This document shows positions 1 through 64,000 of a stretch of 64,000 bases of DNA, one piece after another (position 1 is the first letter of the stretch; each line of letters begins with the position of its first letter). The position numbers and the translations under genes were made by a program. The notes under the pieces were generated by a model, which worked only from the letters and a program-made list of their open reading frames with translations, did no database searches and was not told the DNA's origin. The stretch comes from an uncultured Pseudomonadota bacterium (GTDB taxonomy: Bacteria; Pseudomonadota; Gammaproteobacteria; Steroidobacterales; Steroidobacteraceae): assembly GCA_903832085.1 (NCBI GenBank), contig CAIKZZ010000006.1:62001-126000 (forward strand), given 5' to 3'.

Positions 1-684
1 GCCAAATTTCGCTATATGTTCGGCGGCAAAGGCTCCTGTCCCGTCGTCATCCGCACCGCAATGGGTGCCGGCATGAATATGGGCGCGCAGCATTCGCAGA
101 CCATCTATCCGTTCATTACCGCGGTTCCTGGCATGAAAGTGGTTATCCCATCAAATGCCTATGATGCCAAAGGGCTCATGATCACTGCACTGCGCGGTGA
201 TGATCCGGTCATGTTCTTCGAGCACAAGGCGCTCTACCCACGCAAAGGGGAAGTCCCGGATGGCGCCTACACAATCCCATTTGGCGAAGCGGCACTGGTG
301 CGTGAAGGCGAACACGTCACGGTAGTGGCGCTTGCCCGCATGGTTGTGTTTGCAGAAAAAGCGATCGATGCACTCGCGAAAGAAGGTATCACCTGCGATC
401 TCATTGATCCGCGCACCACGTCGCCCTTGGATGAAGAGACCATTTTGGAGAGCGTGGCCAGCACAGGGCGCCTCGTGGTCATCGATGAGTCACCCCCGCG
501 CTGCAGCGTGGCTGCTGACATCGCAGCCATGGTGGCCTCCAAAGGGTTTCGGTCATTGAAAGCGCCCATCGTGCAAGTGACGGCGCCCCATGCGCCGGTG
601 CCATTTGCGCGTGAACTTGAGCGTGCCTACGTGCCGAGTCCAGCGCGCATTGAGCAAGCGATCCGCGAAGTCCTTAAAGATTAA
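1..684 (+). CDS. 2-oxoacid dehydrogenase E1 component, beta subunit (5' truncated)
   Basis: The reading frame is open from base 1, so the gene starts left of the window; about 228 C-terminal residues are visible. The protein matches the beta subunit of heterotetrameric, thiamine-diphosphate-dependent E1 enzymes (pyruvate, acetoin or branched-chain 2-oxoacid dehydrogenases). Visible family signatures are MFGGKG, PSNAYDAKGL, FFEHKALY and DLIDPRTTSPLD, followed by the C-terminal transketolase domain. It is 24 bases upstream of an E2 gene and so is probably co-transcribed with it. A clear paralogue is encoded at 9733-10749 in this window. The true substrate is unknown, because E1 beta sequence alone does not separate pyruvate from acetoin or branched-chain oxoacids. 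The partner E1 alpha is presumably just outside the window. Confidence 0.9.
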   Translation, partial: AKFRYMFGGKGSCPVVIRTAMGAGMNMGAQHSQTIYPFITAVPGMKVVIPSNAYDAKGLMITALRGDDPVMFFEHKALYPRKGEVPDGAYTIPFGEAALVREGEHVTVVALARMVVFAEKAIDALAKEGITCDLIDPRTTSPLDEETILESVASTGRLVVIDESPPRCSVAADIAAMVASKGFRSLKAPIVQVTAPHAPVPFARELERAYVPSPARIEQAIREVLKD

Positions 685-708
685 ATCGACCAATTACAGG
701 AAGCGACC

Positions 709-1956
709 ATGAGCCAGCGCATCTTCCCGATCACAATGCCGAAGTGGGGCATTGAAATGCAGCAAGGGACCATCACGGAATGGCATTGTGCGGTGGGTCA
801 AGCGATTAACAAGGGCGACACCTTGCTTGAGGTGGAAACCGAAAAAATCGTTAACTCGGTCGAGGCTCCCGTGGCCGGCACCTTGCGGCGCATTCTGGCC
901 GACAAAGGCGCCACCGAAAATGTCGGTGCGTTGATTGCGCTGTTCGCTGACACCACGGTGCCCGAGGCGGAACTCGATGCGTTTGTCAGCACCTTCCGTC
1001 CCGCCAACACGAGCTTCGAGCCGGATGGTGACACCGGCACATCGGCCCCTGCGGCCCCAGCCTCTGCGTCCACCGAGAGCGCTGGCGACGGTGAGGCGCG
1101 TATCAGCCCCATTGCGCGGCGTATCGCAGAGCGCTTGGGAGTCGATATCACGCTCGTCAAGGGCACCGGCCGCAACGGCCGCGTCTCTAAGGAAGATGTC
1201 GAAGCCTACGCGGCCTCGGGTGGCAATAGTGCACCCGCGCCATCTCAGGCACCTGCTAGCGTGAACACGACGATCAGTACTGCCGGCGCGCCGCAGCGTG
1301 AGAAAATGACGTCCATGCGCGCAACCATAGCGAAGCGCCTGCTTGAGTCAAAACAGGGTATCCCACACTACCGGCTCGCGGCCGATGTGGACCTGACAGC
1401 ACTGATCGCAAAACGGTCAAACTTAAATACGCCATCAAGCAAAGTCTCGGTGAATGACCTACTGGTGCGCGCCTGCGCACTGGCTCTGATTCAGCACCCC
1501 ACCGTCAACGCACAGCTACAGGGCGACGAAGTGCTGCGCTACGCCCAGGCCGACATCTGTATCGCGGTTGCGACCGATAGCGGGCTCGTCACGCCCATCG
1601 TGCGCCAAGCCGAGACAAAAACAGCTGCCGCCATTGGTAACGAGATTGCATCGCTTGCGGAACGTGCACGTACCGGCAAGCTCAGCCGTGAGGACATCAC
1701 GGGTGGCACGTTCACGATCTCAAACCTCGGCATGTTTGGCATAGACCGCTTTGATGCCATCATCAACCCGCCCCAAGTTGCCATACTTGCGGTCGGTGCA
1801 GGCACTGACCGTGCGATCGTCAAAAATGGGCAGGTCATGATCGCCAAAGTAGCGACCCTGACATTAAGCTGCGACCATCGCGTAGTGGATGGAGCGGTGG
1901 GCGCCCAGTTCATGGCGACTTTGAAGGGACTGATCGAGTCGGCCACTACGCTGTAA
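709..1956 (+). CDS. Dihydrolipoamide acyltransferase (E2) of a 2-oxoacid dehydrogenase complex
   Basis: This is a 415-residue E2 core protein that takes the acyl group from E1 on a swinging lipoyl arm and passes it to CoA. The lipoyl domain is at about residues 1-80, with the lipoylated lysine at K46 in ETEKIVNS. An Ala/Pro-rich linker follows, then the E3-binding domain (about 128-165, SPIARRIAERLGVD) and a second linker. The catalytic acyltransferase domain ends in DHRVVDGAVGAQF, with active-site His about 390 and Asp about 394. The layout is the ordinary E2 layout, unlike AcoC-type E2s, which carry an alpha/beta hydrolase fold. AGGAAG sits just before the ATG. No E3 (dihydrolipoamide dehydrogenase) gene is in the window, so a shared cellular E3 is likely used. 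Confidence 0.93.
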   Translation: MSQRIFPITMPKWGIEMQQGTITEWHCAVGQAINKGDTLLEVETEKIVNSVEAPVAGTLRRILADKGATENVGALIALFADTTVPEAELDAFVSTFRPANTSFEPDGDTGTSAPAAPASASTESAGDGEARISPIARRIAERLGVDITLVKGTGRNGRVSKEDVEAYAASGGNSAPAPSQAPASVNTTISTAGAPQREKMTSMRATIAKRLLESKQGIPHYRLAADVDLTALIAKRSNLNTPSSKVSVNDLLVRACALALIQHPTVNAQLQGDEVLRYAQADICIAVATDSGLVTPIVRQAETKTAAAIGNEIASLAERARTGKLSREDITGGTFTISNLGMFGIDRFDAIINPPQVAILAVGAGTDRAIVKNGQVMIAKVATLTLSCDHRVVDGAVGAQFMATLKGLIESATTL

Positions 1957-1964
1957 ACACGGTT

Positions 1965-1989
1965 GCCGCGCTCCATTGAGGAGTGCGGC
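1965..1989. terminator. Stem-loop between convergent genes, possible weak terminator
   Basis: A 10-base stem (GCCGCGCTCC / GGAGTGCGGC, one G-T pair) with a 5-base loop lies 9 bases after the E2 stop and 20 bases before the convergent hydrolase stop. There is no U-tract on either side, so intrinsic termination is doubtful. It may only be an RNA 3'-end stabilising hairpin. Confidence 0.4.
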
Positions 1990-2008
1990 TAATGACTGTC
2001 ACGGCTGA

Positions 2009-2953
2009 TCAAGCCAAGGCGTGACGTAGTGCCTGAGCTCCCTCCGCAAGCGCTGCACCAGAGGCGTCTATAAAACCTGCCATGCTGGCAAAACCGTGGG
2101 GTAGCTGTCTGTAGACATGCACGCTACAGCGCACGTGCGCGCTCGTTAGGCGCTGCCCATACTCAAGCGCCTCATCGTGATTGATATCGTAACCTGCCAC
2201 GAGCACTGTCGTTGCGGGTAACCCCGTCAAATCCCCCGCCAGCAAGGGAGAGAAGCGCGGGTCGTGGACGTCCCTCTCGGAGCGGGCGTACAACTCCACA
2301 AACCAGCGCATCGTGGTGGAATCCAAAAAATAGCCCTTGCCGTAGGTCGCGTGCGAAGGCCGCTGTTGTGACGAATCCAGCACCGGATAGATCAGCAGCT
2401 GATGACGAATGGCAGGATCAGGAGTGCACTGGCGCGCAACGGCTGCGGCCAAATTGCCTCCGGCAGAGTCGCCGGCAAGCGCGATGCGGCGCGCATCAAG
2501 GCGCGGATAAGACCCGCGTTTTAACCACTCCACCACGTGCACACAGTCATCAAATGCCGCGGGAAATTTATGCTCGGGCGCCAAGCGGTAATCCACTGCG
2601 AGCACCGCCGCCTCCGTCGCATTTGCCAGATAGCGACAGAGCGTGTCGTGCGTATCAAGCCCGCAGCTGGCCCACCCACCACCGTGAAAAAATGCCACCA
2701 CCGGTAACGGCCCCGCTGGGGCACCGAGCGGAATATACAGGCGGGTTGGAACCGCTGGCACTGCGCCACTCGCGGGTACAATAAGGTCCTGCACCTCAGC
2801 GACCTGCTCAAGAGGCAAGCCCAGTGCCGGGAGAGATTCGTTAATTTGGGCACGAACATCGGCTAGTGGCTGCGACTCCATTGGCGGCGCGCCACTCTCA
2901 GCACCGAGCTTCAGCAGTTGCGCCGCGCGCGCATCCAAGGCGACTGGCGTCAT
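2009..2953 (-). CDS. Alpha/beta hydrolase, hormone-sensitive-lipase family
   Basis: The protein is 314 residues long. It shows the HSL-family oxyanion motif HGGGW, the nucleophile elbow GDSAGG, the acid region around GYDINHDE and the catalytic histidine in LPHGF. DYRLAPEHKFPAA between the first two motifs is also typical. The family hydrolyses esters of small acyl or aryl substrates in the cytoplasm. I place the start at the ATG that overlaps the preceding stop codon as ATGA, two codons inside a possible GTG start at 2959. The gene follows the NTF2-like gene and probably shares its transcript. In this island it could cleave an ester or lactone intermediate; this is inferred from context only. 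Confidence 0.9.
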   Translation of the reverse strand: MTPVALDARAAQLLKLGAESGAPPMESQPLADVRAQINESLPALGLPLEQVAEVQDLIVPASGAVPAVPTRLYIPLGAPAGPLPVVAFFHGGGWASCGLDTHDTLCRYLANATEAAVLAVDYRLAPEHKFPAAFDDCVHVVEWLKRGSYPRLDARRIALAGDSAGGNLAAAVARQCTPDPAIRHQLLIYPVLDSSQQRPSHATYGKGYFLDSTTMRWFVELYARSERDVHDPRFSPLLAGDLTGLPATTVLVAGYDINHDEALEYGQRLTSAHVRCSVHVYRQLPHGFASMAGFIDASGAALAEGAQALRHALA

Positions 2954-3351
2954 CGACACATCACTTGCCGCACAAGATCGGTGTCGCAGTACTCAGTAAA
3001 GCTCACGATTTTGCCAGCCTCCACCCGCCAAACGAGGCAATACACGTTGTCGTAATCGACACCTGCTTTGGTAACACCATGACCCGTGCACTCGGTCACT
3101 ACCCAATCACCCGCAGCAATTACGTTGGTAACTTCCAGTACGACAGGTTGGCTTAAGTAGCTAAAGACGCGCGTGGCATACTCAACAAAGCCAGCCCGCG
3201 AGTGCCAGCGTCCCGAAATGGGAGTCGTGCCTGGCATCCAAAATTGCAGCGCTTCGTCGAAGCACGCAAAAAACTCGTCTGCCCGCCCTGCACGCGCCGC
3301 ATCAATCGCTGCTCGCACGCACTGAACACTGGTGGCAGATCGATCGTCCAT
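2950..3351 (-). CDS. NTF2-like (SnoaL/ketosteroid-isomerase-type) protein
   Basis: This 133-residue single-domain protein has the pattern of the NTF2/SnoaL fold: an N-terminal helix (AIDAARAGRADEFFACF), then FWMPGTTPISGRW, then beta strands ending in VWRVEAGKIVSFTEYCDT. Such proteins act as isomerases, cyclases, hydratases or binding proteins for hydrophobic rings, and the active site cannot be assigned from sequence. The gene sits 25 bases after a strong terminator for the upstream receptor gene and overlaps the hydrolase gene by 4 bases. It is therefore either expressed by read-through or from a promoter very close to the terminator. Confidence 0.8.
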   Translation of the reverse strand: MDDRSATSVQCVRAAIDAARAGRADEFFACFDEALQFWMPGTTPISGRWHSRAGFVEYATRVFSYLSQPVVLEVTNVIAAGDWVVTECTGHGVTKAGVDYDNVYCLVWRVEAGKIVSFTEYCDTDLVRQVMCR

Positions 3352-3375
3352 GCGTGGAATGCGGTGTGTCTGTCT

Positions 3376-3406
3376 AAAAAGCCCGGGCAGCGATGAGCTG
3401 CCCGGG
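3376..3406 (-). terminator. Rho-independent terminator after the TonB-dependent receptor gene
   Basis: On the minus strand a perfect 10-base stem (CCCGGGCAGC / GCTGCCCGGG) with a 5-base loop is followed by CTTTTTAG. It begins about 10 bases after the receptor stop codon. The NTF2-like gene starts about 25 bases further on, so the hairpin separates the receptor from the two downstream genes. Confidence 0.85.
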
Positions 3407-3415
3407 ACTGATCAC

Positions 3416-5977
3416 TTACTCGAAGCGGAAGTTTGCTGTCACACCATACGAACGCGGAGCGCCGTAGTTGGTGAAGTTCCACAAACCCGCCACTGGCAAT
3501 GCCGCGATGCGGTAGATCTTATTACCAACGTTGGCAATCCACGGCGTCACGCTCCAACGGCCCTTCTCATCATGATAGGCCGCCGACACGTTCATCACCG
3601 TACGTGCCTGCATCTGAGTATTGATGGTGTTGTAAACATCCGTCTCCGCCTCAGCCTGGTAGTTTGCATCGCCATGGAAAGTCACATGCGCGCCCGAAGC
3701 GAGCCCTAGGTCATAGCTCACACCGAGGTTTGCTTTCCACTTTGGCGAGAACGGCACCAGATACTTCGACAGCTGATTCGTTGGGCCCGGTGGCACATTG
3801 ATCAAATCAGGAATCTCGCCCGACAGGTACTCGTTATGCATGTAGTTAAGTGCTGCATCGACACGCAAGTCATGCGTTGGCACCCACACAGCCTCAAGAT
3901 CCAAGCCTGTCGCCCGTGACGCGCCGGTATTGACTGTGACTGTCTCCTGCTGGCCTGTGCCGTCGTTGGCCGTGTAGGCCGCGACGACTGCACGCTGCAG
4001 GTTCTTGTAGTCAGTCAAGTAAGCGGCCAAGTTCAAGCGCAAGGTGTTGCCGAGCAAGTCAGCCTTGTAGCCCAACTCCAAGTTGCTGTTGGTTTCTGGA
4101 TCGTATTTGCAACGAGTAACCGTGGCGCAGGTCTCAGAGAAGCCACCTGACAAGAAGCCCGTGGCATAGCTCAAGTACGCCATCTGACCTGCTGCTGGCT
4201 TGTAATCAAGCACCGCACGATAAGTCGTCTTGCTCCAATCCCCAGATGTATCAACCACCGTACCGAATGCCGACAATGGGAACGGCACGAGTACACCGCC
4301 ATTGAATGCAGATGGCGGAATACCAGCGCGGCTGATGAAGTTCGAATGCGCGTCGTAGCAATTTGTTGCTGTCGACTGCGCCTCGATATCAATCGCTGTT
4401 GTATGGGAATTGCAGGGTCCACCACCATCCACAAAGCGCAGGAAGTCTTTGTGATCTTGGCTGTAGCGCACGCCGGCAGTGAAGGTCACTTTATCGGTTA
4501 CGTTATATGTACCATCCCAAAACAGCGCCTTTTGCTTGCGTGACTGCTGTGTCCCTTGGAACTGCGCATCATTGAGCGCTTCCGTATTGAGATTCACATA
4601 GCCTTTCGCATTCACGAAGGACCCGGTTGTTGGATCGAAATTAGGCAGCAAGGCCACCAGGCCTACCGAGTAGTAAGCAAGGAAGTCAAACGAATCGTGG
4701 TTGTAGTTAGCGCCCGCCACGAAATTAAACGGCCCCTTAAACTTCGATGCGAAACGGAACTCCTGCTGCATGGTCCAGCGATCGGTGTTACGTGTCGAGT
4801 CAAATAGGGTCAGGAAGGCCTCACCCGTGTAGGTGCTCGGCAGCCGAGTCTGCTCCTGACGGTAACCGGTAATCGACTTAAATTCGCCGATGTCCGTATT
4901 GAATGTCTGGTGCAAATACAAACCCTGCACATCGACGCGATGGCCAGCACCTTCGTCGATATTCGGGTTGCCAGAAATCAGCGTCGAGAACACGTTTGAC
5001 TGATGTGACGCACCGATACCAGGGAAGCCTAACAAGGGCAGCAAATCCGTCGGTCCACTCTCGTTGACGCCAGGAGGCGAACCCGAGGTGTCATGCACAA
5101 TTTCAGTCATCAGCAAGGCTTGGTAGCTATCATTCGGGACCCAGAGCAACTTCGCTTTTGCAGCGAGCACGTTACGGCCGCCGATACGTGAGCCATTGCC
5201 ATAGACATTGGCGTTGATACTCGGATCAATCGGCGTGCCGGCTGGAATGCCGAACGCGCCCCACAACGGCACATTGCCTGGGAACGTCGCTGTGCGCTTG
5301 TCGTTGGTATAAAAACCTGCGTCATAGTCGTACATAGCGGCCATGCGAAACGCGATGGTGTCGCTGATCGGCAAGTTAATTGCGGTTTTGACGCTGGCGA
5401 GATTCGCGCCATTCTCGTACTGACCGTAGTTGAGTTCGGAATCGTTGTAATACTTGCCAAGCTCAGGCTTGCGCGACGTGATAGAAATCACGCCACCGGT
5501 GGTACTCGCACCAAAGAGCGTTCCCTGTGGGCCGCGATACACTTCGATTTGCTGCGTATCGAACAGACTCACGAACTGCGAGGTCACCTGCGCAAGCACG
5601 AAATCATCCATCAAAAAGCTGACCGGCGCATCCTGCGTCACGATCACGGTATTGGTACCAGTACCACGCATACCACCGCCAGTGGAGTTAAAGCCGGCGG
5701 AGTTCGACAGCACGAGACCTGGAGCGAGGGATGCCAATGCTTTGACATCATTGACATGGCTATTCGCCAAATCGGATTCACTGATCGCAGAAATGGTAAT
5801 AGGGACTGACTGCGATGCCACATCGCGCTTCGTACCCGTGACGATCACTTCTTCAAGAGAGCCCAACGAGGGGCCTGCTGACGGTTGATCCGCAGCGTGC
5901 GCCGCACTGCCGAGTGCTAGAGCCACTGAGAACGCCAACGGCGTGAGTCGCTTCAAAGAAAGGTGTCGTATATTCAT
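3416..5977 (-). CDS. TonB-dependent outer-membrane receptor
   Basis: The protein is 853 residues long from the ATG at 5977, which has AGGGGGA about 8 bases upstream; a longer frame to 6061 lacks such a site. The first about 28 residues are a signal peptide ending AHA. The plug domain begins near EEVIVTGTKRD, contains YRGPQGTLFGASTTGGVI, and is followed by a long beta-barrel with many aromatic girdle residues. The C-terminus is YGVTANFRFE. It belongs to the broad OmpR/CirA-type receptor group common in aquatic catabolic proteobacteria and imports bulky or scarce substrates using the proton gradient via TonB. It is divergent from a PQQ dehydrogenase gene, with a palindrome (6108-6125) between them. 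The substrate is unknown, but the surrounding genes suggest an organic compound rather than iron. Confidence 0.92.
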   Translation of the reverse strand: MNIRHLSLKRLTPLAFSVALALGSAAHAADQPSAGPSLGSLEEVIVTGTKRDVASQSVPITISAISESDLANSHVNDVKALASLAPGLVLSNSAGFNSTGGGMRGTGTNTVIVTQDAPVSFLMDDFVLAQVTSQFVSLFDTQQIEVYRGPQGTLFGASTTGGVISITSRKPELGKYYNDSELNYGQYENGANLASVKTAINLPISDTIAFRMAAMYDYDAGFYTNDKRTATFPGNVPLWGAFGIPAGTPIDPSINANVYGNGSRIGGRNVLAAKAKLLWVPNDSYQALLMTEIVHDTSGSPPGVNESGPTDLLPLLGFPGIGASHQSNVFSTLISGNPNIDEGAGHRVDVQGLYLHQTFNTDIGEFKSITGYRQEQTRLPSTYTGEAFLTLFDSTRNTDRWTMQQEFRFASKFKGPFNFVAGANYNHDSFDFLAYYSVGLVALLPNFDPTTGSFVNAKGYVNLNTEALNDAQFQGTQQSRKQKALFWDGTYNVTDKVTFTAGVRYSQDHKDFLRFVDGGGPCNSHTTAIDIEAQSTATNCYDAHSNFISRAGIPPSAFNGGVLVPFPLSAFGTVVDTSGDWSKTTYRAVLDYKPAAGQMAYLSYATGFLSGGFSETCATVTRCKYDPETNSNLELGYKADLLGNTLRLNLAAYLTDYKNLQRAVVAAYTANDGTGQQETVTVNTGASRATGLDLEAVWVPTHDLRVDAALNYMHNEYLSGEIPDLINVPPGPTNQLSKYLVPFSPKWKANLGVSYDLGLASGAHVTFHGDANYQAEAETDVYNTINTQMQARTVMNVSAAYHDEKGRWSVTPWIANVGNKIYRIAALPVAGLWNFTNYGAPRSYGVTANFRFE

Positions 5978-6107
5978 CTGCACAAATCCCCCTAAAAGAA
6001 TAGCGGTAATGGAGAGTCGCCTATCGCTAGCTCTGGCCAACTGCATACAATCACAGCGCATTTGTATTTATCGCTTCCCGTCAACCGTACACCCTAGAGC
6101 GCATAAA

Positions 6108-6125
6108 AATCAATCATGACTGTTT
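6108..6125. promoter_or_regulatory. Palindromic operator-like site C (shared motif)
   Basis: The sequence AATCAATCATGACTGTTT matches, at 15 of 18 positions, the near-perfect palindrome found at 19046-19063 (read on the other strand as AAACAGGCATGACTGTTT). It lies between the divergent TonB-dependent receptor and PQQ dehydrogenase genes, in T/A-rich DNA. It is probably the binding site of a dimeric repressor such as a TetR- or MarR-family protein. Confidence 0.6.
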
Positions 6126-6234
6126 TTTTGTTATGCTGATTTCGCAGAGACTATTTCGCTGCAGCGCACCAAATTTTTAGTACGCGGCATCAATCGCGCT
6201 AGATGCCGCGGCATGAACTTGAGGAAACGCTTTC

Positions 6235-8112
6235 ATGACACACTCTGATCCCCACACGGGTTCTCACACGATGCGATCTGTTCGCGTCATCGCCCTCCTG
6301 ATGGCGACGGTATTCATCGCCTCCGCTGCGTGGTCAGCGGATCGAACACCAGACCAAATTTATAAAGGCTTGTGCGCGGCCTGTCATGACGGCGGTGTGC
6401 CACGCGCACCCCAAGCCGTGGGCTTTCAGATGCTAGGCCCCAAGACGATTCTCGCGGCGCTTGAGTCCGGCGTTATGAAAGCCCAAGGCGACACACTCAG
6501 TGCCAGCGAACGCCGTGCGATTGCTGAGTTCCTCGCAGGAGCCGCGCTACCAGACCCGACGACCAGCCCAGGTCCGCGCTGTGATTTGGCGCACTCGCGG
6601 TTTGATGTCTCTAAACCACCCGCACTCGCTGGCTGGGGCATGACCTTGGAGGGGACGCGCTACGCGGCGCATCAGGCTGCCAAGCTCAGCGTCGCTGACC
6701 TACCCCATCTGGCAGTGAAGTGGGCGTTTGCGTTTCCGGGCGCGAGTCGCGCGCGCTCACAACCCACTGTAGGCGCGGGGGCTTTGTATTTAGGCAGTCA
6801 GGACGGAACGGTCTATGCACTTGATTTTGATACGGGGTGCGTGCGCTGGACGTTCCAAGCAGACAGCGAGGTGCGCGCGGGCGTCACCTTGGAACCGTGG
6901 AAAGCGGGTGATCAACACGCGAAACCCAGGCTGTACGTGGGCGATTTCGGCGGCAACGCCTATGCGCTCGATGCACGTACGGGAACACTGCTGTGGAAAA
7001 CACGCGTCGATGCACACCCACGTCTGACCATCACGGGGTCCCCACGCTATTACGAGGGTCGCCTGTACGTACCCATGTCATCCAATGAGTGGGCCGCAGC
7101 AGCGGATCCGGCCTACGAGTGCTGTACGTTTCGAGGCGGCGTCGCGGCGCTAGATGCAACGACCGGCAGCGTTGTCTGGCGCAGTTACGTGATCCCCGAA
7201 ACGCCGGCAGCTACAGGTGAGACGAATACTGCCGGCGCACGCCGCTTCCATCCCGCGGGCGCACCCGTATGGAACTCGCCCACGATTGACGTGAAGCGAC
7301 ACCGCCTCTATGTCGGCTCGGGAGAGGCATATACCTCACCTGCCGCCCCGCAGAGCGACGCCGTGACAGCGTTTGATCTAGCAAGCGGCAAGCTGCTTTG
7401 GACCTACCAGTCCATTCCGCACGATGCTTGGAATATGGCGTGCTTTATCGGTGGCGGGCCCAATTGCCCGGTGGAGAATGGACCGGATCTTGATATTGGC
7501 GCACCACCGATCTTGCATCGGCTTAGTAATGGTAGAGACGTGCTGCTCGTGGGCGAAAAATCGGCTGATATTTTTTCCCTCGACCCAGACTCCGGCAAAC
7601 TGCTTTGGCGCGTTAAATACGGCCGCGGCGGATTTGCCGGTGGTGTGCATTGGGGCATGGCGGCCGATGCCACAACGCTCTATGCACCTAATGCCGATAC
7701 CACTTTTTTAGGCACCGAAAAAGGCGAACCAAAGCCTGGCCTCTACGCGCTTGAGCCTGCATCCGGCGCCATCAAATGGTTTACTCCAGCACCGGACGTG
7801 TGCCCGGCCGATGCTAAGCCCGCCTGCGATCGCGGCTATTCAGCACCGCCGACAGTCATCGATGGCGCTGTCATACAGCCATCTTTTGATGGCTGGCTAC
7901 GCGCCTATGCCACACGCGATGGCAAGCTATTGTGGGCATTTAATACGGCACAAGAATTCACCACCGTATCGGGAACAAAGGGTCATGGCGGCTCGATCGA
8001 AAGCGCTGGTGCGATCGTCGCTGACGGCCGTGTCGCTGTGAACTCGGGTTACTTGTTTGGCGGGCGCATGCCCGGCAATGTGCTGCTCGTTTTCTCTGTG
8101 AACGGAAAATAA
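6235..8112 (+). CDS. Periplasmic cytochrome c-PQQ dehydrogenase (polyvinyl-alcohol-dehydrogenase-like)
   Basis: This 625-residue quinohaemoprotein has a signal peptide (start at 6235 is favoured by GAGGA about 10 bases upstream; ATG 6271 is an alternative). A cytochrome c domain follows with the haem motif C47-AAC-H51, then an eight-bladed PQQ propeller with repeats such as GTVYALD, GNAYALD and GVAALD. A vicinal Cys-Cys pair (YECCTF) is present, as in PQQ alcohol dehydrogenases. The N-terminal haem domain is the layout of polyvinyl-alcohol dehydrogenases; methanol and ethanol dehydrogenases either lack it or have it at the C-terminus. It should oxidise a secondary or primary alcohol in the periplasm and pass electrons to a c-type cytochrome. 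It is followed 22 bases later by a P450 gene. Confidence 0.9.
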   Translation: MTHSDPHTGSHTMRSVRVIALLMATVFIASAAWSADRTPDQIYKGLCAACHDGGVPRAPQAVGFQMLGPKTILAALESGVMKAQGDTLSASERRAIAEFLAGAALPDPTTSPGPRCDLAHSRFDVSKPPALAGWGMTLEGTRYAAHQAAKLSVADLPHLAVKWAFAFPGASRARSQPTVGAGALYLGSQDGTVYALDFDTGCVRWTFQADSEVRAGVTLEPWKAGDQHAKPRLYVGDFGGNAYALDARTGTLLWKTRVDAHPRLTITGSPRYYEGRLYVPMSSNEWAAAADPAYECCTFRGGVAALDATTGSVVWRSYVIPETPAATGETNTAGARRFHPAGAPVWNSPTIDVKRHRLYVGSGEAYTSPAAPQSDAVTAFDLASGKLLWTYQSIPHDAWNMACFIGGGPNCPVENGPDLDIGAPPILHRLSNGRDVLLVGEKSADIFSLDPDSGKLLWRVKYGRGGFAGGVHWGMAADATTLYAPNADTTFLGTEKGEPKPGLYALEPASGAIKWFTPAPDVCPADAKPACDRGYSAPPTVIDGAVIQPSFDGWLRAYATRDGKLLWAFNTAQEFTTVSGTKGHGGSIESAGAIVADGRVAVNSGYLFGGRMPGNVLLVFSVNGK

Positions 8113-8134
8113 CTCTTAAGCTGAGGTACATGTC

Positions 8135-9391
8135 ATGTCTAGCGGCTGCCCGTTACATAACTGGAATTTGATGGACCCCAAGGTCCAACAAAACCCCTAT
8201 GAGTTTTACAAGCTAGCGCGCCTCAAACAACCGATTTACCGCATGCCGCAGACTGGGTTCTATCTGGTCACTTCATTTGATTTGTGTCGAGAAGTCATCC
8301 GCCAACCGGATTTATTTGGCAGTGGCGTAAGTCCCATGGCGCTGCGCGAGGGTGGCGTACCACAAGAGATAATCGATATTTACGCGAACGAGGGCTGGAT
8401 GCCGCTGGCTTCCTGCTCGACCTCAGACCCACCCTATCACTCGCATGTACGCGATTTTCTAGAAGGTCTGTTTACCGCCAAGCGCGTCCGCGCGATGACC
8501 CCACTGATTGATCGCACCGTCAAGGAACTACTGGATAGCCTCGAGGGCAAGAGCACCCTTGAGTTTGTGCAAGACTTCGCGCATCCAATGCCCATGATCA
8601 TCATCGCCGAACTGATCGGCGTACCTAAAATCGATCTAGCGCGCTTCAAAGCGTGGTCAGATGCCATCGTTGAGCCATTTAGCATGATGGTCTCAAGAGA
8701 ACGTGAACTCGAGTGCGCTCGCCTCGTCGTGGAGATGCAGCACTACTTTGTCAAACTGTTGGAAGATCGTCGCCAGAATCCGAAGGACGACTTACTCACT
8801 GAGATGGTGAATGCGAAGGATAGCGATGGCCAGCCCTATACGCTGCAAGAGCAACTGACCATTATTACGATCGATCTACTTGCATCCGGCAATGAGACCA
8901 CGACGGCAGCCATTACCTCAGGCCTGCTGCTACTCATACGCGATCCAGAAGCGTTGGCTGAACTCCGGTCGGATCCAGATTTGGTCTACAACTTGGCAGA
9001 GGAAATTCTGCGGCTCGAGTCGCCTGCACAGGGCATGTTCAGACGAGTCATGGCGGATACCACACTCGGTGGAGTGGATCTCAAGGAAGGTGAACTTCTC
9101 TCGGTACGCTTCGGCGCTGCCAACCGCGACGAGGAACAATTCCCGATCGCTGATAAGATTAACCTGCACCGCCCACAAGCCGGCAAGCACGTCGCGTTAG
9201 GACAGGGGCGACATCATTGCATCGGAGCTGCGCTCGCCCGCCAGGAGCTCATTAGTGCATTCCAGGGCCTGCTTGCCCGCTATGAGCACTTTGAGCTCAC
9301 AACGGGCGCCCCGCTGACCGATTACACACCGAGCTTCTTCGGTCGTAACCTACGCGAGCTCCACGTGACCGTGCGTCCGAAAAAGCACTGA
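8135..9391 (+). CDS. Cytochrome P450
   Basis: This is a 418-residue soluble class I bacterial P450. The I-helix oxygen-activation motif is ASGNETTTA, the ExxR motif is EEILR, and the haem-thiolate loop is LGQGRHHCIGAALAR with ligand Cys about 362. The usual Phe seven residues before the cysteine (FxxGxxxCxG) is Leu here. It needs an external ferredoxin and reductase; the only ferredoxin nearby is the Rieske type at 14834. The gene follows the PQQ dehydrogenase in the same direction and is probably in the same operon. A hydroxylation of a hydrophobic substrate is the expected role; the substrate is unknown. Confidence 0.93.
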   Translation: MSSGCPLHNWNLMDPKVQQNPYEFYKLARLKQPIYRMPQTGFYLVTSFDLCREVIRQPDLFGSGVSPMALREGGVPQEIIDIYANEGWMPLASCSTSDPPYHSHVRDFLEGLFTAKRVRAMTPLIDRTVKELLDSLEGKSTLEFVQDFAHPMPMIIIAELIGVPKIDLARFKAWSDAIVEPFSMMVSRERELECARLVVEMQHYFVKLLEDRRQNPKDDLLTEMVNAKDSDGQPYTLQEQLTIITIDLLASGNETTTAAITSGLLLLIRDPEALAELRSDPDLVYNLAEEILRLESPAQGMFRRVMADTTLGGVDLKEGELLSVRFGAANRDEEQFPIADKINLHRPQAGKHVALGQGRHHCIGAALARQELISAFQGLLARYEHFELTTGAPLTDYTPSFFGRNLRELHVTVRPKKH

Positions 9392-9404
9392 AGGCGCCCG
9401 TCCG

Positions 9405-9707
9405 TCACACAGCAGGTTTCATAAACTCAATGGTTGGGTCGCCCTCAAGGCAGGCCCAACCAGCGTCAGACATCGCAAGATGATACGGCGCCGACGCGTG
9501 CACCTCGCGCGCTGCCTCGTCCACAAAGCCTTCAAAAAATACAAACTCATTCGTCTCAGCGCCTTGCAGCAGCTCAAAGAACACAGTCCCTTGTTCGTGT
9601 TTTTTGACATTGGCTCGTAACTCTCTAACGAGACTTAGGAACTCCTCACGCTTGCCAGGCTTCGTGCGTAGCCGGATGTAGCAGGCATATCCACAGGTTG
9701 CGGTCAT
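9405..9707 (-). CDS. ABM-domain (antibiotic biosynthesis monooxygenase-like) small protein
   Basis: The protein is 100 residues, a single dimeric alpha-beta ferredoxin-like fold. The family pattern is visible: KPGKREEFLSLVRELRANVKKHEQGTVFFELL, then FFEGFVDEAAREVHASAPYH. Members include quinone-forming monooxygenases, haem-degrading enzymes and YgiN-like proteins, many of uncharacterised function. AAGGA precedes the ATG. It lies 25 bases after the E1 beta gene and is the last gene of the E1 operon. A second ABM-like protein is encoded at 14388-14690. Confidence 0.82.
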   Translation of the reverse strand: MTATCGYACYIRLRTKPGKREEFLSLVRELRANVKKHEQGTVFFELLQGAETNEFVFFEGFVDEAAREVHASAPYHLAMSDAGWACLEGDPTIEFMKPAV

Positions 9708-9732
9708 GGTTAAGTCCTTATCAGCCGGTTTG

Positions 9733-10749
9733 CTAAAGATTAGCGCTCAAGGTCGCACGCACCGCTCGCTCAATCTTAGCGAGTGACGGGATCCACTCTT
9801 GCTCAAGCTCTGCAGATGCAGGTACCGGCGTGTGCGGTGGAGTGATTTTTTGCACAGGTGCTTTGAGCGACTCAAACGCCTCACAGGCCGCTAGTGAGGC
9901 AATCTCACTCGCCATCCCGCAATAGGGACCGCCCTCATCGATAACTACCAGTCGGCCTGTTTTCTCGACCGACTCCAAGATACTGTCCTTATCCAAGGGT
10001 GATGCTGTGCGCGGGTCAATGACTTCGACTGAAATCCCTTCTTTCGCCAGCTTATCGGCAACCTTGTTAGCAAGGAGGACCATACGCGAGAACGCCACGA
10101 TCGTGACCTGATTACCTTCACGCGTGACATTCGCTTCGCCAAATGGAATGAGATACTCGCCATCAGGCACTTCACAACTCTCGCCGTATAAAAATTTGTG
10201 CTCGCAAAAAATAACAGGGTCGTCATCACGAATCGCTGTCGCCAGCAAACCTTTTGCATCATAGGCATTTGAAGGGGTCACGACTTTAATGCCAGCAATC
10301 GACGCAAGCATGCCATGCAAGCTTGCTGAGTGCTGCGGACCTGCGCCATACCCCGCTCCCATGAGCGTGCGTATGGTGACGGGCACTGTGCAGCGACCAC
10401 CGAACATATAGCGAAACTTTGCTTGCTGGTTCAGTATCTGATCGAGACAAACACCGATAAAGTCGATGAACATCAGTTCAGCGACCGGGCGCAGTCCGGT
10501 CAGCGCAGCTCCACCAGCGGCGCCTACAATGGCGGACTCAGTAATCGAGGTATCAATCACCCGATTGCGACCAAACTCTGCCGCCAGTCCCGCTGTGACT
10601 CCGAAGGTGCCCCCTGCTGCTTCAAACACGCCAGAGCTACCGCCCATGCCACCCACAATATCCTCGCCCATCAGGATCACGCGCTTATCGCGGCGCATCT
10701 CTTGACGCAGGGTCTCCGTAATTGCTTCACGATACGATTTGACCGGCAT
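9733..10749 (-). CDS. 2-oxoacid dehydrogenase E1 component, beta subunit (second copy)
   Basis: The protein is 338 residues from the ATG at 10749, which follows the E1 alpha stop by one base and has GGGAGC just upstream; a frame open to 10830 reads into E1 alpha and is not used. It has E1 beta signatures: ILMGEDIVGGMGGSSGVFE, the MFGGR segment, PSNAYDAKGLL, FCEHKFLY and EVIDPRTASPLD. It is a paralogue of the truncated E1 beta at the left edge, sharing the same motif order. With the adjacent alpha subunit it should form an alpha2beta2 ThDP enzyme. No E2 or E3 accompanies this pair, so it may share the E2 at 709-1956 or act without one. Confidence 0.92.
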   Translation of the reverse strand: MPVKSYREAITETLRQEMRRDKRVILMGEDIVGGMGGSSGVFEAAGGTFGVTAGLAAEFGRNRVIDTSITESAIVGAAGGAALTGLRPVAELMFIDFIGVCLDQILNQQAKFRYMFGGRCTVPVTIRTLMGAGYGAGPQHSASLHGMLASIAGIKVVTPSNAYDAKGLLATAIRDDDPVIFCEHKFLYGESCEVPDGEYLIPFGEANVTREGNQVTIVAFSRMVLLANKVADKLAKEGISVEVIDPRTASPLDKDSILESVEKTGRLVVIDEGGPYCGMASEIASLAACEAFESLKAPVQKITPPHTPVPASAELEQEWIPSLAKIERAVRATLSANL

Positions 10750-10750
10750 T

Positions 10751-11719
10751 TTAGTAGCTCCCATAAACATCGGTATAAAGCGCTTCGCGCGGAGGCTTCG
10801 GCGCCGCAATAGCGATCGCGACTTTGTCATCGATCAGTTCTGTAATTTCCTCATCGATTTCACGTAGCTCATCAGCCTGAAGACCAAACTCGGCCGTTGC
10901 TCTTTCTTCAAACTTCTTCAATGGATCTGAGTTGGCACGTAACCGGTCCACTTCCTTCGGATCGCGATACAACTGCATATCGCCTTCAAAGTGGCCGTAC
11001 CAGCGCATCGCGATGGCCTCAATAGCACTTGGCCCCTCGCCGCGGCGAGCGCGATCGACAGCACGCGCGCAGGCGTCGTACACCGCAAAGAAATCGACCC
11101 CGTCGACTGCCTCAGCTGGCATACCAAAACCTGAGGCGCGTTTTGCAATCTGACCACCACCGAGGTGGTAACCGGCGCCCGTGAACTCAGCATAGCCGTT
11201 GTTTTCATACATAAAGATCATGGGCAGTTTCAACACAGCTGCCATATTGAGCGCTTCGGCGACCGTTCCTTGATTCGATGCGCCGTCCCCGATGAAAGAG
11301 ACCGCGACACCATCTGTCCCTAGTGTTTTTTGTGAGAGCGCTGCACCCACTGCGATGGGGGGCGAGGCACCCACAATCGCGTTAGCGCCGAGCATGCCTT
11401 TGCGTAAGTCGGCAATATGCATCGAGCCGCCCTTGCCATTGCACAGACCGCCCTGCTTGCAATAGATCTCGAGGAGCATTTCGCCAATATCGCAGCCCTT
11501 GGCGATGCAATGGCCATGGCCACGGTGCGTACTACCGATGTAGTCGCTATCCCGTAGGTGCATGCACATACCCACAGCAACCGCTTCTTGCCCACAATAC
11601 AAATGGACAAAACCCGGCACGGTGCCTGCCTGCACCTCGCGGCGCATGCGCTCTTCAAACTCGCGAATTGCACGCATCCGGCGATATGCATCTAGTAGTA
11701 CAAGTGGATCGTAAGCCAT
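10751..11719 (-). CDS. 2-oxoacid dehydrogenase E1 component, alpha subunit
   Basis: The 322-residue protein binds thiamine diphosphate; the motif GDGASNQG...NMAAVLKLPMIFMYENN is the standard GDG-NN site. Other family marks are EERMRREVQAGTVPGF, HLYCGQEAVAVG and THRGHGHCIAKG. It resembles the acetoin/pyruvate dehydrogenase alpha group. GAGGGGGAG lies upstream of the ATG. The promoter region holds a palindrome (11758-11775) related to those upstream of the other island genes, ending 39 bases before the start codon. It is the first gene of a three-gene operon with E1 beta and an ABM-like protein. Confidence 0.93.
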   Translation of the reverse strand: MAYDPLVLLDAYRRMRAIREFEERMRREVQAGTVPGFVHLYCGQEAVAVGMCMHLRDSDYIGSTHRGHGHCIAKGCDIGEMLLEIYCKQGGLCNGKGGSMHIADLRKGMLGANAIVGASPPIAVGAALSQKTLGTDGVAVSFIGDGASNQGTVAEALNMAAVLKLPMIFMYENNGYAEFTGAGYHLGGGQIAKRASGFGMPAEAVDGVDFFAVYDACARAVDRARRGEGPSAIEAIAMRWYGHFEGDMQLYRDPKEVDRLRANSDPLKKFEERATAEFGLQADELREIDEEITELIDDKVAIAIAAPKPPREALYTDVYGSY

Positions 11720-11757
11720 CGTAAGCTCCCCCTCGTGACACTCAACGTGATTAAAAA

Positions 11758-11775
11758 AATCAGTCAGTACGGTTT
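11758..11775. promoter_or_regulatory. Palindromic operator-like site D (shared motif)
   Basis: AATCAGTCAGTACGGTTT, flanked by runs of A on the left and T on the right, agrees with the 18-base palindrome at 19046-19063 at 13 positions. It lies upstream of the E1 alpha gene on the minus strand. It is the weakest of the four sites listed; the symmetric A/T-rich flanks and location support it. Confidence 0.45.
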
Positions 11776-11864
11776 TTTTGATTATTAGATGGGCGGACGC
11801 GAAATGAAAAGCCTTTTATTTGCTGCTTCGCAGCAAGAGCCCCTACGCAGTAGCAAAGTTCGAC

Positions 11865-12707
11865 TCAAAGCCCTAGCCGTGCAAATAGCGCATTCTGGCG
11901 TGTGGGCTCTAACGCGCCCCATCCATCCGCCGCGTTCAGCCACAGCGCATGTAGACAGTCAAATGCCTGACACATTTGCTGCAGCAACTGGGCATTGTGA
12001 GGATGAGCATAAGAGCGCAACAACAGCTCGCGCTGCGCGCGGTCATAGTCGTGGTAACTGATCACAGCAGCCAGCTCGAAGTGCGCATCGCCGGCACCTG
12101 CATACTCCCAATCAATGAGACGTAGCGGCTGTGTGCCAATCAGATTATGGTGGTGTAGATCGTTGTGACAAAAAACTGGATCCTTCAGTTCATAATCGGC
12201 AAGCACGTCGGCAACGTGTGCCCGTAGCCTCACGTTTGAAACTGGGTTCATGGGTGAGTCTGCCAACGCGCTGTAATGTGCCAGTGCCTGCGGCATCGTC
12301 ACGCACCGCAAATCATGTGGTACGGGTACCTGATGTAGCGCGCGCAAACGCTCACCAAGCAGCTGTATGCGGCCTTCGGAGGCGGCATCGACAGCCGTCC
12401 AAACAGGCGCATCGACGTACTGCATCACCAAAGCGCCACTATCAGGCGCAGCGTAAAGAACTGTCGGCGCAAATCCGTGTGCAGCGGCGAGTGTCTGCGC
12501 CAGGTACTCCATCTGACGGCTTATTTGCAGGGTTTGATCGAGCGCCCCACCCAGTCGTACCACCCAATCACCCTCGGCCGAGACGACCCGCCAGCTCTGA
12601 TTGACGCCGCCACTCCTTAGCACTAAAGCCTCAATACCGCTGGCCAGTGCGCGCCGACCCTCATCAAATGCAGCCAGTGTCGAGTGCAAAAGGGGGTCAA
12701 TGGTCAC
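11865..12707 (-). CDS. Aminoglycoside-phosphotransferase-fold small-molecule kinase (choline/thiamine kinase type)
   Basis: The protein is 280 residues long. It carries the kinase catalytic motif FCHNDLHHHNLI (Brenner loop) and the metal-binding LIDWEYAGAGD, as in choline/ethanolamine kinases and thiamine kinase (COG0510-type). The start GTG overlaps the upstream pnuC-like stop as GTGA, so the two genes are translationally coupled. PnuC-family carriers work by metabolic trapping through a kinase, so the pair probably imports and phosphorylates one vitamin-like compound. Thiamine is an attractive candidate because two ThDP-dependent E1 enzymes are next door; nicotinamide riboside or choline are alternatives. 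No THI-type riboswitch was found upstream. Confidence 0.78.
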   Translation of the reverse strand: MTIDPLLHSTLAAFDEGRRALASGIEALVLRSGGVNQSWRVVSAEGDWVVRLGGALDQTLQISRQMEYLAQTLAAAHGFAPTVLYAAPDSGALVMQYVDAPVWTAVDAASEGRIQLLGERLRALHQVPVPHDLRCVTMPQALAHYSALADSPMNPVSNVRLRAHVADVLADYELKDPVFCHNDLHHHNLIGTQPLRLIDWEYAGAGDAHFELAAVISYHDYDRAQRELLLRSYAHPHNAQLLQQMCQAFDCLHALWLNAADGWGALEPTRQNALFARLGL

Positions 12708-13333
12708 GGACTGAGCCCGCTGACAGGATCACTCATACGGACGCGTAACTCAGCTACCCAACTGCGCCATCCGATCAGCACAAGCACCAGGTAGCCGCTG
12801 TACAACACCACGGATGCATACAACGCTTGCTGCCAACACAGCAGCAAAATCAAAGAATCTACGACCAGCCACCACGGCCAGTTGTCTATTTTTTTGCGCG
12901 CCATCAACCAAGTGGCATACACACTCGCCCAGGTCGTCAAAGAGTCGAGCATCGGCGCTGCCGATGCCGTTTGCGTTGTGAGCCAGTGGGCCGTTAGCGC
13001 CGTGGCGATGGCGATAAATAGTAGACCAAAACAGTGATGCATCCACGGTGAGCGCGACACCAAGAGCGCAGGCTTTTCAGGATGCGTTGTCCACGCGCGC
13101 CAGCCATAAAGCGCAATCATGACGTAATACACCTGCAAGAATGCCTGCATGTACAGGCCCGCTTGGTAAAACACCCACAGATAGGCCAAGGTGCTCAGCA
13201 GAGCAGCCACCCAACAGGCGCGATTCTCACGGATAGCAAGTGCCACATACACTAGCCCCAGAATGACACCCACGATCTCAAGCGGCGAGGTACCCGCCCA
13301 CGCCGTCGCCAGTACCGCCTTCATGTTGCTCAC
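12704..13333 (-). CDS. PnuC-family vitamin/nucleoside transporter
   Basis: This 209-residue integral membrane protein has about seven hydrophobic segments. The family patterns are visible: EIVGVILGLVYVALAIREN, WVAALLSTLAYLWVFYQAGLY, then QVYYVMIALYGW and a C-terminal DNWPWWLVVDSLI segment. Members carry nicotinamide riboside (PnuC), thiamine (PnuT) or riboflavin (PnuX) by facilitated diffusion. The GTG start at 13333 has AGGGG six bases upstream; ATG 13324 is an alternative. The next gene is a kinase that overlaps it by four bases, consistent with trapping of the imported vitamin. Substrate assignment to thiamine is inference. Confidence 0.85.
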   Translation of the reverse strand: MSNMKAVLATAWAGTSPLEIVGVILGLVYVALAIRENRACWVAALLSTLAYLWVFYQAGLYMQAFLQVYYVMIALYGWRAWTTHPEKPALLVSRSPWMHHCFGLLFIAIATALTAHWLTTQTASAAPMLDSLTTWASVYATWLMARKKIDNWPWWLVVDSLILLLCWQQALYASVVLYSGYLVLVLIGWRSWVAELRVRMSDPVSGLSP

Positions 13334-13442
13334 AAAATACCCCTGCCACGTCGATCACCCGCCTCGGGTCGCGCACGGAGTCGCACCGCACCAACGCAGG
13401 GCTGGTAGAATGGCAGCTTCCGCGTAGTGAGGCTCAAAGGCT

Positions 13443-14351
13443 ATGTCCAAGCGTACGTTTACGGTATTTCAACTCGATGCCTTCACCCAGCAATTATTTG
13501 CCGGCAACCCAGCTGGCGTCGTGCTTGGCGCTGAGCATCTATCAGAATCAGAGATGCAGGCGCTGGCCCGCGAACTGAACACCTCAGACGCCGCATTTGT
13601 ATTGCCCGCCGATGAACCGGACCACGACTTACGAATCCGGTTCTTCACTCCTAACCGCGAAGTCGCTTTTGTCGGCCATGCCTCGGTCGCAGCCCACGTC
13701 GCACGACTCGCAGCGGGCATCGGCTCAGTTGGCAAACTACGCCAAAAATCACGCTCAGGCATCTTTGATATTGCCATCACCGGCACCGCACAAGCTCCTA
13801 CAATCACGATTGCCTATCCAGCGCCGCAGTTTAACCCACCGATTGATGCCGATACGCGCAGCAAGTTGCTCGACATGTTAGGCATCGATACCAGCGCACT
13901 CGATGCCAAATGCCCGTTGGTCGTCACCAAGCGTTCGAGTTCGCGCCTGATGATTGGCCTGCGCTCGGCAGACCAGCTCGCCGCCCTACAGCCTGACTTC
14001 GACGCGCTAAAGCGTCTTACCCCGCACGTCGGTGCCGATGCGTATTTTGTATTCGTGCGCGATGCACGCGGTCCAGGTACCGCTGAAGCACGCCTCTTCT
14101 CACCGGTTCTCGGGATTGACGAGGATCCTGTGAGCGGCAACGCGCATGGGATGTTAGGAGCATATCTAGTCGAAAACGGCATGCTGCCGATCACGAACGG
14201 GCAGGCCCACATGCGCGGTTATCAGGGCGCATCCATGAGCCGACCTGGCGAAGTCAATGTTAGCGTCGATGTCACCGATGGCAAACCCCGTCGCATCCAC
14301 ATGAGTGGTACTGCGCGCATCGTCTTTCGCACAGAAATCACGCTAGACTAA
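13443..14351 (+). CDS. PhzF-family isomerase/epimerase-like protein
   Basis: The protein is 302 residues, made of two repeated diaminopimelate-epimerase-like halves. Typical segments are FQLDAFTQQLFAGNPAGVVL, RIRFFTPNREVAFVGHAS and the C-terminal DEDPVSGNAHGMLGAYL. In PhzF the catalytic glutamate sits in an N-x-S-E-T/A pattern; here the corresponding residue appears to be Asp (D49 in NTSDAAF). The family catalyses isomerisations of small cyclic or amino acids, but most members have no known substrate. The gene stands alone, divergent from the pnuC-like gene, and I see no phenazine genes nearby. Confidence 0.85.
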   Translation: MSKRTFTVFQLDAFTQQLFAGNPAGVVLGAEHLSESEMQALARELNTSDAAFVLPADEPDHDLRIRFFTPNREVAFVGHASVAAHVARLAAGIGSVGKLRQKSRSGIFDIAITGTAQAPTITIAYPAPQFNPPIDADTRSKLLDMLGIDTSALDAKCPLVVTKRSSSRLMIGLRSADQLAALQPDFDALKRLTPHVGADAYFVFVRDARGPGTAEARLFSPVLGIDEDPVSGNAHGMLGAYLVENGMLPITNGQAHMRGYQGASMSRPGEVNVSVDVTDGKPRRIHMSGTARIVFRTEITLD

Positions 14352-14387
14352 ACCTGCGCGCTCGTCGCGCTCAGCGCTACCGTGCAC

Positions 14388-14690
14388 CTAGGGCAATGGG
14401 TCGAGGTACTCGCGCTCCCACGTGCCGTCCACGCAGTCATGAAACGTCTGTATACGGCTAGCAAGCCATGCCGAACTCATGTGCACATGCTCTGCAGTTT
14501 CGTCAGCGAATGATTCGACGACTGCGTAGCGACGCACGCCATCGCGCAGCTTAAAAAAATCAAACCATATCGTCTGGGTCGTGGACTCGTGCTTGACGAC
14601 ATCCACCGTCAGCTCCTTACAGTTCTTGATGAACTGTGCTTCCTTGCCATCTTTGATGGTCATTCGGGATATGAACGTGATGCGTGACAT
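14388..14690 (-). CDS. ABM-like dimeric alpha-beta barrel protein
   Basis: This 100-residue protein has the same size and strand/helix pattern as the ABM family: FISRMTIKDGKEAQFIKNCKEL, then an aromatic strand TIWFDFFKL, then YAVVESFADETAEHVHMSSAW. It is divergent in sequence from the copy at 9405-9707. AGGAG precedes the ATG. It is divergent from the Rieske ferredoxin gene and convergent with the PhzF-like gene. A role as a small monooxygenase, or as a binding protein for quinone-like intermediates of the island, is possible but unproven. Confidence 0.72.
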   Translation of the reverse strand: MSRITFISRMTIKDGKEAQFIKNCKELTVDVVKHESTTQTIWFDFFKLRDGVRRYAVVESFADETAEHVHMSSAWLASRIQTFHDCVDGTWEREYLDPLP

Positions 14691-14833
14691 TCAGGCTCCT
14701 TGGTTAATGCACTGAGATTTAATGTGGGCGATGACCAACGATGCCACCATTTATAGGGCAAACGCAATGCCCGCTTGTGAATCATCCACCTGCTTCGCTA
14801 AAGTGGCGCCCCTACGCCATCTGGAGCAGGACT

Positions 14834-15154
14834 TTGAATGATTTGACTTGGCATCGGGTCTGTAACTTAACAGAACTCGCCGAAGGGAAAATGCGCGCCC
14901 TCGTCATTGACAGTCGAGACGTGGTGGTCTGCCATACCCGCGAAGGCCTCTATGCGCTGGATAACATCTGCTCTCACGCCTACGCAAAGATGGATGAAGG
15001 GCGACTGCGCGGCATACGACTCATCTGTCCGTTGCATGGGGCCTCATTTGATGTACGCACGGGCGCCGTACTCGGCGCCCCCGCCAGTACCCCACTCATT
15101 ACTCACCACACACGCATCAGTGGTGAGACGATCGAGGTCGCTTTAGCCGATTGA
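14834..15154 (+). CDS. Rieske [2Fe-2S] ferredoxin
   Basis: From the TTG at 14834 the product is 106 residues, the normal size of soluble Rieske ferredoxins that feed electrons to ring-hydroxylating oxygenases. GGAG lies seven bases before this TTG. An upstream in-frame ATG (14741) would add 31 residues without family resemblance. The cluster ligands are CSHAYA and CPLHGASF, spaced as expected for C-x-H...C-x2-H. It likely serves one or both Rieske oxygenases at 19127 and 25016. No dedicated ferredoxin reductase gene is adjacent; the nearest reductase-like gene in the window is at 60374-61432. Confidence 0.85.
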   Translation: MNDLTWHRVCNLTELAEGKMRALVIDSRDVVVCHTREGLYALDNICSHAYAKMDEGRLRGIRLICPLHGASFDVRTGAVLGAPASTPLITHHTRISGETIEVALAD

Positions 15155-15176
15155 AGTCGTTGTTCGTTAGCCAAAC

Positions 15177-16337
15177 TCAGCGCCGCTGATCGAAACGCCT
15201 ACCAACCATTGCAGAGGCGATATTCACTTTTTGAATATCAATCGCGCCGCCAGCGATACCCCATCCCCACGCATCACGTAGTCGCCGCTCCATTGGATAC
15301 TCGCGCGAATAACCGTAGCCACCCATCAATTGGACCGCGTTACCGCACACTTCGCGAGCAATCTCATTAGCAAAGCATTTAGCAACAGAAGACTCAAGCA
15401 TGCTGGGCAGACCCTTCTCAGAGTTCACTGCCGCCCTGTGAATCAACAAGCGAGCAGCATCGACGCGAATCTGCATTTCGGCGAGGCGAATCTGCACCGC
15501 CTGAAAATCAACCAGCGGCTTACCAAATTGCTCGCGCTCTTGTACGTATTCAATGAGATCCTCGAGTGCGCCTGCGGCTTGAGCCAATGCCATCGTCGCA
15601 TTGCCGCAACGCTCAAGATCAAAAGCCTCCATGAGCTTTTTAAAACCTCCCGCTGGTACGACTAGATTAGTCAGCGGCACTCGGCAGTTATCAAAATAAA
15701 TATCTGACGACGGCACGCCACGAAAACCCATCAGTTCCTCTTGTTTCCCAAAGCTCATGCCTTTCGTGCCCGCTTCGACGTAGACAGCGCCAACTCCCTT
15801 GGCACCTAAGTCAGCCGAGAGCCGGCAATACACGACATAACCGCCTGCGTGGCCGCCACCAGAGCACCAACGTTTAGTTCCATTGAGTACAATCTCATTC
15901 CCCACGATCTCGCCGCGCGTCGTTAAGTCGGTTAACGCCGACCCCGCCGCAGGCTCTGACATCGATACGGCAACAATGAGATCGCCCTTGCAGACTGCCG
16001 GCACAACACGGCGCTTCAAATCCTCGCCCGCAAAGCGCTCAATCGCTCGCACAGGCCCTACACAAGACTCAAACACCGGAAATGCGACCGCGGAAGAAAT
16101 CTTGCCGAATTCCTCAATGACGAGTAGCGCCTCTAAATTGCCAAGACCAAGGCCGCCGTAGGCCTCGGGCACATTGATTCCCAAAAATCCCATCTCAGCA
16201 TACTCATGCACCAAGGCATGCGTCGGCGGCTCACCTGACTTTTCTATATCAGCAGCAATCGTCGGCAAACGATCTTTAGCGTACTTACGCGCAGCATCCC
16301 GCAATGCCAACTGTTCATCTGTCAGACTAAAATCCAT
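15177..16337 (-). CDS. Acyl-CoA dehydrogenase
   Basis: The 386-residue flavoprotein has the full acyl-CoA dehydrogenase layout: N-terminal helical domain, the middle domain motif VAVSMSEPAAGSALTD for FAD and substrate binding, and a C-terminal helical domain. The expected catalytic base is the Glu in GGYGYSREYPMERRLRDAW. It introduces a 2,3 double bond into an acyl-CoA and hands electrons to ETF. It sits downstream of three GST-like genes on the same strand (65-base gap) and is convergent with the Rieske ferredoxin gene. In the island it would act before the thiolase step in side-chain or ring degradation. Confidence 0.92.
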   Translation of the reverse strand: MDFSLTDEQLALRDAARKYAKDRLPTIAADIEKSGEPPTHALVHEYAEMGFLGINVPEAYGGLGLGNLEALLVIEEFGKISSAVAFPVFESCVGPVRAIERFAGEDLKRRVVPAVCKGDLIVAVSMSEPAAGSALTDLTTRGEIVGNEIVLNGTKRWCSGGGHAGGYVVYCRLSADLGAKGVGAVYVEAGTKGMSFGKQEELMGFRGVPSSDIYFDNCRVPLTNLVVPAGGFKKLMEAFDLERCGNATMALAQAAGALEDLIEYVQEREQFGKPLVDFQAVQIRLAEMQIRVDAARLLIHRAAVNSEKGLPSMLESSVAKCFANEIAREVCGNAVQLMGGYGYSREYPMERRLRDAWGWGIAGGAIDIQKVNIASAMVGRRFDQRR

Positions 16338-16402
16338 CGTCGGCCCACCCTGTGACTATTGCATACACTTTAAAAAAAGAACTTGTTTAAATAACGCGCG
16401 CA

Positions 16403-17326
16403 TCAAACGCCAAGGGGCGTGACCCGATAGCCTAGACGCGGAAAATGCACTACAACCTCGCCCACCTGTGGATGCTCACGACGGACGGCGATTTCATGCG
16501 CAGTCGCAATCGTTACCAGCCCTTCTACAGCACCACGCTTAGTGTCATCAGGCATCACACTAACGCGCTGTCCAGCCTGCAACCCTTGAGCATCATTTGA
16601 GTCAATGTCATCTATCGGAGAGGGCTTGCTATCACGCGCCACCTGAAAGGCGGTAGCTGCATCAATTGCTGTACGCGCACCCTCACCCAGCGCGCTCACG
16701 CGCGCCTCCCATGCCGCAAGATTTGTAAATCCGGCAAGCAACTCTTGCGCTGTGTCAGGCAGTGCACCACGAGCAAGCCAGACGAAGGGATGCGCCTGCG
16801 CATCAACCAAGCCAGGAGCCGCGCCACTCAGAAAATGCCGGCCATCGGCTAGTTGCTGCTCCAACAAACTTGCATGGGCACGAAACTGCGCCCGCGCATG
16901 ACTTAAGTCGTCGCCAACGGTTGCAAAATTAATATCTGGGAACAAGGCTTCTCGGTCACGACGAAAGGCTTCAGGCCACGCAGTAGCCGTCATAGCAAGC
17001 ACGATATGCAGTCCCGCGCGGAAAAAAGTATCAGCCCATTTAACCAGCGCCAAAGACAGCCCCATGTCTGCCGCCGGAAACAAGGACGGACGCGGATAGC
17101 GACGCTCCAGTACACGCGCAATCAACATGGAGTCGATATAAACATCCCCTCCGATCTGCAACACCGGCGTACCACGGTAACCGCCAGTTAATGCCAGCAG
17201 ATCATCTTTCGGAGGCATCATAGGAGTTTCTACCCAACGCCAATCCAAATCTTTAAACGCCAGCATCCGCAGCACACGCTGTGTAAACGGTGAGGCATCA
17301 TACGAGTGCAGAATTAATTCGCTCAT
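16403..17326 (-). CDS. Glutathione-S-transferase-like protein with C-terminal extension (copy 1)
   Basis: The 307-residue protein begins with a thioredoxin-fold GST N-domain (SELILHSYDASPFTQRVLRML, TPVLQIGGDVYIDSMLI), then an all-helical GST C-domain (FLSGAAPGLVDAQAHPFVWLARG). About 80 further residues from about 225 are predicted mainly beta, ending HFPRLGYRV. It is a paralogue of the protein at 18073-18993, which has the same three-part layout. The family extension resembles the DUF7962-type domain found after some GSTs. The start overlaps the stop of the GST at 17323 as ATGA. A glutathione-dependent step such as ether cleavage, isomerisation or detoxification is possible; no catalytic residue can be named with confidence. 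Confidence 0.83.
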   Translation of the reverse strand: MSELILHSYDASPFTQRVLRMLAFKDLDWRWVETPMMPPKDDLLALTGGYRGTPVLQIGGDVYIDSMLIARVLERRYPRPSLFPAADMGLSLALVKWADTFFRAGLHIVLAMTATAWPEAFRRDREALFPDINFATVGDDLSHARAQFRAHASLLEQQLADGRHFLSGAAPGLVDAQAHPFVWLARGALPDTAQELLAGFTNLAAWEARVSALGEGARTAIDAATAFQVARDSKPSPIDDIDSNDAQGLQAGQRVSVMPDDTKRGAVEGLVTIATAHEIAVRREHPQVGEVVVHFPRLGYRVTPLGV

Positions 17327-18036
17327 TGCTTGTCTCCGGAGGGCTCATTGTTGTTATGCGCACTCACACTCGCAGCCGTCTGACCATACAAAAAAGTATG
17401 CCCGACCGCATCTGCCGCCTTCTCGTGACCACGCTCCAGTCCTTTTTGTACCGCGCCACGCGCACCCATGGCAGCGAACCAGCGCGCGACATGCGGGAAA
17501 TCCTCAAGTCGCTGTCCCTGCCGCTCGTAAGGGATGATCCATGGATAGCATGCCATGTCAGCAATCGAGTACTCACCAGCCAACCACTCGGATTCACCCA
17601 GTGCGCGGTTCAGCACACCGTACAGACGGTTACACTCATCCGTGTAACGCCGAATACCGTATGGCACCTGCTCACTGGCAAAGGCACGGAAGTGGTGCGC
17701 CTGACCTGCCATCGGCCCGAGCCCACCCACCTGCCAGAAAAGCCACTGCAATGCTCGGTAGCGCGCTTGCCCGCCCGCCGGCAAGTACTGGCCCGTACGC
17801 TCGGCCAGATACAACAGAATTGCGCCAGATTCGAACACACTCACCGGCGCCTGCGGCTGCGTCGAATCAACGAGAGCAGGGATTTTATTGTTGGGGCTAA
17901 TCTTCAAGAATTCCGGTGCAAACTGCGCCCCACGGGTGATATCCACAAACTGAATTCGGTACGGAAGACCACACTCTTCCAGCATGATGGTGACTTTAAG
18001 ACCATTCGGTGATGGATAGAAGTAAAGATCAATCAT
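17323..18036 (-). CDS. Glutathione S-transferase, YfcG/Ure2-like
   Basis: The 237-residue protein begins MIDLYFYPSPNGLKVTIMLEE, the N-domain start typical of the YfcG/YghU/Ure2p nu-class, where the Thr/Ser-x-Asn motif activates glutathione or binds its disulfide. NNKIPALVD and FESGAILLYLAE form the GSH-binding site. The C-domain contains YSIADMACYPW. Members are disulfide reductases or peroxidases. It lies between two other GST-like genes in a tight minus-strand operon. The last about 25 residues are polar and probably disordered. Confidence 0.87.
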   Translation of the reverse strand: MIDLYFYPSPNGLKVTIMLEECGLPYRIQFVDITRGAQFAPEFLKISPNNKIPALVDSTQPQAPVSVFESGAILLYLAERTGQYLPAGGQARYRALQWLFWQVGGLGPMAGQAHHFRAFASEQVPYGIRRYTDECNRLYGVLNRALGESEWLAGEYSIADMACYPWIIPYERQGQRLEDFPHVARWFAAMGARGAVQKGLERGHEKAADAVGHTFLYGQTAASVSAHNNNEPSGDKQ

Positions 18037-18072
18037 AGTGCCTCACCCTAATAACGGACCATATCCAAACAC

Positions 18073-18993
18073 TCATGAGGTACGGTCCACGCGGTAGCCG
18101 ATGCGCGGAAAATGCACATGCACTATGCCAGCGGCCGGATCCTCTCGACGAATGACGACTTCCCGAATGTTAAGCGTCACGAGCGTACCGAGTACAGGAT
18201 CTTTGCCGTAGTCGTCTGCTGCAACTGTGACTTTCTCACCCAGCACTAATCCATAAGGATCTGAGCTATCAACACCGAGGCCTGGTTCAGGCGCCTGAGC
18301 ACGCGCAATCGCGTGCGCCTCCTCGACACTTAACTCACTTCGTGTTCCGTGGCCTACAGCCTGCATACGAGACTCCCACGCAGCAAGATGCTTGAATCCT
18401 GCAAACAATGTGCCTGCGATAGGCACATTGCCACGCGCCATCCAAACTGGAAAGTAGGCACTGACGTCGGCGAAGCCCGGCGTATCTCCCAACAGAAAAC
18501 GACGCCCGTCGGCGAGCTGTTGCTCCACAAGATCAGCATGTGCTCGCAACTGGGTCGCGAGCTGCGGAATCTGCGCCTCTAGCGTATCGAAGTCCATAAA
18601 ATTAAAAAACGCTTTGCGGTCATTGAGAATCGCCTCGGGCAGGCCCCTCTTATTCAGCCCCATTGATAGACCCGCACCTGGATTAAAAAAGGCACTATCA
18701 CTCCAGGCAGTCAGAGCAAGCGTCAACCCTTGATTGCCATCGGGAAACAGGGTGCGCTGTGGAAACCGGCGCTCAATCTCGGTTGCAATCAAACGTGTAT
18801 CGCAATAGACATCCGCACCAATCTGGAGGACCGGCGTTTTTCGGTAGCCACCGGTGAGTGCCGTCAGGCCCGGCTTTGGCATCACTAGCGGTATCTCAAC
18901 GGAGGCCCAAGCCAGTTGCTTCAGACCAAAAATCAGGCGAACCTTCTCCGCGAAGGGCGACAGGTCAAAGTGGTGCAAAATGAGGCTAGACAT
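18073..18993 (-). CDS. Glutathione-S-transferase-like protein with C-terminal extension (copy 2)
   Basis: The 306-residue protein is a paralogue of 16403-17326: shared blocks include LTGGYRKTPVLQIGADVY, LFPDGNQGLTLAL, LLEQQLADG-like VEQQLADGRRFLLG, and the C-terminal HVHFPRIGYRV. It has a GST N-domain, GST helical domain and the same beta-rich tail. It is the first gene of the minus-strand operon (GST-GST-GST-acyl-CoA dehydrogenase) and is divergent from the Rieske oxygenase gene at 19127. The 18-base palindrome at 19046-19063 is centred in the 133-base divergent region, so both directions may share one regulator. Confidence 0.83.
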   Translation of the reverse strand: MSSLILHHFDLSPFAEKVRLIFGLKQLAWASVEIPLVMPKPGLTALTGGYRKTPVLQIGADVYCDTRLIATEIERRFPQRTLFPDGNQGLTLALTAWSDSAFFNPGAGLSMGLNKRGLPEAILNDRKAFFNFMDFDTLEAQIPQLATQLRAHADLVEQQLADGRRFLLGDTPGFADVSAYFPVWMARGNVPIAGTLFAGFKHLAAWESRMQAVGHGTRSELSVEEAHAIARAQAPEPGLGVDSSDPYGLVLGEKVTVAADDYGKDPVLGTLVTLNIREVVIRREDPAAGIVHVHFPRIGYRVDRTS

Positions 18994-19045
18994 GGGTGGA
19001 CACTCACGCTGGTAGACCTTGACTATAGACGGCGTACTAGGAAAA

Positions 19046-19063
19046 AAACAGTCATGCCTGTTT
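19046..19063. promoter_or_regulatory. Palindromic operator-like site B (best 18-base form of the shared motif)
   Basis: AAACAGTCATGCCTGTTT is palindromic except at one pair of positions (7 and 12). It is flanked by A-runs on the left and T-runs on the right. It lies between the divergent GST operon and a Rieske oxygenase gene, 64 bases before the Rieske start codon and overlapping the -35 region of its proposed promoter. This layout suits a repressor. Confidence 0.65.
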
Positions 19064-19089
19064 CTTTTTAGCCCTACGGTTCCTATACT
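19061..19089 (+). promoter_or_regulatory. Putative sigma-70 promoter of the first Rieske oxygenase gene
   Basis: A good -10 hexamer TATACT (19084-19089) is preceded, at 17 bases, by a poor -35 TTTCTT (19061-19066) that overlaps the right arm of the palindrome. The same geometry (CTGTTTC to TATA-T, 26 bases) is seen at 24957-24985. The weak -35 fits a regulated promoter. Confidence 0.5.
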
Positions 19090-19126
19090 CAGACGCGCAC
19101 CGCCAGCGCTCGAGGAGAGTAAGAGT

Positions 19127-20341
19127 ATGGTCGATCAGGCAACGGTGGATTTCCACAAAGAAGGCATGCGCTACGAGTTTGAGCGCACTGCGCCCCCCGA
19201 TGGATTTCCCACATTTCCATTGATACCGGGCGGTCGCTATACCGACCCGCAATTTCTCGCCCTCGAGCATCAATACCTGTGGAAAAAAAGCTGGCTCTAC
19301 GCGGGCCACATCGATGAGCTACCGATGCCGGGCGACTTTATGCTGTGGCAGCGCACCGGTACACCGATCGTCCTCGTGCATGGCAAGGACGGCGTGGTCC
19401 GCGCTTTTTACAATACATGCCGACATCGCGGCGCGCCGCTAGTACAAACCGACTGCGGTCACGTGGAAGGCTTTGTCTGCAAATACCACGGCTGGACGTA
19501 CGGCCTTGATGGCACACTACTTAATCTCCGTGACAAGCGTGACTTTCCAAGCATTGATATGACCACGCTGCCCCTACTGCCAGTCCGCTGTGAGCGCTTA
19601 GGCAACTGGATTTTCGTCAACGAAGACCCGAATGCAGAACCACTATTAACGCACCTCGGTAAGATTCCGTATTACGCGGAAGAAATTCAGCCGGCACAAA
19701 CACGGTTTGTGCACAAGAAGTCATACCCCGTTAAATGCAACGTCAAAGTACTACTCGATGCATTTCTTGAGGTCTACCACCTCAAGTCCATACATCAAAG
19801 CACTGTCGACCGCTTCCTTGATCACCGTGGTACAACTATTAACCTGTGGCCCAAAGGCCACTCGCTAATGATCACACCCAATCGCCGAGCCGACTGGGAA
19901 GATCCAGGCGCCCGTGGCATGCGTCGCATCGAGACAGCAAGCGAACTCACCGCAAAGAACAATCCTTCCTTGCTGTTTTATCCAAATCTAGTGACCCCGA
20001 TCGCCGATAGCGGCATTCCATTTATCCTGTTCTGGCCAAAAGGCCCGCGCGACATGGAGATTGAAGTGCAGTGGTTCTCTCCAGACTGGGGTAGCGGGCC
20101 GTTGCACCCCAATTGGGAAGCACGTATCGCAAACTTTGAGCGCATTTTGTTCGAAGACACCCAGTTTGCAGAACAAATCCAAGTCTCTGTGGAGTCATCT
20201 GCTTTTCACGGCATGACGCTTAATTACCAAGAGCGCAGGATTTATCATTGGCACGAAGAACTGGATCGGCGCATTGGCAAGGCGAATGTCCCGCCCCACC
20301 TTGCCATTACACCGGTGCTCGAGCCGTACGTCGCCAAATGA
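19127..20341 (+). CDS. Rieske non-haem iron oxygenase, alpha subunit (first)
   Basis: From the ATG at 19127 (GAGGAGAG seven bases upstream) the protein is 404 residues. The N-terminal Rieske domain has ligands C98, H100, C118 and H121 (CRHRG, CKYHGW). The catalytic domain has the mononuclear-iron motif DAFLEVYHLKSIH, with bridging D211 and His218/His223; the third carboxylate ligand lies further on and I cannot fix it. The protein is of the large-subunit type that can work without a beta subunit; no small subunit gene is adjacent. Ferredoxin at 14834 is the probable donor. It is followed by the HMG-CoA-synthase-like fusion gene, and the two are probably co-transcribed. Confidence 0.93.
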   Translation: MVDQATVDFHKEGMRYEFERTAPPDGFPTFPLIPGGRYTDPQFLALEHQYLWKKSWLYAGHIDELPMPGDFMLWQRTGTPIVLVHGKDGVVRAFYNTCRHRGAPLVQTDCGHVEGFVCKYHGWTYGLDGTLLNLRDKRDFPSIDMTTLPLLPVRCERLGNWIFVNEDPNAEPLLTHLGKIPYYAEEIQPAQTRFVHKKSYPVKCNVKVLLDAFLEVYHLKSIHQSTVDRFLDHRGTTINLWPKGHSLMITPNRRADWEDPGARGMRRIETASELTAKNNPSLLFYPNLVTPIADSGIPFILFWPKGPRDMEIEVQWFSPDWGSGPLHPNWEARIANFERILFEDTQFAEQIQVSVESSAFHGMTLNYQERRIYHWHEELDRRIGKANVPPHLAITPVLEPYVAK

Positions 20342-20375
20342 ATAGCCCTTCTGCTCTGCCTAAGGCGTGCATTCC

Positions 20376-21806
20376 GTGAGTCGCGGCATCACTGGGTTTG
20401 GCGCCTACGTGCCGCGCTGGCGGCTCGATAGACAGGCTGTGAAACAATCGCTCAGCTGGCTGTCCCAAGGAAAAAGTAAGGCACTCGGTACTCGCAGTTA
20501 CTGTAACTGGGACGAAGATGCGCTCACTCTGGGCGTGGAAGCCGCCCGTGATTGCCTCTCGAGCGTCTCCGCTCAGCCAGACGCCATTTGGCTCGCATCA
20601 ACATCGCTACCGTTTGCTGATCGCAGCAATGCAGGACTACTCGCTGCCGCCCTCGATGTAGCGCCCGCCTGCCAAACACTCGACAGCGCCGGCTCGCTGC
20701 GTGCAGCCACGAGTGCGCTGATCAGCGCACTTTCAAACAGCAGTTGCTCACTGATTGTTGGCAGCGATGCCCGTAAAGCAAGGCCTGCGAGCCCACAAGA
20801 ACTCTCCTTTGGTCATGCAGCAGCAGCAGTGCTGGTCGGCAACAATCAAGTTGTTGCAGAGCACTTAGGCTCGCATTCGGTCGCCATCGATTTTGTAGAT
20901 CACTACAGAGCAACCCATGCTGAATTTGACTATGCGCTGGAAGAACGCTGGGTCAGAGACGAGGGCTATCAAAAAATAGTGCCCCCAGCCATCGCGGCGC
21001 TGCTGACTCGCTGCGCCGTCAGCCCGAGTCAGATCACACATCTACTGATGCCCACAGGGCCTGCGATCGCGACACGACTTGCCAAGGACTGCGGCATTGC
21101 AGCGACAGCGGTCGTAGATCCTCTGCATACCGAGATCGGCGACACCGGCACTGGACACCCGTTGCTCATGCTTTGCCATACACTCGAAACTGCTGCCGCT
21201 GGCGCGCTGATATTACTCATCGGCTTTGGTCAGGGCGTGGATGCATTGCTCTTTCGTGTGCCTACCAAGAAGCCATCGTCGCGTCCACACCGCGGCGTGA
21301 GCAGCCACTTAACGGCCGGTAAGACCGACACGATGTACACACGTTATTTGGCGCATCAAGGCTTGCTGGATGTGGACTTTGGCATGCGCGCTGAGCGCGA
21401 TGCACGGACCGCGCAAAGCGCCGCATATCGCCGCCACCGTGATCTGACCGCATTTGTGGGCGGCCGCTGCTCGCAATGCAAGACCTTGCAATTTCCGTAC
21501 TCAAGAGTCTGCGTAAACCCTGATTGCCGCCTCACTGATACCCAAACAGCAGAGCGCATCGCCGACGTGACGGGCGCCGTTAAATCCTTTACAGAAGACT
21601 GGCTCGCCTATAGCCCAAATCCCCCACTGGCTTATGGCAACGTCAACATTGGCGATGGTGGCAATGTGTTCATGGAATTTGCTGACGTAGAACCTGGCGT
21701 ATTGAGCGTCGGTCTACCGGTACGCATGGTCTTTCGAATCAAAGATGTGGACCGGGTCCGCGGCTTTCATCGTTATTTTTGGAAAGCTACTCCGGTGGGA
21801 AGCTAA
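20376..21806 (+). CDS. HMG-CoA-synthase/KAS III-like protein fused to a DUF35 zinc-ribbon/OB-fold domain
   Basis: The start is taken at GTG 20376, which has AAGG 10 bases upstream; GTG 20367 is too close to it. The 476-residue product has a thiolase-fold N-terminal region (about 1-295, beginning ITGFGAYVPRWRLDR) like archaeal and PhlA-type HMG-CoA synthases. A C-terminal DUF35 unit follows, with zinc ligands C365, C368, C379 and C384 and an OB-fold. The position where HMG-CoA synthases carry the nucleophilic Cys (NAC-type motif) reads LDSAGSLRA, so the Cys seems lost. Such proteins form complexes with thiolases and bring the acyl-CoA to them. The thiolase gene follows two bases later. A scaffold or partner role, rather than independent catalysis, is my inference. 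Confidence 0.8.
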   Translation: MSRGITGFGAYVPRWRLDRQAVKQSLSWLSQGKSKALGTRSYCNWDEDALTLGVEAARDCLSSVSAQPDAIWLASTSLPFADRSNAGLLAAALDVAPACQTLDSAGSLRAATSALISALSNSSCSLIVGSDARKARPASPQELSFGHAAAAVLVGNNQVVAEHLGSHSVAIDFVDHYRATHAEFDYALEERWVRDEGYQKIVPPAIAALLTRCAVSPSQITHLLMPTGPAIATRLAKDCGIAATAVVDPLHTEIGDTGTGHPLLMLCHTLETAAAGALILLIGFGQGVDALLFRVPTKKPSSRPHRGVSSHLTAGKTDTMYTRYLAHQGLLDVDFGMRAERDARTAQSAAYRRHRDLTAFVGGRCSQCKTLQFPYSRVCVNPDCRLTDTQTAERIADVTGAVKSFTEDWLAYSPNPPLAYGNVNIGDGGNVFMEFADVEPGVLSVGLPVRMVFRIKDVDRVRGFHRYFWKATPVGS

Positions 21807-21808
21807 TT

Positions 21809-23023
21809 ATGGCAACCGGCATTCGCGACAAAGTCGCAATCATCGGCATGGGCTGTGCACGTTTTGGTGAACGCTGGGACGCAAGCCCAGACGATCTGAT
21901 GCTGGAAGCATTTACCGAGGCCTCCGCAGATGCGGGCATCGACCGCGATCAGATTGAAGCGGCATGGCTAGGCGTGTTCTATCAGGAACAAAGCACGTCA
22001 AAATCCGGATTACCACTGTCACTCGCCTTGCGCTTACCGAACACGCCCGTGACGCGTGTCGAAAACCTCTGCGCGACGGGAACCGAGGCACTACGCGGTG
22101 CGGTCTATGCCGTTGCTTCAGGCGCGGTTGATATTGCGCTTGCCATGGGCATGGAAAAGCTCAAGGACACAGGCTTTGCGGGCCTGCCGGAGCGCACCAA
22201 AGGCACCTTCGAGGATCAGTGGCAGCCAGGGTTCACCCCGCCAGGCGCCTTCGCACAACTGGCAAGCGCCTATGCTGCGCGTCACAGCATCACGCGTGAC
22301 GATCTCAAACGTGCCATGGCGCATGTGTCATGGAAAAGCCATGAAAACGCTGCCGATAATCCGAAAGCGCACCTGCGTAACCGCATTACGATCGAACAAA
22401 TACTGAACGCACCCATCATCGCGGCACCACTAGGCACCTTTGACTGCTGCGGAGTCAGTGATGGCGCCGCCTGCGCCATCGTCACCACGCCTGAAATCGC
22501 TGCAAACCTTGCGCGCAATCAAGCCCGACGCGACATCGTCACGGTAAAAGCCCTCGCATTAGCATCCTCCAACGGCGTCGAAATGGGCCACGCAAGCTGG
22601 GATGGTAGCTACACCCCCACAACGCGACTGGCCGCTGCCCGCGCCTATAAAGAGGCCGGCATCAATGATCCGCGCAAGGCCTTAAGCCTCATTGAGGTGC
22701 ACGACTGCTTCTCAATTACTGAGCTGGTCCTAATGGAAGACTTAGGCTTGTCCGATCCTGGTCGTGCGGTCAACGATATCCTTGATGGCCGTTATGACCG
22801 GACTGGGGCAATTCCGTGCCAAGTCGATGGCGGTCTCAAGTGTTTTGGTCACCCGGTCGGCGCATCTGGACTGCGCATGGCCTATGAAATCTATACACAG
22901 CTACTAGGCAGAGCGGGCGCTAGGCAGCTAAAAAATCCCACCCTTGGCCTAACCCATAATTTAGGTGGTATTCCGAATCGGAACGTAGCTAGTATTACTG
23001 TCCTTGGACTTAACTCGATCTAA
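21809..23023 (+). CDS. Thiolase, SCP2/PhlC-like
   Basis: The 404-residue protein has the thiolase layout of the SCP2-type (non-degradative sequence group): nucleophile C88 in ENLCATGTEAL, then GMEKLKDTGF, VHDCFSITELVLMEDLGL and the C-terminal GGLKCFGHPVGASG with the second catalytic Cys/His, then LTHNLGG. Members cleave or form beta-ketoacyl-CoA or do retro-aldol cleavage together with DUF35 partners, as in steroid side-chain degradation (Ltp2/ChsH2 type), or C-acylation in PhlACB. The ATG follows the fusion gene stop by two bases. It probably works as a complex with that fusion protein. Confidence 0.9.
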   Translation: MATGIRDKVAIIGMGCARFGERWDASPDDLMLEAFTEASADAGIDRDQIEAAWLGVFYQEQSTSKSGLPLSLALRLPNTPVTRVENLCATGTEALRGAVYAVASGAVDIALAMGMEKLKDTGFAGLPERTKGTFEDQWQPGFTPPGAFAQLASAYAARHSITRDDLKRAMAHVSWKSHENAADNPKAHLRNRITIEQILNAPIIAAPLGTFDCCGVSDGAACAIVTTPEIAANLARNQARRDIVTVKALALASSNGVEMGHASWDGSYTPTTRLAAARAYKEAGINDPRKALSLIEVHDCFSITELVLMEDLGLSDPGRAVNDILDGRYDRTGAIPCQVDGGLKCFGHPVGASGLRMAYEIYTQLLGRAGARQLKNPTLGLTHNLGGIPNRNVASITVLGLNSI

Positions 23024-23035
23024 AGGAGCGATCCC

Positions 23036-23605
23036 ATGGTTGACACGCTATTCACACGTACACCTCGTGACAAGTTGCCCGCAGACTTTCAGCCAGCATG
23101 GGACATGCTCAATAAACTAACGGGCGACGCAACTTTTGTGGAGGTTTTTGCGCAAAATCCAGCCATGCTCGAATTTGTGATGGCTAAGTTTTATATGCCG
23201 GTGTTCTTTGGCGGCAATGTTGATCAACGCTACAAGCAGCTGGCTCGGCTGAAGCTATCGCTAATCCATGGCTGCCTGACCTGCAATAAACAAAATGTTC
23301 CCGGTGCACTCGGCGCAGGAATCTCAGAAGCGCAGGTTGCAGCAATGGATACCTTCGAAACAGGTCCATTCACCGACGCAGATAAAGCAGTTATTGCGTT
23401 CGCGGCAGAAGTCGCTTTGACGAATATGACCGGTGAGATGACACCCGCTCTATTTAAACGCTTACGTCAGCATTTTTCGGAAGCTGACATCCTTGAGCTC
23501 GGCACTGCAATGGCCATCATCTCTGGAATGGCGAAACTCTCATTCGTACTGAACTTAGTCGAAAAGGAAAGCTACTGCCCGTTCACGCCTAAAGCCGCGG
23601 CGTGA
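23036..23605 (+). CDS. Carboxymuconolactone decarboxylase/AhpD-like protein
   Basis: The 189-residue helical protein has the AhpD/CMD core with a redox CxxC pair, C80 and C83, in IHGCLTCNKQNV, and a second half LELGTAMAIISGMAKLSFVLNLV. The CxxC favours an AhpD-like peroxidase or disulfide reductase over true gamma-carboxymuconolactone decarboxylase, which lacks it. AAAGGAG precedes the ATG. It is the last gene of the plus-strand Rieske-fusion-thiolase operon, and its 3' end overlaps the convergent dctA-like gene by 34 bases. Its role in the pathway is unknown; repair of oxidised cofactors or a small decarboxylation are options. Confidence 0.82.
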   Translation: MVDTLFTRTPRDKLPADFQPAWDMLNKLTGDATFVEVFAQNPAMLEFVMAKFYMPVFFGGNVDQRYKQLARLKLSLIHGCLTCNKQNVPGALGAGISEAQVAAMDTFETGPFTDADKAVIAFAAEVALTNMTGEMTPALFKRLRQHFSEADILELGTAMAIISGMAKLSFVLNLVEKESYCPFTPKAAA

Positions 23606-24840
23606 GGCTGAGACGCGCTGCCAAGCTCGCCCTCCCAAGAGGCCACCACTGCGGTTGCGATTGAGTTTCCAACCACATTGGTGGCGCTGCGGCCCATATC
23701 CAGTAGCTGGTCCACCGCCAAGATCAGGGCAAGCCCCGCCTCTGGAATCTTGAAGTAGGCGAGCGTCGCGGCAATCACCACGAGCGAAGCGCGTGGCACC
23801 CCAGCCATGCCCTTGCTAGTCACCATCAGCAGCAACAGCATTGTGAGCTGCTGACTCACTGAAAGATGGATGCCATATGCCTGCGCAATGAATAACGTTG
23901 CAAAGGTGCAGTACATCATGGAGCCATCCAGATTAAACGAGTACCCGAGCGGCAGCACAAAGCTTGCAATGCGCTCAGATACGCCAAAACGTTCAAGCTG
24001 CTGCAGCGTTTTCGGATACGCAGCCTCCGAGGTCGCCGTCGAAAAAGCTAGCAACACAGGCTCACGAATCGCGCGCATCAACTCAAGAATACGACCGCGC
24101 AGCACCACGTAACCTAGCAGTATCAGCACGCACCATAACGTCGCTAGCGCCAAGTAAAATCCACCAATAAAGCGACCATACGTCATGAGCATCCCAAGAC
24201 CCTGAGCACTCACTGTTGCGGTAATCGCCGCAAATACCGCGACAGGCGCAGTCAACATCACATAGCTGGTAACCTTTAGCATGACGTGCGCGACTTCATC
24301 GAGCAGCGTTAACAACCGTTCGCCGCCCTTGCCAAGGTTGGCCAAGGCCACGCCAAAAAACCCAGCGAACACCACAATCTGCAAAATCTCATTGTTAGCC
24401 ATGGCCTCAGCAAGCGAACGAGGCACTAGATGAGTGATGAACTCATGCAAGGACATGGTCCCCGAATTAACCACTGCGCTCGCGCCATCTGACGGAATGG
24501 GTAAATGTAGCGCAGCACCGGGCTGCAACAGCGTCACCATCACGATGCCAAGCACCAGCGACAATAGTGACCCCAACAAAAACCATGCCAGAGTACGCAC
24601 CCCCACCCCACCCAGCGAGGATGAGCTCCCCATCTTTGCGACGCCAACCACCAAGGTTGAAAACACCAGCGGAGCGATGATCATCCGAATGAGTCGCAAA
24701 AACACATCGGTCACCAGCGATAGGTACCCGGCCAGTGCTTTTAGCGTCGCGGGGTCGGTCACAGTGGCATGGCACACGGCGCCAGCGATCACGCCAAAGA
24801 TCATGGCGAACAAGATGTAGAGCGTGACGTGTCGCTTCAT
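23572..24840 (-). CDS. Dicarboxylate/amino acid:cation symporter (DAACS family)
   Basis: The start is taken at ATG 24840, which has GGAGGGG close upstream and begins MKRHVTLYILFAMIFG; the longer frame to 24936 adds a non-homologous tail. The 422-residue membrane protein shows the DctA/GltP elevator fold: RMIIAPLVFSTLVVGVA, the HP1 serine region FSTATSEAAYPKTL, the substrate and cation motifs GYSFNLDGSMMY and VDQLLDMGRSATNVVGN. It imports C4-dicarboxylates or related acidic substrates with Na+ or H+. It is divergent from the second Rieske oxygenase, with a palindrome between them, so an acidic pathway substrate or intermediate may be its cargo. Confidence 0.9.
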   Translation of the reverse strand: MKRHVTLYILFAMIFGVIAGAVCHATVTDPATLKALAGYLSLVTDVFLRLIRMIIAPLVFSTLVVGVAKMGSSSSLGGVGVRTLAWFLLGSLLSLVLGIVMVTLLQPGAALHLPIPSDGASAVVNSGTMSLHEFITHLVPRSLAEAMANNEILQIVVFAGFFGVALANLGKGGERLLTLLDEVAHVMLKVTSYVMLTAPVAVFAAITATVSAQGLGMLMTYGRFIGGFYLALATLWCVLILLGYVVLRGRILELMRAIREPVLLAFSTATSEAAYPKTLQQLERFGVSERIASFVLPLGYSFNLDGSMMYCTFATLFIAQAYGIHLSVSQQLTMLLLLMVTSKGMAGVPRASLVVIAATLAYFKIPEAGLALILAVDQLLDMGRSATNVVGNSIATAVVASWEGELGSASQPHAAALGVNGQ

Positions 24841-24937
24841 AAAACCCCTCCAACGATGCGCCACTGTGGCAATTAGTGCAGTGCAACGCAATGGGCAGCC
24901 CCGACTCAGAGGACCGACCAGTCTGGCCAAATACACA

Positions 24938-24959
24938 AAACAGTCACTTCTGACTGTTT
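24938..24959. promoter_or_regulatory. Palindromic operator-like site A (perfect inverted repeat)
   Basis: A perfect 9-base inverted repeat, AAACAGTCA and TGACTGTTT, with a 4-base spacer CTTC, lies between the divergent dctA-like and Rieske oxygenase genes. The arms share the AAACAG/CTGTTT ends of site B, but the centre is 4 bases longer. The right arm overlaps the -35 of the proposed Rieske promoter. Confidence 0.65.
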
Positions 24960-24985
24960 CCTTCTTACAACGGTGGGGCTATAGT
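24957..24985 (+). promoter_or_regulatory. Putative sigma-70 promoter of the second Rieske oxygenase gene
   Basis: The -10 is TATAGT (24980-24985) with a 17-base spacer to a weak -35 TTTCCT (24957-24962), which overlaps the end of the inverted repeat. CTGTTTC to TATA-T spacing is 26 bases, identical to the promoter at 19061-19089. Confidence 0.5.
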
Positions 24986-25015
24986 CGGTCGCTCTACACC
25001 GTCAGAGGTTGCTCC

Positions 25016-26374
25016 ATGTTCGACTATAAACAGCCCTACGTCCTCAACCCTTCCGCCCCCGCCGACTCGCTGGAAGCGAAACGCCCAGCCTTCGACAATG
25101 GCACGACGGTATTAGATCCCTCGCGCTACTACTCGCGTGAGTTCATGGAGAAGGAGTGGCGTCACTTGTGGCCGCGCGTCTGGTTACTCGCGGGCGTCAC
25201 CTCTGACGTGCCGGAAGAAGGCGATTACACAGTGTTTGATATCGGCGCTGAAAGCGTCATTACAGTCCGTCAGGCAAATGGCTCCCTGAAATCGTTCTTT
25301 AACGTATGCCCCCACCGCGGTAATCCCATTGCGCTGAACGAGCGCGGCAGTGTGTCCAAGTTTACCTGCGCGTTCCATGCATGGAGCTTCTGCTTGGATG
25401 GCAAACTCGAGTGCATCACTGACGAGCAAACCTTTCATCCAGACCTCGTCAGGCACCGACCCGGCTTAAGCGAAGTACGCACCGATACCATCGGCGGACT
25501 CATTTTTGTCAACCTTGATGGTAAAGCACCGCCACTCGCTGACTGGATTGGCCTGCCGAAGGGCTACATCGAGAACTATGAAATCGACAAGATGCATGTC
25601 GTTCGCCATGTGCGCACCGAGTGGCGCGCTAACTGGAAGACAGGACTCGATGCCTTCATTGAAACCTATCACTTGGCATTTATTCATCCGCAGACCCAAA
25701 CGGTCATGGAAGATTTCTCGCAGTACGATCTGTATCCGAATGGATTCCAGCGGATGATTGTGCCGTTGTGCGTGAAATCACATCGGGTCGCAGACCAAAC
25801 CACTGTGGATGCAGGACTGCAATTCATGATGCAAGACGCAGGCATGAAGCCTGATGAATTCAATGGAACTGCTAGCGAAGTGCGGCCGGCTGTACAACGC
25901 TCCAAGCGTGAGCGAGCGAAACGCTTAGGACTCAAACACTACGAAAAATTTACCGATGGCCAGCTCACAGACAGCTGGGCGACGGGCTTTTTCCCGAATA
26001 CGCAGATTGGTATGCATCCAGAAGGCGTGTTCATCATGCGCTTCATTCCGCATCCAACGAACCCGGAACTCTATTTTTACGACAACATGACACTGTTCCG
26101 TAATGTGGATGATCCAACCTACTTTGTGCCGGCATGGATGGGCTTACCCAAAGACACAGATGTCTCAGGCCGAACGCGCCCAAATATCGAGCGCTTTGCG
26201 GCCGGTGTACGCGCCGACTTAGGCGAGGTGTTGGATCAAGACGTAGACTTGGTGGAAGCCGTACAACGTGGCGTACGCTCACGTGGCTTCAGGGGTCCGC
26301 TATGGAGTGAGCAAGAGATGCGTCTGCGGCACGTCCACAGCGAGATTGATCGCTACATCAACGGCGAGAAATAG
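25016..26374 (+). CDS. Rieske non-haem iron oxygenase, alpha subunit (second)
   Basis: From ATG 25016 (AGAGG seven bases upstream) the protein is 452 residues. Rieske ligands are C98, H100, C118 and H121 (CPHRG, CAFHAW); the mononuclear-iron motif is DAFIETYHLAFIH, with bridging D212 and His219/His224. The Rieske ligand numbering is the same as in the protein at 19127, but the catalytic domain is about 48 residues longer and the sequences differ widely. It resembles the aromatic-ring-hydroxylating alpha subunits of unknown substrate common in aquatic steroid or terpenoid degraders. It is a single-gene unit ended by a strong terminator. The start is chosen over an upstream frame (to 24824) that would run through the promoter. 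Confidence 0.92.
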   Translation: MFDYKQPYVLNPSAPADSLEAKRPAFDNGTTVLDPSRYYSREFMEKEWRHLWPRVWLLAGVTSDVPEEGDYTVFDIGAESVITVRQANGSLKSFFNVCPHRGNPIALNERGSVSKFTCAFHAWSFCLDGKLECITDEQTFHPDLVRHRPGLSEVRTDTIGGLIFVNLDGKAPPLADWIGLPKGYIENYEIDKMHVVRHVRTEWRANWKTGLDAFIETYHLAFIHPQTQTVMEDFSQYDLYPNGFQRMIVPLCVKSHRVADQTTVDAGLQFMMQDAGMKPDEFNGTASEVRPAVQRSKRERAKRLGLKHYEKFTDGQLTDSWATGFFPNTQIGMHPEGVFIMRFIPHPTNPELYFYDNMTLFRNVDDPTYFVPAWMGLPKDTDVSGRTRPNIERFAAGVRADLGEVLDQDVDLVEAVQRGVRSRGFRGPLWSEQEMRLRHVHSEIDRYINGEK

Positions 26375-27849
26375 CCTGTATCGGCTCGGCGACCAACAGT
26401 CGCCGAGCCGTTTTTTAACCCCATAGCATGGGTAATCTCAGGAATCAGGTCAGTGCGGTGATGGGTTGCCATCACCAACTGCATCCCCCCCTGCGCCAAG
26501 TGCGATAACAACGCGCGCATGTGTACGCGCCAAACAGTATCAAGACCCGTCAAAGGCTCATCCAGCAGCAACGCCTCAGGACGACGCACAATCGCGCGCG
26601 CAAAGAGCGCGAGTCGGCGTTGGCCATACGACAATCCTTTCAAGGCACGCTCCGAATTGCATACCAAGCCCACCGTCTGTAACGCCTGAGCGGCAAGCGA
26701 GCGCTCAGCGGCTGTGGCAGGAAAATCCAGCCCTACACTGGCACGAATGCCACTGACCACAAGCTCGAGCAGCGTCACGTCGTCCAAATACTCGGCCTGC
26801 AATTCTGGAGAGACTAGACCTATACGCCGCCGCCACTGCTCAATATGGACACCAGGCGCATGACCTCGCCGCTCAAGCACACCACCTAGTGCAATGGGTA
26901 GATCGCCATACAAGCACCGTAGCAAGCTCGACTTACCACTGCCATTAGCACCCACTATGGCCCAGTTTTCATGCGGGCCAATTACCCAATTCACGCCACA
27001 CAGTACAGGCCGGTAATCGCGGTATAACGAGGCATTACGCAAAGTCACTAATGGCATGCTGCGGTGCTTGTGGTTTTTGACTATAGCCACCGTTGCGAGC
27101 CGCGGCTTAACTGGTGACTCCTGCAACGATCGCGTCACGAGCGCACAGCGGGCTCCATCGTGATGCACTCGCCCGGATTTCAACACCACGATCCGGGTAA
27201 ATACTCGTGGGATATCCTCGGCACGGTGTCCGGTCACAATGACCGTGATACGCGCTTTGGAAAGTCGGCGTAACTCGCGATCCAATGTACGCCGTGACGA
27301 ATCATCAAGACCGTTAAACGGCTCATCCAACAACAAAAGCCCAGGCTGCGCCGCCAGCGCTCGCGCGAGCAGAACACGACGACGTTCACCATAAGACAAT
27401 GTTAAAAACAGCCGCCGTCGCAAGTGCCACACATCCCAGCGCTGCAATAATTTAGTCACGCGGCGGCGTTCGATCGCGCTTAATTTAACGATGGGACGAT
27501 CGCCACCATGACAACCGGTACCGACCACCCGCTGCACTGAAAAATTCCAGTCATAGCGCAAATATTTATCTTGCCGTTCACCACTCACAAGCGCGATTTT
27601 CGAGAGAATATCGCTCTTTTCTAGCACTTTTCCACGCGCATCCGTATAGGTGATCTGGCCACGACCGTCCGGGTCAGGCCACCGCTCGCCTACCAGTATT
27701 TTTAATAGCTGCGACTTGCCAGCACCATTGACGCCCAACAAGGCGGTATTCGAGGAAGCCGCGAACTCGAGAGAGATATTTTTGAGAATCGCGTTGTCGT
27801 TCAGCATCAACCGGACGTGAGTCAACCGAGCACCAATCGCGCAACTCAA
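26353..27849 (-). CDS. Tandem ABC ATPase, ModF/photorepair PhrA-like
   Basis: The product has about 498 residues with two ABC nucleotide-binding domains and no membrane segment. Domain 1 has Walker A GVNGAGKS, signature LSYGERRRV and Walker B LLLLDEPFNGLD; domain 2 has GANGSGKS, LSYGQRRLA and ALLLDEPLTGLD. This is the ModF layout (E. coli ModF, also called photorepair protein). The start is uncertain: TTG 27849 overlaps the upstream stop as TTGA, and TTG 27864 is an alternative; no ATG lies before the first domain. The stop overlaps the convergent Rieske gene by 22 bases. ModF is linked to molybdate transport by gene neighbourhood, which fits the molybdenum-cofactor operon 1.4 kb away, but its function is not established. 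Confidence 0.85.
   Translation of the reverse strand: MSCAIGARLTHVRLMLNDNAILKNISLEFAASSNTALLGVNGAGKSQLLKILVGERWPDPDGRGQITYTDARGKVLEKSDILSKIALVSGERQDKYLRYDWNFSVQRVVGTGCHGGDRPIVKLSAIERRRVTKLLQRWDVWHLRRRLFLTLSYGERRRVLLARALAAQPGLLLLDEPFNGLDDSSRRTLDRELRRLSKARITVIVTGHRAEDIPRVFTRIVVLKSGRVHHDGARCALVTRSLQESPVKPRLATVAIVKNHKHRSMPLVTLRNASLYRDYRPVLCGVNWVIGPHENWAIVGANGSGKSSLLRCLYGDLPIALGGVLERRGHAPGVHIEQWRRRIGLVSPELQAEYLDDVTLLELVVSGIRASVGLDFPATAAERSLAAQALQTVGLVCNSERALKGLSYGQRRLALFARAIVRRPEALLLDEPLTGLDTVWRVHMRALLSHLAQGGMQLVMATHHRTDLIPEITHAMGLKNGSATVGRRADTGYFSPLM
26382..26416 (+). terminator. Rho-independent terminator of the second Rieske gene
   Basis: A perfect 12-base stem (CGGCTCGGCGAC / GTCGCCGAGCCG) with loop CAACA is followed by TTTTTTA. 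It starts 8 bases after the Rieske stop. It lies inside the 3' end of the coding sequence of the convergent ABC ATPase gene, so the same bases encode that protein's C-terminus. Confidence 0.92.
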
Positions 27850-28697
27850 GGCAGCAGCATCCAACTGTCATCACAGCGCTTTACCCGCCCATCCCGCTCG
27901 AGCTTGAGTAAATGCGCAAGCAAGGTATAGCGCGCCGCACCGTACAGCGCTGGGTCGACATCGTCATATACCGAGCGCACCAACGCATCCATCTCACTGG
28001 GGACAGATTGCAGCACACCGATAATTTTGCGCTCGCGGGTTTGACGATGGCGCAGCAATGCCGCAAGCGCAAACTCCGGATCCGTCAGCACTGGCCCATG
28101 ACCCGGCGCGATCGCGCGCGCAGAAAGTCCTCGTAAACGCTGCAACGAATCTAAGTATTCGGTCATATCACCATCTGGCGGCAAAATGACCGGCGAGACA
28201 GTCCCAAGCACATGATCCCCCGTAAACAACAATTGTGTCTCGACATGAAACCAACACAAATGATTTGATGCGTGCCCGGGCGTTGCGATCGCGCGCAAGC
28301 TCCCCGCATCAGTGACCAACACGGTGCCATCTGGCGTTGGCAGGTCTGCCACAAAACTTGTGTCATGGTGCTCTAAGTGTCGAGGCAAGAGCCCGCGGCG
28401 CGGCGCACCCGTGAAGTTATGTAAAGCAAGAGCTGCTGGCGAATGATCTCGGTGCGTGTGCGTCACCGCAATCGCCTCAAGCTGAGCGCCGCCAACAGCC
28501 GCCACGAGAGCGGCCACATGGGACACGACACTGGGCCCTGGGTCTATAACAACCACCCGCTGGTAGCCCACGAGATACGTGTTTGTGCCGGGACCGGTCA
28601 TGCGACCAGGATTCGGTGCCAACACGCGGCGCACGCCGGGGGCAATTTCCGTCACGACACCACAATCGGCCTCAGTGACAGGCGCTGCAAGATTCAT
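27846..28697 (-). CDS. Metallo-beta-lactamase-fold hydrolase (LACTB2/YcbL-like)
   Basis: The 283-residue protein has the metal motif HTHRDHSP (HxHxDH), then GHASNHLCW, TGDHVLG and APGHGP, in the order seen in LACTB2-type and glyoxalase-II-related hydrolases. The C-terminal winged-helix-like tail (LLAHLLKLERDGRVKR) is typical of LACTB2. These enzymes are nucleases or thioesterases; the substrate here is unknown. The stop overlaps the start of the ABC ATPase gene by four bases, so the two are coupled. It is divergent from the small exported protein gene at 28871. Confidence 0.88.
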   Translation of the reverse strand: MNLAAPVTEADCGVVTEIAPGVRRVLAPNPGRMTGPGTNTYLVGYQRVVVIDPGPSVVSHVAALVAAVGGAQLEAIAVTHTHRDHSPAALALHNFTGAPRRGLLPRHLEHHDTSFVADLPTPDGTVLVTDAGSLRAIATPGHASNHLCWFHVETQLLFTGDHVLGTVSPVILPPDGDMTEYLDSLQRLRGLSARAIAPGHGPVLTDPEFALAALLRHRQTRERKIIGVLQSVPSEMDALVRSVYDDVDPALYGAARYTLLAHLLKLERDGRVKRCDDSWMLLP

Positions 28698-28870
28698 AAC
28701 GAGGCTACTCAGATCAGCTGGGGGAAGCCCCCCCGCATGCTACCGCTCCATCGTAGCGCAAACATACCTAAAACTAATCACGAATTATTAATCGTAAATC
28801 CCTTCGGACCCAGAAAGCCATTAGACTGGCAGGGAACGCCGGCCATGTTGGCCGCGGAGCGAGGTTTGTC

Positions 28871-29254
28871 ATGATCCGATACTCAAAAGTCTGTGCGACC
28901 CTAATCACAGCTGGCGCCCTGATGGCATCAGCAACTGTGTTTGCATGCACTCATCCAAAGGCGCCAACTGGCCTTCCTGATGGTGCTACCGCGACCTTGG
29001 ATGACATGAAGGCGGCAAACGCCCTCGTCAAACAATATGTCAGCGAAATGGATGATTATTTGAAGTGCGTGGACTCGGAAGCGCCGAAGCCCTTAGCTGC
29101 TGGCGCCAAGCCAACAGACGAGCAAAAAGCAGCTTTTGCTAAGGCACAAGCCATCAATACGCTAAAGCATAATGATACCGTGAAAGAGGAAGAAGACATG
29201 GCTGCCGATTGGCACATGCGCCTCACTGCGTTCAAAGAAAAATCGAAGCAGTAA
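28871..29254 (+). CDS. Small exported protein of unknown function
   Basis: The 127-residue protein has a signal peptide (about residues 1-25, cut near VFA-C). The mature part is helical, with a Cys at its start (C26), a second Cys in YLKCVDSEAP, and a charged alanine/lysine-rich C-terminus. The two cysteines may form a disulfide in the periplasm; C26 right after the cleavage site could instead be read as a lipobox, but VFA-C is a poor one. I do not recognise a family with certainty. GGAGCGAGG precedes the ATG. It is 34 bases upstream of moeA and could lie on the same transcript. Confidence 0.75.
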   Translation: MIRYSKVCATLITAGALMASATVFACTHPKAPTGLPDGATATLDDMKAANALVKQYVSEMDDYLKCVDSEAPKPLAAGAKPTDEQKAAFAKAQAINTLKHNDTVKEEEDMAADWHMRLTAFKEKSKQ

Positions 29255-29288
29255 CGGTGCTGCGACATGCTGACGCTGGCAACGATTA

Positions 29289-30485
29289 ATGTTGACGCCC
29301 ACGCAAGCCGCAAATGTTATCGCGGAGCGCTTAACAGCGCTGCCTAGCGAATCGTGCCCGCTCGAGACATCGAGCGGGCGCGTCTTACGCGAAAATCTCT
29401 TTGCTGATCGCGATGTGCCACCGTTTGATCGAGTGGCGATGGACGGTATTGCCATCAGTTATGCCGAGTATGTTGCGGGCCGCCGTACGTATCGCCATGC
29501 AGGCATTGTGGCGGCAGGTGCTCGGCCATGCGCTCTGCCCACAATAGATAGCTGCCTTGAAGTCATGACCGGTGCCGTATTGCCGCCCGGGACTGACGCC
29601 GTCATTCCGGTTGAAGATATACAGCTCAACGCAGACAGTGCGGTCGTTCTCGACTCCGCCAAGGTCAGCGCCTACGGCAATGTGCACCGCCAAGGCAGCG
29701 ACATCATCAGAGGCGCTACGGTGCTAAATGCGGGAGCTGTGCTGCGCGGCCCGGAGCGTGCGATCGCTGTATCCATTGGAGCGCCCTCGCTGCAAGTCAG
29801 TCGCGAGCCACGCATTACTATTATCTCAACGGGCGATGAACTTGTAGCACCCAACGTGCAGCCACTCGCGTGGCAAATCCGTCGCTCCAATACCTACGCG
29901 ATCGAAACCACCCTGCAGCAGCACGGCTATAACCATCTCGCGTTAGGACACCTCCGTGATGATCTGACCGAGGTACGCGATGGTATTGCACAGGCACTAC
30001 ACGAAAGCGATGTGCTGATATTAAGTGGCGGTGTCTCTGCTGGTCGCTTTGATTACGTACCAGCGGCACTTAAAGAACTCGGTGTGGAGTGCGTCTTTCA
30101 CAAAGTCGCACAACGACCCGGAAAACCGATTTGGTTTGGCGTAAGAAAAGATGGGAAAACTGTTTTCGCGCTACCCGGCAACCCCGTCTCCACACTCATC
30201 TGCCTTGTACGTTATGTACTGCCCGCATTGAACCAAATGCGCGGCGCTAAAAGTGAAACACCGTGTGCAGCGCCTTTAAGTCATGGGCTTGAAAATCGGC
30301 ATAATCTCACGCTATTCATGCCCGTCGATCGCCTTCAAACAGGTGCTCAACAGGGTATGTTGAAGGCCCATGCAACCCACGGCTCTGGCGACTTTGTCGC
30401 CCTAGCCGGTACCGTTGGTTTTATTGAACTGGCGCCCAATCAGCATTACGAGGCAGCAAGCCTCCTTACCCTTTACACTTGGTAG
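29289..30485 (+). CDS. moeA: Molybdopterin molybdenumtransferase MoeA
   Basis: The 398-residue protein inserts molybdate into adenylylated molybdopterin in the last step of molybdenum-cofactor synthesis. Signatures are VAMDGIAI near the start, the central TGAVLPPGTDAVIPVED, the MoCF-domain motif ISTGDELV and SGGVSAGRFDYV, then FALPGNPVS. Length matches E. coli MoeA (411). It leads a run of moa and mob genes joined by overlaps or gaps of only a few bases. The gene that usually supplies adenylylated molybdopterin (mogA/moaB) is not in this cluster. Confidence 0.95.
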   Translation: MLTPTQAANVIAERLTALPSESCPLETSSGRVLRENLFADRDVPPFDRVAMDGIAISYAEYVAGRRTYRHAGIVAAGARPCALPTIDSCLEVMTGAVLPPGTDAVIPVEDIQLNADSAVVLDSAKVSAYGNVHRQGSDIIRGATVLNAGAVLRGPERAIAVSIGAPSLQVSREPRITIISTGDELVAPNVQPLAWQIRRSNTYAIETTLQQHGYNHLALGHLRDDLTEVRDGIAQALHESDVLILSGGVSAGRFDYVPAALKELGVECVFHKVAQRPGKPIWFGVRKDGKTVFALPGNPVSTLICLVRYVLPALNQMRGAKSETPCAAPLSHGLENRHNLTLFMPVDRLQTGAQQGMLKAHATHGSGDFVALAGTVGFIELAPNQHYEAASLLTLYTW

Positions 30486-30487
30486 CC

Positions 30488-31531
30488 ATGAGCAGCAAAT
30501 CCCCAGCACCGACGCCGTCACTACCACTCGACAAGTTAGGACGCCCTCTGCATGACTTACGTATTTCGGTCATGGATCGCTGCAACTTTCGTTGCCCCTA
30601 TTGCATGCCAAAGGAAACATTTGGCGAGGGCTACCGGTTTCTAGGTTCATCGGAACGTCTCTCTTTTCCTGAAATCACACGCCTTGCTAGTATCTTCGTG
30701 CGATTGGGAGTGCGCAAATTGCGCCTGACGGGAGGTGAGCCCCTGCTGCGCGCAGGGCTACCTGAACTCGTTGGCGACCTTGCGGCTCTGCAAGAAGTAG
30801 AAGACGTTGCACTCACCACGAACGGTGTATTACTCGCCCGTCATGCAGAGGAACTGAAAGCGCAAGGACTTGGGCGCGTCACGATTAGCTGCGACTCGCT
30901 CGACGCTGATGTGTTCAAAACGATGTCGGGCGGCTTTGGCAACCCGAGCGAGATTCTTGATGGAATTCAGGCAGCAATTAGCGCGGGACTTGCGCCCATC
31001 AAGATCAACTGTGTCGTGCAACGCGGCATCAATGATCACACCATTTTACCGATGATCGAGCATTTCCGCGGCACATCCGTGGTCGTACGCTTTATCGAAT
31101 ATATGGATGTAGGCACCCGCAATCGCTGGAACCGCGACAAAGTGGTTGCTTCACGTGACTTGCATGCAATGATTCATGCACGCTGGCCGCTTGCGCCTAT
31201 TGCAGCGAGTTACCGCGGCGAGGTGGCGGAGCGCTATGCTTTCGCGGATGGCGCTGGAGAGATTGGCTTTATCTCATCGGTGAGCCAACCATTTTGTGGA
31301 GCTTGTACGCGTGCCCGCATATCCTCTGAGGGTGTGCTTTATACCTGTCTTTTTGCGACTCACGGCCTTGATCTAAGAACTCCCCTGCGCGCGGGTGCGG
31401 ACGATGCCGCGCTCGAGCAGCTGATCGTAGCCGCTTGGTTAGGGCGCGCAGATCGCTACAGCGAAATTCGTGCCGACGTGCACGAATCAGGTACCGAACA
31501 TAAAATAGAGATGTATTACATCGGAGGCTGA
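30488..31531 (+). CDS. moaA: GTP 3',8-cyclase MoaA
   Basis: The 347-residue radical-SAM enzyme starts molybdenum-cofactor synthesis by rearranging GTP with MoaC. The N-terminal cluster motif is CNFRCPYC, the C-terminal cluster is in [14 protein letters not shown] with the third Cys in YTCLF, and the protein ends in the conserved [12 protein letters not shown] is the SAM-binding GGE motif. I use ATG 30488, three bases after the moeA stop; a TTG at 30479 lies inside moeA. Its stop overlaps moaC by one base. Confidence 0.96.
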
Positions 31532-32004
31532 TGAACACTCTCACGCACGTTGACCCAGACGGACACCCCACCATGGTAGATGTCACTGCAAAAACCGTCA
31601 CAGCTCGCACCGCGATTGCTGAAGCGCGCGTGCGTCTGCCAAGCGCCGTCGCCCAGAGCCTGCGCGACGCCGGGTTTTCAACGAAGAAGGGGCCGGTATT
31701 TCATACCGCGATTGTTGCCGGCACGATGGCGGCTAAGCGCACACACGAATTAATTCCATTTTGCCACCCACTTGGGCTTGAGAAGTGTCATATCTACATT
31801 GAAGCCGTCAATGATGAGGTGGTTATTCGCTGTGAAGTGGGCGTGCACCATCGTACCGGAGTAGAGATGGAAGCCTTGACGGGGGCCAGCATTGCCGCAC
31901 TGACGGTGTATGACATGTGCAAAGCACTCTCGCATGACATCGTCATTAGCGAGACACGTCTTATTGCCAAGCACGGCGGCAAAAGCGATTTTGGGACTCC
32001 ATAA
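31531..32004 (+). CDS. moaC: Cyclic pyranopterin monophosphate synthase MoaC
   Basis: The 157-residue protein converts the MoaA product to cyclic pyranopterin monophosphate. Conserved blocks are [63 protein letters not shown] and the C-terminal KHGGKSDF. Length and motifs match the family. It overlaps moaA by one base upstream and mobA by one base (TAATG) downstream. Confidence 0.97.
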
Positions 32005-32603
32005 TGCCGTTTGCTCCTTTGGCAGGATTAATACTCAGCGGCGGCCATAGCCGCCGCATGCAGCGCGATAAAGCGACGCTCGATTTCAATGGCGAATCGC
32101 TACTTACGCGCGCGGCACGGCTACTCGAAAGGCATGTCTCAACTACCTATGTATCCGTACGACCTGATCAAATCAAGGACCCCCAGCGGATGGGCTGGCC
32201 ACTGATTGTGGATCAGCTCACGGATGTGGGACCGGCTGCTGGGATTCTTGCCGCCCTCACGGCACACCCCGCTCATGCCTGGCTCGTCGTTGCGATCGAC
32301 TTGCCGATGCTCGATGAAGACACTCTGGTGTCGCTGATTAGCCGGCGTAACCCAGAACGGCTTGCAACGGCATACTTAAGCGCGGTTGATGGACTACCTG
32401 AGCCGCTGTGCACGATCTGGGAACCAGCAAGCCGACAGCCGCTGGAGACTTTTATTAAAATTGGTAAGAATTGCCCACGAAAGTTCCTACTGAATCACGC
32501 GACAGAACTACTGGATCTGAAGATGAGCCAAGCATTGGCTAACGTCAACACACCGGATGATTTCGCTGCCGCTCTTCAATCCACGCAAGGGATTACTAAA
32601 TGA
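32004..32603 (+). CDS. mobA: Molybdenum cofactor guanylyltransferase MobA
   Basis: The 199-residue nucleotidyltransferase joins GMP to the molybdenum cofactor for bis-MGD enzymes. The N-terminal LILSGGHSRRMQRDKATL is the NTP-binding signature, with the usual LxGGxSxRMGxDK changed at one Gly to Gln. WLVVAIDLPML and EPLCTIWEP match the family. The stop overlaps moaD as ATGA. Confidence 0.93.
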   Translation: MPFAPLAGLILSGGHSRRMQRDKATLDFNGESLLTRAARLLERHVSTTYVSVRPDQIKDPQRMGWPLIVDQLTDVGPAAGILAALTAHPAHAWLVVAIDLPMLDEDTLVSLISRRNPERLATAYLSAVDGLPEPLCTIWEPASRQPLETFIKIGKNCPRKFLLNHATELLDLKMSQALANVNTPDDFAAALQSTQGITK

Positions 32604-32842
32604 TCATAGTAGAAATTCAGTATTACGCACTCCTGCGTGAACAGGCCGGCATTAGCAGTGAACGCATGGAAACAACGGCCAAGACGGCACTCGAACTGTA
32701 TGAAGAAGTAAGGCAGCGCTATGGGTTTAGCCTAAGCTCAGACCAACTCCAGGTCGCGATTGATAACGACTTTTCGCAGTGGGATGTCGCTCTTCAGAAC
32801 GGCCAGCGTATCGTTTTCATACCACCGGTGGCTGGCGGCTAA
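32600..32842 (+). CDS. moaD: Molybdopterin synthase sulfur-carrier subunit MoaD
   Basis: The 80-residue ubiquitin-like protein has the family N-terminus (VEIQYYALLREQAG) and ends in the obligate Gly-Gly (PPVAGG), which is thiocarboxylated by MoeB. It directly abuts the MoaE-MoeB fusion gene (stop followed at once by ATG), its reaction partner on both sides: MoeB activates it and MoaE uses its sulfur. Confidence 0.95.
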   Translation: MIIVEIQYYALLREQAGISSERMETTAKTALELYEEVRQRYGFSLSSDQLQVAIDNDFSQWDVALQNGQRIVFIPPVAGG

Positions 32843-34408
32843 ATGAAGCACTTTGAATTCAGCGACAGCATGCTGGACACGGGCGCGCTACACGCAAGCG
32901 TTGAACATCATGCTGCAGGAGGCTACGCGAGCTTTGAGGGCTGGGTCCGCGATCATAATGATGGCCGCTCCGTGCGTCGCCTTGAATATGAAGCTTATGT
33001 TGATCTTGCCATCAAAGAAGGCGAACGTATTGTCGCTGAGGCAATAACACGTTTTGGCATTCATAACGCTCGCTGTGTACACCGAGTCGGCGCCCTTGAA
33101 CTCGGTGAACTCGCTGTGTGGGTGGGAGTCAGTAGCGCCCACCGTGCAGAGGCGTTCGCCGCCTGCCGCTACATCATTGATGAAGTCAAACACCGTGTAC
33201 CGATTTGGAAAAAAGAACACTACACAAACGGTGACTCCGGCTGGGTGAACTGTGAGCGCTGCGCCCAAGCCCCTGAACATACACATAGTCACGATCATGC
33301 AAGCGTCCATCACCACCCGCCACACGAACCACACGTGCATCCGGACGGTTTGCAGGCCCCTGATTACTCACGTCAAATAACGCTGGCCTCGGTAGGGCTG
33401 GAGGGCCAACGAAAAATACGAGCTGCTCGAGTTCTAGTCCTGGGAGCTGGGGGCCTTGGAAGTCCGGTGCTGAGCTTGCTTGCTGGTGCCGGTATCGGCA
33501 CCTTAGGCATCGTGGATGACGACACGCTAGATGCATCGAACTTGCATCGCCAAACGATTTACTCGCTTGCGGATTGCGGCCGCCCCAAAGCACTACTTGC
33601 CGCAGAACGCATTAGATCACTTAACCCCGAGGTCGATGTGCGACCGTACGTGGAGCGCGCCTCAGAAAAAAATCTGACTGCGCTTAGCGAGGCGTACGAC
33701 ATCCTTGTGGACTGTTCCGACAATTTTAGCACTCGCTTCGCTGTAAATGATGCCGCCGTGAAACTCCAAAAAATGGCGGTCGTTGCGAGCGTTTATCAGT
33801 ACGAAGGACAAATTCAGGTCATTCGCCCAAATGGCGCCTGCCTGCGCTGTCTGTGGCCAAAGGCGACTTTGGATGGCACTGTGGGAAACTGCGCTGAAGC
33901 CGGCGTGCTCGGGCCCGTACCGAGCATCCTTGGTAGCCTGCAAGCCCTTGAGGTATTGAAGCTCATTCTGAACCTGCCAAGCCCAGCAACTCATTCACTT
34001 ATTTTGATTGATTTACTATCACTTGAAGTGAGGCGTGTAGAGGCACGACGGGCAGCGGAGTGTGCGGGCAGAACATGTCAGCGCATCCCCCAGCCACTAT
34101 TAACATCCGATACTGAACCCCTCGAACTTCTGGCGCGCCCTTTGCAATTATATGTTGATGAGGGCTACACCTTAATTGATCTCAGAGACGACAAGGAGCG
34201 CGCTGCAGAGCCATTACATGTCGACCACCAGTGTATTTTGGCTATGAGCTTGATCAGCAAACCTCAGCAACTCGATTCGAACAGTCGTTACTTGCTACTA
34301 TGCTCACGCGGCCAACGCTCATTAGCCGCCACTAAGGCTGTACGCGCGGCAGGCATCAGCGCTGCTTGGTCGATGCAGGGTGGACTCTCCTGTGTGACAC
34401 CAGCATGA
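32843..34408 (+). CDS. MoaE-MoeB-rhodanese three-domain fusion
   Basis: The 521-residue protein joins three activities of molybdopterin sulfur transfer. Residues 1-140 are MoaE (FEGWVRDHNDG, EVKHRVPIWKKEHY with the catalytic lysines). A His-rich linker follows (about 145-166, HTHSHDHASVHHHPPHEP). Residues about 175-410 are a MoeB/ThiF-type adenylyltransferase with VLVLGAGGLGSP, DDDTLDASNLHRQ and the zinc-type pair CLRC; the second pair is spaced differently (CAGRTC). The last about 100 residues are rhodanese-like (LIDLRDDKERAAEP and LLLCSRGQRSLAA with the possible persulfide Cys). Separate MoaE and MoeB proteins are the norm, so the fusion is notable. Its start abuts moaD and its stop overlaps the next gene as ATGA. 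Confidence 0.93.
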   Translation: MKHFEFSDSMLDTGALHASVEHHAAGGYASFEGWVRDHNDGRSVRRLEYEAYVDLAIKEGERIVAEAITRFGIHNARCVHRVGALELGELAVWVGVSSAHRAEAFAACRYIIDEVKHRVPIWKKEHYTNGDSGWVNCERCAQAPEHTHSHDHASVHHHPPHEPHVHPDGLQAPDYSRQITLASVGLEGQRKIRAARVLVLGAGGLGSPVLSLLAGAGIGTLGIVDDDTLDASNLHRQTIYSLADCGRPKALLAAERIRSLNPEVDVRPYVERASEKNLTALSEAYDILVDCSDNFSTRFAVNDAAVKLQKMAVVASVYQYEGQIQVIRPNGACLRCLWPKATLDGTVGNCAEAGVLGPVPSILGSLQALEVLKLILNLPSPATHSLILIDLLSLEVRRVEARRAAECAGRTCQRIPQPLLTSDTEPLELLARPLQLYVDEGYTLIDLRDDKERAAEPLHVDHQCILAMSLISKPQQLDSNSRYLLLCSRGQRSLAATKAVRAAGISAAWSMQGGLSCVTPA

Positions 34409-35037
34409 ACGAAATAGCTGACGCTAAGCACTTTCGAAATTTTTCGGAACTATCGCGTCATCAACATCGCGGACGTGATTTTGAGATTACTATCCGACGA
34501 AAACCAGGCTCTCCCATTGCTATTGTGGCGCCGCATGGTGGCGGCATAGAAGATGGCACCTCACAAATCGCTCGTGCCATAGCCGGTCATGACTTTAATC
34601 TTTATCTATTCGAAGGCATACGCTCATCGAGCAATTACCACGCACTGCACTTAACGAGCCATCGATTTGATGAACCAGAATGCCTATCTCTCATCAAGCA
34701 TTGCCCATTCGTCATTACTATTCATGGGTGCGGTGGCGCAGATGATTGCGTCTTTCTTGGCGGACTCGATCAAGAGCTCAAACTGCATCTTACGCAAGCA
34801 CTGAAGCGCGCGCACCTACCGGCACAAACAGAAGGGCACCGCTTCCCAGCTATAAATCCTTTGAATATCTGTAATCGCGGCGCATCGAACAAGGGCGTCC
34901 AACTAGAGATCACCCACGCACTGCGGCGAGACTTCGGTGCAGTTCGCTTGGCTGCAACACTACGCCATACCCTACTTAGTCTGCCGATTGTCAAAGCCAA
35001 GCCAGCGGTTACCCAACATCAATACGCAGGAACCTAA
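34405..35037 (+). CDS. Poly-gamma-glutamate hydrolase family protein (DUF867 type)
   Basis: From ATG 34405 the product is 210 residues. Motifs match the phage-type poly-gamma-glutamate hydrolase group: AIVAPHGGGIEDGTSQIARAI, then FVITIHGCGGADD and a C-terminal NRGASNKGVQLEITHALR. The His/Glu residues in the first and last blocks resemble the zinc-carboxypeptidase-like active site of PghP. The start overlaps the fusion gene by four bases, so it is translationally coupled to molybdenum-cofactor genes, with which it has no known link. It has no signal peptide and is therefore cytoplasmic as read. Confidence 0.78.
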   Translation: MNEIADAKHFRNFSELSRHQHRGRDFEITIRRKPGSPIAIVAPHGGGIEDGTSQIARAIAGHDFNLYLFEGIRSSSNYHALHLTSHRFDEPECLSLIKHCPFVITIHGCGGADDCVFLGGLDQELKLHLTQALKRAHLPAQTEGHRFPAINPLNICNRGASNKGVQLEITHALRRDFGAVRLAATLRHTLLSLPIVKAKPAVTQHQYAGT

Positions 35038-35055
35038 CCTTACTTGGCTTCAAGA

Positions 35056-36345
35056 CTAGCCGGGGCGCACTTGCCCACTGCCGCGAACAATGTATTTGTA
35101 GCTCGTTAGTTGCTCCACACCGACCGGACCGCGGGCATGAAACTTATCTGTGGAGATGCCGATTTCGGCACCAAAGCCAAACTCGCCACCATCGGCAAAC
35201 TGGGTCGAGGCATTATGCAGCACGATAGCGCTGTCGACTTGCTGCAAAAACTGCTCTGCCTTGGCTGCATTCTCGGTCACGATCGACTCAGTGTGCGCTG
35301 ATCCATAGCGCGCAATATGCGCAATCGCGCCGGCAACACCATCTACTACGCAAACGGCGATGACCGCATCAAGATACTCCGTATACCAATCCTGTTCGGT
35401 CGCAGGCAGTACGCGTTTATCGACTGCGCAGGCCGCTGCATCGCCACGCACCTCACAGTCAGCATCTAGCAGTGCCTTCACTAAGGGACCTAGATGCGTC
35501 GCAACGCTTGCCTCATCGACCAACAAAGTTTCCGCGGCGCCACACACACCGGTGCGTCGCAGTTTGGCATTGAGCACAATCTCACGTGCCATGCGTAAAT
35601 CAGCTTGGCCATCGACATAGACGTGACAATTACCATCTAGGTGTCCGATCACAGGGACCCGCGCTTCAGCCTTAACGCGCTCGATTAAGCTCCTGCCCCC
35701 ACGCGGCACCAGCACGTCAATATAATCACTCATGCCAGACAGCATATAGCCCACCGCAGCTCTGTCTGTGGTGGGCACTAACGAAATCGCTGCAGCAGGC
35801 AATCCTGCAAAGCGCAGCCCCTCATGTAGGCAAGCATGAATCGCGATACAGGACTCAAGACTCTCCGACCCGCACCGCAATACTGCAGCGTTGCCGGATT
35901 TTAAGCACAAGCCGCCAGCATCGGCAGTCACATTAGGTCGACTTTCATAAATGATGCCGATCACCCCAAGCGGCACGCGGACACGCTGTATACGCAAACC
36001 ATTCGGACGCTGCCAGTCTTCCGTTACGCGACCAATAGGATCGGGTAGTGTCGCAATGGCCTCCAGACCCGCTGCCATTGCGGCAATGCGCGTCGGAGTG
36101 AGTTTGAGACGATCCAGCAGAGCATCTCCTAAACCGTCATGTCGCGCAGCATCCATATCCCGGGCGTTTGCAGCGAGCAAGGCGCTTTCATGGTTGCGAA
36201 CCTGACTCGCCGCATGCAGCAAAGCGGCATCTTTGGCTTTGCTCGAGGCACAGGCTAGGATCTCCGCCGCACTCACTGCTGCACTTCCTATGCCTTGCAT
36301 AAGCTCGCCAAGCGTGACGCCCGATGGAAATTGCTCATCAACCAC
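35056..36345 (-). CDS. proA: Glutamate-5-semialdehyde dehydrogenase (gamma-glutamyl phosphate reductase) ProA
   Basis: The 429-residue enzyme reduces gamma-glutamyl phosphate to the semialdehyde in proline synthesis. Visible signatures: [46 protein letters not shown] and the catalytic-cysteine region [20 protein letters not shown] start 36345 has AAGGGGA upstream and overlaps the proB stop by eight bases. It is convergent with the hydrolase gene at 34405. Confidence 0.95.
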
Positions 36346-37501
36346 GTCCGTCCCCTTGGCTTTGCACGGTCATCACAAGATCATCGCGATGAACTAATTC
36401 CTCACGGCCTCGATAACCTAAAATACTTTCGATCGCGCTACTTTTTTTGCCAATAATACGGGCAGCATCCACTGCTGAATACGCCACCAGACCGCGCGCA
36501 ACCTCCCCTCCGTCATAAAGCAAACTCACGGTGTCACCTCGATTAAAAGCGCCACTGATACGCGTCACACCGGCGGGCAACAAGCTCTTCCCGTGCGCCA
36601 GCGCATTCGCCGCACCTGCATCTAAAAAAATCTTGCCACGAGGTTTCAAGGTTCCTGCAATCCATTGTTTGCGAACGGCAAGCGGCGTTTGACTGGCAGT
36701 GAACCACGTGCAAGGCCCACCCTCCTCGACCGCTTTTAATGGATTCAGCCGATGCCCACTTGCAATACACAAGTTGCACCCCGCGCTCACAGCAATACGT
36801 GCAGCCATGATTTTGGTGGTCATGCCGCCGGATCCCACATCGGATAACGGGCCGTCGGCCATCGCAACGATGTCGTCGGTAATATTGCTCACTTCTGTAA
36901 CCAAATGTGCTTTTGGATCCCGCCCAGGGTCCGCTGTATACAGCCCATCAATATCGGACAGAAGAACCAGACATTCGGCACTTGCCATTTGCGCAACTCG
37001 AGCAGCCAACCGATCATTATCGCCGTAGCGAATTTCGGCAGTTGCCACTGTGTCATTCTCGTTAATGACTGGAATTGCACCGAGTGACAGTAGCGTATTT
37101 AACGTCGCCCGCGCATTGAGATAGCGCTGTCGATCTTCCGTATCCTCAAGTGTCAGCAAAACCTGCGCCACAGCTAAATCACGCGCCGCAAGCACCTCTT
37201 GCCATGCATGAGCAAGCCGAATCTGCCCCACTGCTGCGGCTGCTTGGCTCTCTTCCAGCCGCAACCGATTTGGCGGTAGACCAAGATGGCGCCTCCCCAT
37301 GGCGATCGCGCCAGAACTCACGACAATGACCTGCTGGCCGCGCTTTTTAGCGCTCGCAATGTCCTCGGCCAAGCTCTCCAACCAAGCCCGATTGAGTCTG
37401 CCGCTCTTCGCGTCCACCAGTAACGCGGATCCCACCTTCACCACGAGCCTTGGAGCCTCACGCAGTCGTCGGGCACGGACACGAAATTCTGTCACGGACA
37501 T
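36338..37501 (-). CDS. proB: Glutamate 5-kinase ProB
   Basis: From ATG 37501 the product is 387 residues; a TTG eight codons upstream is possible but unneeded. The amino-acid-kinase domain ([64 protein letters not shown]) is followed by a C-terminal PUA domain (about 285-370, [14 protein letters not shown]). This is the full-length bacterial form, feedback-inhibited by proline. It phosphorylates glutamate for ProA, encoded by the overlapping downstream gene. Confidence 0.95.
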
Positions 37502-37715
37502 GGGCTGTTCACTTGCAAAATCCAATCAAAGACTATACCGCGAAGTCGTTTTAATATCCCGTTCAGGGTGCGGGCACCTCAGTGCCTGTGTCAGCAAGAC
37601 CTTCGGCAGCTACAAGGGCCGCACGGATTGCCTGCACGCGGACGAACCCCTACACTGAGCATGGAGTAGCCGGCCAAAGCCCCAGTTGTAAGTGAGGCCG
37701 CCAATTTAACGCTTT

Positions 37716-38054
37716 GTGAGGATCGAGACCGTGGGTAGAGAACATAATCCAGTGGCTGGCAAGTGGTATCGAGACTTGGATGACGATGAGTCATTCCAGG
37801 TGTTAACGGTCAATGAAGATGACGCGCTACTCGAGATCCGCCATGTGGATGGCGACGTCGAGGAAATCGACCTAGAAACGTGGGCGGAACTCGATCTTGA
37901 ACCGACGGAAGAACCAGAAGGCTGGTCAGGGTCCACAACGGATGACGATGACGACGATGAGGACTGGGATGATGAGGACGATGACGATGATGATTGGGAC
38001 GACGACGACGACGATGATGATGAGGAGGATGATGAGGATGAGGACGAATACTAA
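37716..38054 (+). CDS. Small protein with very acidic tail (DUF6763-like)
   Basis: The 112-residue product begins at GTG 37716 (GTG 37731 is an alternative). The first about 65 residues form a folded-looking module (VAGKWYRDLDDDESFQVLTVNEDD, LEIRHVDGDVEEIDLETWAELDLEP) that I think matches the small gammaproteobacterial DUF6763 group. Residues about 72-112 are almost only Asp and Glu, encoded by GAT/GAC/GAG repeats. Such tails bind cations or basic proteins and mimic nucleic acid, but no function is known. The gene is monocistronic, between divergent proB and the sensor kinase gene. Confidence 0.8.
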   Translation: MRIETVGREHNPVAGKWYRDLDDDESFQVLTVNEDDALLEIRHVDGDVEEIDLETWAELDLEPTEEPEGWSGSTTDDDDDDEDWDDEDDDDDDWDDDDDDDDEEDDEDEDEY

Positions 38055-38188
38055 ACCGCGCGTCGACATGCGGGGCACAGCAAACTGCTGACCCCGCGAG
38101 TCGCCGCTCAAAATCTGTCAGGGCGAGAGCCAAGCCCGCAACCAAACCGCCAAGGAGGTGCCCCGTTCACAACAAGATCCAGTCGCCG

Positions 38189-40072
38189 ATGGCAGGCGCG
38201 GCCATCGAACTCCAGGCCCTACTGGACGCCACGGTCGATGCGATCATCATCATTGATCAGTACGGGATCATCGAACGCTTTAATAAAGCAGCGGAACGCT
38301 TATTCGGCTACCCAGAACATGACATTGTGGGAAAAAATGTCAGCTCACTCATGGGTGACGAGCATCGCGGCCATCACGATGGATATTTGCGCAACTACCT
38401 AACCACGGGCACTGCCAACATTATTGGCACAGGCCGGGAAATCGAAGCGCTCAGACGTGACGGGAGCACATTTCCTGCTGCACTATCCGTCGGAGAAATC
38501 CCTAACACGCAAAATCCCCGTTTCGTCGGAGTCATCCACGACATCAGTATACGGCGCGCGACGATGGCCGCTGTACGCCAAGAGCGCGATCGCGCTCAAC
38601 TATACCTTGATGCTACTGAGGTCTTATTAGTCGCCATCGATGCGGATGGACTAATCCTGCTCGTCAATCGCAAGGGCTGTCAAGTGCTCGGTTATGCGGA
38701 AGCCGAACTGATTGGGCGAGACTGGTTTGAGCAATTTATTCCCACACAAGACCGCGCAGCTGCGCGCGCGCAGCTGCGCACCACAGCCAACAAAACCACC
38801 GCATCATACTCAGAAAGGCTGGTTCTAACACGTCGCGGCGACACTCGCCTAATTGCCTGGCGCACGACGGTCGTCCGCTCCAACCAGAACCATGCGCTAA
38901 GCTTCTTGAGTTCTGGCGAGGACATTACTGAGCAACGGCTCACAGAAACTCAGCTCAGGGCCCGCGAGTCACAGCTGAGGGCGGCACAACGCATCGCCCA
39001 TCTCGGAAACTACGAATACCACTGCGCGATAGACACCGCACACTGGTCCGACGAGATGTTTCATATTCTCGGTCGTGATTTCAGTGAAGGACCTGCTTCG
39101 TATGATCTTTTCTGCCTTAATTATCTCCACTCAGACGACCGTGAGACCTATACGCAGCAATGGCGCAGTCTACTCAGCGGCCGTGAATCAGGTGATTTTG
39201 AGTTTCGGATCGTTAGACCGAATGGCGATATTCGCTACGTGCACTTGCTCGCACAAACAGCACGACATCCTGAGAACGGCAGTCTTGTGATCACGGGCAC
39301 GCTACATGATATAACCGAACGGAGCCTGGCTGCTTCGAATGCGCAGCAAATGCAAGAAAAGCTTGCTCACGTCGGCCGCCTGTCAACAATGGGCGAAATG
39401 GCAACGGGGCTGGCGCACGAGTTGAATCAACCGTTAACAGCCATCGCCACGTATGCTCAAGCGGCACTGCGGCTCACAGCTCAGGCTGATACCGAGGAAG
39501 ATGTCAAAGAGGCGCTAAAGCAGATTACAGCCCAGTCATTACGTGCTGGCGAGGTCATTCGACACTTGCGCTCTTTTGTGAAGACCCACATAGCAAAAAC
39601 AGAACCGACTGATCTTAACAAACTCGTACAAGATCTACGTGTCCTCGCGGATGCAGATGCGCGCGCAAATTCGGTTCGTTTAGTGGCGCTGCTCGAAAAC
39701 CACCTGCCTCTAGTCGAAGCCGATACGGTACAAATTCAGCAAGTGCTACTAAACTTAATCCGTAATGCCATAGATGCGACGGGACCGGGAATGGAAGGCG
39801 CTCGAGAAATCACGATCGCCACTCGCACGATTGATGACACGGTAGAAGTTGCTGTGATCGATCACGGCAGTGGCATTCCTGCTGAGATCGCCGAGAATAT
39901 TTTTAGCCCATTTTTCACAACCAAGGCGCAGGGCACTGGTCTTGGGCTTGCAATTTCAAACTCGATTATTCGCGCCCACCAAGGGGCCTTAGGTTTTCGA
40001 CAGACGCCGGGAGGTGGAACAACCTTTTACCTAACGTTACCAACATTGTCAGGAGACGACCATGAAAGATAA
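38189..40072 (+). CDS. PAS-domain sensor histidine kinase, FixL-like
   Basis: The 627-residue cytoplasmic kinase has three PAS domains (about 5-120, 135-250, 265-375), then the HisKA phosphoacceptor H410 ([10 protein letters not shown]) and an HATPase_c domain ([26 protein letters not shown]). The first PAS resembles the haem-binding PAS of FixL: HDGY with proximal His63, and [19 protein letters not shown] with Arg83 matching FixL Arg220; FixL Arg206 and His214 are replaced. It may sense oxygen or other gas, which is inference. A strong AAGGAGG (38152-38158) sits 30 bases before the chosen ATG with no good start in between. The kinase overlaps its regulator gene by 11 bases. Confidence 0.93.
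38754..38779. repeat. Perfect 26-base GC-rich palindrome inside the sensor kinase gene
   Basis: GCGCAGCTGCGC occurs twice around a central GC, giving a perfect palindrome of 26 bases. It codes for Ala/Arg-rich [10 protein letters not shown] in the linker after the second PAS domain. It may be chance from codon use; a strong hairpin in the mRNA is expected. Confidence 0.6.
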
Positions 40073-40676
40073 GGCACCAACGGTTTTTGTAGTTGACGAT
40101 GATGATGCGGTACGCACTTCCATTCGGTTACTCCTAAGATCAGTGGGATTACCGGTAGAAACATTTTCGTCAGCACAAGAATTTCTTGATAATGTCGATG
40201 GCGATAGACTCGGATGTCTGGTGCTGGACATTCGGATGCCAAATATGAGCGGGCTTGAATTACAGCAGCGCCTCAATGAGTTACATCACATTATCCCAAT
40301 CGTTTTCATTACTGGTCATGGCGATATTCCAATGGCCGTGGAAGCAATGCAGCATGGAGCCGTTGATTTCATACAAAAGCCGTTTCGCGATCAGGATCTG
40401 ATCGATCGCATCAACCAAGGACTCGAAAAAGATCGAATTAATCGCGACGACCTAAAGCAACGCGATGGCATCCGCGAGCGAATCGGCGACCTGACCCCCC
40501 GTGAACGGGAAGTCCTTGATCTTGTAGCTCAAGGAAAAGCCAATAAGGTCATCGCGGGCGATCTGAATGTCAGTCAACGGACTGTTGAAATTCATCGCGC
40601 GCGAGTCATGGAAAAAATGGGGGCATCCTCGCTGGCGCACCTTGTGCGAATGGTTATAGAGGCAAACCGCGCCTGA
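40062..40676 (+). CDS. FixJ-type response regulator
   Basis: The 204-residue regulator has a receiver domain with acidic pair DDDD near residue 12-15, phosphoacceptor D56 in LVLDIRMP and the KPF lysine. It is joined to a LuxR-type HTH domain (LTPREREVLDLVAQGKANKVIA, VSQRTVEIHRARVMEKMG). This FixJ/NarL arrangement is the usual partner of FixL-like kinases. It overlaps the kinase gene by 11 bases, so the two are translationally coupled and almost surely cognate. Confidence 0.95.
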   Translation: MKDKAPTVFVVDDDDAVRTSIRLLLRSVGLPVETFSSAQEFLDNVDGDRLGCLVLDIRMPNMSGLELQQRLNELHHIIPIVFITGHGDIPMAVEAMQHGAVDFIQKPFRDQDLIDRINQGLEKDRINRDDLKQRDGIRERIGDLTPREREVLDLVAQGKANKVIAGDLNVSQRTVEIHRARVMEKMGASSLAHLVRMVIEANRA

Positions 40677-40808
40677 CGCTAGAGACCTTGGGCTTGTGTA
40701 CAAGGTAAGCCGTGCATTAATAGCCAAAGGCCTCTAAGATGGCGTCCGTGGGCGCACGCGCAACAGCACACTAGAACCTTTGCCAACTATCAAAAAGGAC
40801 ATTTGGTT

Positions 40809-41864
40809 GTGTCTACAAACCAAAATAATCCGAAGCAAGGCGAGCAGCAACTGAGCTGGTTTCATGAACTCGAATCAGCTTGGCTGTACCGGCGACTGGT
40901 TGCCATCGAACCCGATAAAGCCAAACGAGAGCTATTCACCTCACTGGCGAATGCAGCCGAAGAGCAGGCACTCACGTGGGTAAAACTTGCGGGCGGGCAC
41001 ATGCCGCCATTTGTTCCAAGCCGACGCGCACGCCTCGTAGCTAACCTCACGGACTGGCTAGGACCGAAGCGCATGCGCGGCGCACTGATCGCGCTGAAGT
41101 TACGCGGTCTGTCTGTGTACAACGCGCCGGCGATTGCAGTCCATGCGATGCCTACAACCGTTGAAGACATTGGTCGACGCCATCGCGGCGTGGGCGGTGG
41201 TAACCTGCGTGCAGCTGTATTTGGTGTCAATGACGGGCTGCTATCGAACGCCAGCTTGATTCTTGGGGTGGCTGGCGCGGGCGTGGATGTGCATTTTGTG
41301 CTGACAAGTGGCGTCGCCGGATTATTGGCCGGCGCGCTGTCGATGTCGGCCGGTGAATATGTGTCAGTACGCTCGCAACGAGAGATGTATGAGTATCAAA
41401 TCGGCCTTGAACGTGAGGAACTCAATGAATACCCAGAAGAAGAAGCCGAGGAGTTAGCGCTCATCTATGCCGCTCGCGGCATGGAGCCATCGGCTGCGCG
41501 GGCATTTGCCAAAACGATTATTCAGGACCCCGAGCAGGCACTCGATGCCCTAGCGCGCGAGGAACTCGGTTTAAATCCGGATGACTTAGGAAACCCTTGG
41601 GGGGCGGCGCGCTTCTCATTTGCGGCCTTTGCCATCGGCGCTTTGCTCCCATTAACTCCCTTTTTGCTAGGCTGCGCCCTCGGAGTCGGCATACTCTGGA
41701 GTGTCGGCCTCACTTTACTCAGTCTCTTTGGGGTTGGTCTGGCCCTTAGCCTGTTCACCGGCCGCGGCGCACTGATCGGTGGTCTTAGGATGGCCAGTAT
41801 CGGAGTCGCCGCAGGTGCGGCGACTTACGGCATCGGTCATCTGGTTGCGCTCGCCCTACACTGA
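40809..41864 (+). CDS. Ferritin-like plus VIT1/CCC1-family metal transporter
   Basis: I take the start at GTG 40809, nine bases after AAGGA; TTG 40803 is too close to it. The product is 351 residues. The N-terminal about 110 residues are a rubrerythrin/ferritin-like helical domain (WFHELESAWLYRRLVAIEPD, LFTSLANAAEEQA) with several Glu and His. The C-terminal part is the VIT1/CCC1 membrane domain (FGVNDGLLSNASLILGVAGA, SAGEYVSVRSQREMYE) with about five membrane segments. VIT1/CCC1 proteins export or store Fe2+ or Mn2+; the ferritin-like domain probably senses or delivers iron. It is convergent with the cbpA-like gene. Confidence 0.9.
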   Translation: MSTNQNNPKQGEQQLSWFHELESAWLYRRLVAIEPDKAKRELFTSLANAAEEQALTWVKLAGGHMPPFVPSRRARLVANLTDWLGPKRMRGALIALKLRGLSVYNAPAIAVHAMPTTVEDIGRRHRGVGGGNLRAAVFGVNDGLLSNASLILGVAGAGVDVHFVLTSGVAGLLAGALSMSAGEYVSVRSQREMYEYQIGLEREELNEYPEEEAEELALIYAARGMEPSAARAFAKTIIQDPEQALDALAREELGLNPDDLGNPWGAARFSFAAFAIGALLPLTPFLLGCALGVGILWSVGLTLLSLFGVGLALSLFTGRGALIGGLRMASIGVAAGAATYGIGHLVALALH

Positions 41865-41872
41865 GAATCAGC

Positions 41873-42811
41873 CTAGCCAAAATCAGCGCGCGGATTAAAT
41901 GCCAGCCTCGTGCGCATTTGCTCATAAAAAGCAACGGCCTCAGGCGTAGTAGCAGGCGGCAATACGACACTTAACACCACGTATTGGTCGCCAGCAGGAG
42001 TGCTGGGCAATCCGCGCCCGCGCAAACGCAGCTTCTGCCCCGAACGAGCACCAGGCGCGATTCTCAAATCGACCGCACCGCCCAAGGTGGGCGTGGCCAC
42101 TGTGGCACCTAGCGCTGCTTCCCACGGGGCAATCGGTAACTCCAAGGTGACATCACGGCCCTCCAGCCGATACAACCGATGCGGTTTGTAATGCACCTCG
42201 AGCAGCAGGTCACCCTTGCCAGCACGCCCTGCGGACCCTTGGCCTGCCAGACGGATCACTTGCCCTTGAAGCACACCAACGGGCACCTGCACCTTCAAGG
42301 TGCGCTCCAGCGTCCCCACATCACCATTCGGTGCCGCACGCGCCTGCTGCAAGGTGATTTGCTTGCTACCACCGGCAAAACCCTCCTCCAACGTCAGATC
42401 CAGGCGCGCACGCTGATCCTCACCACGTGCATGGAACCCCTGCCCCTGACGGGGATCCACCCCGGCAAAAGCGCCTCCGCCAAACAGGCTTGAGAAAAAA
42501 TCGCTAAAACCAGCATCTGGCCCAGGGGCGCCGCCCCGCGACTGCTGAAAATGAGTCGACCAGTCGGGTGGCGGACGAAACTGCTGGCCACCGCGGTAAT
42601 CACTACCCAACTCGTCGTAAGCCGCCCGTTTTTTAGGATCCTTCAATACCTCGTACGCTTCCTGCACTTCCTTAAAGCGCGCTTCGGCATCTTTTTCTTT
42701 GCTGACATCTGGATGAAAGCGCCTTGCAAGGCGCCGATAGGCGCGCTTGAGCTCCTCAGCCGTCACTGTGCGCGGCACTGCAAGCGTTTTATAATAATCG
42801 TGATATTCCAT
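41873..42811 (-). CDS. cbpA: DnaJ-family co-chaperone, CbpA-like
   Basis: The 312-residue protein has an N-terminal J domain ([32 protein letters not shown] with HPD), a Gly/Phe/Gln-rich linker (about 72-125, FFSSLFGGG) and two C-terminal DnaJ substrate-binding domains. The Cys-rich zinc domain of DnaJ is absent, so it is the CbpA class. It stimulates DnaK and binds curved DNA in E. coli. No cbpM modulator gene follows; the downstream gene on the other strand is convergent. Confidence 0.9.
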
Positions 42812-43035
42812 TACTTCTGACCGCTCTTAAGTGGCTTTTTACCCAAATGGTGGGCGTTCATGCCAGTTTCAAGCCATTTTAGGACCTGGCTAAGCCAAGC
42901 GTATGAGGATAACCCACTTCCGGCAGCAATCAATGAGGCTCCTTGCTCGATTAAGTGCCCTTCATACAGCCTGAAGACTACTGACCATCGGTGCAGAGCA
43001 ATGTATGCTTGCGCTTTAATCAGCGGCGTCACCCG

Positions 43036-44691
43036 ATGCAACGCGAAATAAATGCTAAGCACCAGGCGCGGTCTTGGACGCTGCTGCTAGTTGCGTGCGG
43101 CGTCGTCTGGTTTGCCGTTCTCGGCATACGCCCCCTCTTTAACCCAGACGAGGGTCGTTACGCGCAGATTCCAGCAGAAATGTTGGCAACGGGTGACTAC
43201 ACAGTGCCCCACCTCAATGGGCTAATCTATCTTGAGAAACCACCGCTGCAATACTGGGCGACTGCGCTAACTCTTAAGGTGTTTGGACATAACGAGTGGG
43301 GCGCTCGTTCATACACAGCGGGCACGGCAGCGGCCATGGTGTGGTTCATCTACCTACTTGGCGTTCGCGGTTATAGCCGCGAACGTGGTTTGCTCGCGGC
43401 ACTCATGACTAGCAGCATGCTGCTGTTTGTGTTCATGGGGCAACTCATCACGCTTGATATGGCGCTCGCAAGCTTTTTAACACTCGCGTGTATCAGCTTT
43501 GCCATCGCCCAACTACAAAGAGACCAAACTCCCTCCTACTCTGAGCGCTGGATGCTGCTGTGCTGGACTGCCATGGCGGCCGCAACGCTCACCAAGGGAT
43601 TAGTCGGCATTGTGATCCCAGGAACAGTGCTGCTGCTCTACACCCTCTGGCAGCGCGATACTCAAACTTGGCGCCATTTAGCTCTCAGCAAAGGCATCGC
43701 CATCTATGCGCTTCTGGTCGTGCCGTGGTTCATTGCTGTGGAGCGGGCGGAACCAGGTGCCGTTAACTTCCTAATCGTGAGAGAACACTTTCAACGCTAT
43801 CTGACCCGCATGCATGAGCGATACCACCCGTGGTGGTATTTTATGATGATCCTTGCGGTGGGCTCACTACCTTGGATAGCACAAATTGCGCGTGCACTGG
43901 CACAAGGATGGCGCGCCACTGCCCCATCCGGTCGCTTTGACCTATCTCGGCTGTTGTGGGTAAACGCAGTATTTACCTTAGTATTCTTTTCGTTATCTGA
44001 CTCAAAACTCCCTCCCTATATTTTGCCGATTCTACCGCCACTAGCCCTCCTCGGCGCCCGCCTAGATCCGAGTGGAGCTCGTGACCTCAAAGTGAGTGCG
44101 TGGGTACAAGGCGGCCTTGCTTGCGCGTTGGGACTTGCCATCGTCCTCTACGGCCAAAAAAGTTTGGTCGGTGATCAAGCATTTACGTTTAGCACTTTGC
44201 GTCCTTGGCTCATCGCGATCGCCGTCATGATGTGCCTGCTGGCAGCGATCACGCTATGGCAGCTCAAACACAACATCGTACGGGCAGCCCAAACGCTCGG
44301 CGCCGGTGGTTTTCTTATCGCGATCACCCTCATCATCGGCGCAGCAAACAGCATCAATCAACGCTACTCTGCTAAAACATTACTTGCTGCCGCAGGCCCC
44401 TTAGAGCCTAACGCACCAATCTACACAGTGGACACTTTTGACTGGACAATGCCGTTTTATACTCAACGTCCCGTTGTGCCAGTTGTTTGGCGCGGCGAAC
44501 TAGATTACGGCCTTAATCGCGCCCCGGAACTGGGCATCGCCACCGTGGCTGAATTTGAGTCCCATTGGCAGTCAAGCGCCAGCGGCTATGCACTGATTCC
44601 CCAAAAAACTTATGCGCTGTTCCTCAAGGACGCTCTACCCATGAGAGCATTAGCGCAAGACTTCGACAATGTTTTCGTTAGCCGTCGGTAA
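43036..44691 (+). CDS. arnT: 4-amino-4-deoxy-L-arabinose transferase-like (ArnT)
   Basis: From ATG 43036 the product is 551 residues; a GTG at 42991 would add a non-hydrophobic tail. It is a GT-C membrane glycosyltransferase with the first periplasmic loop signature LGIRPLFNPDEGRYAQIPAEML, in which the conserved Asp acts in catalysis. It has about 12 hydrophobic segments and a C-terminal periplasmic domain. ArnT moves L-Ara4N from undecaprenyl phosphate to lipid A, lowering the negative charge. Its position before arnB is unusual, as enterobacteria place arnT after arnD. Alternatives among GT39-like PMT-family transferases cannot be excluded, but the linked arn genes support ArnT. Confidence 0.87.
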   Translation: MQREINAKHQARSWTLLLVACGVVWFAVLGIRPLFNPDEGRYAQIPAEMLATGDYTVPHLNGLIYLEKPPLQYWATALTLKVFGHNEWGARSYTAGTAAAMVWFIYLLGVRGYSRERGLLAALMTSSMLLFVFMGQLITLDMALASFLTLACISFAIAQLQRDQTPSYSERWMLLCWTAMAAATLTKGLVGIVIPGTVLLLYTLWQRDTQTWRHLALSKGIAIYALLVVPWFIAVERAEPGAVNFLIVREHFQRYLTRMHERYHPWWYFMMILAVGSLPWIAQIARALAQGWRATAPSGRFDLSRLLWVNAVFTLVFFSLSDSKLPPYILPILPPLALLGARLDPSGARDLKVSAWVQGGLACALGLAIVLYGQKSLVGDQAFTFSTLRPWLIAIAVMMCLLAAITLWQLKHNIVRAAQTLGAGGFLIAITLIIGAANSINQRYSAKTLLAAAGPLEPNAPIYTVDTFDWTMPFYTQRPVVPVVWRGELDYGLNRAPELGIATVAEFESHWQSSASGYALIPQKTYALFLKDALPMRALAQDFDNVFVSRR

Positions 44692-44697
44692 CCGCAC

Positions 44698-45822
44698 ATG
44701 ACAGATTTTCTGCCCTTCACACGCCCGACCATCGACGAAGCCACCATCAACGACGTCGTTGCCGTACTGCGCTCTGGCTGGATCGCATCAGGCCCAAAAG
44801 TACAACAACTTGAAAGTGACCTTGCTCGCTATGTCGGTAACGACTCACAGGTGCGAGTCATGACATCGGCCACTGGGGGTCTTGAAATTGCATTGCGCGC
44901 CTTAGGCGTCGGTCCAGGCGATGAAGTCGTTGTGCCGGCCATGAGCTTTGCGGCCTCAGCCAACGTTGTGGTGCGCGTTGGCGCGACCCCAGTATTTGCC
45001 GATGTAGAACTACGCTCTCGCAATGTGACGGCTGAAGCGATCAGCGAGGTGCTCACAAAAAAAACACGCGCGCTGATGCCCGTACACTTCGGCGGTCTCA
45101 GTGCGGACATGGATAGTATTAATACACTTGCCAAAACGCACCAGCTGCGCGTTTTAGAGGATGCAGCGCACGCGATCGGCACTCGGTATAAAGACCGGTT
45201 GATCGGTAGTTTCGGCGATATCGCCTGCTTCAGCTTTCACCCAAATAAAAATGTGACCACCATCGAGGGAGGCGCGCTTGTCTACCGCGACCCCAACTTA
45301 ACGCTTGCCATCGAACATGAGCGCTTTCATGGAATAAGCAAAGATGCAGCTGGCAATGTCGATGTAGTCGAGGCGGGCGGAAAATACAATCTGACCGACG
45401 TGGCCGCAGCGGTTGGCATCGGTCAACTGCGCATGCTTGATCAGTTCAACGCACGCCGGCGCGAACTGGTGCAGCACTACTTTACACGGCTGGCTGAGCG
45501 CCTCGACCCGCAGATGTTGCCTTTAACAAGCGATGATGGCCATAGTTGGCATGTGTTTGCTGTTTTGCTGCCCTTCACACGGCTGCCATTTACGCGTGAC
45601 CAATTTGTGCAAAAAATGAAAGAGCGTCATATCGGGATTGGAGTACATTATCCATCTATACCAAGCCTGAGCTTTTATCAGCGCCTCGGCAATAATCCAT
45701 TAGATTTTCCAAACGCGCATAGAATCGGCACCGAAACTGTCACACTGCCCTTATTCCCAGCCATGAGCATTAGCGACGTGGATCGCGTCTGCGATGCGCT
45801 ACTTGCTCTTATAAGTTTCTGA
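44698..45822 (+). CDS. arnB: UDP-L-Ara4O C-4'' aminotransferase ArnB
   Basis: The 374-residue PLP aminotransferase of the DegT/DnrJ/EryC1 family starts LPFTRPTIDEATINDVVAVL. The PLP lysine is K184 in HPNKNVTTIEGG and the family AHAIGT motif is present. It makes UDP-beta-L-Ara4N from UDP-L-Ara4O and glutamate. It follows arnT by six bases and precedes arnC by ten. Confidence 0.92.
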   Translation: MTDFLPFTRPTIDEATINDVVAVLRSGWIASGPKVQQLESDLARYVGNDSQVRVMTSATGGLEIALRALGVGPGDEVVVPAMSFAASANVVVRVGATPVFADVELRSRNVTAEAISEVLTKKTRALMPVHFGGLSADMDSINTLAKTHQLRVLEDAAHAIGTRYKDRLIGSFGDIACFSFHPNKNVTTIEGGALVYRDPNLTLAIEHERFHGISKDAAGNVDVVEAGGKYNLTDVAAAVGIGQLRMLDQFNARRRELVQHYFTRLAERLDPQMLPLTSDDGHSWHVFAVLLPFTRLPFTRDQFVQKMKERHIGIGVHYPSIPSLSFYQRLGNNPLDFPNAHRIGTETVTLPLFPAMSISDVDRVCDALLALISF

Positions 45823-45832
45823 GGATCGCATC

Positions 45833-46837
45833 ATGACCAACACGAGCCCAGTACTGTCCGTCGTGATTCCGGTTTACAACGAGCAAGACGTACTGCCAAC
45901 GCTCTTTGCGCGGCTTTACCCAGCTCTTGATGCGCTTAACACGACTTACGAAATACTTTTTGTTAACGACGGCAGTAGAGACAGTTCAGTGTCGTTGCTG
46001 CGCCAACAGTTTGCGGCACGCCCAAATGAAACTCGTGTTGTGTTACTGCAAGTAAACTTTGGTCAGCACGCAGCGATTCTTGCGGGTTTTGCAAGATCAC
46101 GCGGCAAGTATGTAATTACCTTAGATGCTGACTTGCAAAATCCTCCTGAAGAAGTCGGCAAGCTACTGCATCAGCTCGAGAAAGGACATGACTATGTCGG
46201 TACCTGGCGCGCCAATCGACAAGATATTTGGTGGCGACGCAGCGCATCACGCTTTGTGAACTTGATCCGCGAACGGGCCACACCGATAAAGATGACAGAC
46301 CACGGCTGCATGCTGCGCGGCTACGCACGTCCCGTGATTGATGCAATCAATGCCACGCGCGAGAACGTCACCTTTATTCCGGCACTTGCGTCTTTGTATG
46401 CGGCTAACCCGACGGAAATCGAGGTCAAGCACGATGAACGTGTGGCCGGCACTTCTAAATACTCGCTATACCGACTCATACGGCTGACGTTCGATCTCAT
46501 GACTGGGTTTTCCACCGTACCCTTACAGGCGTTTTCACTTGTTGGGCTGATTGTTTCCATGCTCTCGGGTGCTTTGATGTTCTATTTACTGGGCAGACGC
46601 CTGATACTCGGACCTGAGGTCGACGGTGTATTTACACTGTTCGCGATCGTATTCTTCTTTCTAGGAATTGCGCTGTTTGGTATCGGTCTGCTGGGTGAGT
46701 ACATTGGCCGCATCTATCTACAAGTCAGGCAGCGGCCGCGCTATATCATTGCCGCCATGCTGGAAAACCAGCCCTCGTCCGCTGCTGATGCTGTGGATTT
46801 TCTCGAGCGACGTCAGATAGATCTACGTCGTGACTAG
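45833..46837 (+). CDS. arnC: Undecaprenyl-phosphate L-Ara4FN transferase ArnC
   Basis: The 334-residue GT2 glycosyltransferase has the N-terminal SVVIPVYNEQDVLP, the acidic motif LDADLQNPPEEV and two C-terminal membrane helices (about 235-305). It attaches formylated L-Ara4N to undecaprenyl phosphate. Length and features match E. coli ArnC (322). The stop overlaps the next gene by eight bases. Confidence 0.9.
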   Translation: MTNTSPVLSVVIPVYNEQDVLPTLFARLYPALDALNTTYEILFVNDGSRDSSVSLLRQQFAARPNETRVVLLQVNFGQHAAILAGFARSRGKYVITLDADLQNPPEEVGKLLHQLEKGHDYVGTWRANRQDIWWRRSASRFVNLIRERATPIKMTDHGCMLRGYARPVIDAINATRENVTFIPALASLYAANPTEIEVKHDERVAGTSKYSLYRLIRLTFDLMTGFSTVPLQAFSLVGLIVSMLSGALMFYLLGRRLILGPEVDGVFTLFAIVFFFLGIALFGIGLLGEYIGRIYLQVRQRPRYIIAAMLENQPSSAADAVDFLERRQIDLRRD

Positions 46838-47792
46838 CGCCGTTGTCTTTGCGTATTCCGAAGTTGGTGCTCGGTGTTTACAAGCACTGTATTCAGCACA
46901 GATCGATGTGCCGTTGGTGTACACCCACCTTGATGACCCCAATGAGCAACGCTGGTTTGCGAGCGTAGCGGACCTTGCGCATCAACACGGTAGCCGTGTA
47001 CTGACGCCCACTAGCCCCAAAGATCCGAGCATTGCATTTACGCTGCGCGAACTGCACCCGGATTTTCTGTTCGCGTTCTATTACCGACACATGCTGCCGA
47101 CCGAACTGCTGGACATTCCACGGCTCGGGGCTTTGAACATGCATGGCTCGCTATTGCCAAAGTACCGTGGGCGGGCGCCGGTAAACTGGGCCATCGTCAA
47201 TGGTGAAACCGAAACTGGAGCGAGTCTGCACTACATGGTGGCTAAGCCGGATGCGGGTGCGCTCGTTGACCAGCAATCGGTGCCAATTGGGCCCGATGAG
47301 ACAGCCTTCGTGGTGGCCGATCGGGTGGCAGAGGCCGCCGTCACGGTACTGACCCGTAGCTTACCTACCCTCATTGCTGGCACGGCCCAGCCCCGCCCCC
47401 TGGATCTGACGCTAGGCTCTTATTTTGGCGGCAGACGCCCAAGTGACGGCGAATTCTCGTGGGACTGGCCCGCCGAGCGTATTCATAACCTTGTACGAGC
47501 CGTGGCTCCACCATTTCCTGGCGCCTTCAGCCGCCTTGGGGAGCGCGTCCTCCAGGTCCATCGCACCCGGTTATTGCCAGCCATCGTCGAAAACAAGGGT
47601 ACAGAACCCTGCATTTTCAGCATCAAGAGTGATATCTTCGCCACCTGCGGAAACGGATCGCAGCTTGAACTCAGCGAGGCTTACCTCGATGGTGCACGAC
47701 TCAAAGGCGATCAGTTAGCCACAATTTTCGGGTGCGACCCAGTACCCGCCCGCCCGCTGACGCGGGCTTCAGTAAGAGCAACCAGCGCATGA
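46830..47792 (+). CDS. UDP-L-Ara4N formyltransferase (ArnA N-terminal half as a separate gene)
   Basis: The 320-residue protein is the formyltransferase module of ArnA, with the catalytic Asn and His in LNMHGSLLPKYRGRAPVNWAI and the Asp in KPDAGALVDQ. It uses 10-formyl-tetrahydrofolate to formylate UDP-L-Ara4N. In E. coli this module is fused to the decarboxylase; here it ends in its own stop, which overlaps the decarboxylase start by four bases (ATGA). Split ArnA genes occur in some Burkholderia-type operons. It begins at GTG 46830. Confidence 0.88.
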   Translation: MTSAVVFAYSEVGARCLQALYSAQIDVPLVYTHLDDPNEQRWFASVADLAHQHGSRVLTPTSPKDPSIAFTLRELHPDFLFAFYYRHMLPTELLDIPRLGALNMHGSLLPKYRGRAPVNWAIVNGETETGASLHYMVAKPDAGALVDQQSVPIGPDETAFVVADRVAEAAVTVLTRSLPTLIAGTAQPRPLDLTLGSYFGGRRPSDGEFSWDWPAERIHNLVRAVAPPFPGAFSRLGERVLQVHRTRLLPAIVENKGTEPCIFSIKSDIFATCGNGSQLELSEAYLDGARLKGDQLATIFGCDPVPARPLTRASVRATSA

Positions 47793-48853
47793 AGAAGATC
47801 CTGATCCTTGGTGTCAACGGCTTTATCGGTCACCACCTCAGCCGCACCATACTCGCCAACACCGATTGGCAAATCTGGGGCATGGACATGCAGGACGATC
47901 GCGTCCGTCCGTTCATGGACAATCCTCGCTTTCACTTTTTTGAAGGCGACATCACGATCAACCACGAATGGGTTGAGTACCATATTCGCAAGTGCGACGT
48001 CATTTTACCGCTGGTCGCCATTGCAACCCCCGCAACCTACGTGCGCGAACCGCTGCGCGTGTTTGAGCTCGACTTCGAAGCCAATCTGCCGCTCATTCGC
48101 CAGTGCGTCAAATACAAGAAACGCGTGATCTTCCCATCAACATCGGAAGTGTATGGGATGTCGGGGGACACAGAGTTTCACCCACAAACCTCAAACTTGG
48201 TACTTGGCCCTATTGATAAGCAACGCTGGATCTATTCCTGCAGCAAACAGCTACTCGATCGCATCATATGGGCATACGGACAACGTGACGGTCTGGACTT
48301 CACCCTGATTCGGCCATTTAACTGGGTGGGCTCGGGACTAGACTCACTTGCCACCGCAAAAGAAGGCTCTAGCCGCGTCGCTACGCAGTTTTTGGCACAC
48401 ATTGCCCGCGGTGAGGACATCAGTCTTGTGGATGGAGGCCGCCAACGTCGCTGCTTTACCCATATCAAAGACGGTATCGATGCAGTCATGCGAATTATTA
48501 AAAATGAGGGCGGCATCGCCAGTGGGAAGATCTATAACATTGGTAACCCGGTAAACGATCTATCGATTCGTCAGCTCGCTGAGCAAATGATCGAAATCGG
48601 CAAAAAACATCCGGCCTACGCCAAGCAAGCAAAGAGCGTGAAGATTCGTGAAGTTGGATCGGCTGAGTTTTATGGGAAAGGCTATGAGGATGTGCAAAGC
48701 CGTGTCCCATGGATCGATAACACGAAAAATGAACTCGGCTGGGCACCAACCGCCGGCATGGACGAGATTTTAAATGCCGTATTTGATGCATACGCAGCCG
48801 AAGTAACCGCGGCGGCAGAGCTCATTGATACCACCCCACCAGGCAAGGCTTAA
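47789..48853 (+). CDS. UDP-glucuronate C4-decarboxylase (ArnA C-terminal half as a separate gene)
   Basis: From the ATG at 47789 the product is 354 residues, an extended SDR enzyme with the NAD motif ILGVNGFIGHHL, the PSTSEVYG strand and the YSCSKQ active-site Tyr-x3-Lys. This is the dehydrogenase/decarboxylase module of ArnA, which makes UDP-L-Ara4O from UDP-glucuronate. The start overlaps the formyltransferase stop; a longer frame to 47732 lies inside that gene. A ugd gene to make UDP-glucuronate is not in the window. Confidence 0.92.
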   Translation: MKKILILGVNGFIGHHLSRTILANTDWQIWGMDMQDDRVRPFMDNPRFHFFEGDITINHEWVEYHIRKCDVILPLVAIATPATYVREPLRVFELDFEANLPLIRQCVKYKKRVIFPSTSEVYGMSGDTEFHPQTSNLVLGPIDKQRWIYSCSKQLLDRIIWAYGQRDGLDFTLIRPFNWVGSGLDSLATAKEGSSRVATQFLAHIARGEDISLVDGGRQRRCFTHIKDGIDAVMRIIKNEGGIASGKIYNIGNPVNDLSIRQLAEQMIEIGKKHPAYAKQAKSVKIREVGSAEFYGKGYEDVQSRVPWIDNTKNELGWAPTAGMDEILNAVFDAYAAEVTAAAELIDTTPPGKA

Positions 48854-48889
48854 GACTTGCTTTTGAAGTTGGTAATGCGATAGCAGCTA

Positions 48890-49792
48890 ATGGATATCGC
48901 GTTAAAGATCGATGTCGACACGTACCGCGGCACGCTGGAAGGTGTGCCGCGGCTCAGTGAGGCACTCGCAACCCGTGGCATCAGTGCAAGCTTCTACTTT
49001 AGCCTAGGCCCAGATCATACTGGTTGGGCATTGCGCCGTGTGTTTCGTCCGGGATTCCTGGCGAAGGTGCAGCGCACCTCAGTCGTCAGCCACTATGGCT
49101 TGCGTACACTACTCTATGGAGTGCTTTTACCAGGCCCCCACATTGCACGAAAAGCCAGCCATGTACTCAAGGCCACTGCCGCCGCAGGACATGAAACAGG
49201 CATTCATTGCTATGACCATGTGTACTGGCAGGATAACGTGGCGACACGCGAGGCGGCGTGGACTAAACAACAAGTCGACAGAGCCGTCGAGGCCTATTTT
49301 GAAGTGTTCAAGCAGCAGGCCACATCGCACTGCGCTGCAGGCTGGCAGGTAAACCCGCACTTGCTGGCACTTGAGGATACGTATCGCTTTAGTTACGCCA
49401 GCGACTGCCGCGGCACACAGCCTTTTCTGCCGGTCATGGGTGAGTACTTTGGTCACTGCCCCCAACTGCCGACCACGCTCCCCACACTGGATGAATTGAT
49501 CGGTGTTGACGGCAATAACACCAGCGACGCGGTGGATCATATTCTCGCGCTAAGCGAGACAGCAGATGGCAACACACACGTGTTTACGTTGCATGCTGAA
49601 CTGGAAGGGCAGCAATTGTTGCCAGAGTTCCTACGATTAGTAGATGCCTGGCAGTCGCGTGGGCACCGACTTGTGAGCCTCGCCTCCTTGCGCAAAGGAC
49701 TTGATATCAGCCAGCTACCTCGGCACGAGTTAACCATGGGAATGCTGCCCGGACGCAGCGGAACCTTGGCGTTACAAGGACCTAGGGTCTAG
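48890..49792 (+). CDS. arnD: 4-deoxy-4-formamido-L-arabinose-phosphoundecaprenol deformylase ArnD
   Basis: The 300-residue NodB-fold deacetylase opens with LKIDVDTYRGT, giving the catalytic Asp pattern, and has the metal motif GHETGIHCYDHVYWQ, then HAELEGQ. It removes the formyl group after transfer to undecaprenyl phosphate. It is the last arn gene here; arnE and arnF flippase genes do not follow. Its stop overlaps the convergent regulator gene by four bases. Confidence 0.9.
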   Translation: MDIALKIDVDTYRGTLEGVPRLSEALATRGISASFYFSLGPDHTGWALRRVFRPGFLAKVQRTSVVSHYGLRTLLYGVLLPGPHIARKASHVLKATAAAGHETGIHCYDHVYWQDNVATREAAWTKQQVDRAVEAYFEVFKQQATSHCAAGWQVNPHLLALEDTYRFSYASDCRGTQPFLPVMGEYFGHCPQLPTTLPTLDELIGVDGNNTSDAVDHILALSETADGNTHVFTLHAELEGQQLLPEFLRLVDAWQSRGHRLVSLASLRKGLDISQLPRHELTMGMLPGRSGTLALQGPRV

Positions 49793-50145
49793 ACGTCGTG
49801 GGCCTGACTACTGCTAGGCGTCGACGTACGCAGTAGATCGAGAAACTCACCTACGGTACGGTGCGCGCCCAGAGAGTGACGCATGGGTTGCTCTCGATTG
49901 ACCTGATAGCGGTTGCGCCGCCCTTCCCGGGTACGCTGCAGGACGCCAGCCGCCTCAAGATCACTGACGAGTTTTTGGACCGCTCTTTCAGTAATGCCCA
50001 CGAGGCTCGCAACATCACGTAAGCGGACCTCTGGATGCGCGGCAAGGCAGGCAAGCACATAGCCGTGATTGGTGACATAGCTCCACCCACTCTCGGATGA
50101 GCGCATCGGATACGACGTTGCAGGCGCGTTAGTTGACGTGACCAC
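49789..50145 (-). CDS. Winged-helix (MarR-like) transcriptional regulator
   Basis: The 118-residue protein is a single winged helix-turn-helix domain: GYVLACLAAHPEVRLRDVASLVGITERAVQKLVSDLEAAGVLQRTREGRRNRYQV shows helices 2-4 and the wing. It could start at GTG 50145 or ATG 50106; the domain begins after both. No ligand domain is present. It is encoded head-on to arnD and so may or may not regulate the arn operon. Its target is unknown. Confidence 0.78.
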   Translation of the reverse strand: MVTSTNAPATSYPMRSSESGWSYVTNHGYVLACLAAHPEVRLRDVASLVGITERAVQKLVSDLEAAGVLQRTREGRRNRYQVNREQPMRHSLGAHRTVGEFLDLLRTSTPSSSQAHDV

Positions 50146-50337
50146 CGTGACCTACCGCTTTAATATACGAAACAAAGTTCATGGAATTATATTCGCTATT
50201 TTAATATCGTAAGTCAAGCACCGCTATCGGCGTCTTAATACGTTGCGCGCACATCGCTTGGTTGCTTGAATTCCCAAAATCCACCCCGAAACTGGAGAGT
50301 GCAAACATCACAACGTTGCCACGCACGGGGATTGATC

Positions 50338-51225
50338 ATGCTGCGAATCGTACTGCTGCTCGCAACCAACTTTGCCGTTCTATTACTAGCGACCCTTACC
50401 CTGAATCTACTTGGAATTGGGCCTTGGCTAACAGCACGTGGCATCGAGCTTGGGCCATTGATCATCTTCGGACTCTTGCTGGGCTTTGGCGGCGCATTTT
50501 TCTCGCTGGCCATATCGAAATGGATCGCCAAACGCACCATGGGCGTGTTAGTGATCACCGTACCGCGTGATGCCACCGAACGCTGGCTACTAGAAACTGT
50601 TGCCCGCCAAGCAGCGTCCGCAGGGATCGGCATGCCGGAAGTTGGTATCTTTGAATCACCAGAGCCCAATGCCTTCGCGACCGGAGCTAGGCGTAATCAC
50701 GCACTTGTGGCCGTCAGTAGCGGGCTACTTGCACGCATGGACCGTGAACAGACGGCCGCCGTATTGGGTCACGAAATCACGCATATCAGCAACGGTGACA
50801 TGATCACACTCACGCTGATACAGGGCGTGGTGAACGCTTTCGTATTCGTTCTATCACGGGTCATTGGTAATCTCGTCGATCGAACGTTTTTCCGCGGCGA
50901 GGACGATAACCGCGGACCAGGCCCGGCATTTTGGATTACATCTATTATTGCTGAGCTCGTTTTAGGGTTGTTTGCCACTATGATCGTGATGTGGTTCTCA
51001 CGCCACCGCGAGTTTCGGGCTGACGCGGGTGGCGCCAATTTGGCAGGCCGCGGCGCAATGATCGACGCTCTACAAGCGCTCAAAGTGCAAGTACATGACG
51101 GCTTACCAACATCCATTAAAGCACTAGGAGTTGCGGGCCCTAGTCAGGCCAGCACGCTACGAAAATTGTTTATGAGCCATCCGCCACTGGATGAGCGCAT
51201 CAAAGCATTACGTGCTGCAGTCTAA
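50338..51225 (+). CDS. htpX: Membrane protease HtpX
   Basis: From ATG 50338 (GGGG just upstream) the product is 295 residues, matching E. coli HtpX (293). Two N-terminal and two central membrane helices flank the zinc motif HEITH in VLGHEITHISNGD; the third ligand Glu is in the SRHREFRADAGGANLAG region. It degrades damaged inner-membrane proteins, in E. coli under CpxR stress control. A longer frame to 50266 adds a non-membrane stretch and is not used. Confidence 0.93.
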   Translation: MLRIVLLLATNFAVLLLATLTLNLLGIGPWLTARGIELGPLIIFGLLLGFGGAFFSLAISKWIAKRTMGVLVITVPRDATERWLLETVARQAASAGIGMPEVGIFESPEPNAFATGARRNHALVAVSSGLLARMDREQTAAVLGHEITHISNGDMITLTLIQGVVNAFVFVLSRVIGNLVDRTFFRGEDDNRGPGPAFWITSIIAELVLGLFATMIVMWFSRHREFRADAGGANLAGRGAMIDALQALKVQVHDGLPTSIKALGVAGPSQASTLRKLFMSHPPLDERIKALRAAV

Positions 51226-51349
51226 TAATCGCGGGTCCAACGCATGAGCCCAGACCCACACTGCCCAGAACCCAACGCAGGCCAATCTGCGGGTCGTGCT
51301 TGTGGCTCCGCTCAGTCATAATGGCGTAACCCACAGCCATAGATGAATT

Positions 51350-52816
51350 ATGCAAACTGCTATTGTTTGGTTCCGCAACGATCTACGTCTAACTGATAAC
51401 CACGCCCTCAACGAAGCGCTGGTATCAGCTAAGACCGTGTTGCCAGTCTATATTCACGCCCCAGACGAGGCAGGCGTCAACTCACTCGGTGGTGCGAGTC
51501 GTTGGTGGCTACACCACAGTCTTCTAGAATTAAGCGCGAGCTTGGCCAAACGTGGCGCCGAGCTTGTGATAATGCGAGGCGACAGCCTTAGCTCGCTACG
51601 TGCGCTTGCCGCCGCTAGCAAGGCCGAAGCCATCTATTGGAATCGCACCTACGAGCCTACTTTAGTCGCACGCGACACTTTGATCAAACAAGAACTGCAC
51701 GAGCAAGGGCTAGTCGTTAAAAGCTTTCCTGGCAATCTGTTGATCGAACCGTGGAATATCCAAACTAAAACCGGCGGTCCTTTTAAGGTTTTCACGCCGT
51801 TCTGGCGCGCCTGTCAGGCATTGCTTGATGCCGTGCCACAGCCACTTCCTGCTCCAAAAAAAATTACTCCTGCCCGCCACGACTTTCATAGCCTCACCAT
51901 ACAGGAGCTAAAACTGACCCCAAATATCGCATGGGCAGATGGTTTTTCAACGCTATTCGTCCCTGGGGAGGCGGCTGCTCTGCAACGACTCAGTGACTTT
52001 TTAGCTGCGCCAGTAGCCGACTATGCGCAAATGCGCGATCGTCCTGACCATGACGGCACCTCGCGCCTATCGCCGCATCTACACTTTGGTGAGATATCTC
52101 CTCGTCAGGCCTTGACCGCCGCAGCATCACGAGCGCTTGACCCAGACTTTGCTGGACGTGCACGTGGAACCGAAACATTTTTACGAGAAATCGGCTGGCG
52201 AGAATTTGCGCAGCATGTGCTTTATCATTTTCCACACACGAGCACTGAACCGCTAGACCCGCGCTTCAAGGATCACGCATGGCGTACTGATCCGAAGGCA
52301 TTATTAGCTTGGAAACGCGGCATGACAGGCATTCCACTCGTGGACGCCGGCATGCGTGAGCTATGGCACACGGGCTGGATGCACAACCGCGTACGAATGA
52401 TCGTGGCATCGTTCCTCACAAAAAATCTGGGGCTGCACTGGCTTGAAGGGGCCAACTGGTTTCTGGATACCTTGGTTGACGCAGATCTTGCCAGCAACAC
52501 GCTCGGCTGGCAGTGGACCGCGGGCTGCGGTGCCGATGCCGCACCCTATTATCGGATCTTCAGCCCAGTGCTGCAGAGTGAACGTTTTGATCCTGAAAGA
52601 ACTTATCTGCGACGCTGGCTACCTGAACTTGCAGCATTACCTGATACATGGCTGCATAAACCTCACGAGGCACCCGCCGAGGTTCTAAAAACTGCTGGGA
52701 TACACCTTGGCCGCGATTATCCACTACCGATTGTCGATATGAAGTCGAGTCGTGAGCGGGCCCTCACGACATGGCAGGCGGCGCGTGAGACGAGTGCCCT
52801 ACCGAAAACAGTCTAG
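51350..52816 (+). CDS. phrB: Deoxyribodipyrimidine photolyase (class I)
   Basis: The 488-residue protein repairs UV-induced pyrimidine dimers with FADH and light. The N-terminal antenna domain begins AIVWFRNDLRLTDNHAL, and the C-terminal FAD domain holds TFLREIGWREFAQHVLYHFP, MRELWHTGWMHNRVRMIVASFL and LGWQWTAGCGADAAPYYRIFSP. All are standard for CPD photolyases of class I. It is followed by a 352-base gap and then a lipid-modifying operon, a neighbourhood that recalls light-stress regulons. Confidence 0.95.
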   Translation: MQTAIVWFRNDLRLTDNHALNEALVSAKTVLPVYIHAPDEAGVNSLGGASRWWLHHSLLELSASLAKRGAELVIMRGDSLSSLRALAAASKAEAIYWNRTYEPTLVARDTLIKQELHEQGLVVKSFPGNLLIEPWNIQTKTGGPFKVFTPFWRACQALLDAVPQPLPAPKKITPARHDFHSLTIQELKLTPNIAWADGFSTLFVPGEAAALQRLSDFLAAPVADYAQMRDRPDHDGTSRLSPHLHFGEISPRQALTAAASRALDPDFAGRARGTETFLREIGWREFAQHVLYHFPHTSTEPLDPRFKDHAWRTDPKALLAWKRGMTGIPLVDAGMRELWHTGWMHNRVRMIVASFLTKNLGLHWLEGANWFLDTLVDADLASNTLGWQWTAGCGADAAPYYRIFSPVLQSERFDPERTYLRRWLPELAALPDTWLHKPHEAPAEVLKTAGIHLGRDYPLPIVDMKSSRERALTTWQAARETSALPKTV

Positions 52817-53168
52817 TTAATCTTCCAGCAAACGCCAGGGGAACGGGAGCCGACTGTCTCAAACCTGATCAAAACAGCGTCATGTGGCTAACTATTGAAC
52901 TAACCACTCCCCCAGCTGAGTGACTGAAGTCGGGATTAGCCAATCTCACACACCGATTCATTGGCATCCAGCTAACCTAACACCCACCTTGTCACAAATC
53001 GCACACAAACCTGGGTATGCCGGCCGGTCCGCATCTGCCCCCCCCTTTGTTGCTGCTGGACTTTCTCCTGCACCCGCGCCTACTCAGCACGTTGATGAAG
53101 CAATGCTAGCGAATTAACGCAATTTTACTCATCATAGGCTCCTACCACTCGCCACCTGTCGAACACGC
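52817..53168. other. Intergenic region of 352 bases with no recognised gene
   Basis: Between the photolyase stop and the desaturase start I see no convincing gene. A 65-codon frame at 52920-53117 begins at GTG and has no family resemblance or ribosome binding site. The region probably holds the promoter of the desaturase operon, but I could not pick out a confident -35/-10 pair. Confidence 0.6.
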
Positions 53169-54131
53169 ATGCAACAACCTGACAAGCCAATGCCCCGTCC
53201 ACCTCACGTGTTCGCCCGAGTACTGAGGACCTGGTTTGACGCACAGGCAAAAACTCCTGACCCGCAGGGCTCTGCGACAGTTGAGTGGGCGCGTGTAGTA
53301 CCGTTTCTGGCAGTACATTTAAGCTGCTTAGCAATCATCTGGGTAGGCGCTAGCGCAACCGCAGTCGTCACGGCCATTAGCCTCTATGCCATTCGGATGT
53401 TTTCTATTACTGGCTTCTACCACCGGTATTTTTCGCACCGTTCATTTAAAACCTCCCGCGCGGGACAGCTGGTATTTGCAATCCTCGGCGCGTCAGCTGT
53501 GCAACGGGGTCCATTATGGTGGGCGGCACACCACCGGCACCACCACGCAAACTCTGACGCGCCACCGGACGTACACTCACCGCGCCAGCATGGCTTTTTC
53601 TGGAGTCATATGGGATGGTTTCTGTCTGACCAACACTTTGCTCCTGATTTCGGCAGGGTGAAAGACCTAGCGAAATTCCCTGAATTGCGCTGGCTGGATC
53701 GCTACGACATTTGTGTGCCGGTGGCGCTTGCGATAGGCGTCTTTACACTCGGTTGGGCTTTCGAACTTTGGGCTCCCGCTCTACATACCAACCGTTGGCA
53801 GATGCTGATCTGGGGGTTTTTTGTATCGACGGTTGCGTGTTATCACGCCACCTACACTATTAATTCGCTCTCTCACGTCTTCGGCCGTCGACGCTACAAA
53901 ACGCGCGATGATAGTCGCAACAATGCGTTACTTGCGCTACTCACCCTGGGTGAGGGTTGGCACAATAACCACCATCACTACCCCAACACAGTCAGGCAGG
54001 GATTCTATTGGTGGGAAATCGATATGACGTACTACGTACTGAGGCTGCTCGCCATGCTCAGAATTATATGGGACTTAAAGCCAATACCGCATGCCATCCG
54101 TGAAGCCAACCGAGTCGACCCATCGCGATGA
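53169..54131 (+). CDS. Membrane fatty acid (acyl-CoA/acyl-lipid) desaturase
   Basis: The 320-residue integral membrane di-iron enzyme has the three histidine boxes of the delta-9 acyl-CoA group: HRYFSH (85-90), HHRHHH (121-126) and HNNHHHYP near residue 262. About four membrane helices surround them. It introduces a double bond into membrane-bound acyl chains. The stop overlaps the FAD enzyme gene as ATGA, starting a run of six coupled genes. Confidence 0.92.
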   Translation: MQQPDKPMPRPPHVFARVLRTWFDAQAKTPDPQGSATVEWARVVPFLAVHLSCLAIIWVGASATAVVTAISLYAIRMFSITGFYHRYFSHRSFKTSRAGQLVFAILGASAVQRGPLWWAAHHRHHHANSDAPPDVHSPRQHGFFWSHMGWFLSDQHFAPDFGRVKDLAKFPELRWLDRYDICVPVALAIGVFTLGWAFELWAPALHTNRWQMLIWGFFVSTVACYHATYTINSLSHVFGRRRYKTRDDSRNNALLALLTLGEGWHNNHHHYPNTVRQGFYWWEIDMTYYVLRLLAMLRIIWDLKPIPHAIREANRVDPSR

Positions 54132-55441
54132 GCGCACCCGCGCCTGACAGAAGCAGCAGACCCTCTATTGCTATCATCGGCAGCGGAATCGCGGGACTTA
54201 CCGTTGCTGACGGGCTGTGTAGCGACTACGACATCGAGATATACGAAGCCGCGAGCTGGATAGGCGGCCACACGCACACCGTCGACGTTGAGGACGCAGG
54301 GCGTACGCTCGCAATCGATACCGGCTTTATCGTGTGCAATGACTGGACTTACCCTAACTTCCTTGCGCTACTAAAAAAATTAGATGCGCCCCTGCAATCG
54401 TCCAACATGAGTTTTAGCGTACAGGATGAGCGTAGCGGTCTTGAGTATAGCGGCACAAATCTCAACACACTGTTCGCCCAACGACGAAACCTCACCTCGC
54501 CAACGTTTATACGCATGCTTTCGGATGTGCTTCGCTTCAACTCTGCGGCTCCTCGCTTCCTACAGCAACAAAATGACCAAATCACACTAGGCGACTGGCT
54601 GAGCGCACATCGCTACTCCCAACGCTTCATTGACCTTTACATCAGCCCCATGGGGCAATCAATATGGTCCGCTGATAAAGAGGCTATCCTCGGGTTTCCT
54701 GCTCGTTTCTTTATTGATTTTTTCTCGCGTCATGGTTTTTTATCTATCAATAACAGACCGCAGTGGCGCGTTGTTGTCGGTGGGTCGCGCGAATACGTAC
54801 GTGCGTTGGTAAAACCATTTCAGAAACATGTCCACACGAGCACCCCGATTGCAGCGGTGACGCGCAGTAGCAATGAAGTCGTACTGCGCACGAAAGATGG
54901 AAGTTCGCGTACTTTTGATGCCGTCGTGATCGCCTGTCATGCCGACTCTGCGCTCAATCTACTGACGGATCCAACGGCTACGGAACGCGAGCTATTGGGG
55001 AAGTTTCCATACCAACAAAATGAAGCAGTACTGCACACCGACCACACATTACTCCCGTGTCTGCCGCGAGCGCGTGCTGCATGGAATTACCATGCGCGTG
55101 AGGGTAACGAAAAACGCTGCGCAATCACCTACGATATGAATATTCTGCAGTCACTGAACACAAATACAAAATATCTAGTGAGTCTGAATATTGCTGACCG
55201 GATAGCTCCTGAGTCAATATTGGCACGCTACGAATACGCTCATCCAGTCTATACGCTAGATGGGATAGCGGCCCAGCACCGGCATAGCGACATTAGCGGC
55301 CATAACAACACGTTCTATTGTGGTGCCTACTGGCGCCATGGGTTTCATGAAGACGGTGTCGTCAGTGGCCTAAACGTTCTGACCCAACTCCGACAATGGA
55401 GGGTAGCGCATGCTCAGCGCACTATATCGCGGCTCGATTAG
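54128..55441 (+). CDS. FAD-dependent amine-oxidase-like protein of the CFA operon
   Basis: The 437-residue protein has the Rossmann FAD motif [16 protein letters not shown], the [13 protein letters not shown] segment and the family C-terminus with [19 protein letters not shown]. It belongs to the amine-oxidase/phytoene-desaturase-like group (COG2907-type) that co-occurs with DUF1365 and cyclopropane synthases. It probably oxidises a modified fatty acyl chain. It overlaps the desaturase gene by four bases and the DUF1365 gene by 32. Confidence 0.9.
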
Positions 55442-56195
55442 ACACCAGCGGCTTCATCCGAAGCCACATCGTTTCCAGTACCCACTGTTTATGGTCTGGC
55501 TAAATCTCAATGAGCTCGATACGGTCTTCAAGAAACGTTGGTTATGGTCTACGTCGCGACTCAATGTGGCGTATTTTCGGCGCGCCGACTACCTTGCGCC
55601 CCGCGATATACCACTCAAACAAGCTGTCCTTAACCTTGTAGAAGCTCGCTCTGGCAAGCGGCCTAAAGGCGATGTATTTATGCTCGGCCATCTGCGCTAT
55701 TTTGGGCACTGTTTTAATCCTGTGACCTTTTACTACTGTTTTGGCACCTCCAACCAACTCGAGGCAATCGTTGCCGAAATTACAAACACACCATGGCAGG
55801 AGCGCTTTCAATATGTGTTGTCGGTTAGCGGTACTAAGGCAGCGCCAGACCCACTCCACTGGGAGTTCGACAAACAGTTCCATGTGTCGCCATTCCTGCC
55901 CATGGATATGCAGTATGAGTGGCAGTTTTCAGTCCCTGGCAAGAGTCTTGGTGTACACATGATCGCTAAGAGACAACTAATTGATGTATTTTCTGCAACG
56001 CTCAGCCTTCAGAAAAAGCCCATCAACGCCTGCACAATGGCAGCGGCGTTAGCCTGTTATCCTCTAATGACCCTACAGGTAGTGTTTATGATTCACTGGC
56101 ACGCGTTGCTCCTCTGGGTAAAACGTATCCCTTTTTACCCGCACCCATCTCCTCGCGAAACTGCAGCACCCTCAGCGAGTGACAGACGGCCATGA
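55410..56195 (+). CDS. DUF1365 family protein
   Basis: The 261-residue protein begins with [25 protein letters not shown] and has [23 protein letters not shown], both typical of DUF1365. Its function is unknown; it is nearly always next to a COG2907-type FAD protein and a cyclopropane synthase. It overlaps the upstream gene by 32 bases and the downstream gene by four (ATGA). Confidence 0.92.
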
Positions 56196-57475
56196 GTACG
56201 AGCATCATTCCCGAGCAAGCACGCACCAAAGGCGACCGCTCGCGATTTAGCATTGTTACGCGCGGCCTTAGCTACTCAGGTAAAGCCGCACTGCTCCTAC
56301 AGCTCAAGCGGCTCCAATTTGGGAGCATCTCAATTGTGGCTGATGGTAATACGTGGTGCTTTGGCGACGCATCCGCCGACCCCGAGTTACGCACATGTAT
56401 CACCGTTAACAGTCCACAGTTCTGGGCAAACGCGGCATTTGGGGGCTCGGTGGGTGCTGCTGAGAGCTACATCCAGAGTCAATGGGATTGCGATAACCTG
56501 ACTGGATTGATCCGCATCATGGTGCGCAATCGCGAGGTCATGAATGGTCTCGAGGGTGGACTTGCACTTTTTTCGGCACCCCTGCGCGCGTTGCTCCATT
56601 GGTTAAATCGCAATACCAAAGATGGTAGCCGGCGCAATATCGCCGCACACTATGATCTAGGCAATGACTTCTTCCGACTAATTCTCGACGATACTATGGC
56701 GTACTCATGCGCGGTCTATCCGTACAAAGGCGCTACCTTGCTTGAGGCACAGCAACATAAATACGATACCATCTGTCGGCAACTTGCCTTAACGTCAAGT
56801 GATCACTTGCTTGAGATTGGCACAGGCTGGGGCGGCCTTGCGATTCATGCTGCGCGTTATTTTGGGTGTTGCGTCACAACCACAACAATCTCGCACGAAC
56901 AGTATTTACATGCACAAAGTGCTATTGCACAAGCAGGACTCACGAGCAGAATCACGTTGCTCGAAAAAGATTATCGAGACCTTGAGGGGACGTATGACAA
57001 ACTTGTTTCGGTTGAGATGATTGAGGCGGTTGGTCACAAGTTTCTAGACAACTATTTCGGCGTATGCAACCGTCTTCTGAAGCCCAATGGAGCCATGTTG
57101 CTCCAAGCGATCACCATTCAGGATCAACATTACAACGCAGCGCTTAAATCAGTCGATTTTATCCAGCGCTTTGTTTTTCCGGGCTCATTCATACCGTCCA
57201 TCGATGCCATCCAGTCCTCGCTACGACGCGCGACTGACCTGAAAGTTTTTCACCTACACGATATAGGACCCCACTACGCCAGAACGTTGGCTGACTGGCG
57301 GCGCAACTTTCACAGCCATCTGGCCGCAGTGCGCCAACTTGGCTATCCCGATAGTTTCATCAGGCTTTGGGACTACTACCTAAGTTACTGCGAGGGAGGA
57401 TTCGAAGAGCGGCAATTAGGTGACGTCCACATGCTACTGACCAAGCCACTCTGCCGAAGGTCCTCGCTCGCCTAA
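56192..57475 (+). CDS. Cyclopropane-fatty-acyl-phospholipid synthase-like methyltransferase
   Basis: The 427-residue SAM-dependent methyltransferase has the N-terminal lipid-binding part, then [28 protein letters not shown], the SAM-binding [14 protein letters not shown] and [15 protein letters not shown], with the C-terminal signature [14 protein letters not shown]. This is the operon-type CFA homologue of COG2230; such proteins act on double bonds of phospholipid acyl chains. Close relatives methylate rather than cyclopropanate, as in furan fatty acid formation. The exact product cannot be read from sequence. Confidence 0.93.
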
Positions 57476-58932
57476 TGCTGCATGCCATTACACTGCAAGC
57501 GCTGAAAGATATTGTGGGGCCGGGTGGCTGGCTTGAAACGACAGCGGATACAGCCCCATACTGCCATGATTTTCGCAATCTGTACGCTGGTACGACTCCC
57601 CTAGTGCTGCGACCTGACTCAGTGCATGGCGTGGCCAACATCCTGACGCTTTGTACGAGCAGTAGAATCAGCGTCGTCCCGTATGGCGGAAATACCAGTT
57701 ATTGCGGAGGCGCAACCCCACGCGCAAAGCACGCAGAAATCGTCCTTAGCCTTGAGCGCCTTAAGCGCATTCGGGATGTCGATGCTGCAGGTTATACCAT
57801 CACGGTAGATGCTGGCTGCACACTCGCCTCCGTACAAGCTGCTGCTACTGAGTCAAGGCGTTATTTTCCGCTGTCACTTGGCTCGGAAGGAACCTGCCAG
57901 ATCGGCGGAAATCTTTCAACAAATGCAGGCGGCACTGCGGTGCTTCGCTATGGAATGATGCGGGATCTCGTGCTTGGCCTGGAGGTCGTACTGCCCGACG
58001 GGTCTGTTTTGAATCAACTTACGAAGCTACGCAAAGACAATACGGGCTATGACTGCAAGCAGCTTTTCCTCGGTGCCGAGGGAACTTTAGGCGTGATCAC
58101 AGGCGCATGCCTGAAGCTTTTCCCACAACCAAACGATTACATTACAGCGCTCATAGCGGTTGATGGCTTGGCCGCCGCCGTGCAGCTATTAGAAACTATA
58201 CGTAACCAGTTTGGCGATAGTTTAGAGGCGTTTGAATATATTCCTCGCGCGGCATACGAACTCGTATTAAAACACTGCTCGCAGACCGTTTTTCCATTTG
58301 ATCATCCCTATTCAGGCTATGTATTGCTCGAGTTGGCAACTTCAGCATTGGCAAGTGAGTACACAGCACTCCTAGAGAGCTTTTTGGAAGTCCATCTGGC
58401 AGATAGAACGATCCGTGATGTCGTACTCGCACGCTCCGGCCTGCAGCGAGATAATCTGTGGCTACTTCGGGAGAGTATCCCGCGTGCACAAACGTTGGAA
58501 GGGGCGTCTATAAAACACGACATCTCTTTGCCAATTGCACAACTTGGCCCTTTTTCGGATAAAGCGCGGAGCATCATTGATCGTCTTTTGCCACAAGCAC
58601 GCGTGGTGGCGTATGGACACGTCGGTGATGGTAACTTGCACTTCAACATAAGCCCACCAGTGAACACCATTAAAGGCTCAACGGAGGAGCGTGCGTTTCT
58701 TTCACGACAGAAAGACGTAACGTGCGAACTGCTTGATTTGGTGACGTCATTCAACGGTAGCTTCAGTGCCGAACATGGCATCGGTCAGCTTAAAGTGCCT
58801 GAGCTCGAAAGATACGAAGATCCAACTGCGCTGCAATTAATGCGCGTCATTAAGCAGGCGATTGACCCTCTAAATATTATGAATCCCGGTAAGGTCATCG
58901 CATCGTTGCCAGTCAAAAGGCTAGAAACGTGA
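57475..58932 (+). CDS. FAD-linked 2-hydroxyacid dehydrogenase (GlcD/D-lactate dehydrogenase type)
   Basis: The 485-residue flavoprotein has the PCMH/VAO FAD domain (VVPYGGNTSYCGG, SLGSEGTCQIGGNLSTNAGGT, FLGAEGTLGVIT) and the FAD-oxidase C-domain (YGHVGDGNLHFN, EHGIGQLKVPELE). These enzymes oxidise D-2-hydroxyacids such as D-lactate, glycolate or D-2-hydroxyglutarate. The ATG overlaps the methyltransferase stop by one base. A direct role in lipid modification is not known, so it may only share the transcript. Confidence 0.92.
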   Translation: MLHAITLQALKDIVGPGGWLETTADTAPYCHDFRNLYAGTTPLVLRPDSVHGVANILTLCTSSRISVVPYGGNTSYCGGATPRAKHAEIVLSLERLKRIRDVDAAGYTITVDAGCTLASVQAAATESRRYFPLSLGSEGTCQIGGNLSTNAGGTAVLRYGMMRDLVLGLEVVLPDGSVLNQLTKLRKDNTGYDCKQLFLGAEGTLGVITGACLKLFPQPNDYITALIAVDGLAAAVQLLETIRNQFGDSLEAFEYIPRAAYELVLKHCSQTVFPFDHPYSGYVLLELATSALASEYTALLESFLEVHLADRTIRDVVLARSGLQRDNLWLLRESIPRAQTLEGASIKHDISLPIAQLGPFSDKARSIIDRLLPQARVVAYGHVGDGNLHFNISPPVNTIKGSTEERAFLSRQKDVTCELLDLVTSFNGSFSAEHGIGQLKVPELERYEDPTALQLMRVIKQAIDPLNIMNPGKVIASLPVKRLET

Positions 58933-59483
58933 AGCTTCTAAAATCTGAGGCAATGCCTTTTGCAACGGATAGACTGCTAATTCGTTTGCTGCGAGGTGAT
59001 GATCATTTGGCACTTGAACGAATCTCTAGCGAAAAAAAACTAGCTGGTTTGATTCCAGCACGGAATAGAGCCCTAGCAACAGCAACGAAATTAGCCCGCA
59101 ACCCTAAGTCTCTTGCAGCCACAGAAACCGCTGTTGAACTTGCAGTAATACTCAAACGTAGCGGCAAGCTCATTGGCGCCTGCGACTTATCCGCTACAGG
59201 ACAGACTGGAGCGGATGTAGGCTATATGCTGAGCTCGCGTCATTGGGGCTACGGCTATGGCAGCGAACTCGCTGTGGCTCTGACAGACATTGGTTTTTCA
59301 CTCTTAGGGCTACGCACGCTTACAGCATTTGTCGCTGTGGACAATGAACGATCACGGCGCGCGCTACATAAAGCAGGCTTTTTATGGCAGGCCTTAGCGC
59401 GGCGACACTCGCGCATTGCCGGCCGCTGGCTGGACTGCCATTACCTTATAGCGCGTAAACCCCATCGCTTAAGGTCTAACTAG
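58929..59483 (+). CDS. GNAT-family N-acetyltransferase (RimJ/RimL-like)
   Basis: The 184-residue protein has the RimJ/L pattern: RLLIRLLRGDD, VGYMLSSRHWGYGYGSELAVALTD with the acetyl-CoA binding loop, and DNERSRRALHKAGFL. It moves an acetyl group from acetyl-CoA to an amine of a protein or small molecule; the target is unknown. The start GTG overlaps the previous stop as GTGA. It is convergent with tesB. Confidence 0.87.
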   Translation: MKLLKSEAMPFATDRLLIRLLRGDDHLALERISSEKKLAGLIPARNRALATATKLARNPKSLAATETAVELAVILKRSGKLIGACDLSATGQTGADVGYMLSSRHWGYGYGSELAVALTDIGFSLLGLRTLTAFVAVDNERSRRALHKAGFLWQALARRHSRIAGRWLDCHYLIARKPHRLRSN

Positions 59484-59487
59484 CCAC

Positions 59488-60339
59488 TCATCGCTCGCGA
59501 ATCAACCCTTCCTGTGCCGTGCTGGCAACGAGCTGTCCTGACCGGGTAAAAATGCTGCCCCTTGCAAAGCCACGCGCACCAGAGGCGCTCGGACTATCAA
59601 TCGAATACAACAGCCATTCATCCACGCGGAAAGGTCGGTGAAACCACATCGCATGATCAATACTCGCCATTTGGAGATGCATGAACGACTTACCATGCGG
59701 CAATGTCGCTGTATCAAGCAAATTGTAGTCAGATACGTACGCTAATAAGCAACGATGCAGTTGATCCTCTGATGAGGGGACTTCTCCCACTGTTCGGAAC
59801 CAGACTTGTTTGCAAGGTGCTGAGCGCTCGGGATTAATATAATTGGGAATCTGAACTGGCCGAAACTCAAACGGCCTTCGTCTTTCAAAGAAGCGCCGCA
59901 CGCCCTCGGGTAGCTCCGCGAGCACCTGTTCACCGTAACTCTCAAAATCACTGAGGCCTTCTGGTGCAGGCACATCTGGCATCGTTGCGCTGTGCTCCAT
60001 ACCGGGCTCATCGATCTGGAAACTACAGGACATATGGAACAGCTGTTCACCATGTTGTATCGCAACGACTCGGCGTGTCGTAAAGCTCGCCCCATCACGA
60101 CTCCGATCGACTTGATACACGATGGGCGCATTAAAATCGCCCCTGCGAACAAAATAGGCGTGCAGCGAGTGACATGCACGCCCGCTCACGGTGTTGTAAG
60201 CCGCTACAAGCGCTTGCCCTAGTACCTGACCGCCGAAAACCTGGGGACTGCCAATGTCACGACTTTCACCACGAAATAAATTGATCTCGACTTGCTCGAG
60301 ATTCAGCACAGACAATACATCAGCCAGACGCTGGTCCAT
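59488..60339 (-). CDS. tesB: Acyl-CoA thioesterase II TesB
   Basis: From ATG 60339 (GGAGG eight bases upstream) the product is 283 residues, matching E. coli TesB (286). Two hotdog domains are visible: VFGGQVLGQALVAAYNTV in the first, and MASIDHAMWFHRPFRVDEWLLY with the catalytic Asp region and STAQEGLIR with Gln in the second. It hydrolyses medium and long acyl-CoA. TTG 60354 and ATG 60345 are too close to the ribosome binding site. Confidence 0.94.
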   Translation of the reverse strand: MDQRLADVLSVLNLEQVEINLFRGESRDIGSPQVFGGQVLGQALVAAYNTVSGRACHSLHAYFVRRGDFNAPIVYQVDRSRDGASFTTRRVVAIQHGEQLFHMSCSFQIDEPGMEHSATMPDVPAPEGLSDFESYGEQVLAELPEGVRRFFERRRPFEFRPVQIPNYINPERSAPCKQVWFRTVGEVPSSEDQLHRCLLAYVSDYNLLDTATLPHGKSFMHLQMASIDHAMWFHRPFRVDEWLLYSIDSPSASGARGFARGSIFTRSGQLVASTAQEGLIRER

Positions 60340-60373
60340 GCTCATAGCCTCCAAATGACGCGTCGTAGCACCG

Positions 60374-61432
60374 TCAAGTAACGCCTAGGCGTTTTTGCAT
60401 CACCGGGCTTGTCGTGGTGTATTGGAGAAACTGCTTTTTCTCTGGGTATAGCCACGATTGTACCCCGAAGGCAGCGAGTGCGGCTTCGTGAAAGCCCGAC
60501 AGGATGAGCTTCTTTTTTCCAGGATAGGTATTAATGTCGCCAACGGCAAAAATCCCAAGCTCACTACTTTGGAATTTTTCGGTATCGACTCGTATCGCCT
60601 TCTTGTCGATTCCCAGACCCCATTCGGCGATCGGTCCAAGCTTGGGATGTAACCCAAAAAATGCCAGGATGTGCTGACAGGGCACTTGCTTTACCGAACC
60701 ATTGGTCAATTTGAGTTCAGCGCCACCTAACACACCGTCCTCATGCATAAGCTGACTGACAGTACCTTCATGAAACTCGACTCTTCCGGCGTCTACCAAT
60801 TGACGCATGCGCGCGACAGATGCAGGCGCGGCACGAAATTCACCACGACGATGCACCAAAGTCATATTTTTTGCCTGAGAAGCAAGATCAAGCACCCAGT
60901 CAAGGGCCGAGTCGCCACCACCGAGAATAAGCAGCTGCTGACCATGAAACTCTTCGGCACGCTTAACCCGATAATGTACCGAGCGCCCTTCAAGCGCCTC
61001 CGCCCCCTCCACAATAAGTCGCCGCGGCTGAAAGGAGCCTACGCCGCCAGCGATAATCACAGCACCCGCATCAAACACGGTGCCTTGCGAGGTGCGCACA
61101 TGAAAACGCCGACCATCGGCTGCGCGCTGCACCTCTGTGACCTCCTCGCCCAGCCTGAACTGAGCGCCGAACGGCTCGATTTGCTTCATCAAGCGATCGA
61201 TTAACTCCTGAGCACCACAAACCGGCAGAGCGGGAATATCGTAGATTGGTTTGTCAGGATACAGCTCCGTGCATTGGCCACCGACTGTTTTTAAGGAATC
61301 GATCACATGGGCCTTTATACCTAAGAGCCCAAGCTCAAAGACCTGAAATAACCCACAAGGGCCCGCTCCAATGATCACGACTTCGGTGACCACCGGCGAA
61401 CTGACTTGACTTAAGACGGGCTCGGACACCAT
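60374..61432 (-). CDS. Ferredoxin/flavodoxin-NADP reductase, thioredoxin-reductase-like
   Basis: From ATG 61432 (GGAG six bases upstream) the product is 352 residues. It has the FAD motif VVIIGAGPCGLFQVFELGLLG, GGQCTELYPDKPIYDIPALP, the NADPH motif LILGGGDSALDWVLDL and the C-terminal FAVGDINTYPGKKKLILSGFHEAALAAF. It lacks the redox CxxC of thioredoxin reductases, so it is the YumC/PuuB-like ferredoxin-NADP reductase. It could reduce the Rieske ferredoxin or feed the P450, but it is 45 kb away and no link is shown. It is divergent from xdhC. Confidence 0.92.
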   Translation of the reverse strand: MVSEPVLSQVSSPVVTEVVIIGAGPCGLFQVFELGLLGIKAHVIDSLKTVGGQCTELYPDKPIYDIPALPVCGAQELIDRLMKQIEPFGAQFRLGEEVTEVQRAADGRRFHVRTSQGTVFDAGAVIIAGGVGSFQPRRLIVEGAEALEGRSVHYRVKRAEEFHGQQLLILGGGDSALDWVLDLASQAKNMTLVHRRGEFRAAPASVARMRQLVDAGRVEFHEGTVSQLMHEDGVLGGAELKLTNGSVKQVPCQHILAFFGLHPKLGPIAEWGLGIDKKAIRVDTEKFQSSELGIFAVGDINTYPGKKKLILSGFHEAALAAFGVQSWLYPEKKQFLQYTTTSPVMQKRLGVT

Positions 61433-61536
61433 CGATCTCTCCAAAGGACGCCTTGACAGCGCGCTAAAGACCCCAATTGTACACGTCAGCTAGTAGAACA
61501 AACCCAGTGCCTAACAGCCAATGCTAGAATTTAGCG

Positions 61537-62619
61537 ATGTCACCCCTGCGCCTTGATACCAGCCTGGAAGCTTTGCTCGCCCGCCTACGGCAGATCACAG
61601 GTCCCGCCGCGCTCGCGACCATCGTATCAACGATGGGGTCCACGTATCGGAAAGCCGGCGCACGTATGCTGATTGAAAGTGACGGGCGCATCACCGGCCT
61701 ATTGAGCGGCGGCTGCTTGGAGGCGGATCTCGCAGAGCGCGCTCAGAAAGTGCTAGCGACTAACACACCCGCCATCGTTGAATATGACATGCGGACAGAG
61801 GACGACCTCATCTTTGGCATAGGCGCAGGCTGTGAAGGCGCTATGCGCATTCTGATCGAGCCATTACCAGCTGACGGGACTCTGGCGGTGGGGCTATCAC
61901 AGGCCTGTGCCGAGAGTCATGCAGGTCAGCCTGCCGCGATCGCGGTCGTGCACCGTGGCGATGAAAAGCTTGTCGGTACGTGGGTGTATAGGCCAGATCA
62001 AGGCCAGCCTATGCCGGCCGAACTCGCACACATGTGCGCAGATATGCTGGCCAAAAAGACGACAACATCTGGCCCGTTCGTGAATGACGGTGTGACCTGC
62101 GAGGCATGGATTCAGTTTCTTGCTGCTGTACCGCAAATTTTAGTGTGCGGTGCTGGCCCGGATGCGATTCCACTGGTCAATCTACTGACGGGTTTGGGCC
62201 TTCCTGTGACGGTTACGGATCACCGACCTCACTATGTGACCAGTACTCGCCTACCCACGGCAACGCTATCGCTTGGGCCCGCCAATTCCTTAGCAATGCG
62301 ACTGAAGCTGAACAATTACTTTGCAGCCATTGTGATGAGCCACCATCTTGCATCAGATAGCGACTACCTAAGCGCATTGGCCACAAGTTCTATCCCATAT
62401 ATTGGTGCGCTAGGCCCACGCATGCGCCGCGAACGACTGCTATCAGGCCTTGGAGAACACGGTCATTTACTCGCACCACGGCTGCACGGACCGGTGGGTC
62501 TGGATATAGGCGCGGTAACCCCTGAAGCCATCGCTCTTGCGATTGCGGCAGAAATCCATGCAGCAGCCGCACAACGCTTAAGTCTGACGCTCGGACCCAG
62601 CACGTCACCTCCCGTATGA
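61537..62619 (+). CDS. xdhC: XdhC/CoxI-family molybdenum cofactor insertion protein
   Basis: The 360-residue protein has an XdhC_CoxI N-domain (TIVSTMGSTYRKAGARMLIESDGRITGLLSGGCLEADL) and an XdhC C-domain with Rossmann VCGAGPDAIPLVNLLTGLGLPVTVTDHRPHY and ALGPRMRRERLL. It binds and sulfurates the molybdenum cofactor for xanthine-dehydrogenase-family enzymes. No such enzyme gene lies in the window. The molybdenum-cofactor operon at 29.3-34.4 kb would supply its substrate. Confidence 0.92.
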   Translation: MSPLRLDTSLEALLARLRQITGPAALATIVSTMGSTYRKAGARMLIESDGRITGLLSGGCLEADLAERAQKVLATNTPAIVEYDMRTEDDLIFGIGAGCEGAMRILIEPLPADGTLAVGLSQACAESHAGQPAAIAVVHRGDEKLVGTWVYRPDQGQPMPAELAHMCADMLAKKTTTSGPFVNDGVTCEAWIQFLAAVPQILVCGAGPDAIPLVNLLTGLGLPVTVTDHRPHYVTSTRLPTATLSLGPANSLAMRLKLNNYFAAIVMSHHLASDSDYLSALATSSIPYIGALGPRMRRERLLSGLGEHGHLLAPRLHGPVGLDIGAVTPEAIALAIAAEIHAAAAQRLSLTLGPSTSPPV

Positions 62620-62650
62620 CTGGACTTTGCCACACCCAAACGTGTGGGCC

Positions 62651-64000
62651 ATGAGCGGCCTATCGGATCTACCTGCGCAACGCTTTGATGCGGCTGGCAA
62701 GGCGCAGGTCGACTACGGTGCGATCTGGGCGCTCGCGGGTCCTATGATGGCAAACAGCACCATACAAGCTGTGCTGAATCTGACAGACACTTGGTTTGTA
62801 TCGCGCCTCTCAATGACCGCAACGGCCGCCATGGCTGCAATTTATTGGGTCGTTTTATGCGCCATCATCTTGCTTGGCGGTATTGGAATGGCAACCCAAA
62901 CCTTTACAGCACAAGCCTTTGGTGGTCGCCGCTTGGCTCGCGCCTCGCACGCAGCATGGATGGGAATTTATGCATCCATCGCCTCGATACCACTGTTTGT
63001 TCTGATCAGCTTTACCGGCAAACCATTGCTGCACCTACTCCATCTAGAGCCCCACATTCAAGAGTTAGCACTCGAGTACTGGTGGCCACGACTCATCGTC
63101 ACGGGCCCACTTGGGTTGATGGTGTGGTCTTTAACTGGCTTTTTCAATGGCGCTAATCGGGCTCGTGACACGCTGCTGGTCACGGTGGTCATGGGATTGG
63201 CCAATATTCCGTTTAACCAGTTTTTTATATTCAACATGAAAATGGGTATTTCTGGATCCGCATGGGGTACTGCTGCGGCAGAGATTCTAGGTCTAGGGGT
63301 GGCGTTTTGGATTTTCTTGAGTCCCTCCATTCGCACCCAGTTTCGCTCGCATCTCACGTGGCGTCATATCGATTTATCGAAACAGTTTTCAGTTGGTTTA
63401 CCAATGGGCCTCAGCACCACTGCCGATCTCATTGGCCTATCCTTATTTCAGCTGATGCTCGTCAGCCTCAGCGTCACCGCAGGCGCGGCCACCCAAATCG
63501 TTATCATGCTGACATCCCTTGCGTACATGCCAGGCATCGGCATTGCCTTAGCAGGGACTACATTGGTAGGCCAAGCCATTGGAGCAAATAACCGGGACTG
63601 GGCACATCGAATTGGCAATGCCATCATCCGTTTGGTGATGGGATTTATGGGCATTGTCGGCGTGGTACTGGCACTGGCGAGTCCATGGATACTGCCGCTG
63701 TTTATCCATGCCGATGACCCACAGGGACCAGCAGTACTCGCCCTTGCTAATGTGCTGATTTGGCTAGCGGCCTGCTATCAACTATTTGACGGCCTTAATC
63801 TCGGTAGTGGATTTTGCCTACGCGGAGCTGGTGATGTGCGCATCCCTGCTCTACTGGTTGCGGTGCTGTCGTGGGTGATTTGGGTCCCGCTAACCCATAT
63901 GTTCATTTTTGAACCTAATGCTGGCTGGGTTCATGGTCTACCCGCATTTGGCTTTGGTGCAATCGGCGGGTGGGCAGTGTCGGTTGGCTATGTGGTGGCC
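62651..64000 (+). CDS. MATE-family multidrug/toxin exporter (3' truncated)
   Basis: The frame is open from ATG 62651 to the last base of the window (450 codons seen), so the C-terminus lies outside. The protein has about 12 membrane segments with the MATE N-terminal block ALAGPMMANSTIQAVLNLTDTWFVSRLS and TQTFTAQAFGGRR, repeated in the second half as AGTTLVGQAIGANNRDWAHR. It exports cationic or aromatic compounds in exchange for Na+ or H+. It follows xdhC by 31 bases and may share its transcript. Confidence 0.92.
   Translation, partial: MSGLSDLPAQRFDAAGKAQVDYGAIWALAGPMMANSTIQAVLNLTDTWFVSRLSMTATAAMAAIYWVVLCAIILLGGIGMATQTFTAQAFGGRRLARASHAAWMGIYASIASIPLFVLISFTGKPLLHLLHLEPHIQELALEYWWPRLIVTGPLGLMVWSLTGFFNGANRARDTLLVTVVMGLANIPFNQFFIFNMKMGISGSAWGTAAAEILGLGVAFWIFLSPSIRTQFRSHLTWRHIDLSKQFSVGLPMGLSTTADLIGLSLFQLMLVSLSVTAGAATQIVIMLTSLAYMPGIGIALAGTTLVGQAIGANNRDWAHRIGNAIIRLVMGFMGIVGVVLALASPWILPLFIHADDPQGPAVLALANVLIWLAACYQLFDGLNLGSGFCLRGAGDVRIPALLVAVLSWVIWVPLTHMFIFEPNAGWVHGLPAFGFGAIGGWAVSVGYVVA

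Follow-up and report, generated by a model that had tools for sequence, protein, structure and literature searches.

Thiolase/HMGS/DUF35 modules of the PhlACB type are best known from antibiotic synthesis, and the benzoylsuccinyl-CoA thiolase BbsAB and the steroid aldolase Ltp2-ChsH2 pair a thiolase fold with a DUF35 partner for catabolic C–C cleavage, to our knowledge with no HMGS-like module. In PhlACB, the 2,4-diacetylphloroglucinol acyltransferase (PDB 5m3k, 9skh), the thiolase holds the only active site and the HMGS-like subunit lacks the catalytic Cys and Glu, according to the accessible part of PMC6392133; the archaeal acetoacetyl-CoA thiolase/HMGS/DUF35 complex (PDB 6esq) contains all three modules. 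Other systems bearing comparison are the alpha-only Rieske oxygenases GbcA and CntA, which combine PF00355 and PF00848, and the acetoin and pyruvate dehydrogenase complexes, made of E1 alpha, E1 beta, and E2 with thiamine diphosphate (TPP) and lipoyl motifs.

Parts akin to all of these meet in a Steroidobacteraceae genome, of which we analyzed a 64,000-nucleotide stretch (hereafter the window) and its surroundings. They most likely belong to a TetR-linked regulon of about 30 genes, which, judging from the gene families, is rather likely to take up and degrade compounds of a single hydrophobic, probably alicyclic (terpenoid-like) class. Such a set, with an operator shared across families, would point to a common natural substrate missed by current annotation and would provide the PhlACB-like module with a catabolic home.

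The module consists of a fusion of a pseudo-HMGS and a DUF35 domain, HMGS35 (20367..21806, +; profile and structure-sequence alignments), and an SCP2-type thiolase (21779..23023, +). The HMGS part scores 151 bits against NCBIfam, under the cut-off of 244, and the catalytic Cys and Glu of HMG-CoA synthase (C114 and E82 of the archaeal enzyme) are missing from all 23 sequences in the alignment, among them that of the window (L 11, Q 10, R 1, T 1 at the Cys position; T 22, S 1 at the Glu position); HMG-CoA synthesis was ruled out because of this loss. The DUF35 part matches OB_ChsH2_C just under the Pfam cut-off (9e-5) and the structures 6esq_E (9e-5) and PhlB (0.0046), with the four-Cys set present. 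The thiolase reaches 651 bits against PRK06157 (NCBIfam cut-off, 403) and retains the catalytic Cys (ENLCATG) and the GHP His (GHPVGASG); its best structure match is 6esq (1.5e-51), and the benzoylsuccinyl-CoA thiolase subunit 7pxp is also among the matches. The module thus appears similar to PhlACB in its HMGS-like protein devoid of Cys and Glu and its DUF35-like partner, to the 6esq complex in having all three modules, and to BbsAB and Ltp2-ChsH2 in the association of a thiolase-fold protein with DUF35. It differs from PhlACB in that HMGS and DUF35 form one chain, the thiolase is nearer the archaeal enzyme and SCP2 thiolases, and the surrounding genes look catabolic; from 6esq, in the missing HMGS catalytic residues; and from BbsAB and Ltp2-ChsH2, in the presence of an HMGS-like module. 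Because PhlACB makes an antibiotic, a biosynthetic (secondary metabolite) cluster had to be considered, in line with PhlA being the solved structure closest to HMGS35 and with the P450 and SnoaL-like proteins common in such clusters. However, no polyketide or peptide synthase was found among the cluster genes scanned, and the acyl-CoA dehydrogenase, CoA ligase, two E1 sets, and TonB receptor point toward uptake and breakdown, which makes biosynthesis highly improbable.

Profile searches recovered the families that the sequence-only reading had named, where it had placed them, some by weak matches. Its two E1 beta genes both exist, but that of set A (1..684, +; Transketolase_C, Transket_pyr; frame read across the window edge) is a 3' part, the gene starting, depending on the start codon, some 330–450 bases before the window, behind E1 alpha. 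It is followed by an E2 acyltransferase (709..1956, +; 2-oxoacid_dh, 2.7e-80), in which the lipoyl motif ETEK and HxxxDG are present. Set B comprises E1 beta (9733..10830, -; PRK09212, 331 bits, cut-off 321) and E1 alpha with a TPP motif (10751..11719, -; E1_dh, 1.2e-81); E1 alpha A remains under the pyruvate dehydrogenase (PDH) cut-off (319 vs. 394 bits). Unlike acetoin and pyruvate dehydrogenase complexes, the set has two E1 pairs for one E2, and no E3 component was found among the cluster genes scanned.

Three Rieske oxygenases, RO1 (19127..20341, +; profile match and motifs), RO2 (25016..26374, +; start set at ATG 25016), and RO3, located upstream of the window, possess the CxH...CxxH Rieske motif and the His-His iron site. 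Their domains are those of GbcA and CntA, GbcA being their best NCBIfam match, far under the cut-off (119–132 vs. 670 bits), and no Rieske beta subunit was found among the neighbours scanned; unlike GbcA and CntA, they are tied to CoA and thiolase genes. The RO1 start was placed at ATG 19127, 3' of the operator described below, and not at TTG 19019 (the reference used in homologue searches began one codon early, at 19124 instead of 19127, with no effect on matches). A Rieske ferredoxin is encoded nearby (14741..15154, +; Rieske, 5.4e-18).

The window further encodes a TonB-dependent receptor (3416..6061, -; TonB_dep_Rec, 1.7e-32); a PQQ dehydrogenase with a signal-like N-terminus and an N-terminal cytochrome c (CAACH) (6235..8112, +; PQQ_2, 1e-28; Cytochrome_CBB3, 3.9e-7); a cytochrome P450 (8135..9391, +; p450, 3.7e-24; GRHHCIG); small ABM-domain protein 1 (9405..9707, -; ABM, 8.9e-12) and ABM-like protein 2 (14388..14690, -; ABM, 2.9e-4, just under the Pfam cut-off; matched in 34 of 80 loci of relatives); an acyl-CoA dehydrogenase (15177..16337, -; profile matches; 58 of 80 loci); profile-matched GST-like proteins 1 (16403..17326, -), 2 (17323..18036, -), and 3 (18073..18993, -), the first and third with C-terminal extensions; and an AhpD-like protein with a CLTC motif (23036..23605, +; CMD, 1.9e-8). 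Other genes are rare or absent in relatives' loci. The DctA-like symporter (23572..24936, -; SDF, 2.1e-110), which had been counted as part of the set, is present here but is not conserved with it: like the SnoaL-like gene (2950..3351, -; profile match), it occurs in neither of our counts. PhzF was found in 3 and Abhydrolase_3 (an alpha/beta hydrolase; 2009..2959, -; profile match) in 1 of 42 loci in a first set, and PhzF in 3 and PnuC and its paired kinase in 1 each of the 80 loci of a larger set. The Abhydrolase_3 and SnoaL-like genes are probably local additions.

The set reaches about 8 kb 5' of the window, where TetR, two SDRs, ThuA, RO3, and the E1 alpha/beta pair lie, an enoyl-CoA hydratase gene being also found just upstream. 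A second locus, on contig C40, encodes an acyl-CoA ligase, SDRs, and a PQQ dehydrogenase, the second PQQ enzyme of this 2.65-Mb genome (estimated completeness 98.9%). The regulon is split over two loci, so that the term "island" proposed earlier is only partly apt: the set is coherent but not in one place. Two VOC proteins of C40 match Glyoxalase_4, whose superfamily includes dioxygenases.

An 18-bp palindrome, AAACAGTCATGACTGTTT, lies at promoters of the gene set. The window has two copies with at most three mismatches, where 100 shuffles gave an expectation of 0.00; they are located in the TonB receptor/PQQ dehydrogenase gap (6108..6125, 16/18) and the GST3/RO1 gap (19046..19063, 17/18); two further promoters carry a weaker copy, 5' of E1 alpha B (11758..11775, 14/18), and half-sites re-spaced by four bases, in the DctA/RO2 gap (24938..24959). 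E1 alpha B has copies before it in relatives too (14/18 in G020, 15/18 in G116). At the same threshold the whole genome contains six sites, and none for the reversed pattern used as a control: four at cluster promoters, one at the ligase/SDR promoter of C40, and one on contig C11 within a coding ORF (presumably pheT), which is probably due to chance. Repeats other than the operator (family D1), where viewed, fell within coding sequence and seem to be chance matches as well.

Among 150 genomes of the family, the 33 containing RO1 have 142 operator sites and the 117 lacking it have 22, which is background level (reversed pattern: 8 and 28, respectively). Among named gammaproteobacterial and alphaproteobacterial loci, the operator precedes RO1 in 61 of 78, TonB in 22 of 29, and GST3 in 31 of 35 (often in the intergenic space shared with RO1). 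It was never found before the operon-internal genes HMGS35 (0/60), thiolase (0/57), E1 beta (0/11), and RO3 (0/8), and is scarce before ligase (4/38), PQQ (4/23), RO2 (6/36), and acyl-CoA dehydrogenase (9/58) genes, some of those without it being inside operons. In 35 of 65 loci, a -10-like hexamer starts 20–21 bases after the palindrome, and transcription is predicted to begin about 41 bases past the palindrome centre. In G116, nearly all parts, operators included, form one run of about 40 kb. A single locus of Niveispirillum lacus 1-14 contains RO1, RO2, RO3, E1/E2, HMGS35, the thiolase, and a PQQ enzyme, and Novosphingobium sp. AAP83 has RO1, RO3, E1/E2, SDR2, and TetR. The palindrome, already seen in the sequence-only reading as a mark of these genes, thus accompanies the cluster across two proteobacterial classes. 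From linkage and co-occurrence, we infer that the linked TetR-family protein most likely acts through it. The TetR stretch AGLSRGAM, which we take to be its recognition helix, and the operator core are nearly unchanged across classes; the TetR/SDR1 intergenic space of the source genome has no operator scoring at least 13.

RO3 was found in all 33 RO1-positive and in none of the 117 RO1-negative genomes, TetR in 33 and 5, RO2 in 32 and 4, and HMGS35 in 32 and 8, respectively; PQQ dehydrogenase paralogues occur in 74 of the 150 genomes and are a poor marker. The earlier view of one coherent unit thus holds, the comparison of neighbourhoods and genomes giving the opposite of parts that never co-occur. 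In G136, the RO1 match may be a paralogue because it is only 61% identical and no HMGS35 match was found. HMGS35 is absent within about 10 kb in 20 of 80 RO1 loci, mostly of sphingomonads, and a CoA-transferase that is a frequent RO1 neighbour has no orthologue in the source genome (best match 34%). The parts are modular, since G094, G105, G114, and G142 have TetR and RO2 without RO1 and RO3, and G134 has TetR only. Instead of a single linear pathway, the genes may make up several short ones that serve related substrates and share one regulator, a possibility that we regard as less likely. G094, G105, G114, and G142 combine TetR with SDR1 and the ligase, and have a distant thiolase (28–30% identical to the window's) nearby and RO2 elsewhere in the genome or locus; the two E1 pairs, the two PQQ enzymes, and the RO1-like second gene in 8 of the 33 genomes add to the multiplicity. 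On the other hand, RO1 and RO3 were never apart in the 150 genomes at the thresholds used, the G136 match being possibly a paralogue.

The host family, Steroidobacteraceae, suggests a steroid or sterol pathway, in which the set would be a side-chain or alternative ring route into the known 9,10-seco system. Cleavage of steroid side chains is a known role of DUF35/thiolase pairs, Sphingobium Tom plasmids carry HMGS35–thiolase pairs, and KshA_C is enriched with RO1 (8/33 vs. 5/117, p=0.0014, kinship ignored). Yet RO1–3 match PF00848 and not KshA_C, and KshA_C (PF19298) has no match in 25 of the 33 RO1-positive genomes and none at E 1e-20 in the source genome, estimated 98.9% complete. Canonical ring cleavage through KshA is unlikely because no KshA was found in this genome, and we consider the steroid reading as a whole rather unlikely. 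The GST, ABM, and AhpD proteins would also fit a breakdown pathway for aromatic dimers, of the lignin type or other, in which the GSTs would cleave ethers or handle quinones, as would the presence of RO1 in sphingomonads and the uptake of 13C from lignin by a Steroidobacteraceae genome, described in the accessible part of PMC9296663. This is quite unlikely, given that no typical ring-cleavage dioxygenase was found among the genes scanned (cluster and C40), that the RO1 loci with a GST3 match, 36 of 80, come nearly all from Gammaproteobacteria, and that the dimer pathways in the accessible part of PMC12997858 name no PQQ enzyme.

Gene families, catalytic motifs, the shared operator, and co-occurrence were directly observed; from them we infer the catalytic steps, their order, and the substrate class. 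A hydrophobic, cyclic or branched substrate, as proposed in the sequence-only reading, would be suggested by the gene families. For degradation of an alicyclic, terpenoid-like compound, uptake would proceed through the TonB receptor, the periplasmic PQQ/cytochrome c enzyme would oxidize an alcohol, the C40-encoded ligase would activate the product with CoA, and the acyl-CoA dehydrogenase would introduce an alpha,beta-double bond. The three alpha-only Rieske oxygenases, fed with electrons by the Rieske ferredoxin, would hydroxylate, leading to two carbon–carbon cleavages, one of the thiolase/DUF35 and one of the E1/E2 type. In the former, oxidation of the RO1 product would yield a beta-dicarbonyl, which would be split by the thiolase, kept in complex by HMGS-DUF35 as a putative, catalytically dead scaffold; in the latter, SDR2 and RO3 might form an acyloin or 2-oxo group, which the TPP-dependent E1/E2 complex would cleave to acyl-CoA. 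More speculatively, Rieske-primed acyloin and beta-dicarbonyl cleavages under one operator might constitute an aerobic pathway, so far undescribed, that acts on some widespread polycyclic lipid (the class, hopanoid-, carotenoid-, or other terpenoid-like, being a guess), an extension that we regard as doubtful. A described pathway joining these parts was not found in one open-access library, in agreement with the earlier statement that none was known, although this falls short of proof. A search for PQQ synthesis in the host gave no PqqC match, control genomes being equally silent.

Carriers comprise dozens of genomes from two classes, including Steroidobacteraceae, Woeseiaceae, sphingomonads, and other Proteobacteria. 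Many record titles, insofar as isolate names are informative, suggest lakes, sediments, and marine samples, and one carrier, Niveispirillum lacus 1-14 (L140), is culturable.

The gene families listed in the sequence-only reading agree with Pfam and NCBIfam assignments, although some matches are weak: in a profile search, the HMGS part of HMGS35, the pseudo-HMGS/DUF35 fusion encoded at window 20367..21806 (plus strand), scored 151 bits against a cut-off of 244 bits, and its DUF35 part and ABM2 fell slightly under the Pfam cut-offs. Motif checks found Rieske ligands in the three Rieske oxygenases RO1, RO2, and RO3 and in the Rieske ferredoxin, a heme motif in the PQQ enzyme, a TPP motif in each E1 alpha, a lipoyl as well as an HxxxDG motif in E2, and the catalytic Cys and GHP motif in the SCP2-type thiolase adjacent to HMGS35 (21779..23023, plus strand). 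The window spans bases 62001-126000 of contig C6, and RO3 lies upstream of it, in a run of genes that begins with an enoyl-CoA hydratase and TetR, both on the minus strand, and continues with SDR1, an aminotransferase-like protein, SDR2, ThuA, RO3, E1 alpha, and E1 beta, in this order. These upstream genes amend the earlier count of two E1 beta genes, one E1 alpha, and one E2: E2 is indeed single, but there are two E1 alpha/beta pairs, set A at the window's left edge and set B at 9733..11719 (minus strand). The aminotransferase-like PLP protein (L002, 13815-14993), beside SDR1, has a twin-arginine-like N-terminus.

We searched a sample of 150 family genomes for these genes, with thresholds of E 1e-100 for RO1 and RO3 and E 1e-20 for HMGS35-like proteins. 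RO1 and RO3 were found in the identical 33 genomes (p about 6e-34, a value inflated by shared ancestry), leaving 117 RO1-negative ones. RO2 was present in 32 of the 33 and in 4 others, and HMGS35-like proteins in 32 of the 33 and in 8 others. One RO1-positive genome (G136) has an RO1 match of only 61% identity and yielded no HMGS35, and this match may thus be a paralog; a second RO1-like gene occurs in 8 of the 33. The PQQ enzyme is uninformative as a marker because related paralogs occur in 74/150 genomes. The gene set is patchy even within the window's genus, where 5 of 14 sampled genomes, the window's own included, carry RO1.

Synteny was examined in 80 named loci, kept from 157 found with RO1 (which is therefore present in all 80 by construction), counting matches within about 10 kb; many loci are cut by contig ends. 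HMGS35 (60 loci), acyl-CoA dehydrogenase (58), and the thiolase (57) were the most frequent neighbors, followed by RO2 and AhpD (37 each), GST3 and the Rieske ferredoxin (36 each), ABM2 (34), PQQ (32), E2 (18), E1 beta A (14), ThuA (13), RO3, TetR, and SDR2 (12 each), and E1 alpha A (11). The 20 loci without HMGS35 are chiefly from sphingomonads. By ORF clustering, two more families were found repeatedly by RO1, acyl-CoA ligase in 31 loci and CoA-transferase III in 24, and tblastn raised these counts to at least 38 and at least 47, respectively; no CoA-transferase III ortholog was found in the window's genome. Two sampled genomes, G020 and G116, have counterparts of P450, the E1 B pair, and ABM1 with 62-84% identity; because each of these occurs only once in the 80 loci, they seem to be an optional module. 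According to record titles, RO1 carriers include Steroidobacteraceae, Woeseiaceae, Novosphingobium, Sphingobium, Erythrobacter, Niveispirillum, Hyphomonadaceae, and Eilatimonas. Three further public bins (L090, L092, and L101), titled Klebsiella pneumoniae or Janthinobacterium lividum, hold the cluster with Steroidobacteraceae-like identity, and their titles look wrong.

The 18-bp palindrome at the cluster promoters, AAACAGTCATGACTGTTT, occurs with up to three mismatches at six places in the window's genome (2.65 Mb, 48 contigs), and its reversed form at none. Four copies lie in the cluster, before SDR2, before E1 alpha A, in the TonB/PQQ gap, and in the GST3/RO1 gap. The fifth, at position 21651 of another contig (C40), divides an acyl-CoA ligase operon (ligase, VOC, PQQ dehydrogenase, VOC, SDR) from a dienoyl-CoA-reductase-like SDR, and the sixth is within a coding ORF. 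Weaker or re-spaced copies precede E1 alpha B and RO2. The assignment of the C40 locus to the regulon by this operator fits the arrangement in G116, whose main cluster itself contains C40-type genes (ligase, VOC, SDR3).

Across the family sample, 142 operator sites were found in the 33 RO1-positive genomes, with at least one in each, versus 22 in the 117 others, whereas the reversed-palindrome control gave 8 and 28 sites, respectively. When the best 18-mer ahead of a gene was counted if at least 14 positions matched, the operator preceded RO1 in 61/78 usable loci, and no letter shuffle reached 14 positions. It also preceded GST3 (31/35, often in the same intergenic space as RO1), TonB (22/29), SDR2 (6/12), and ABM2 (4/6). 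Rates were low for E1 alpha (3/10), PQQ (4/23), RO2 (6/36), acyl-CoA dehydrogenase (9/58), ligase (4/38), and AhpD (1/36), and no operator was found ahead of the CoA-transferase (0/47) or the operon-internal genes HMGS35 (0/60), thiolase (0/57), E1 beta (0/11), and RO3 (0/8). In 35 of 65 loci, a -10-like hexamer starts 20 or 21 bases beyond the palindrome, with none at offsets 0-13 or 22-39 on the same side. This fixed spacing places the palindrome near -41, a position that suits an activator, or a repressor covering the -35 region.

Of the cluster genes that were scanned, TetR alone encodes a regulator; it is present in 33/33 RO1-positive genomes versus 5/117 others, and its AGLSRGAM stretch is almost invariant across classes. 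These three features support, without proving, that TetR reads the palindrome.

Compared with solved structures, HMGS35 matched PhlA (8e-20), an archaeal HMGS (3e-16), and DUF35 (9e-5). The catalytic HMGS Cys and Glu are substituted in all 23 aligned sequences, including the window's HMGS35. PhlA likewise lacks both residues, and according to PMC6392133 only PhlC residues act in that system; by this likeness, HMGS35 is expected to serve as a scaffold, with the thiolase as the enzyme. Plasmids of Niveispirillum, Azoarcus, Variovorax, Novosphingobium, and Sphingobium also carry the HMGS35-thiolase pair, next to further genes of CoA pathways.

In most gammaproteobacterial loci RO1 adjoins HMGS35/thiolase, and wherever RO3 and E1/E2 are both seen, they adjoin each other. 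This adjacency suggests two modules, RO1 with HMGS35/thiolase and RO3 with E1/E2, each of which would hydroxylate and then cleave its substrate. Some genomes have TetR, SDR1, ligase, and RO2 (the latter located in G105) without RO1 or RO3, suggesting that modules may be exchanged for related substrates. Four variant loci (L185, L187, L188, and L190) contain TetR, SDR1, ligase, and a distant thiolase, no RO1 or RO3, and operator copies matching at 14-15 of 18 positions. As to the substrate, the gene content of the window's genome does not support breakdown of steroid rings through KshA, although KshA is enriched in RO1-positive genomes of the sample (8/33 vs. 5/117).

GST1 (window 16403-17326) and GST3 (18073-18993) extend about 90 residues past their GST domains without a Pfam match. 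When 25 sequences were aligned (20 GST3 and 5 GST1, among them the window's two), these C-terminal ends proved conserved, and they possibly represent an undescribed domain. A PnuC-type transporter and an APH-type kinase, which resemble a thiamine or nucleoside salvage pair, lie at window 11865-13333, flanked by the E1 B genes and PhzF, and are present in G020 too.
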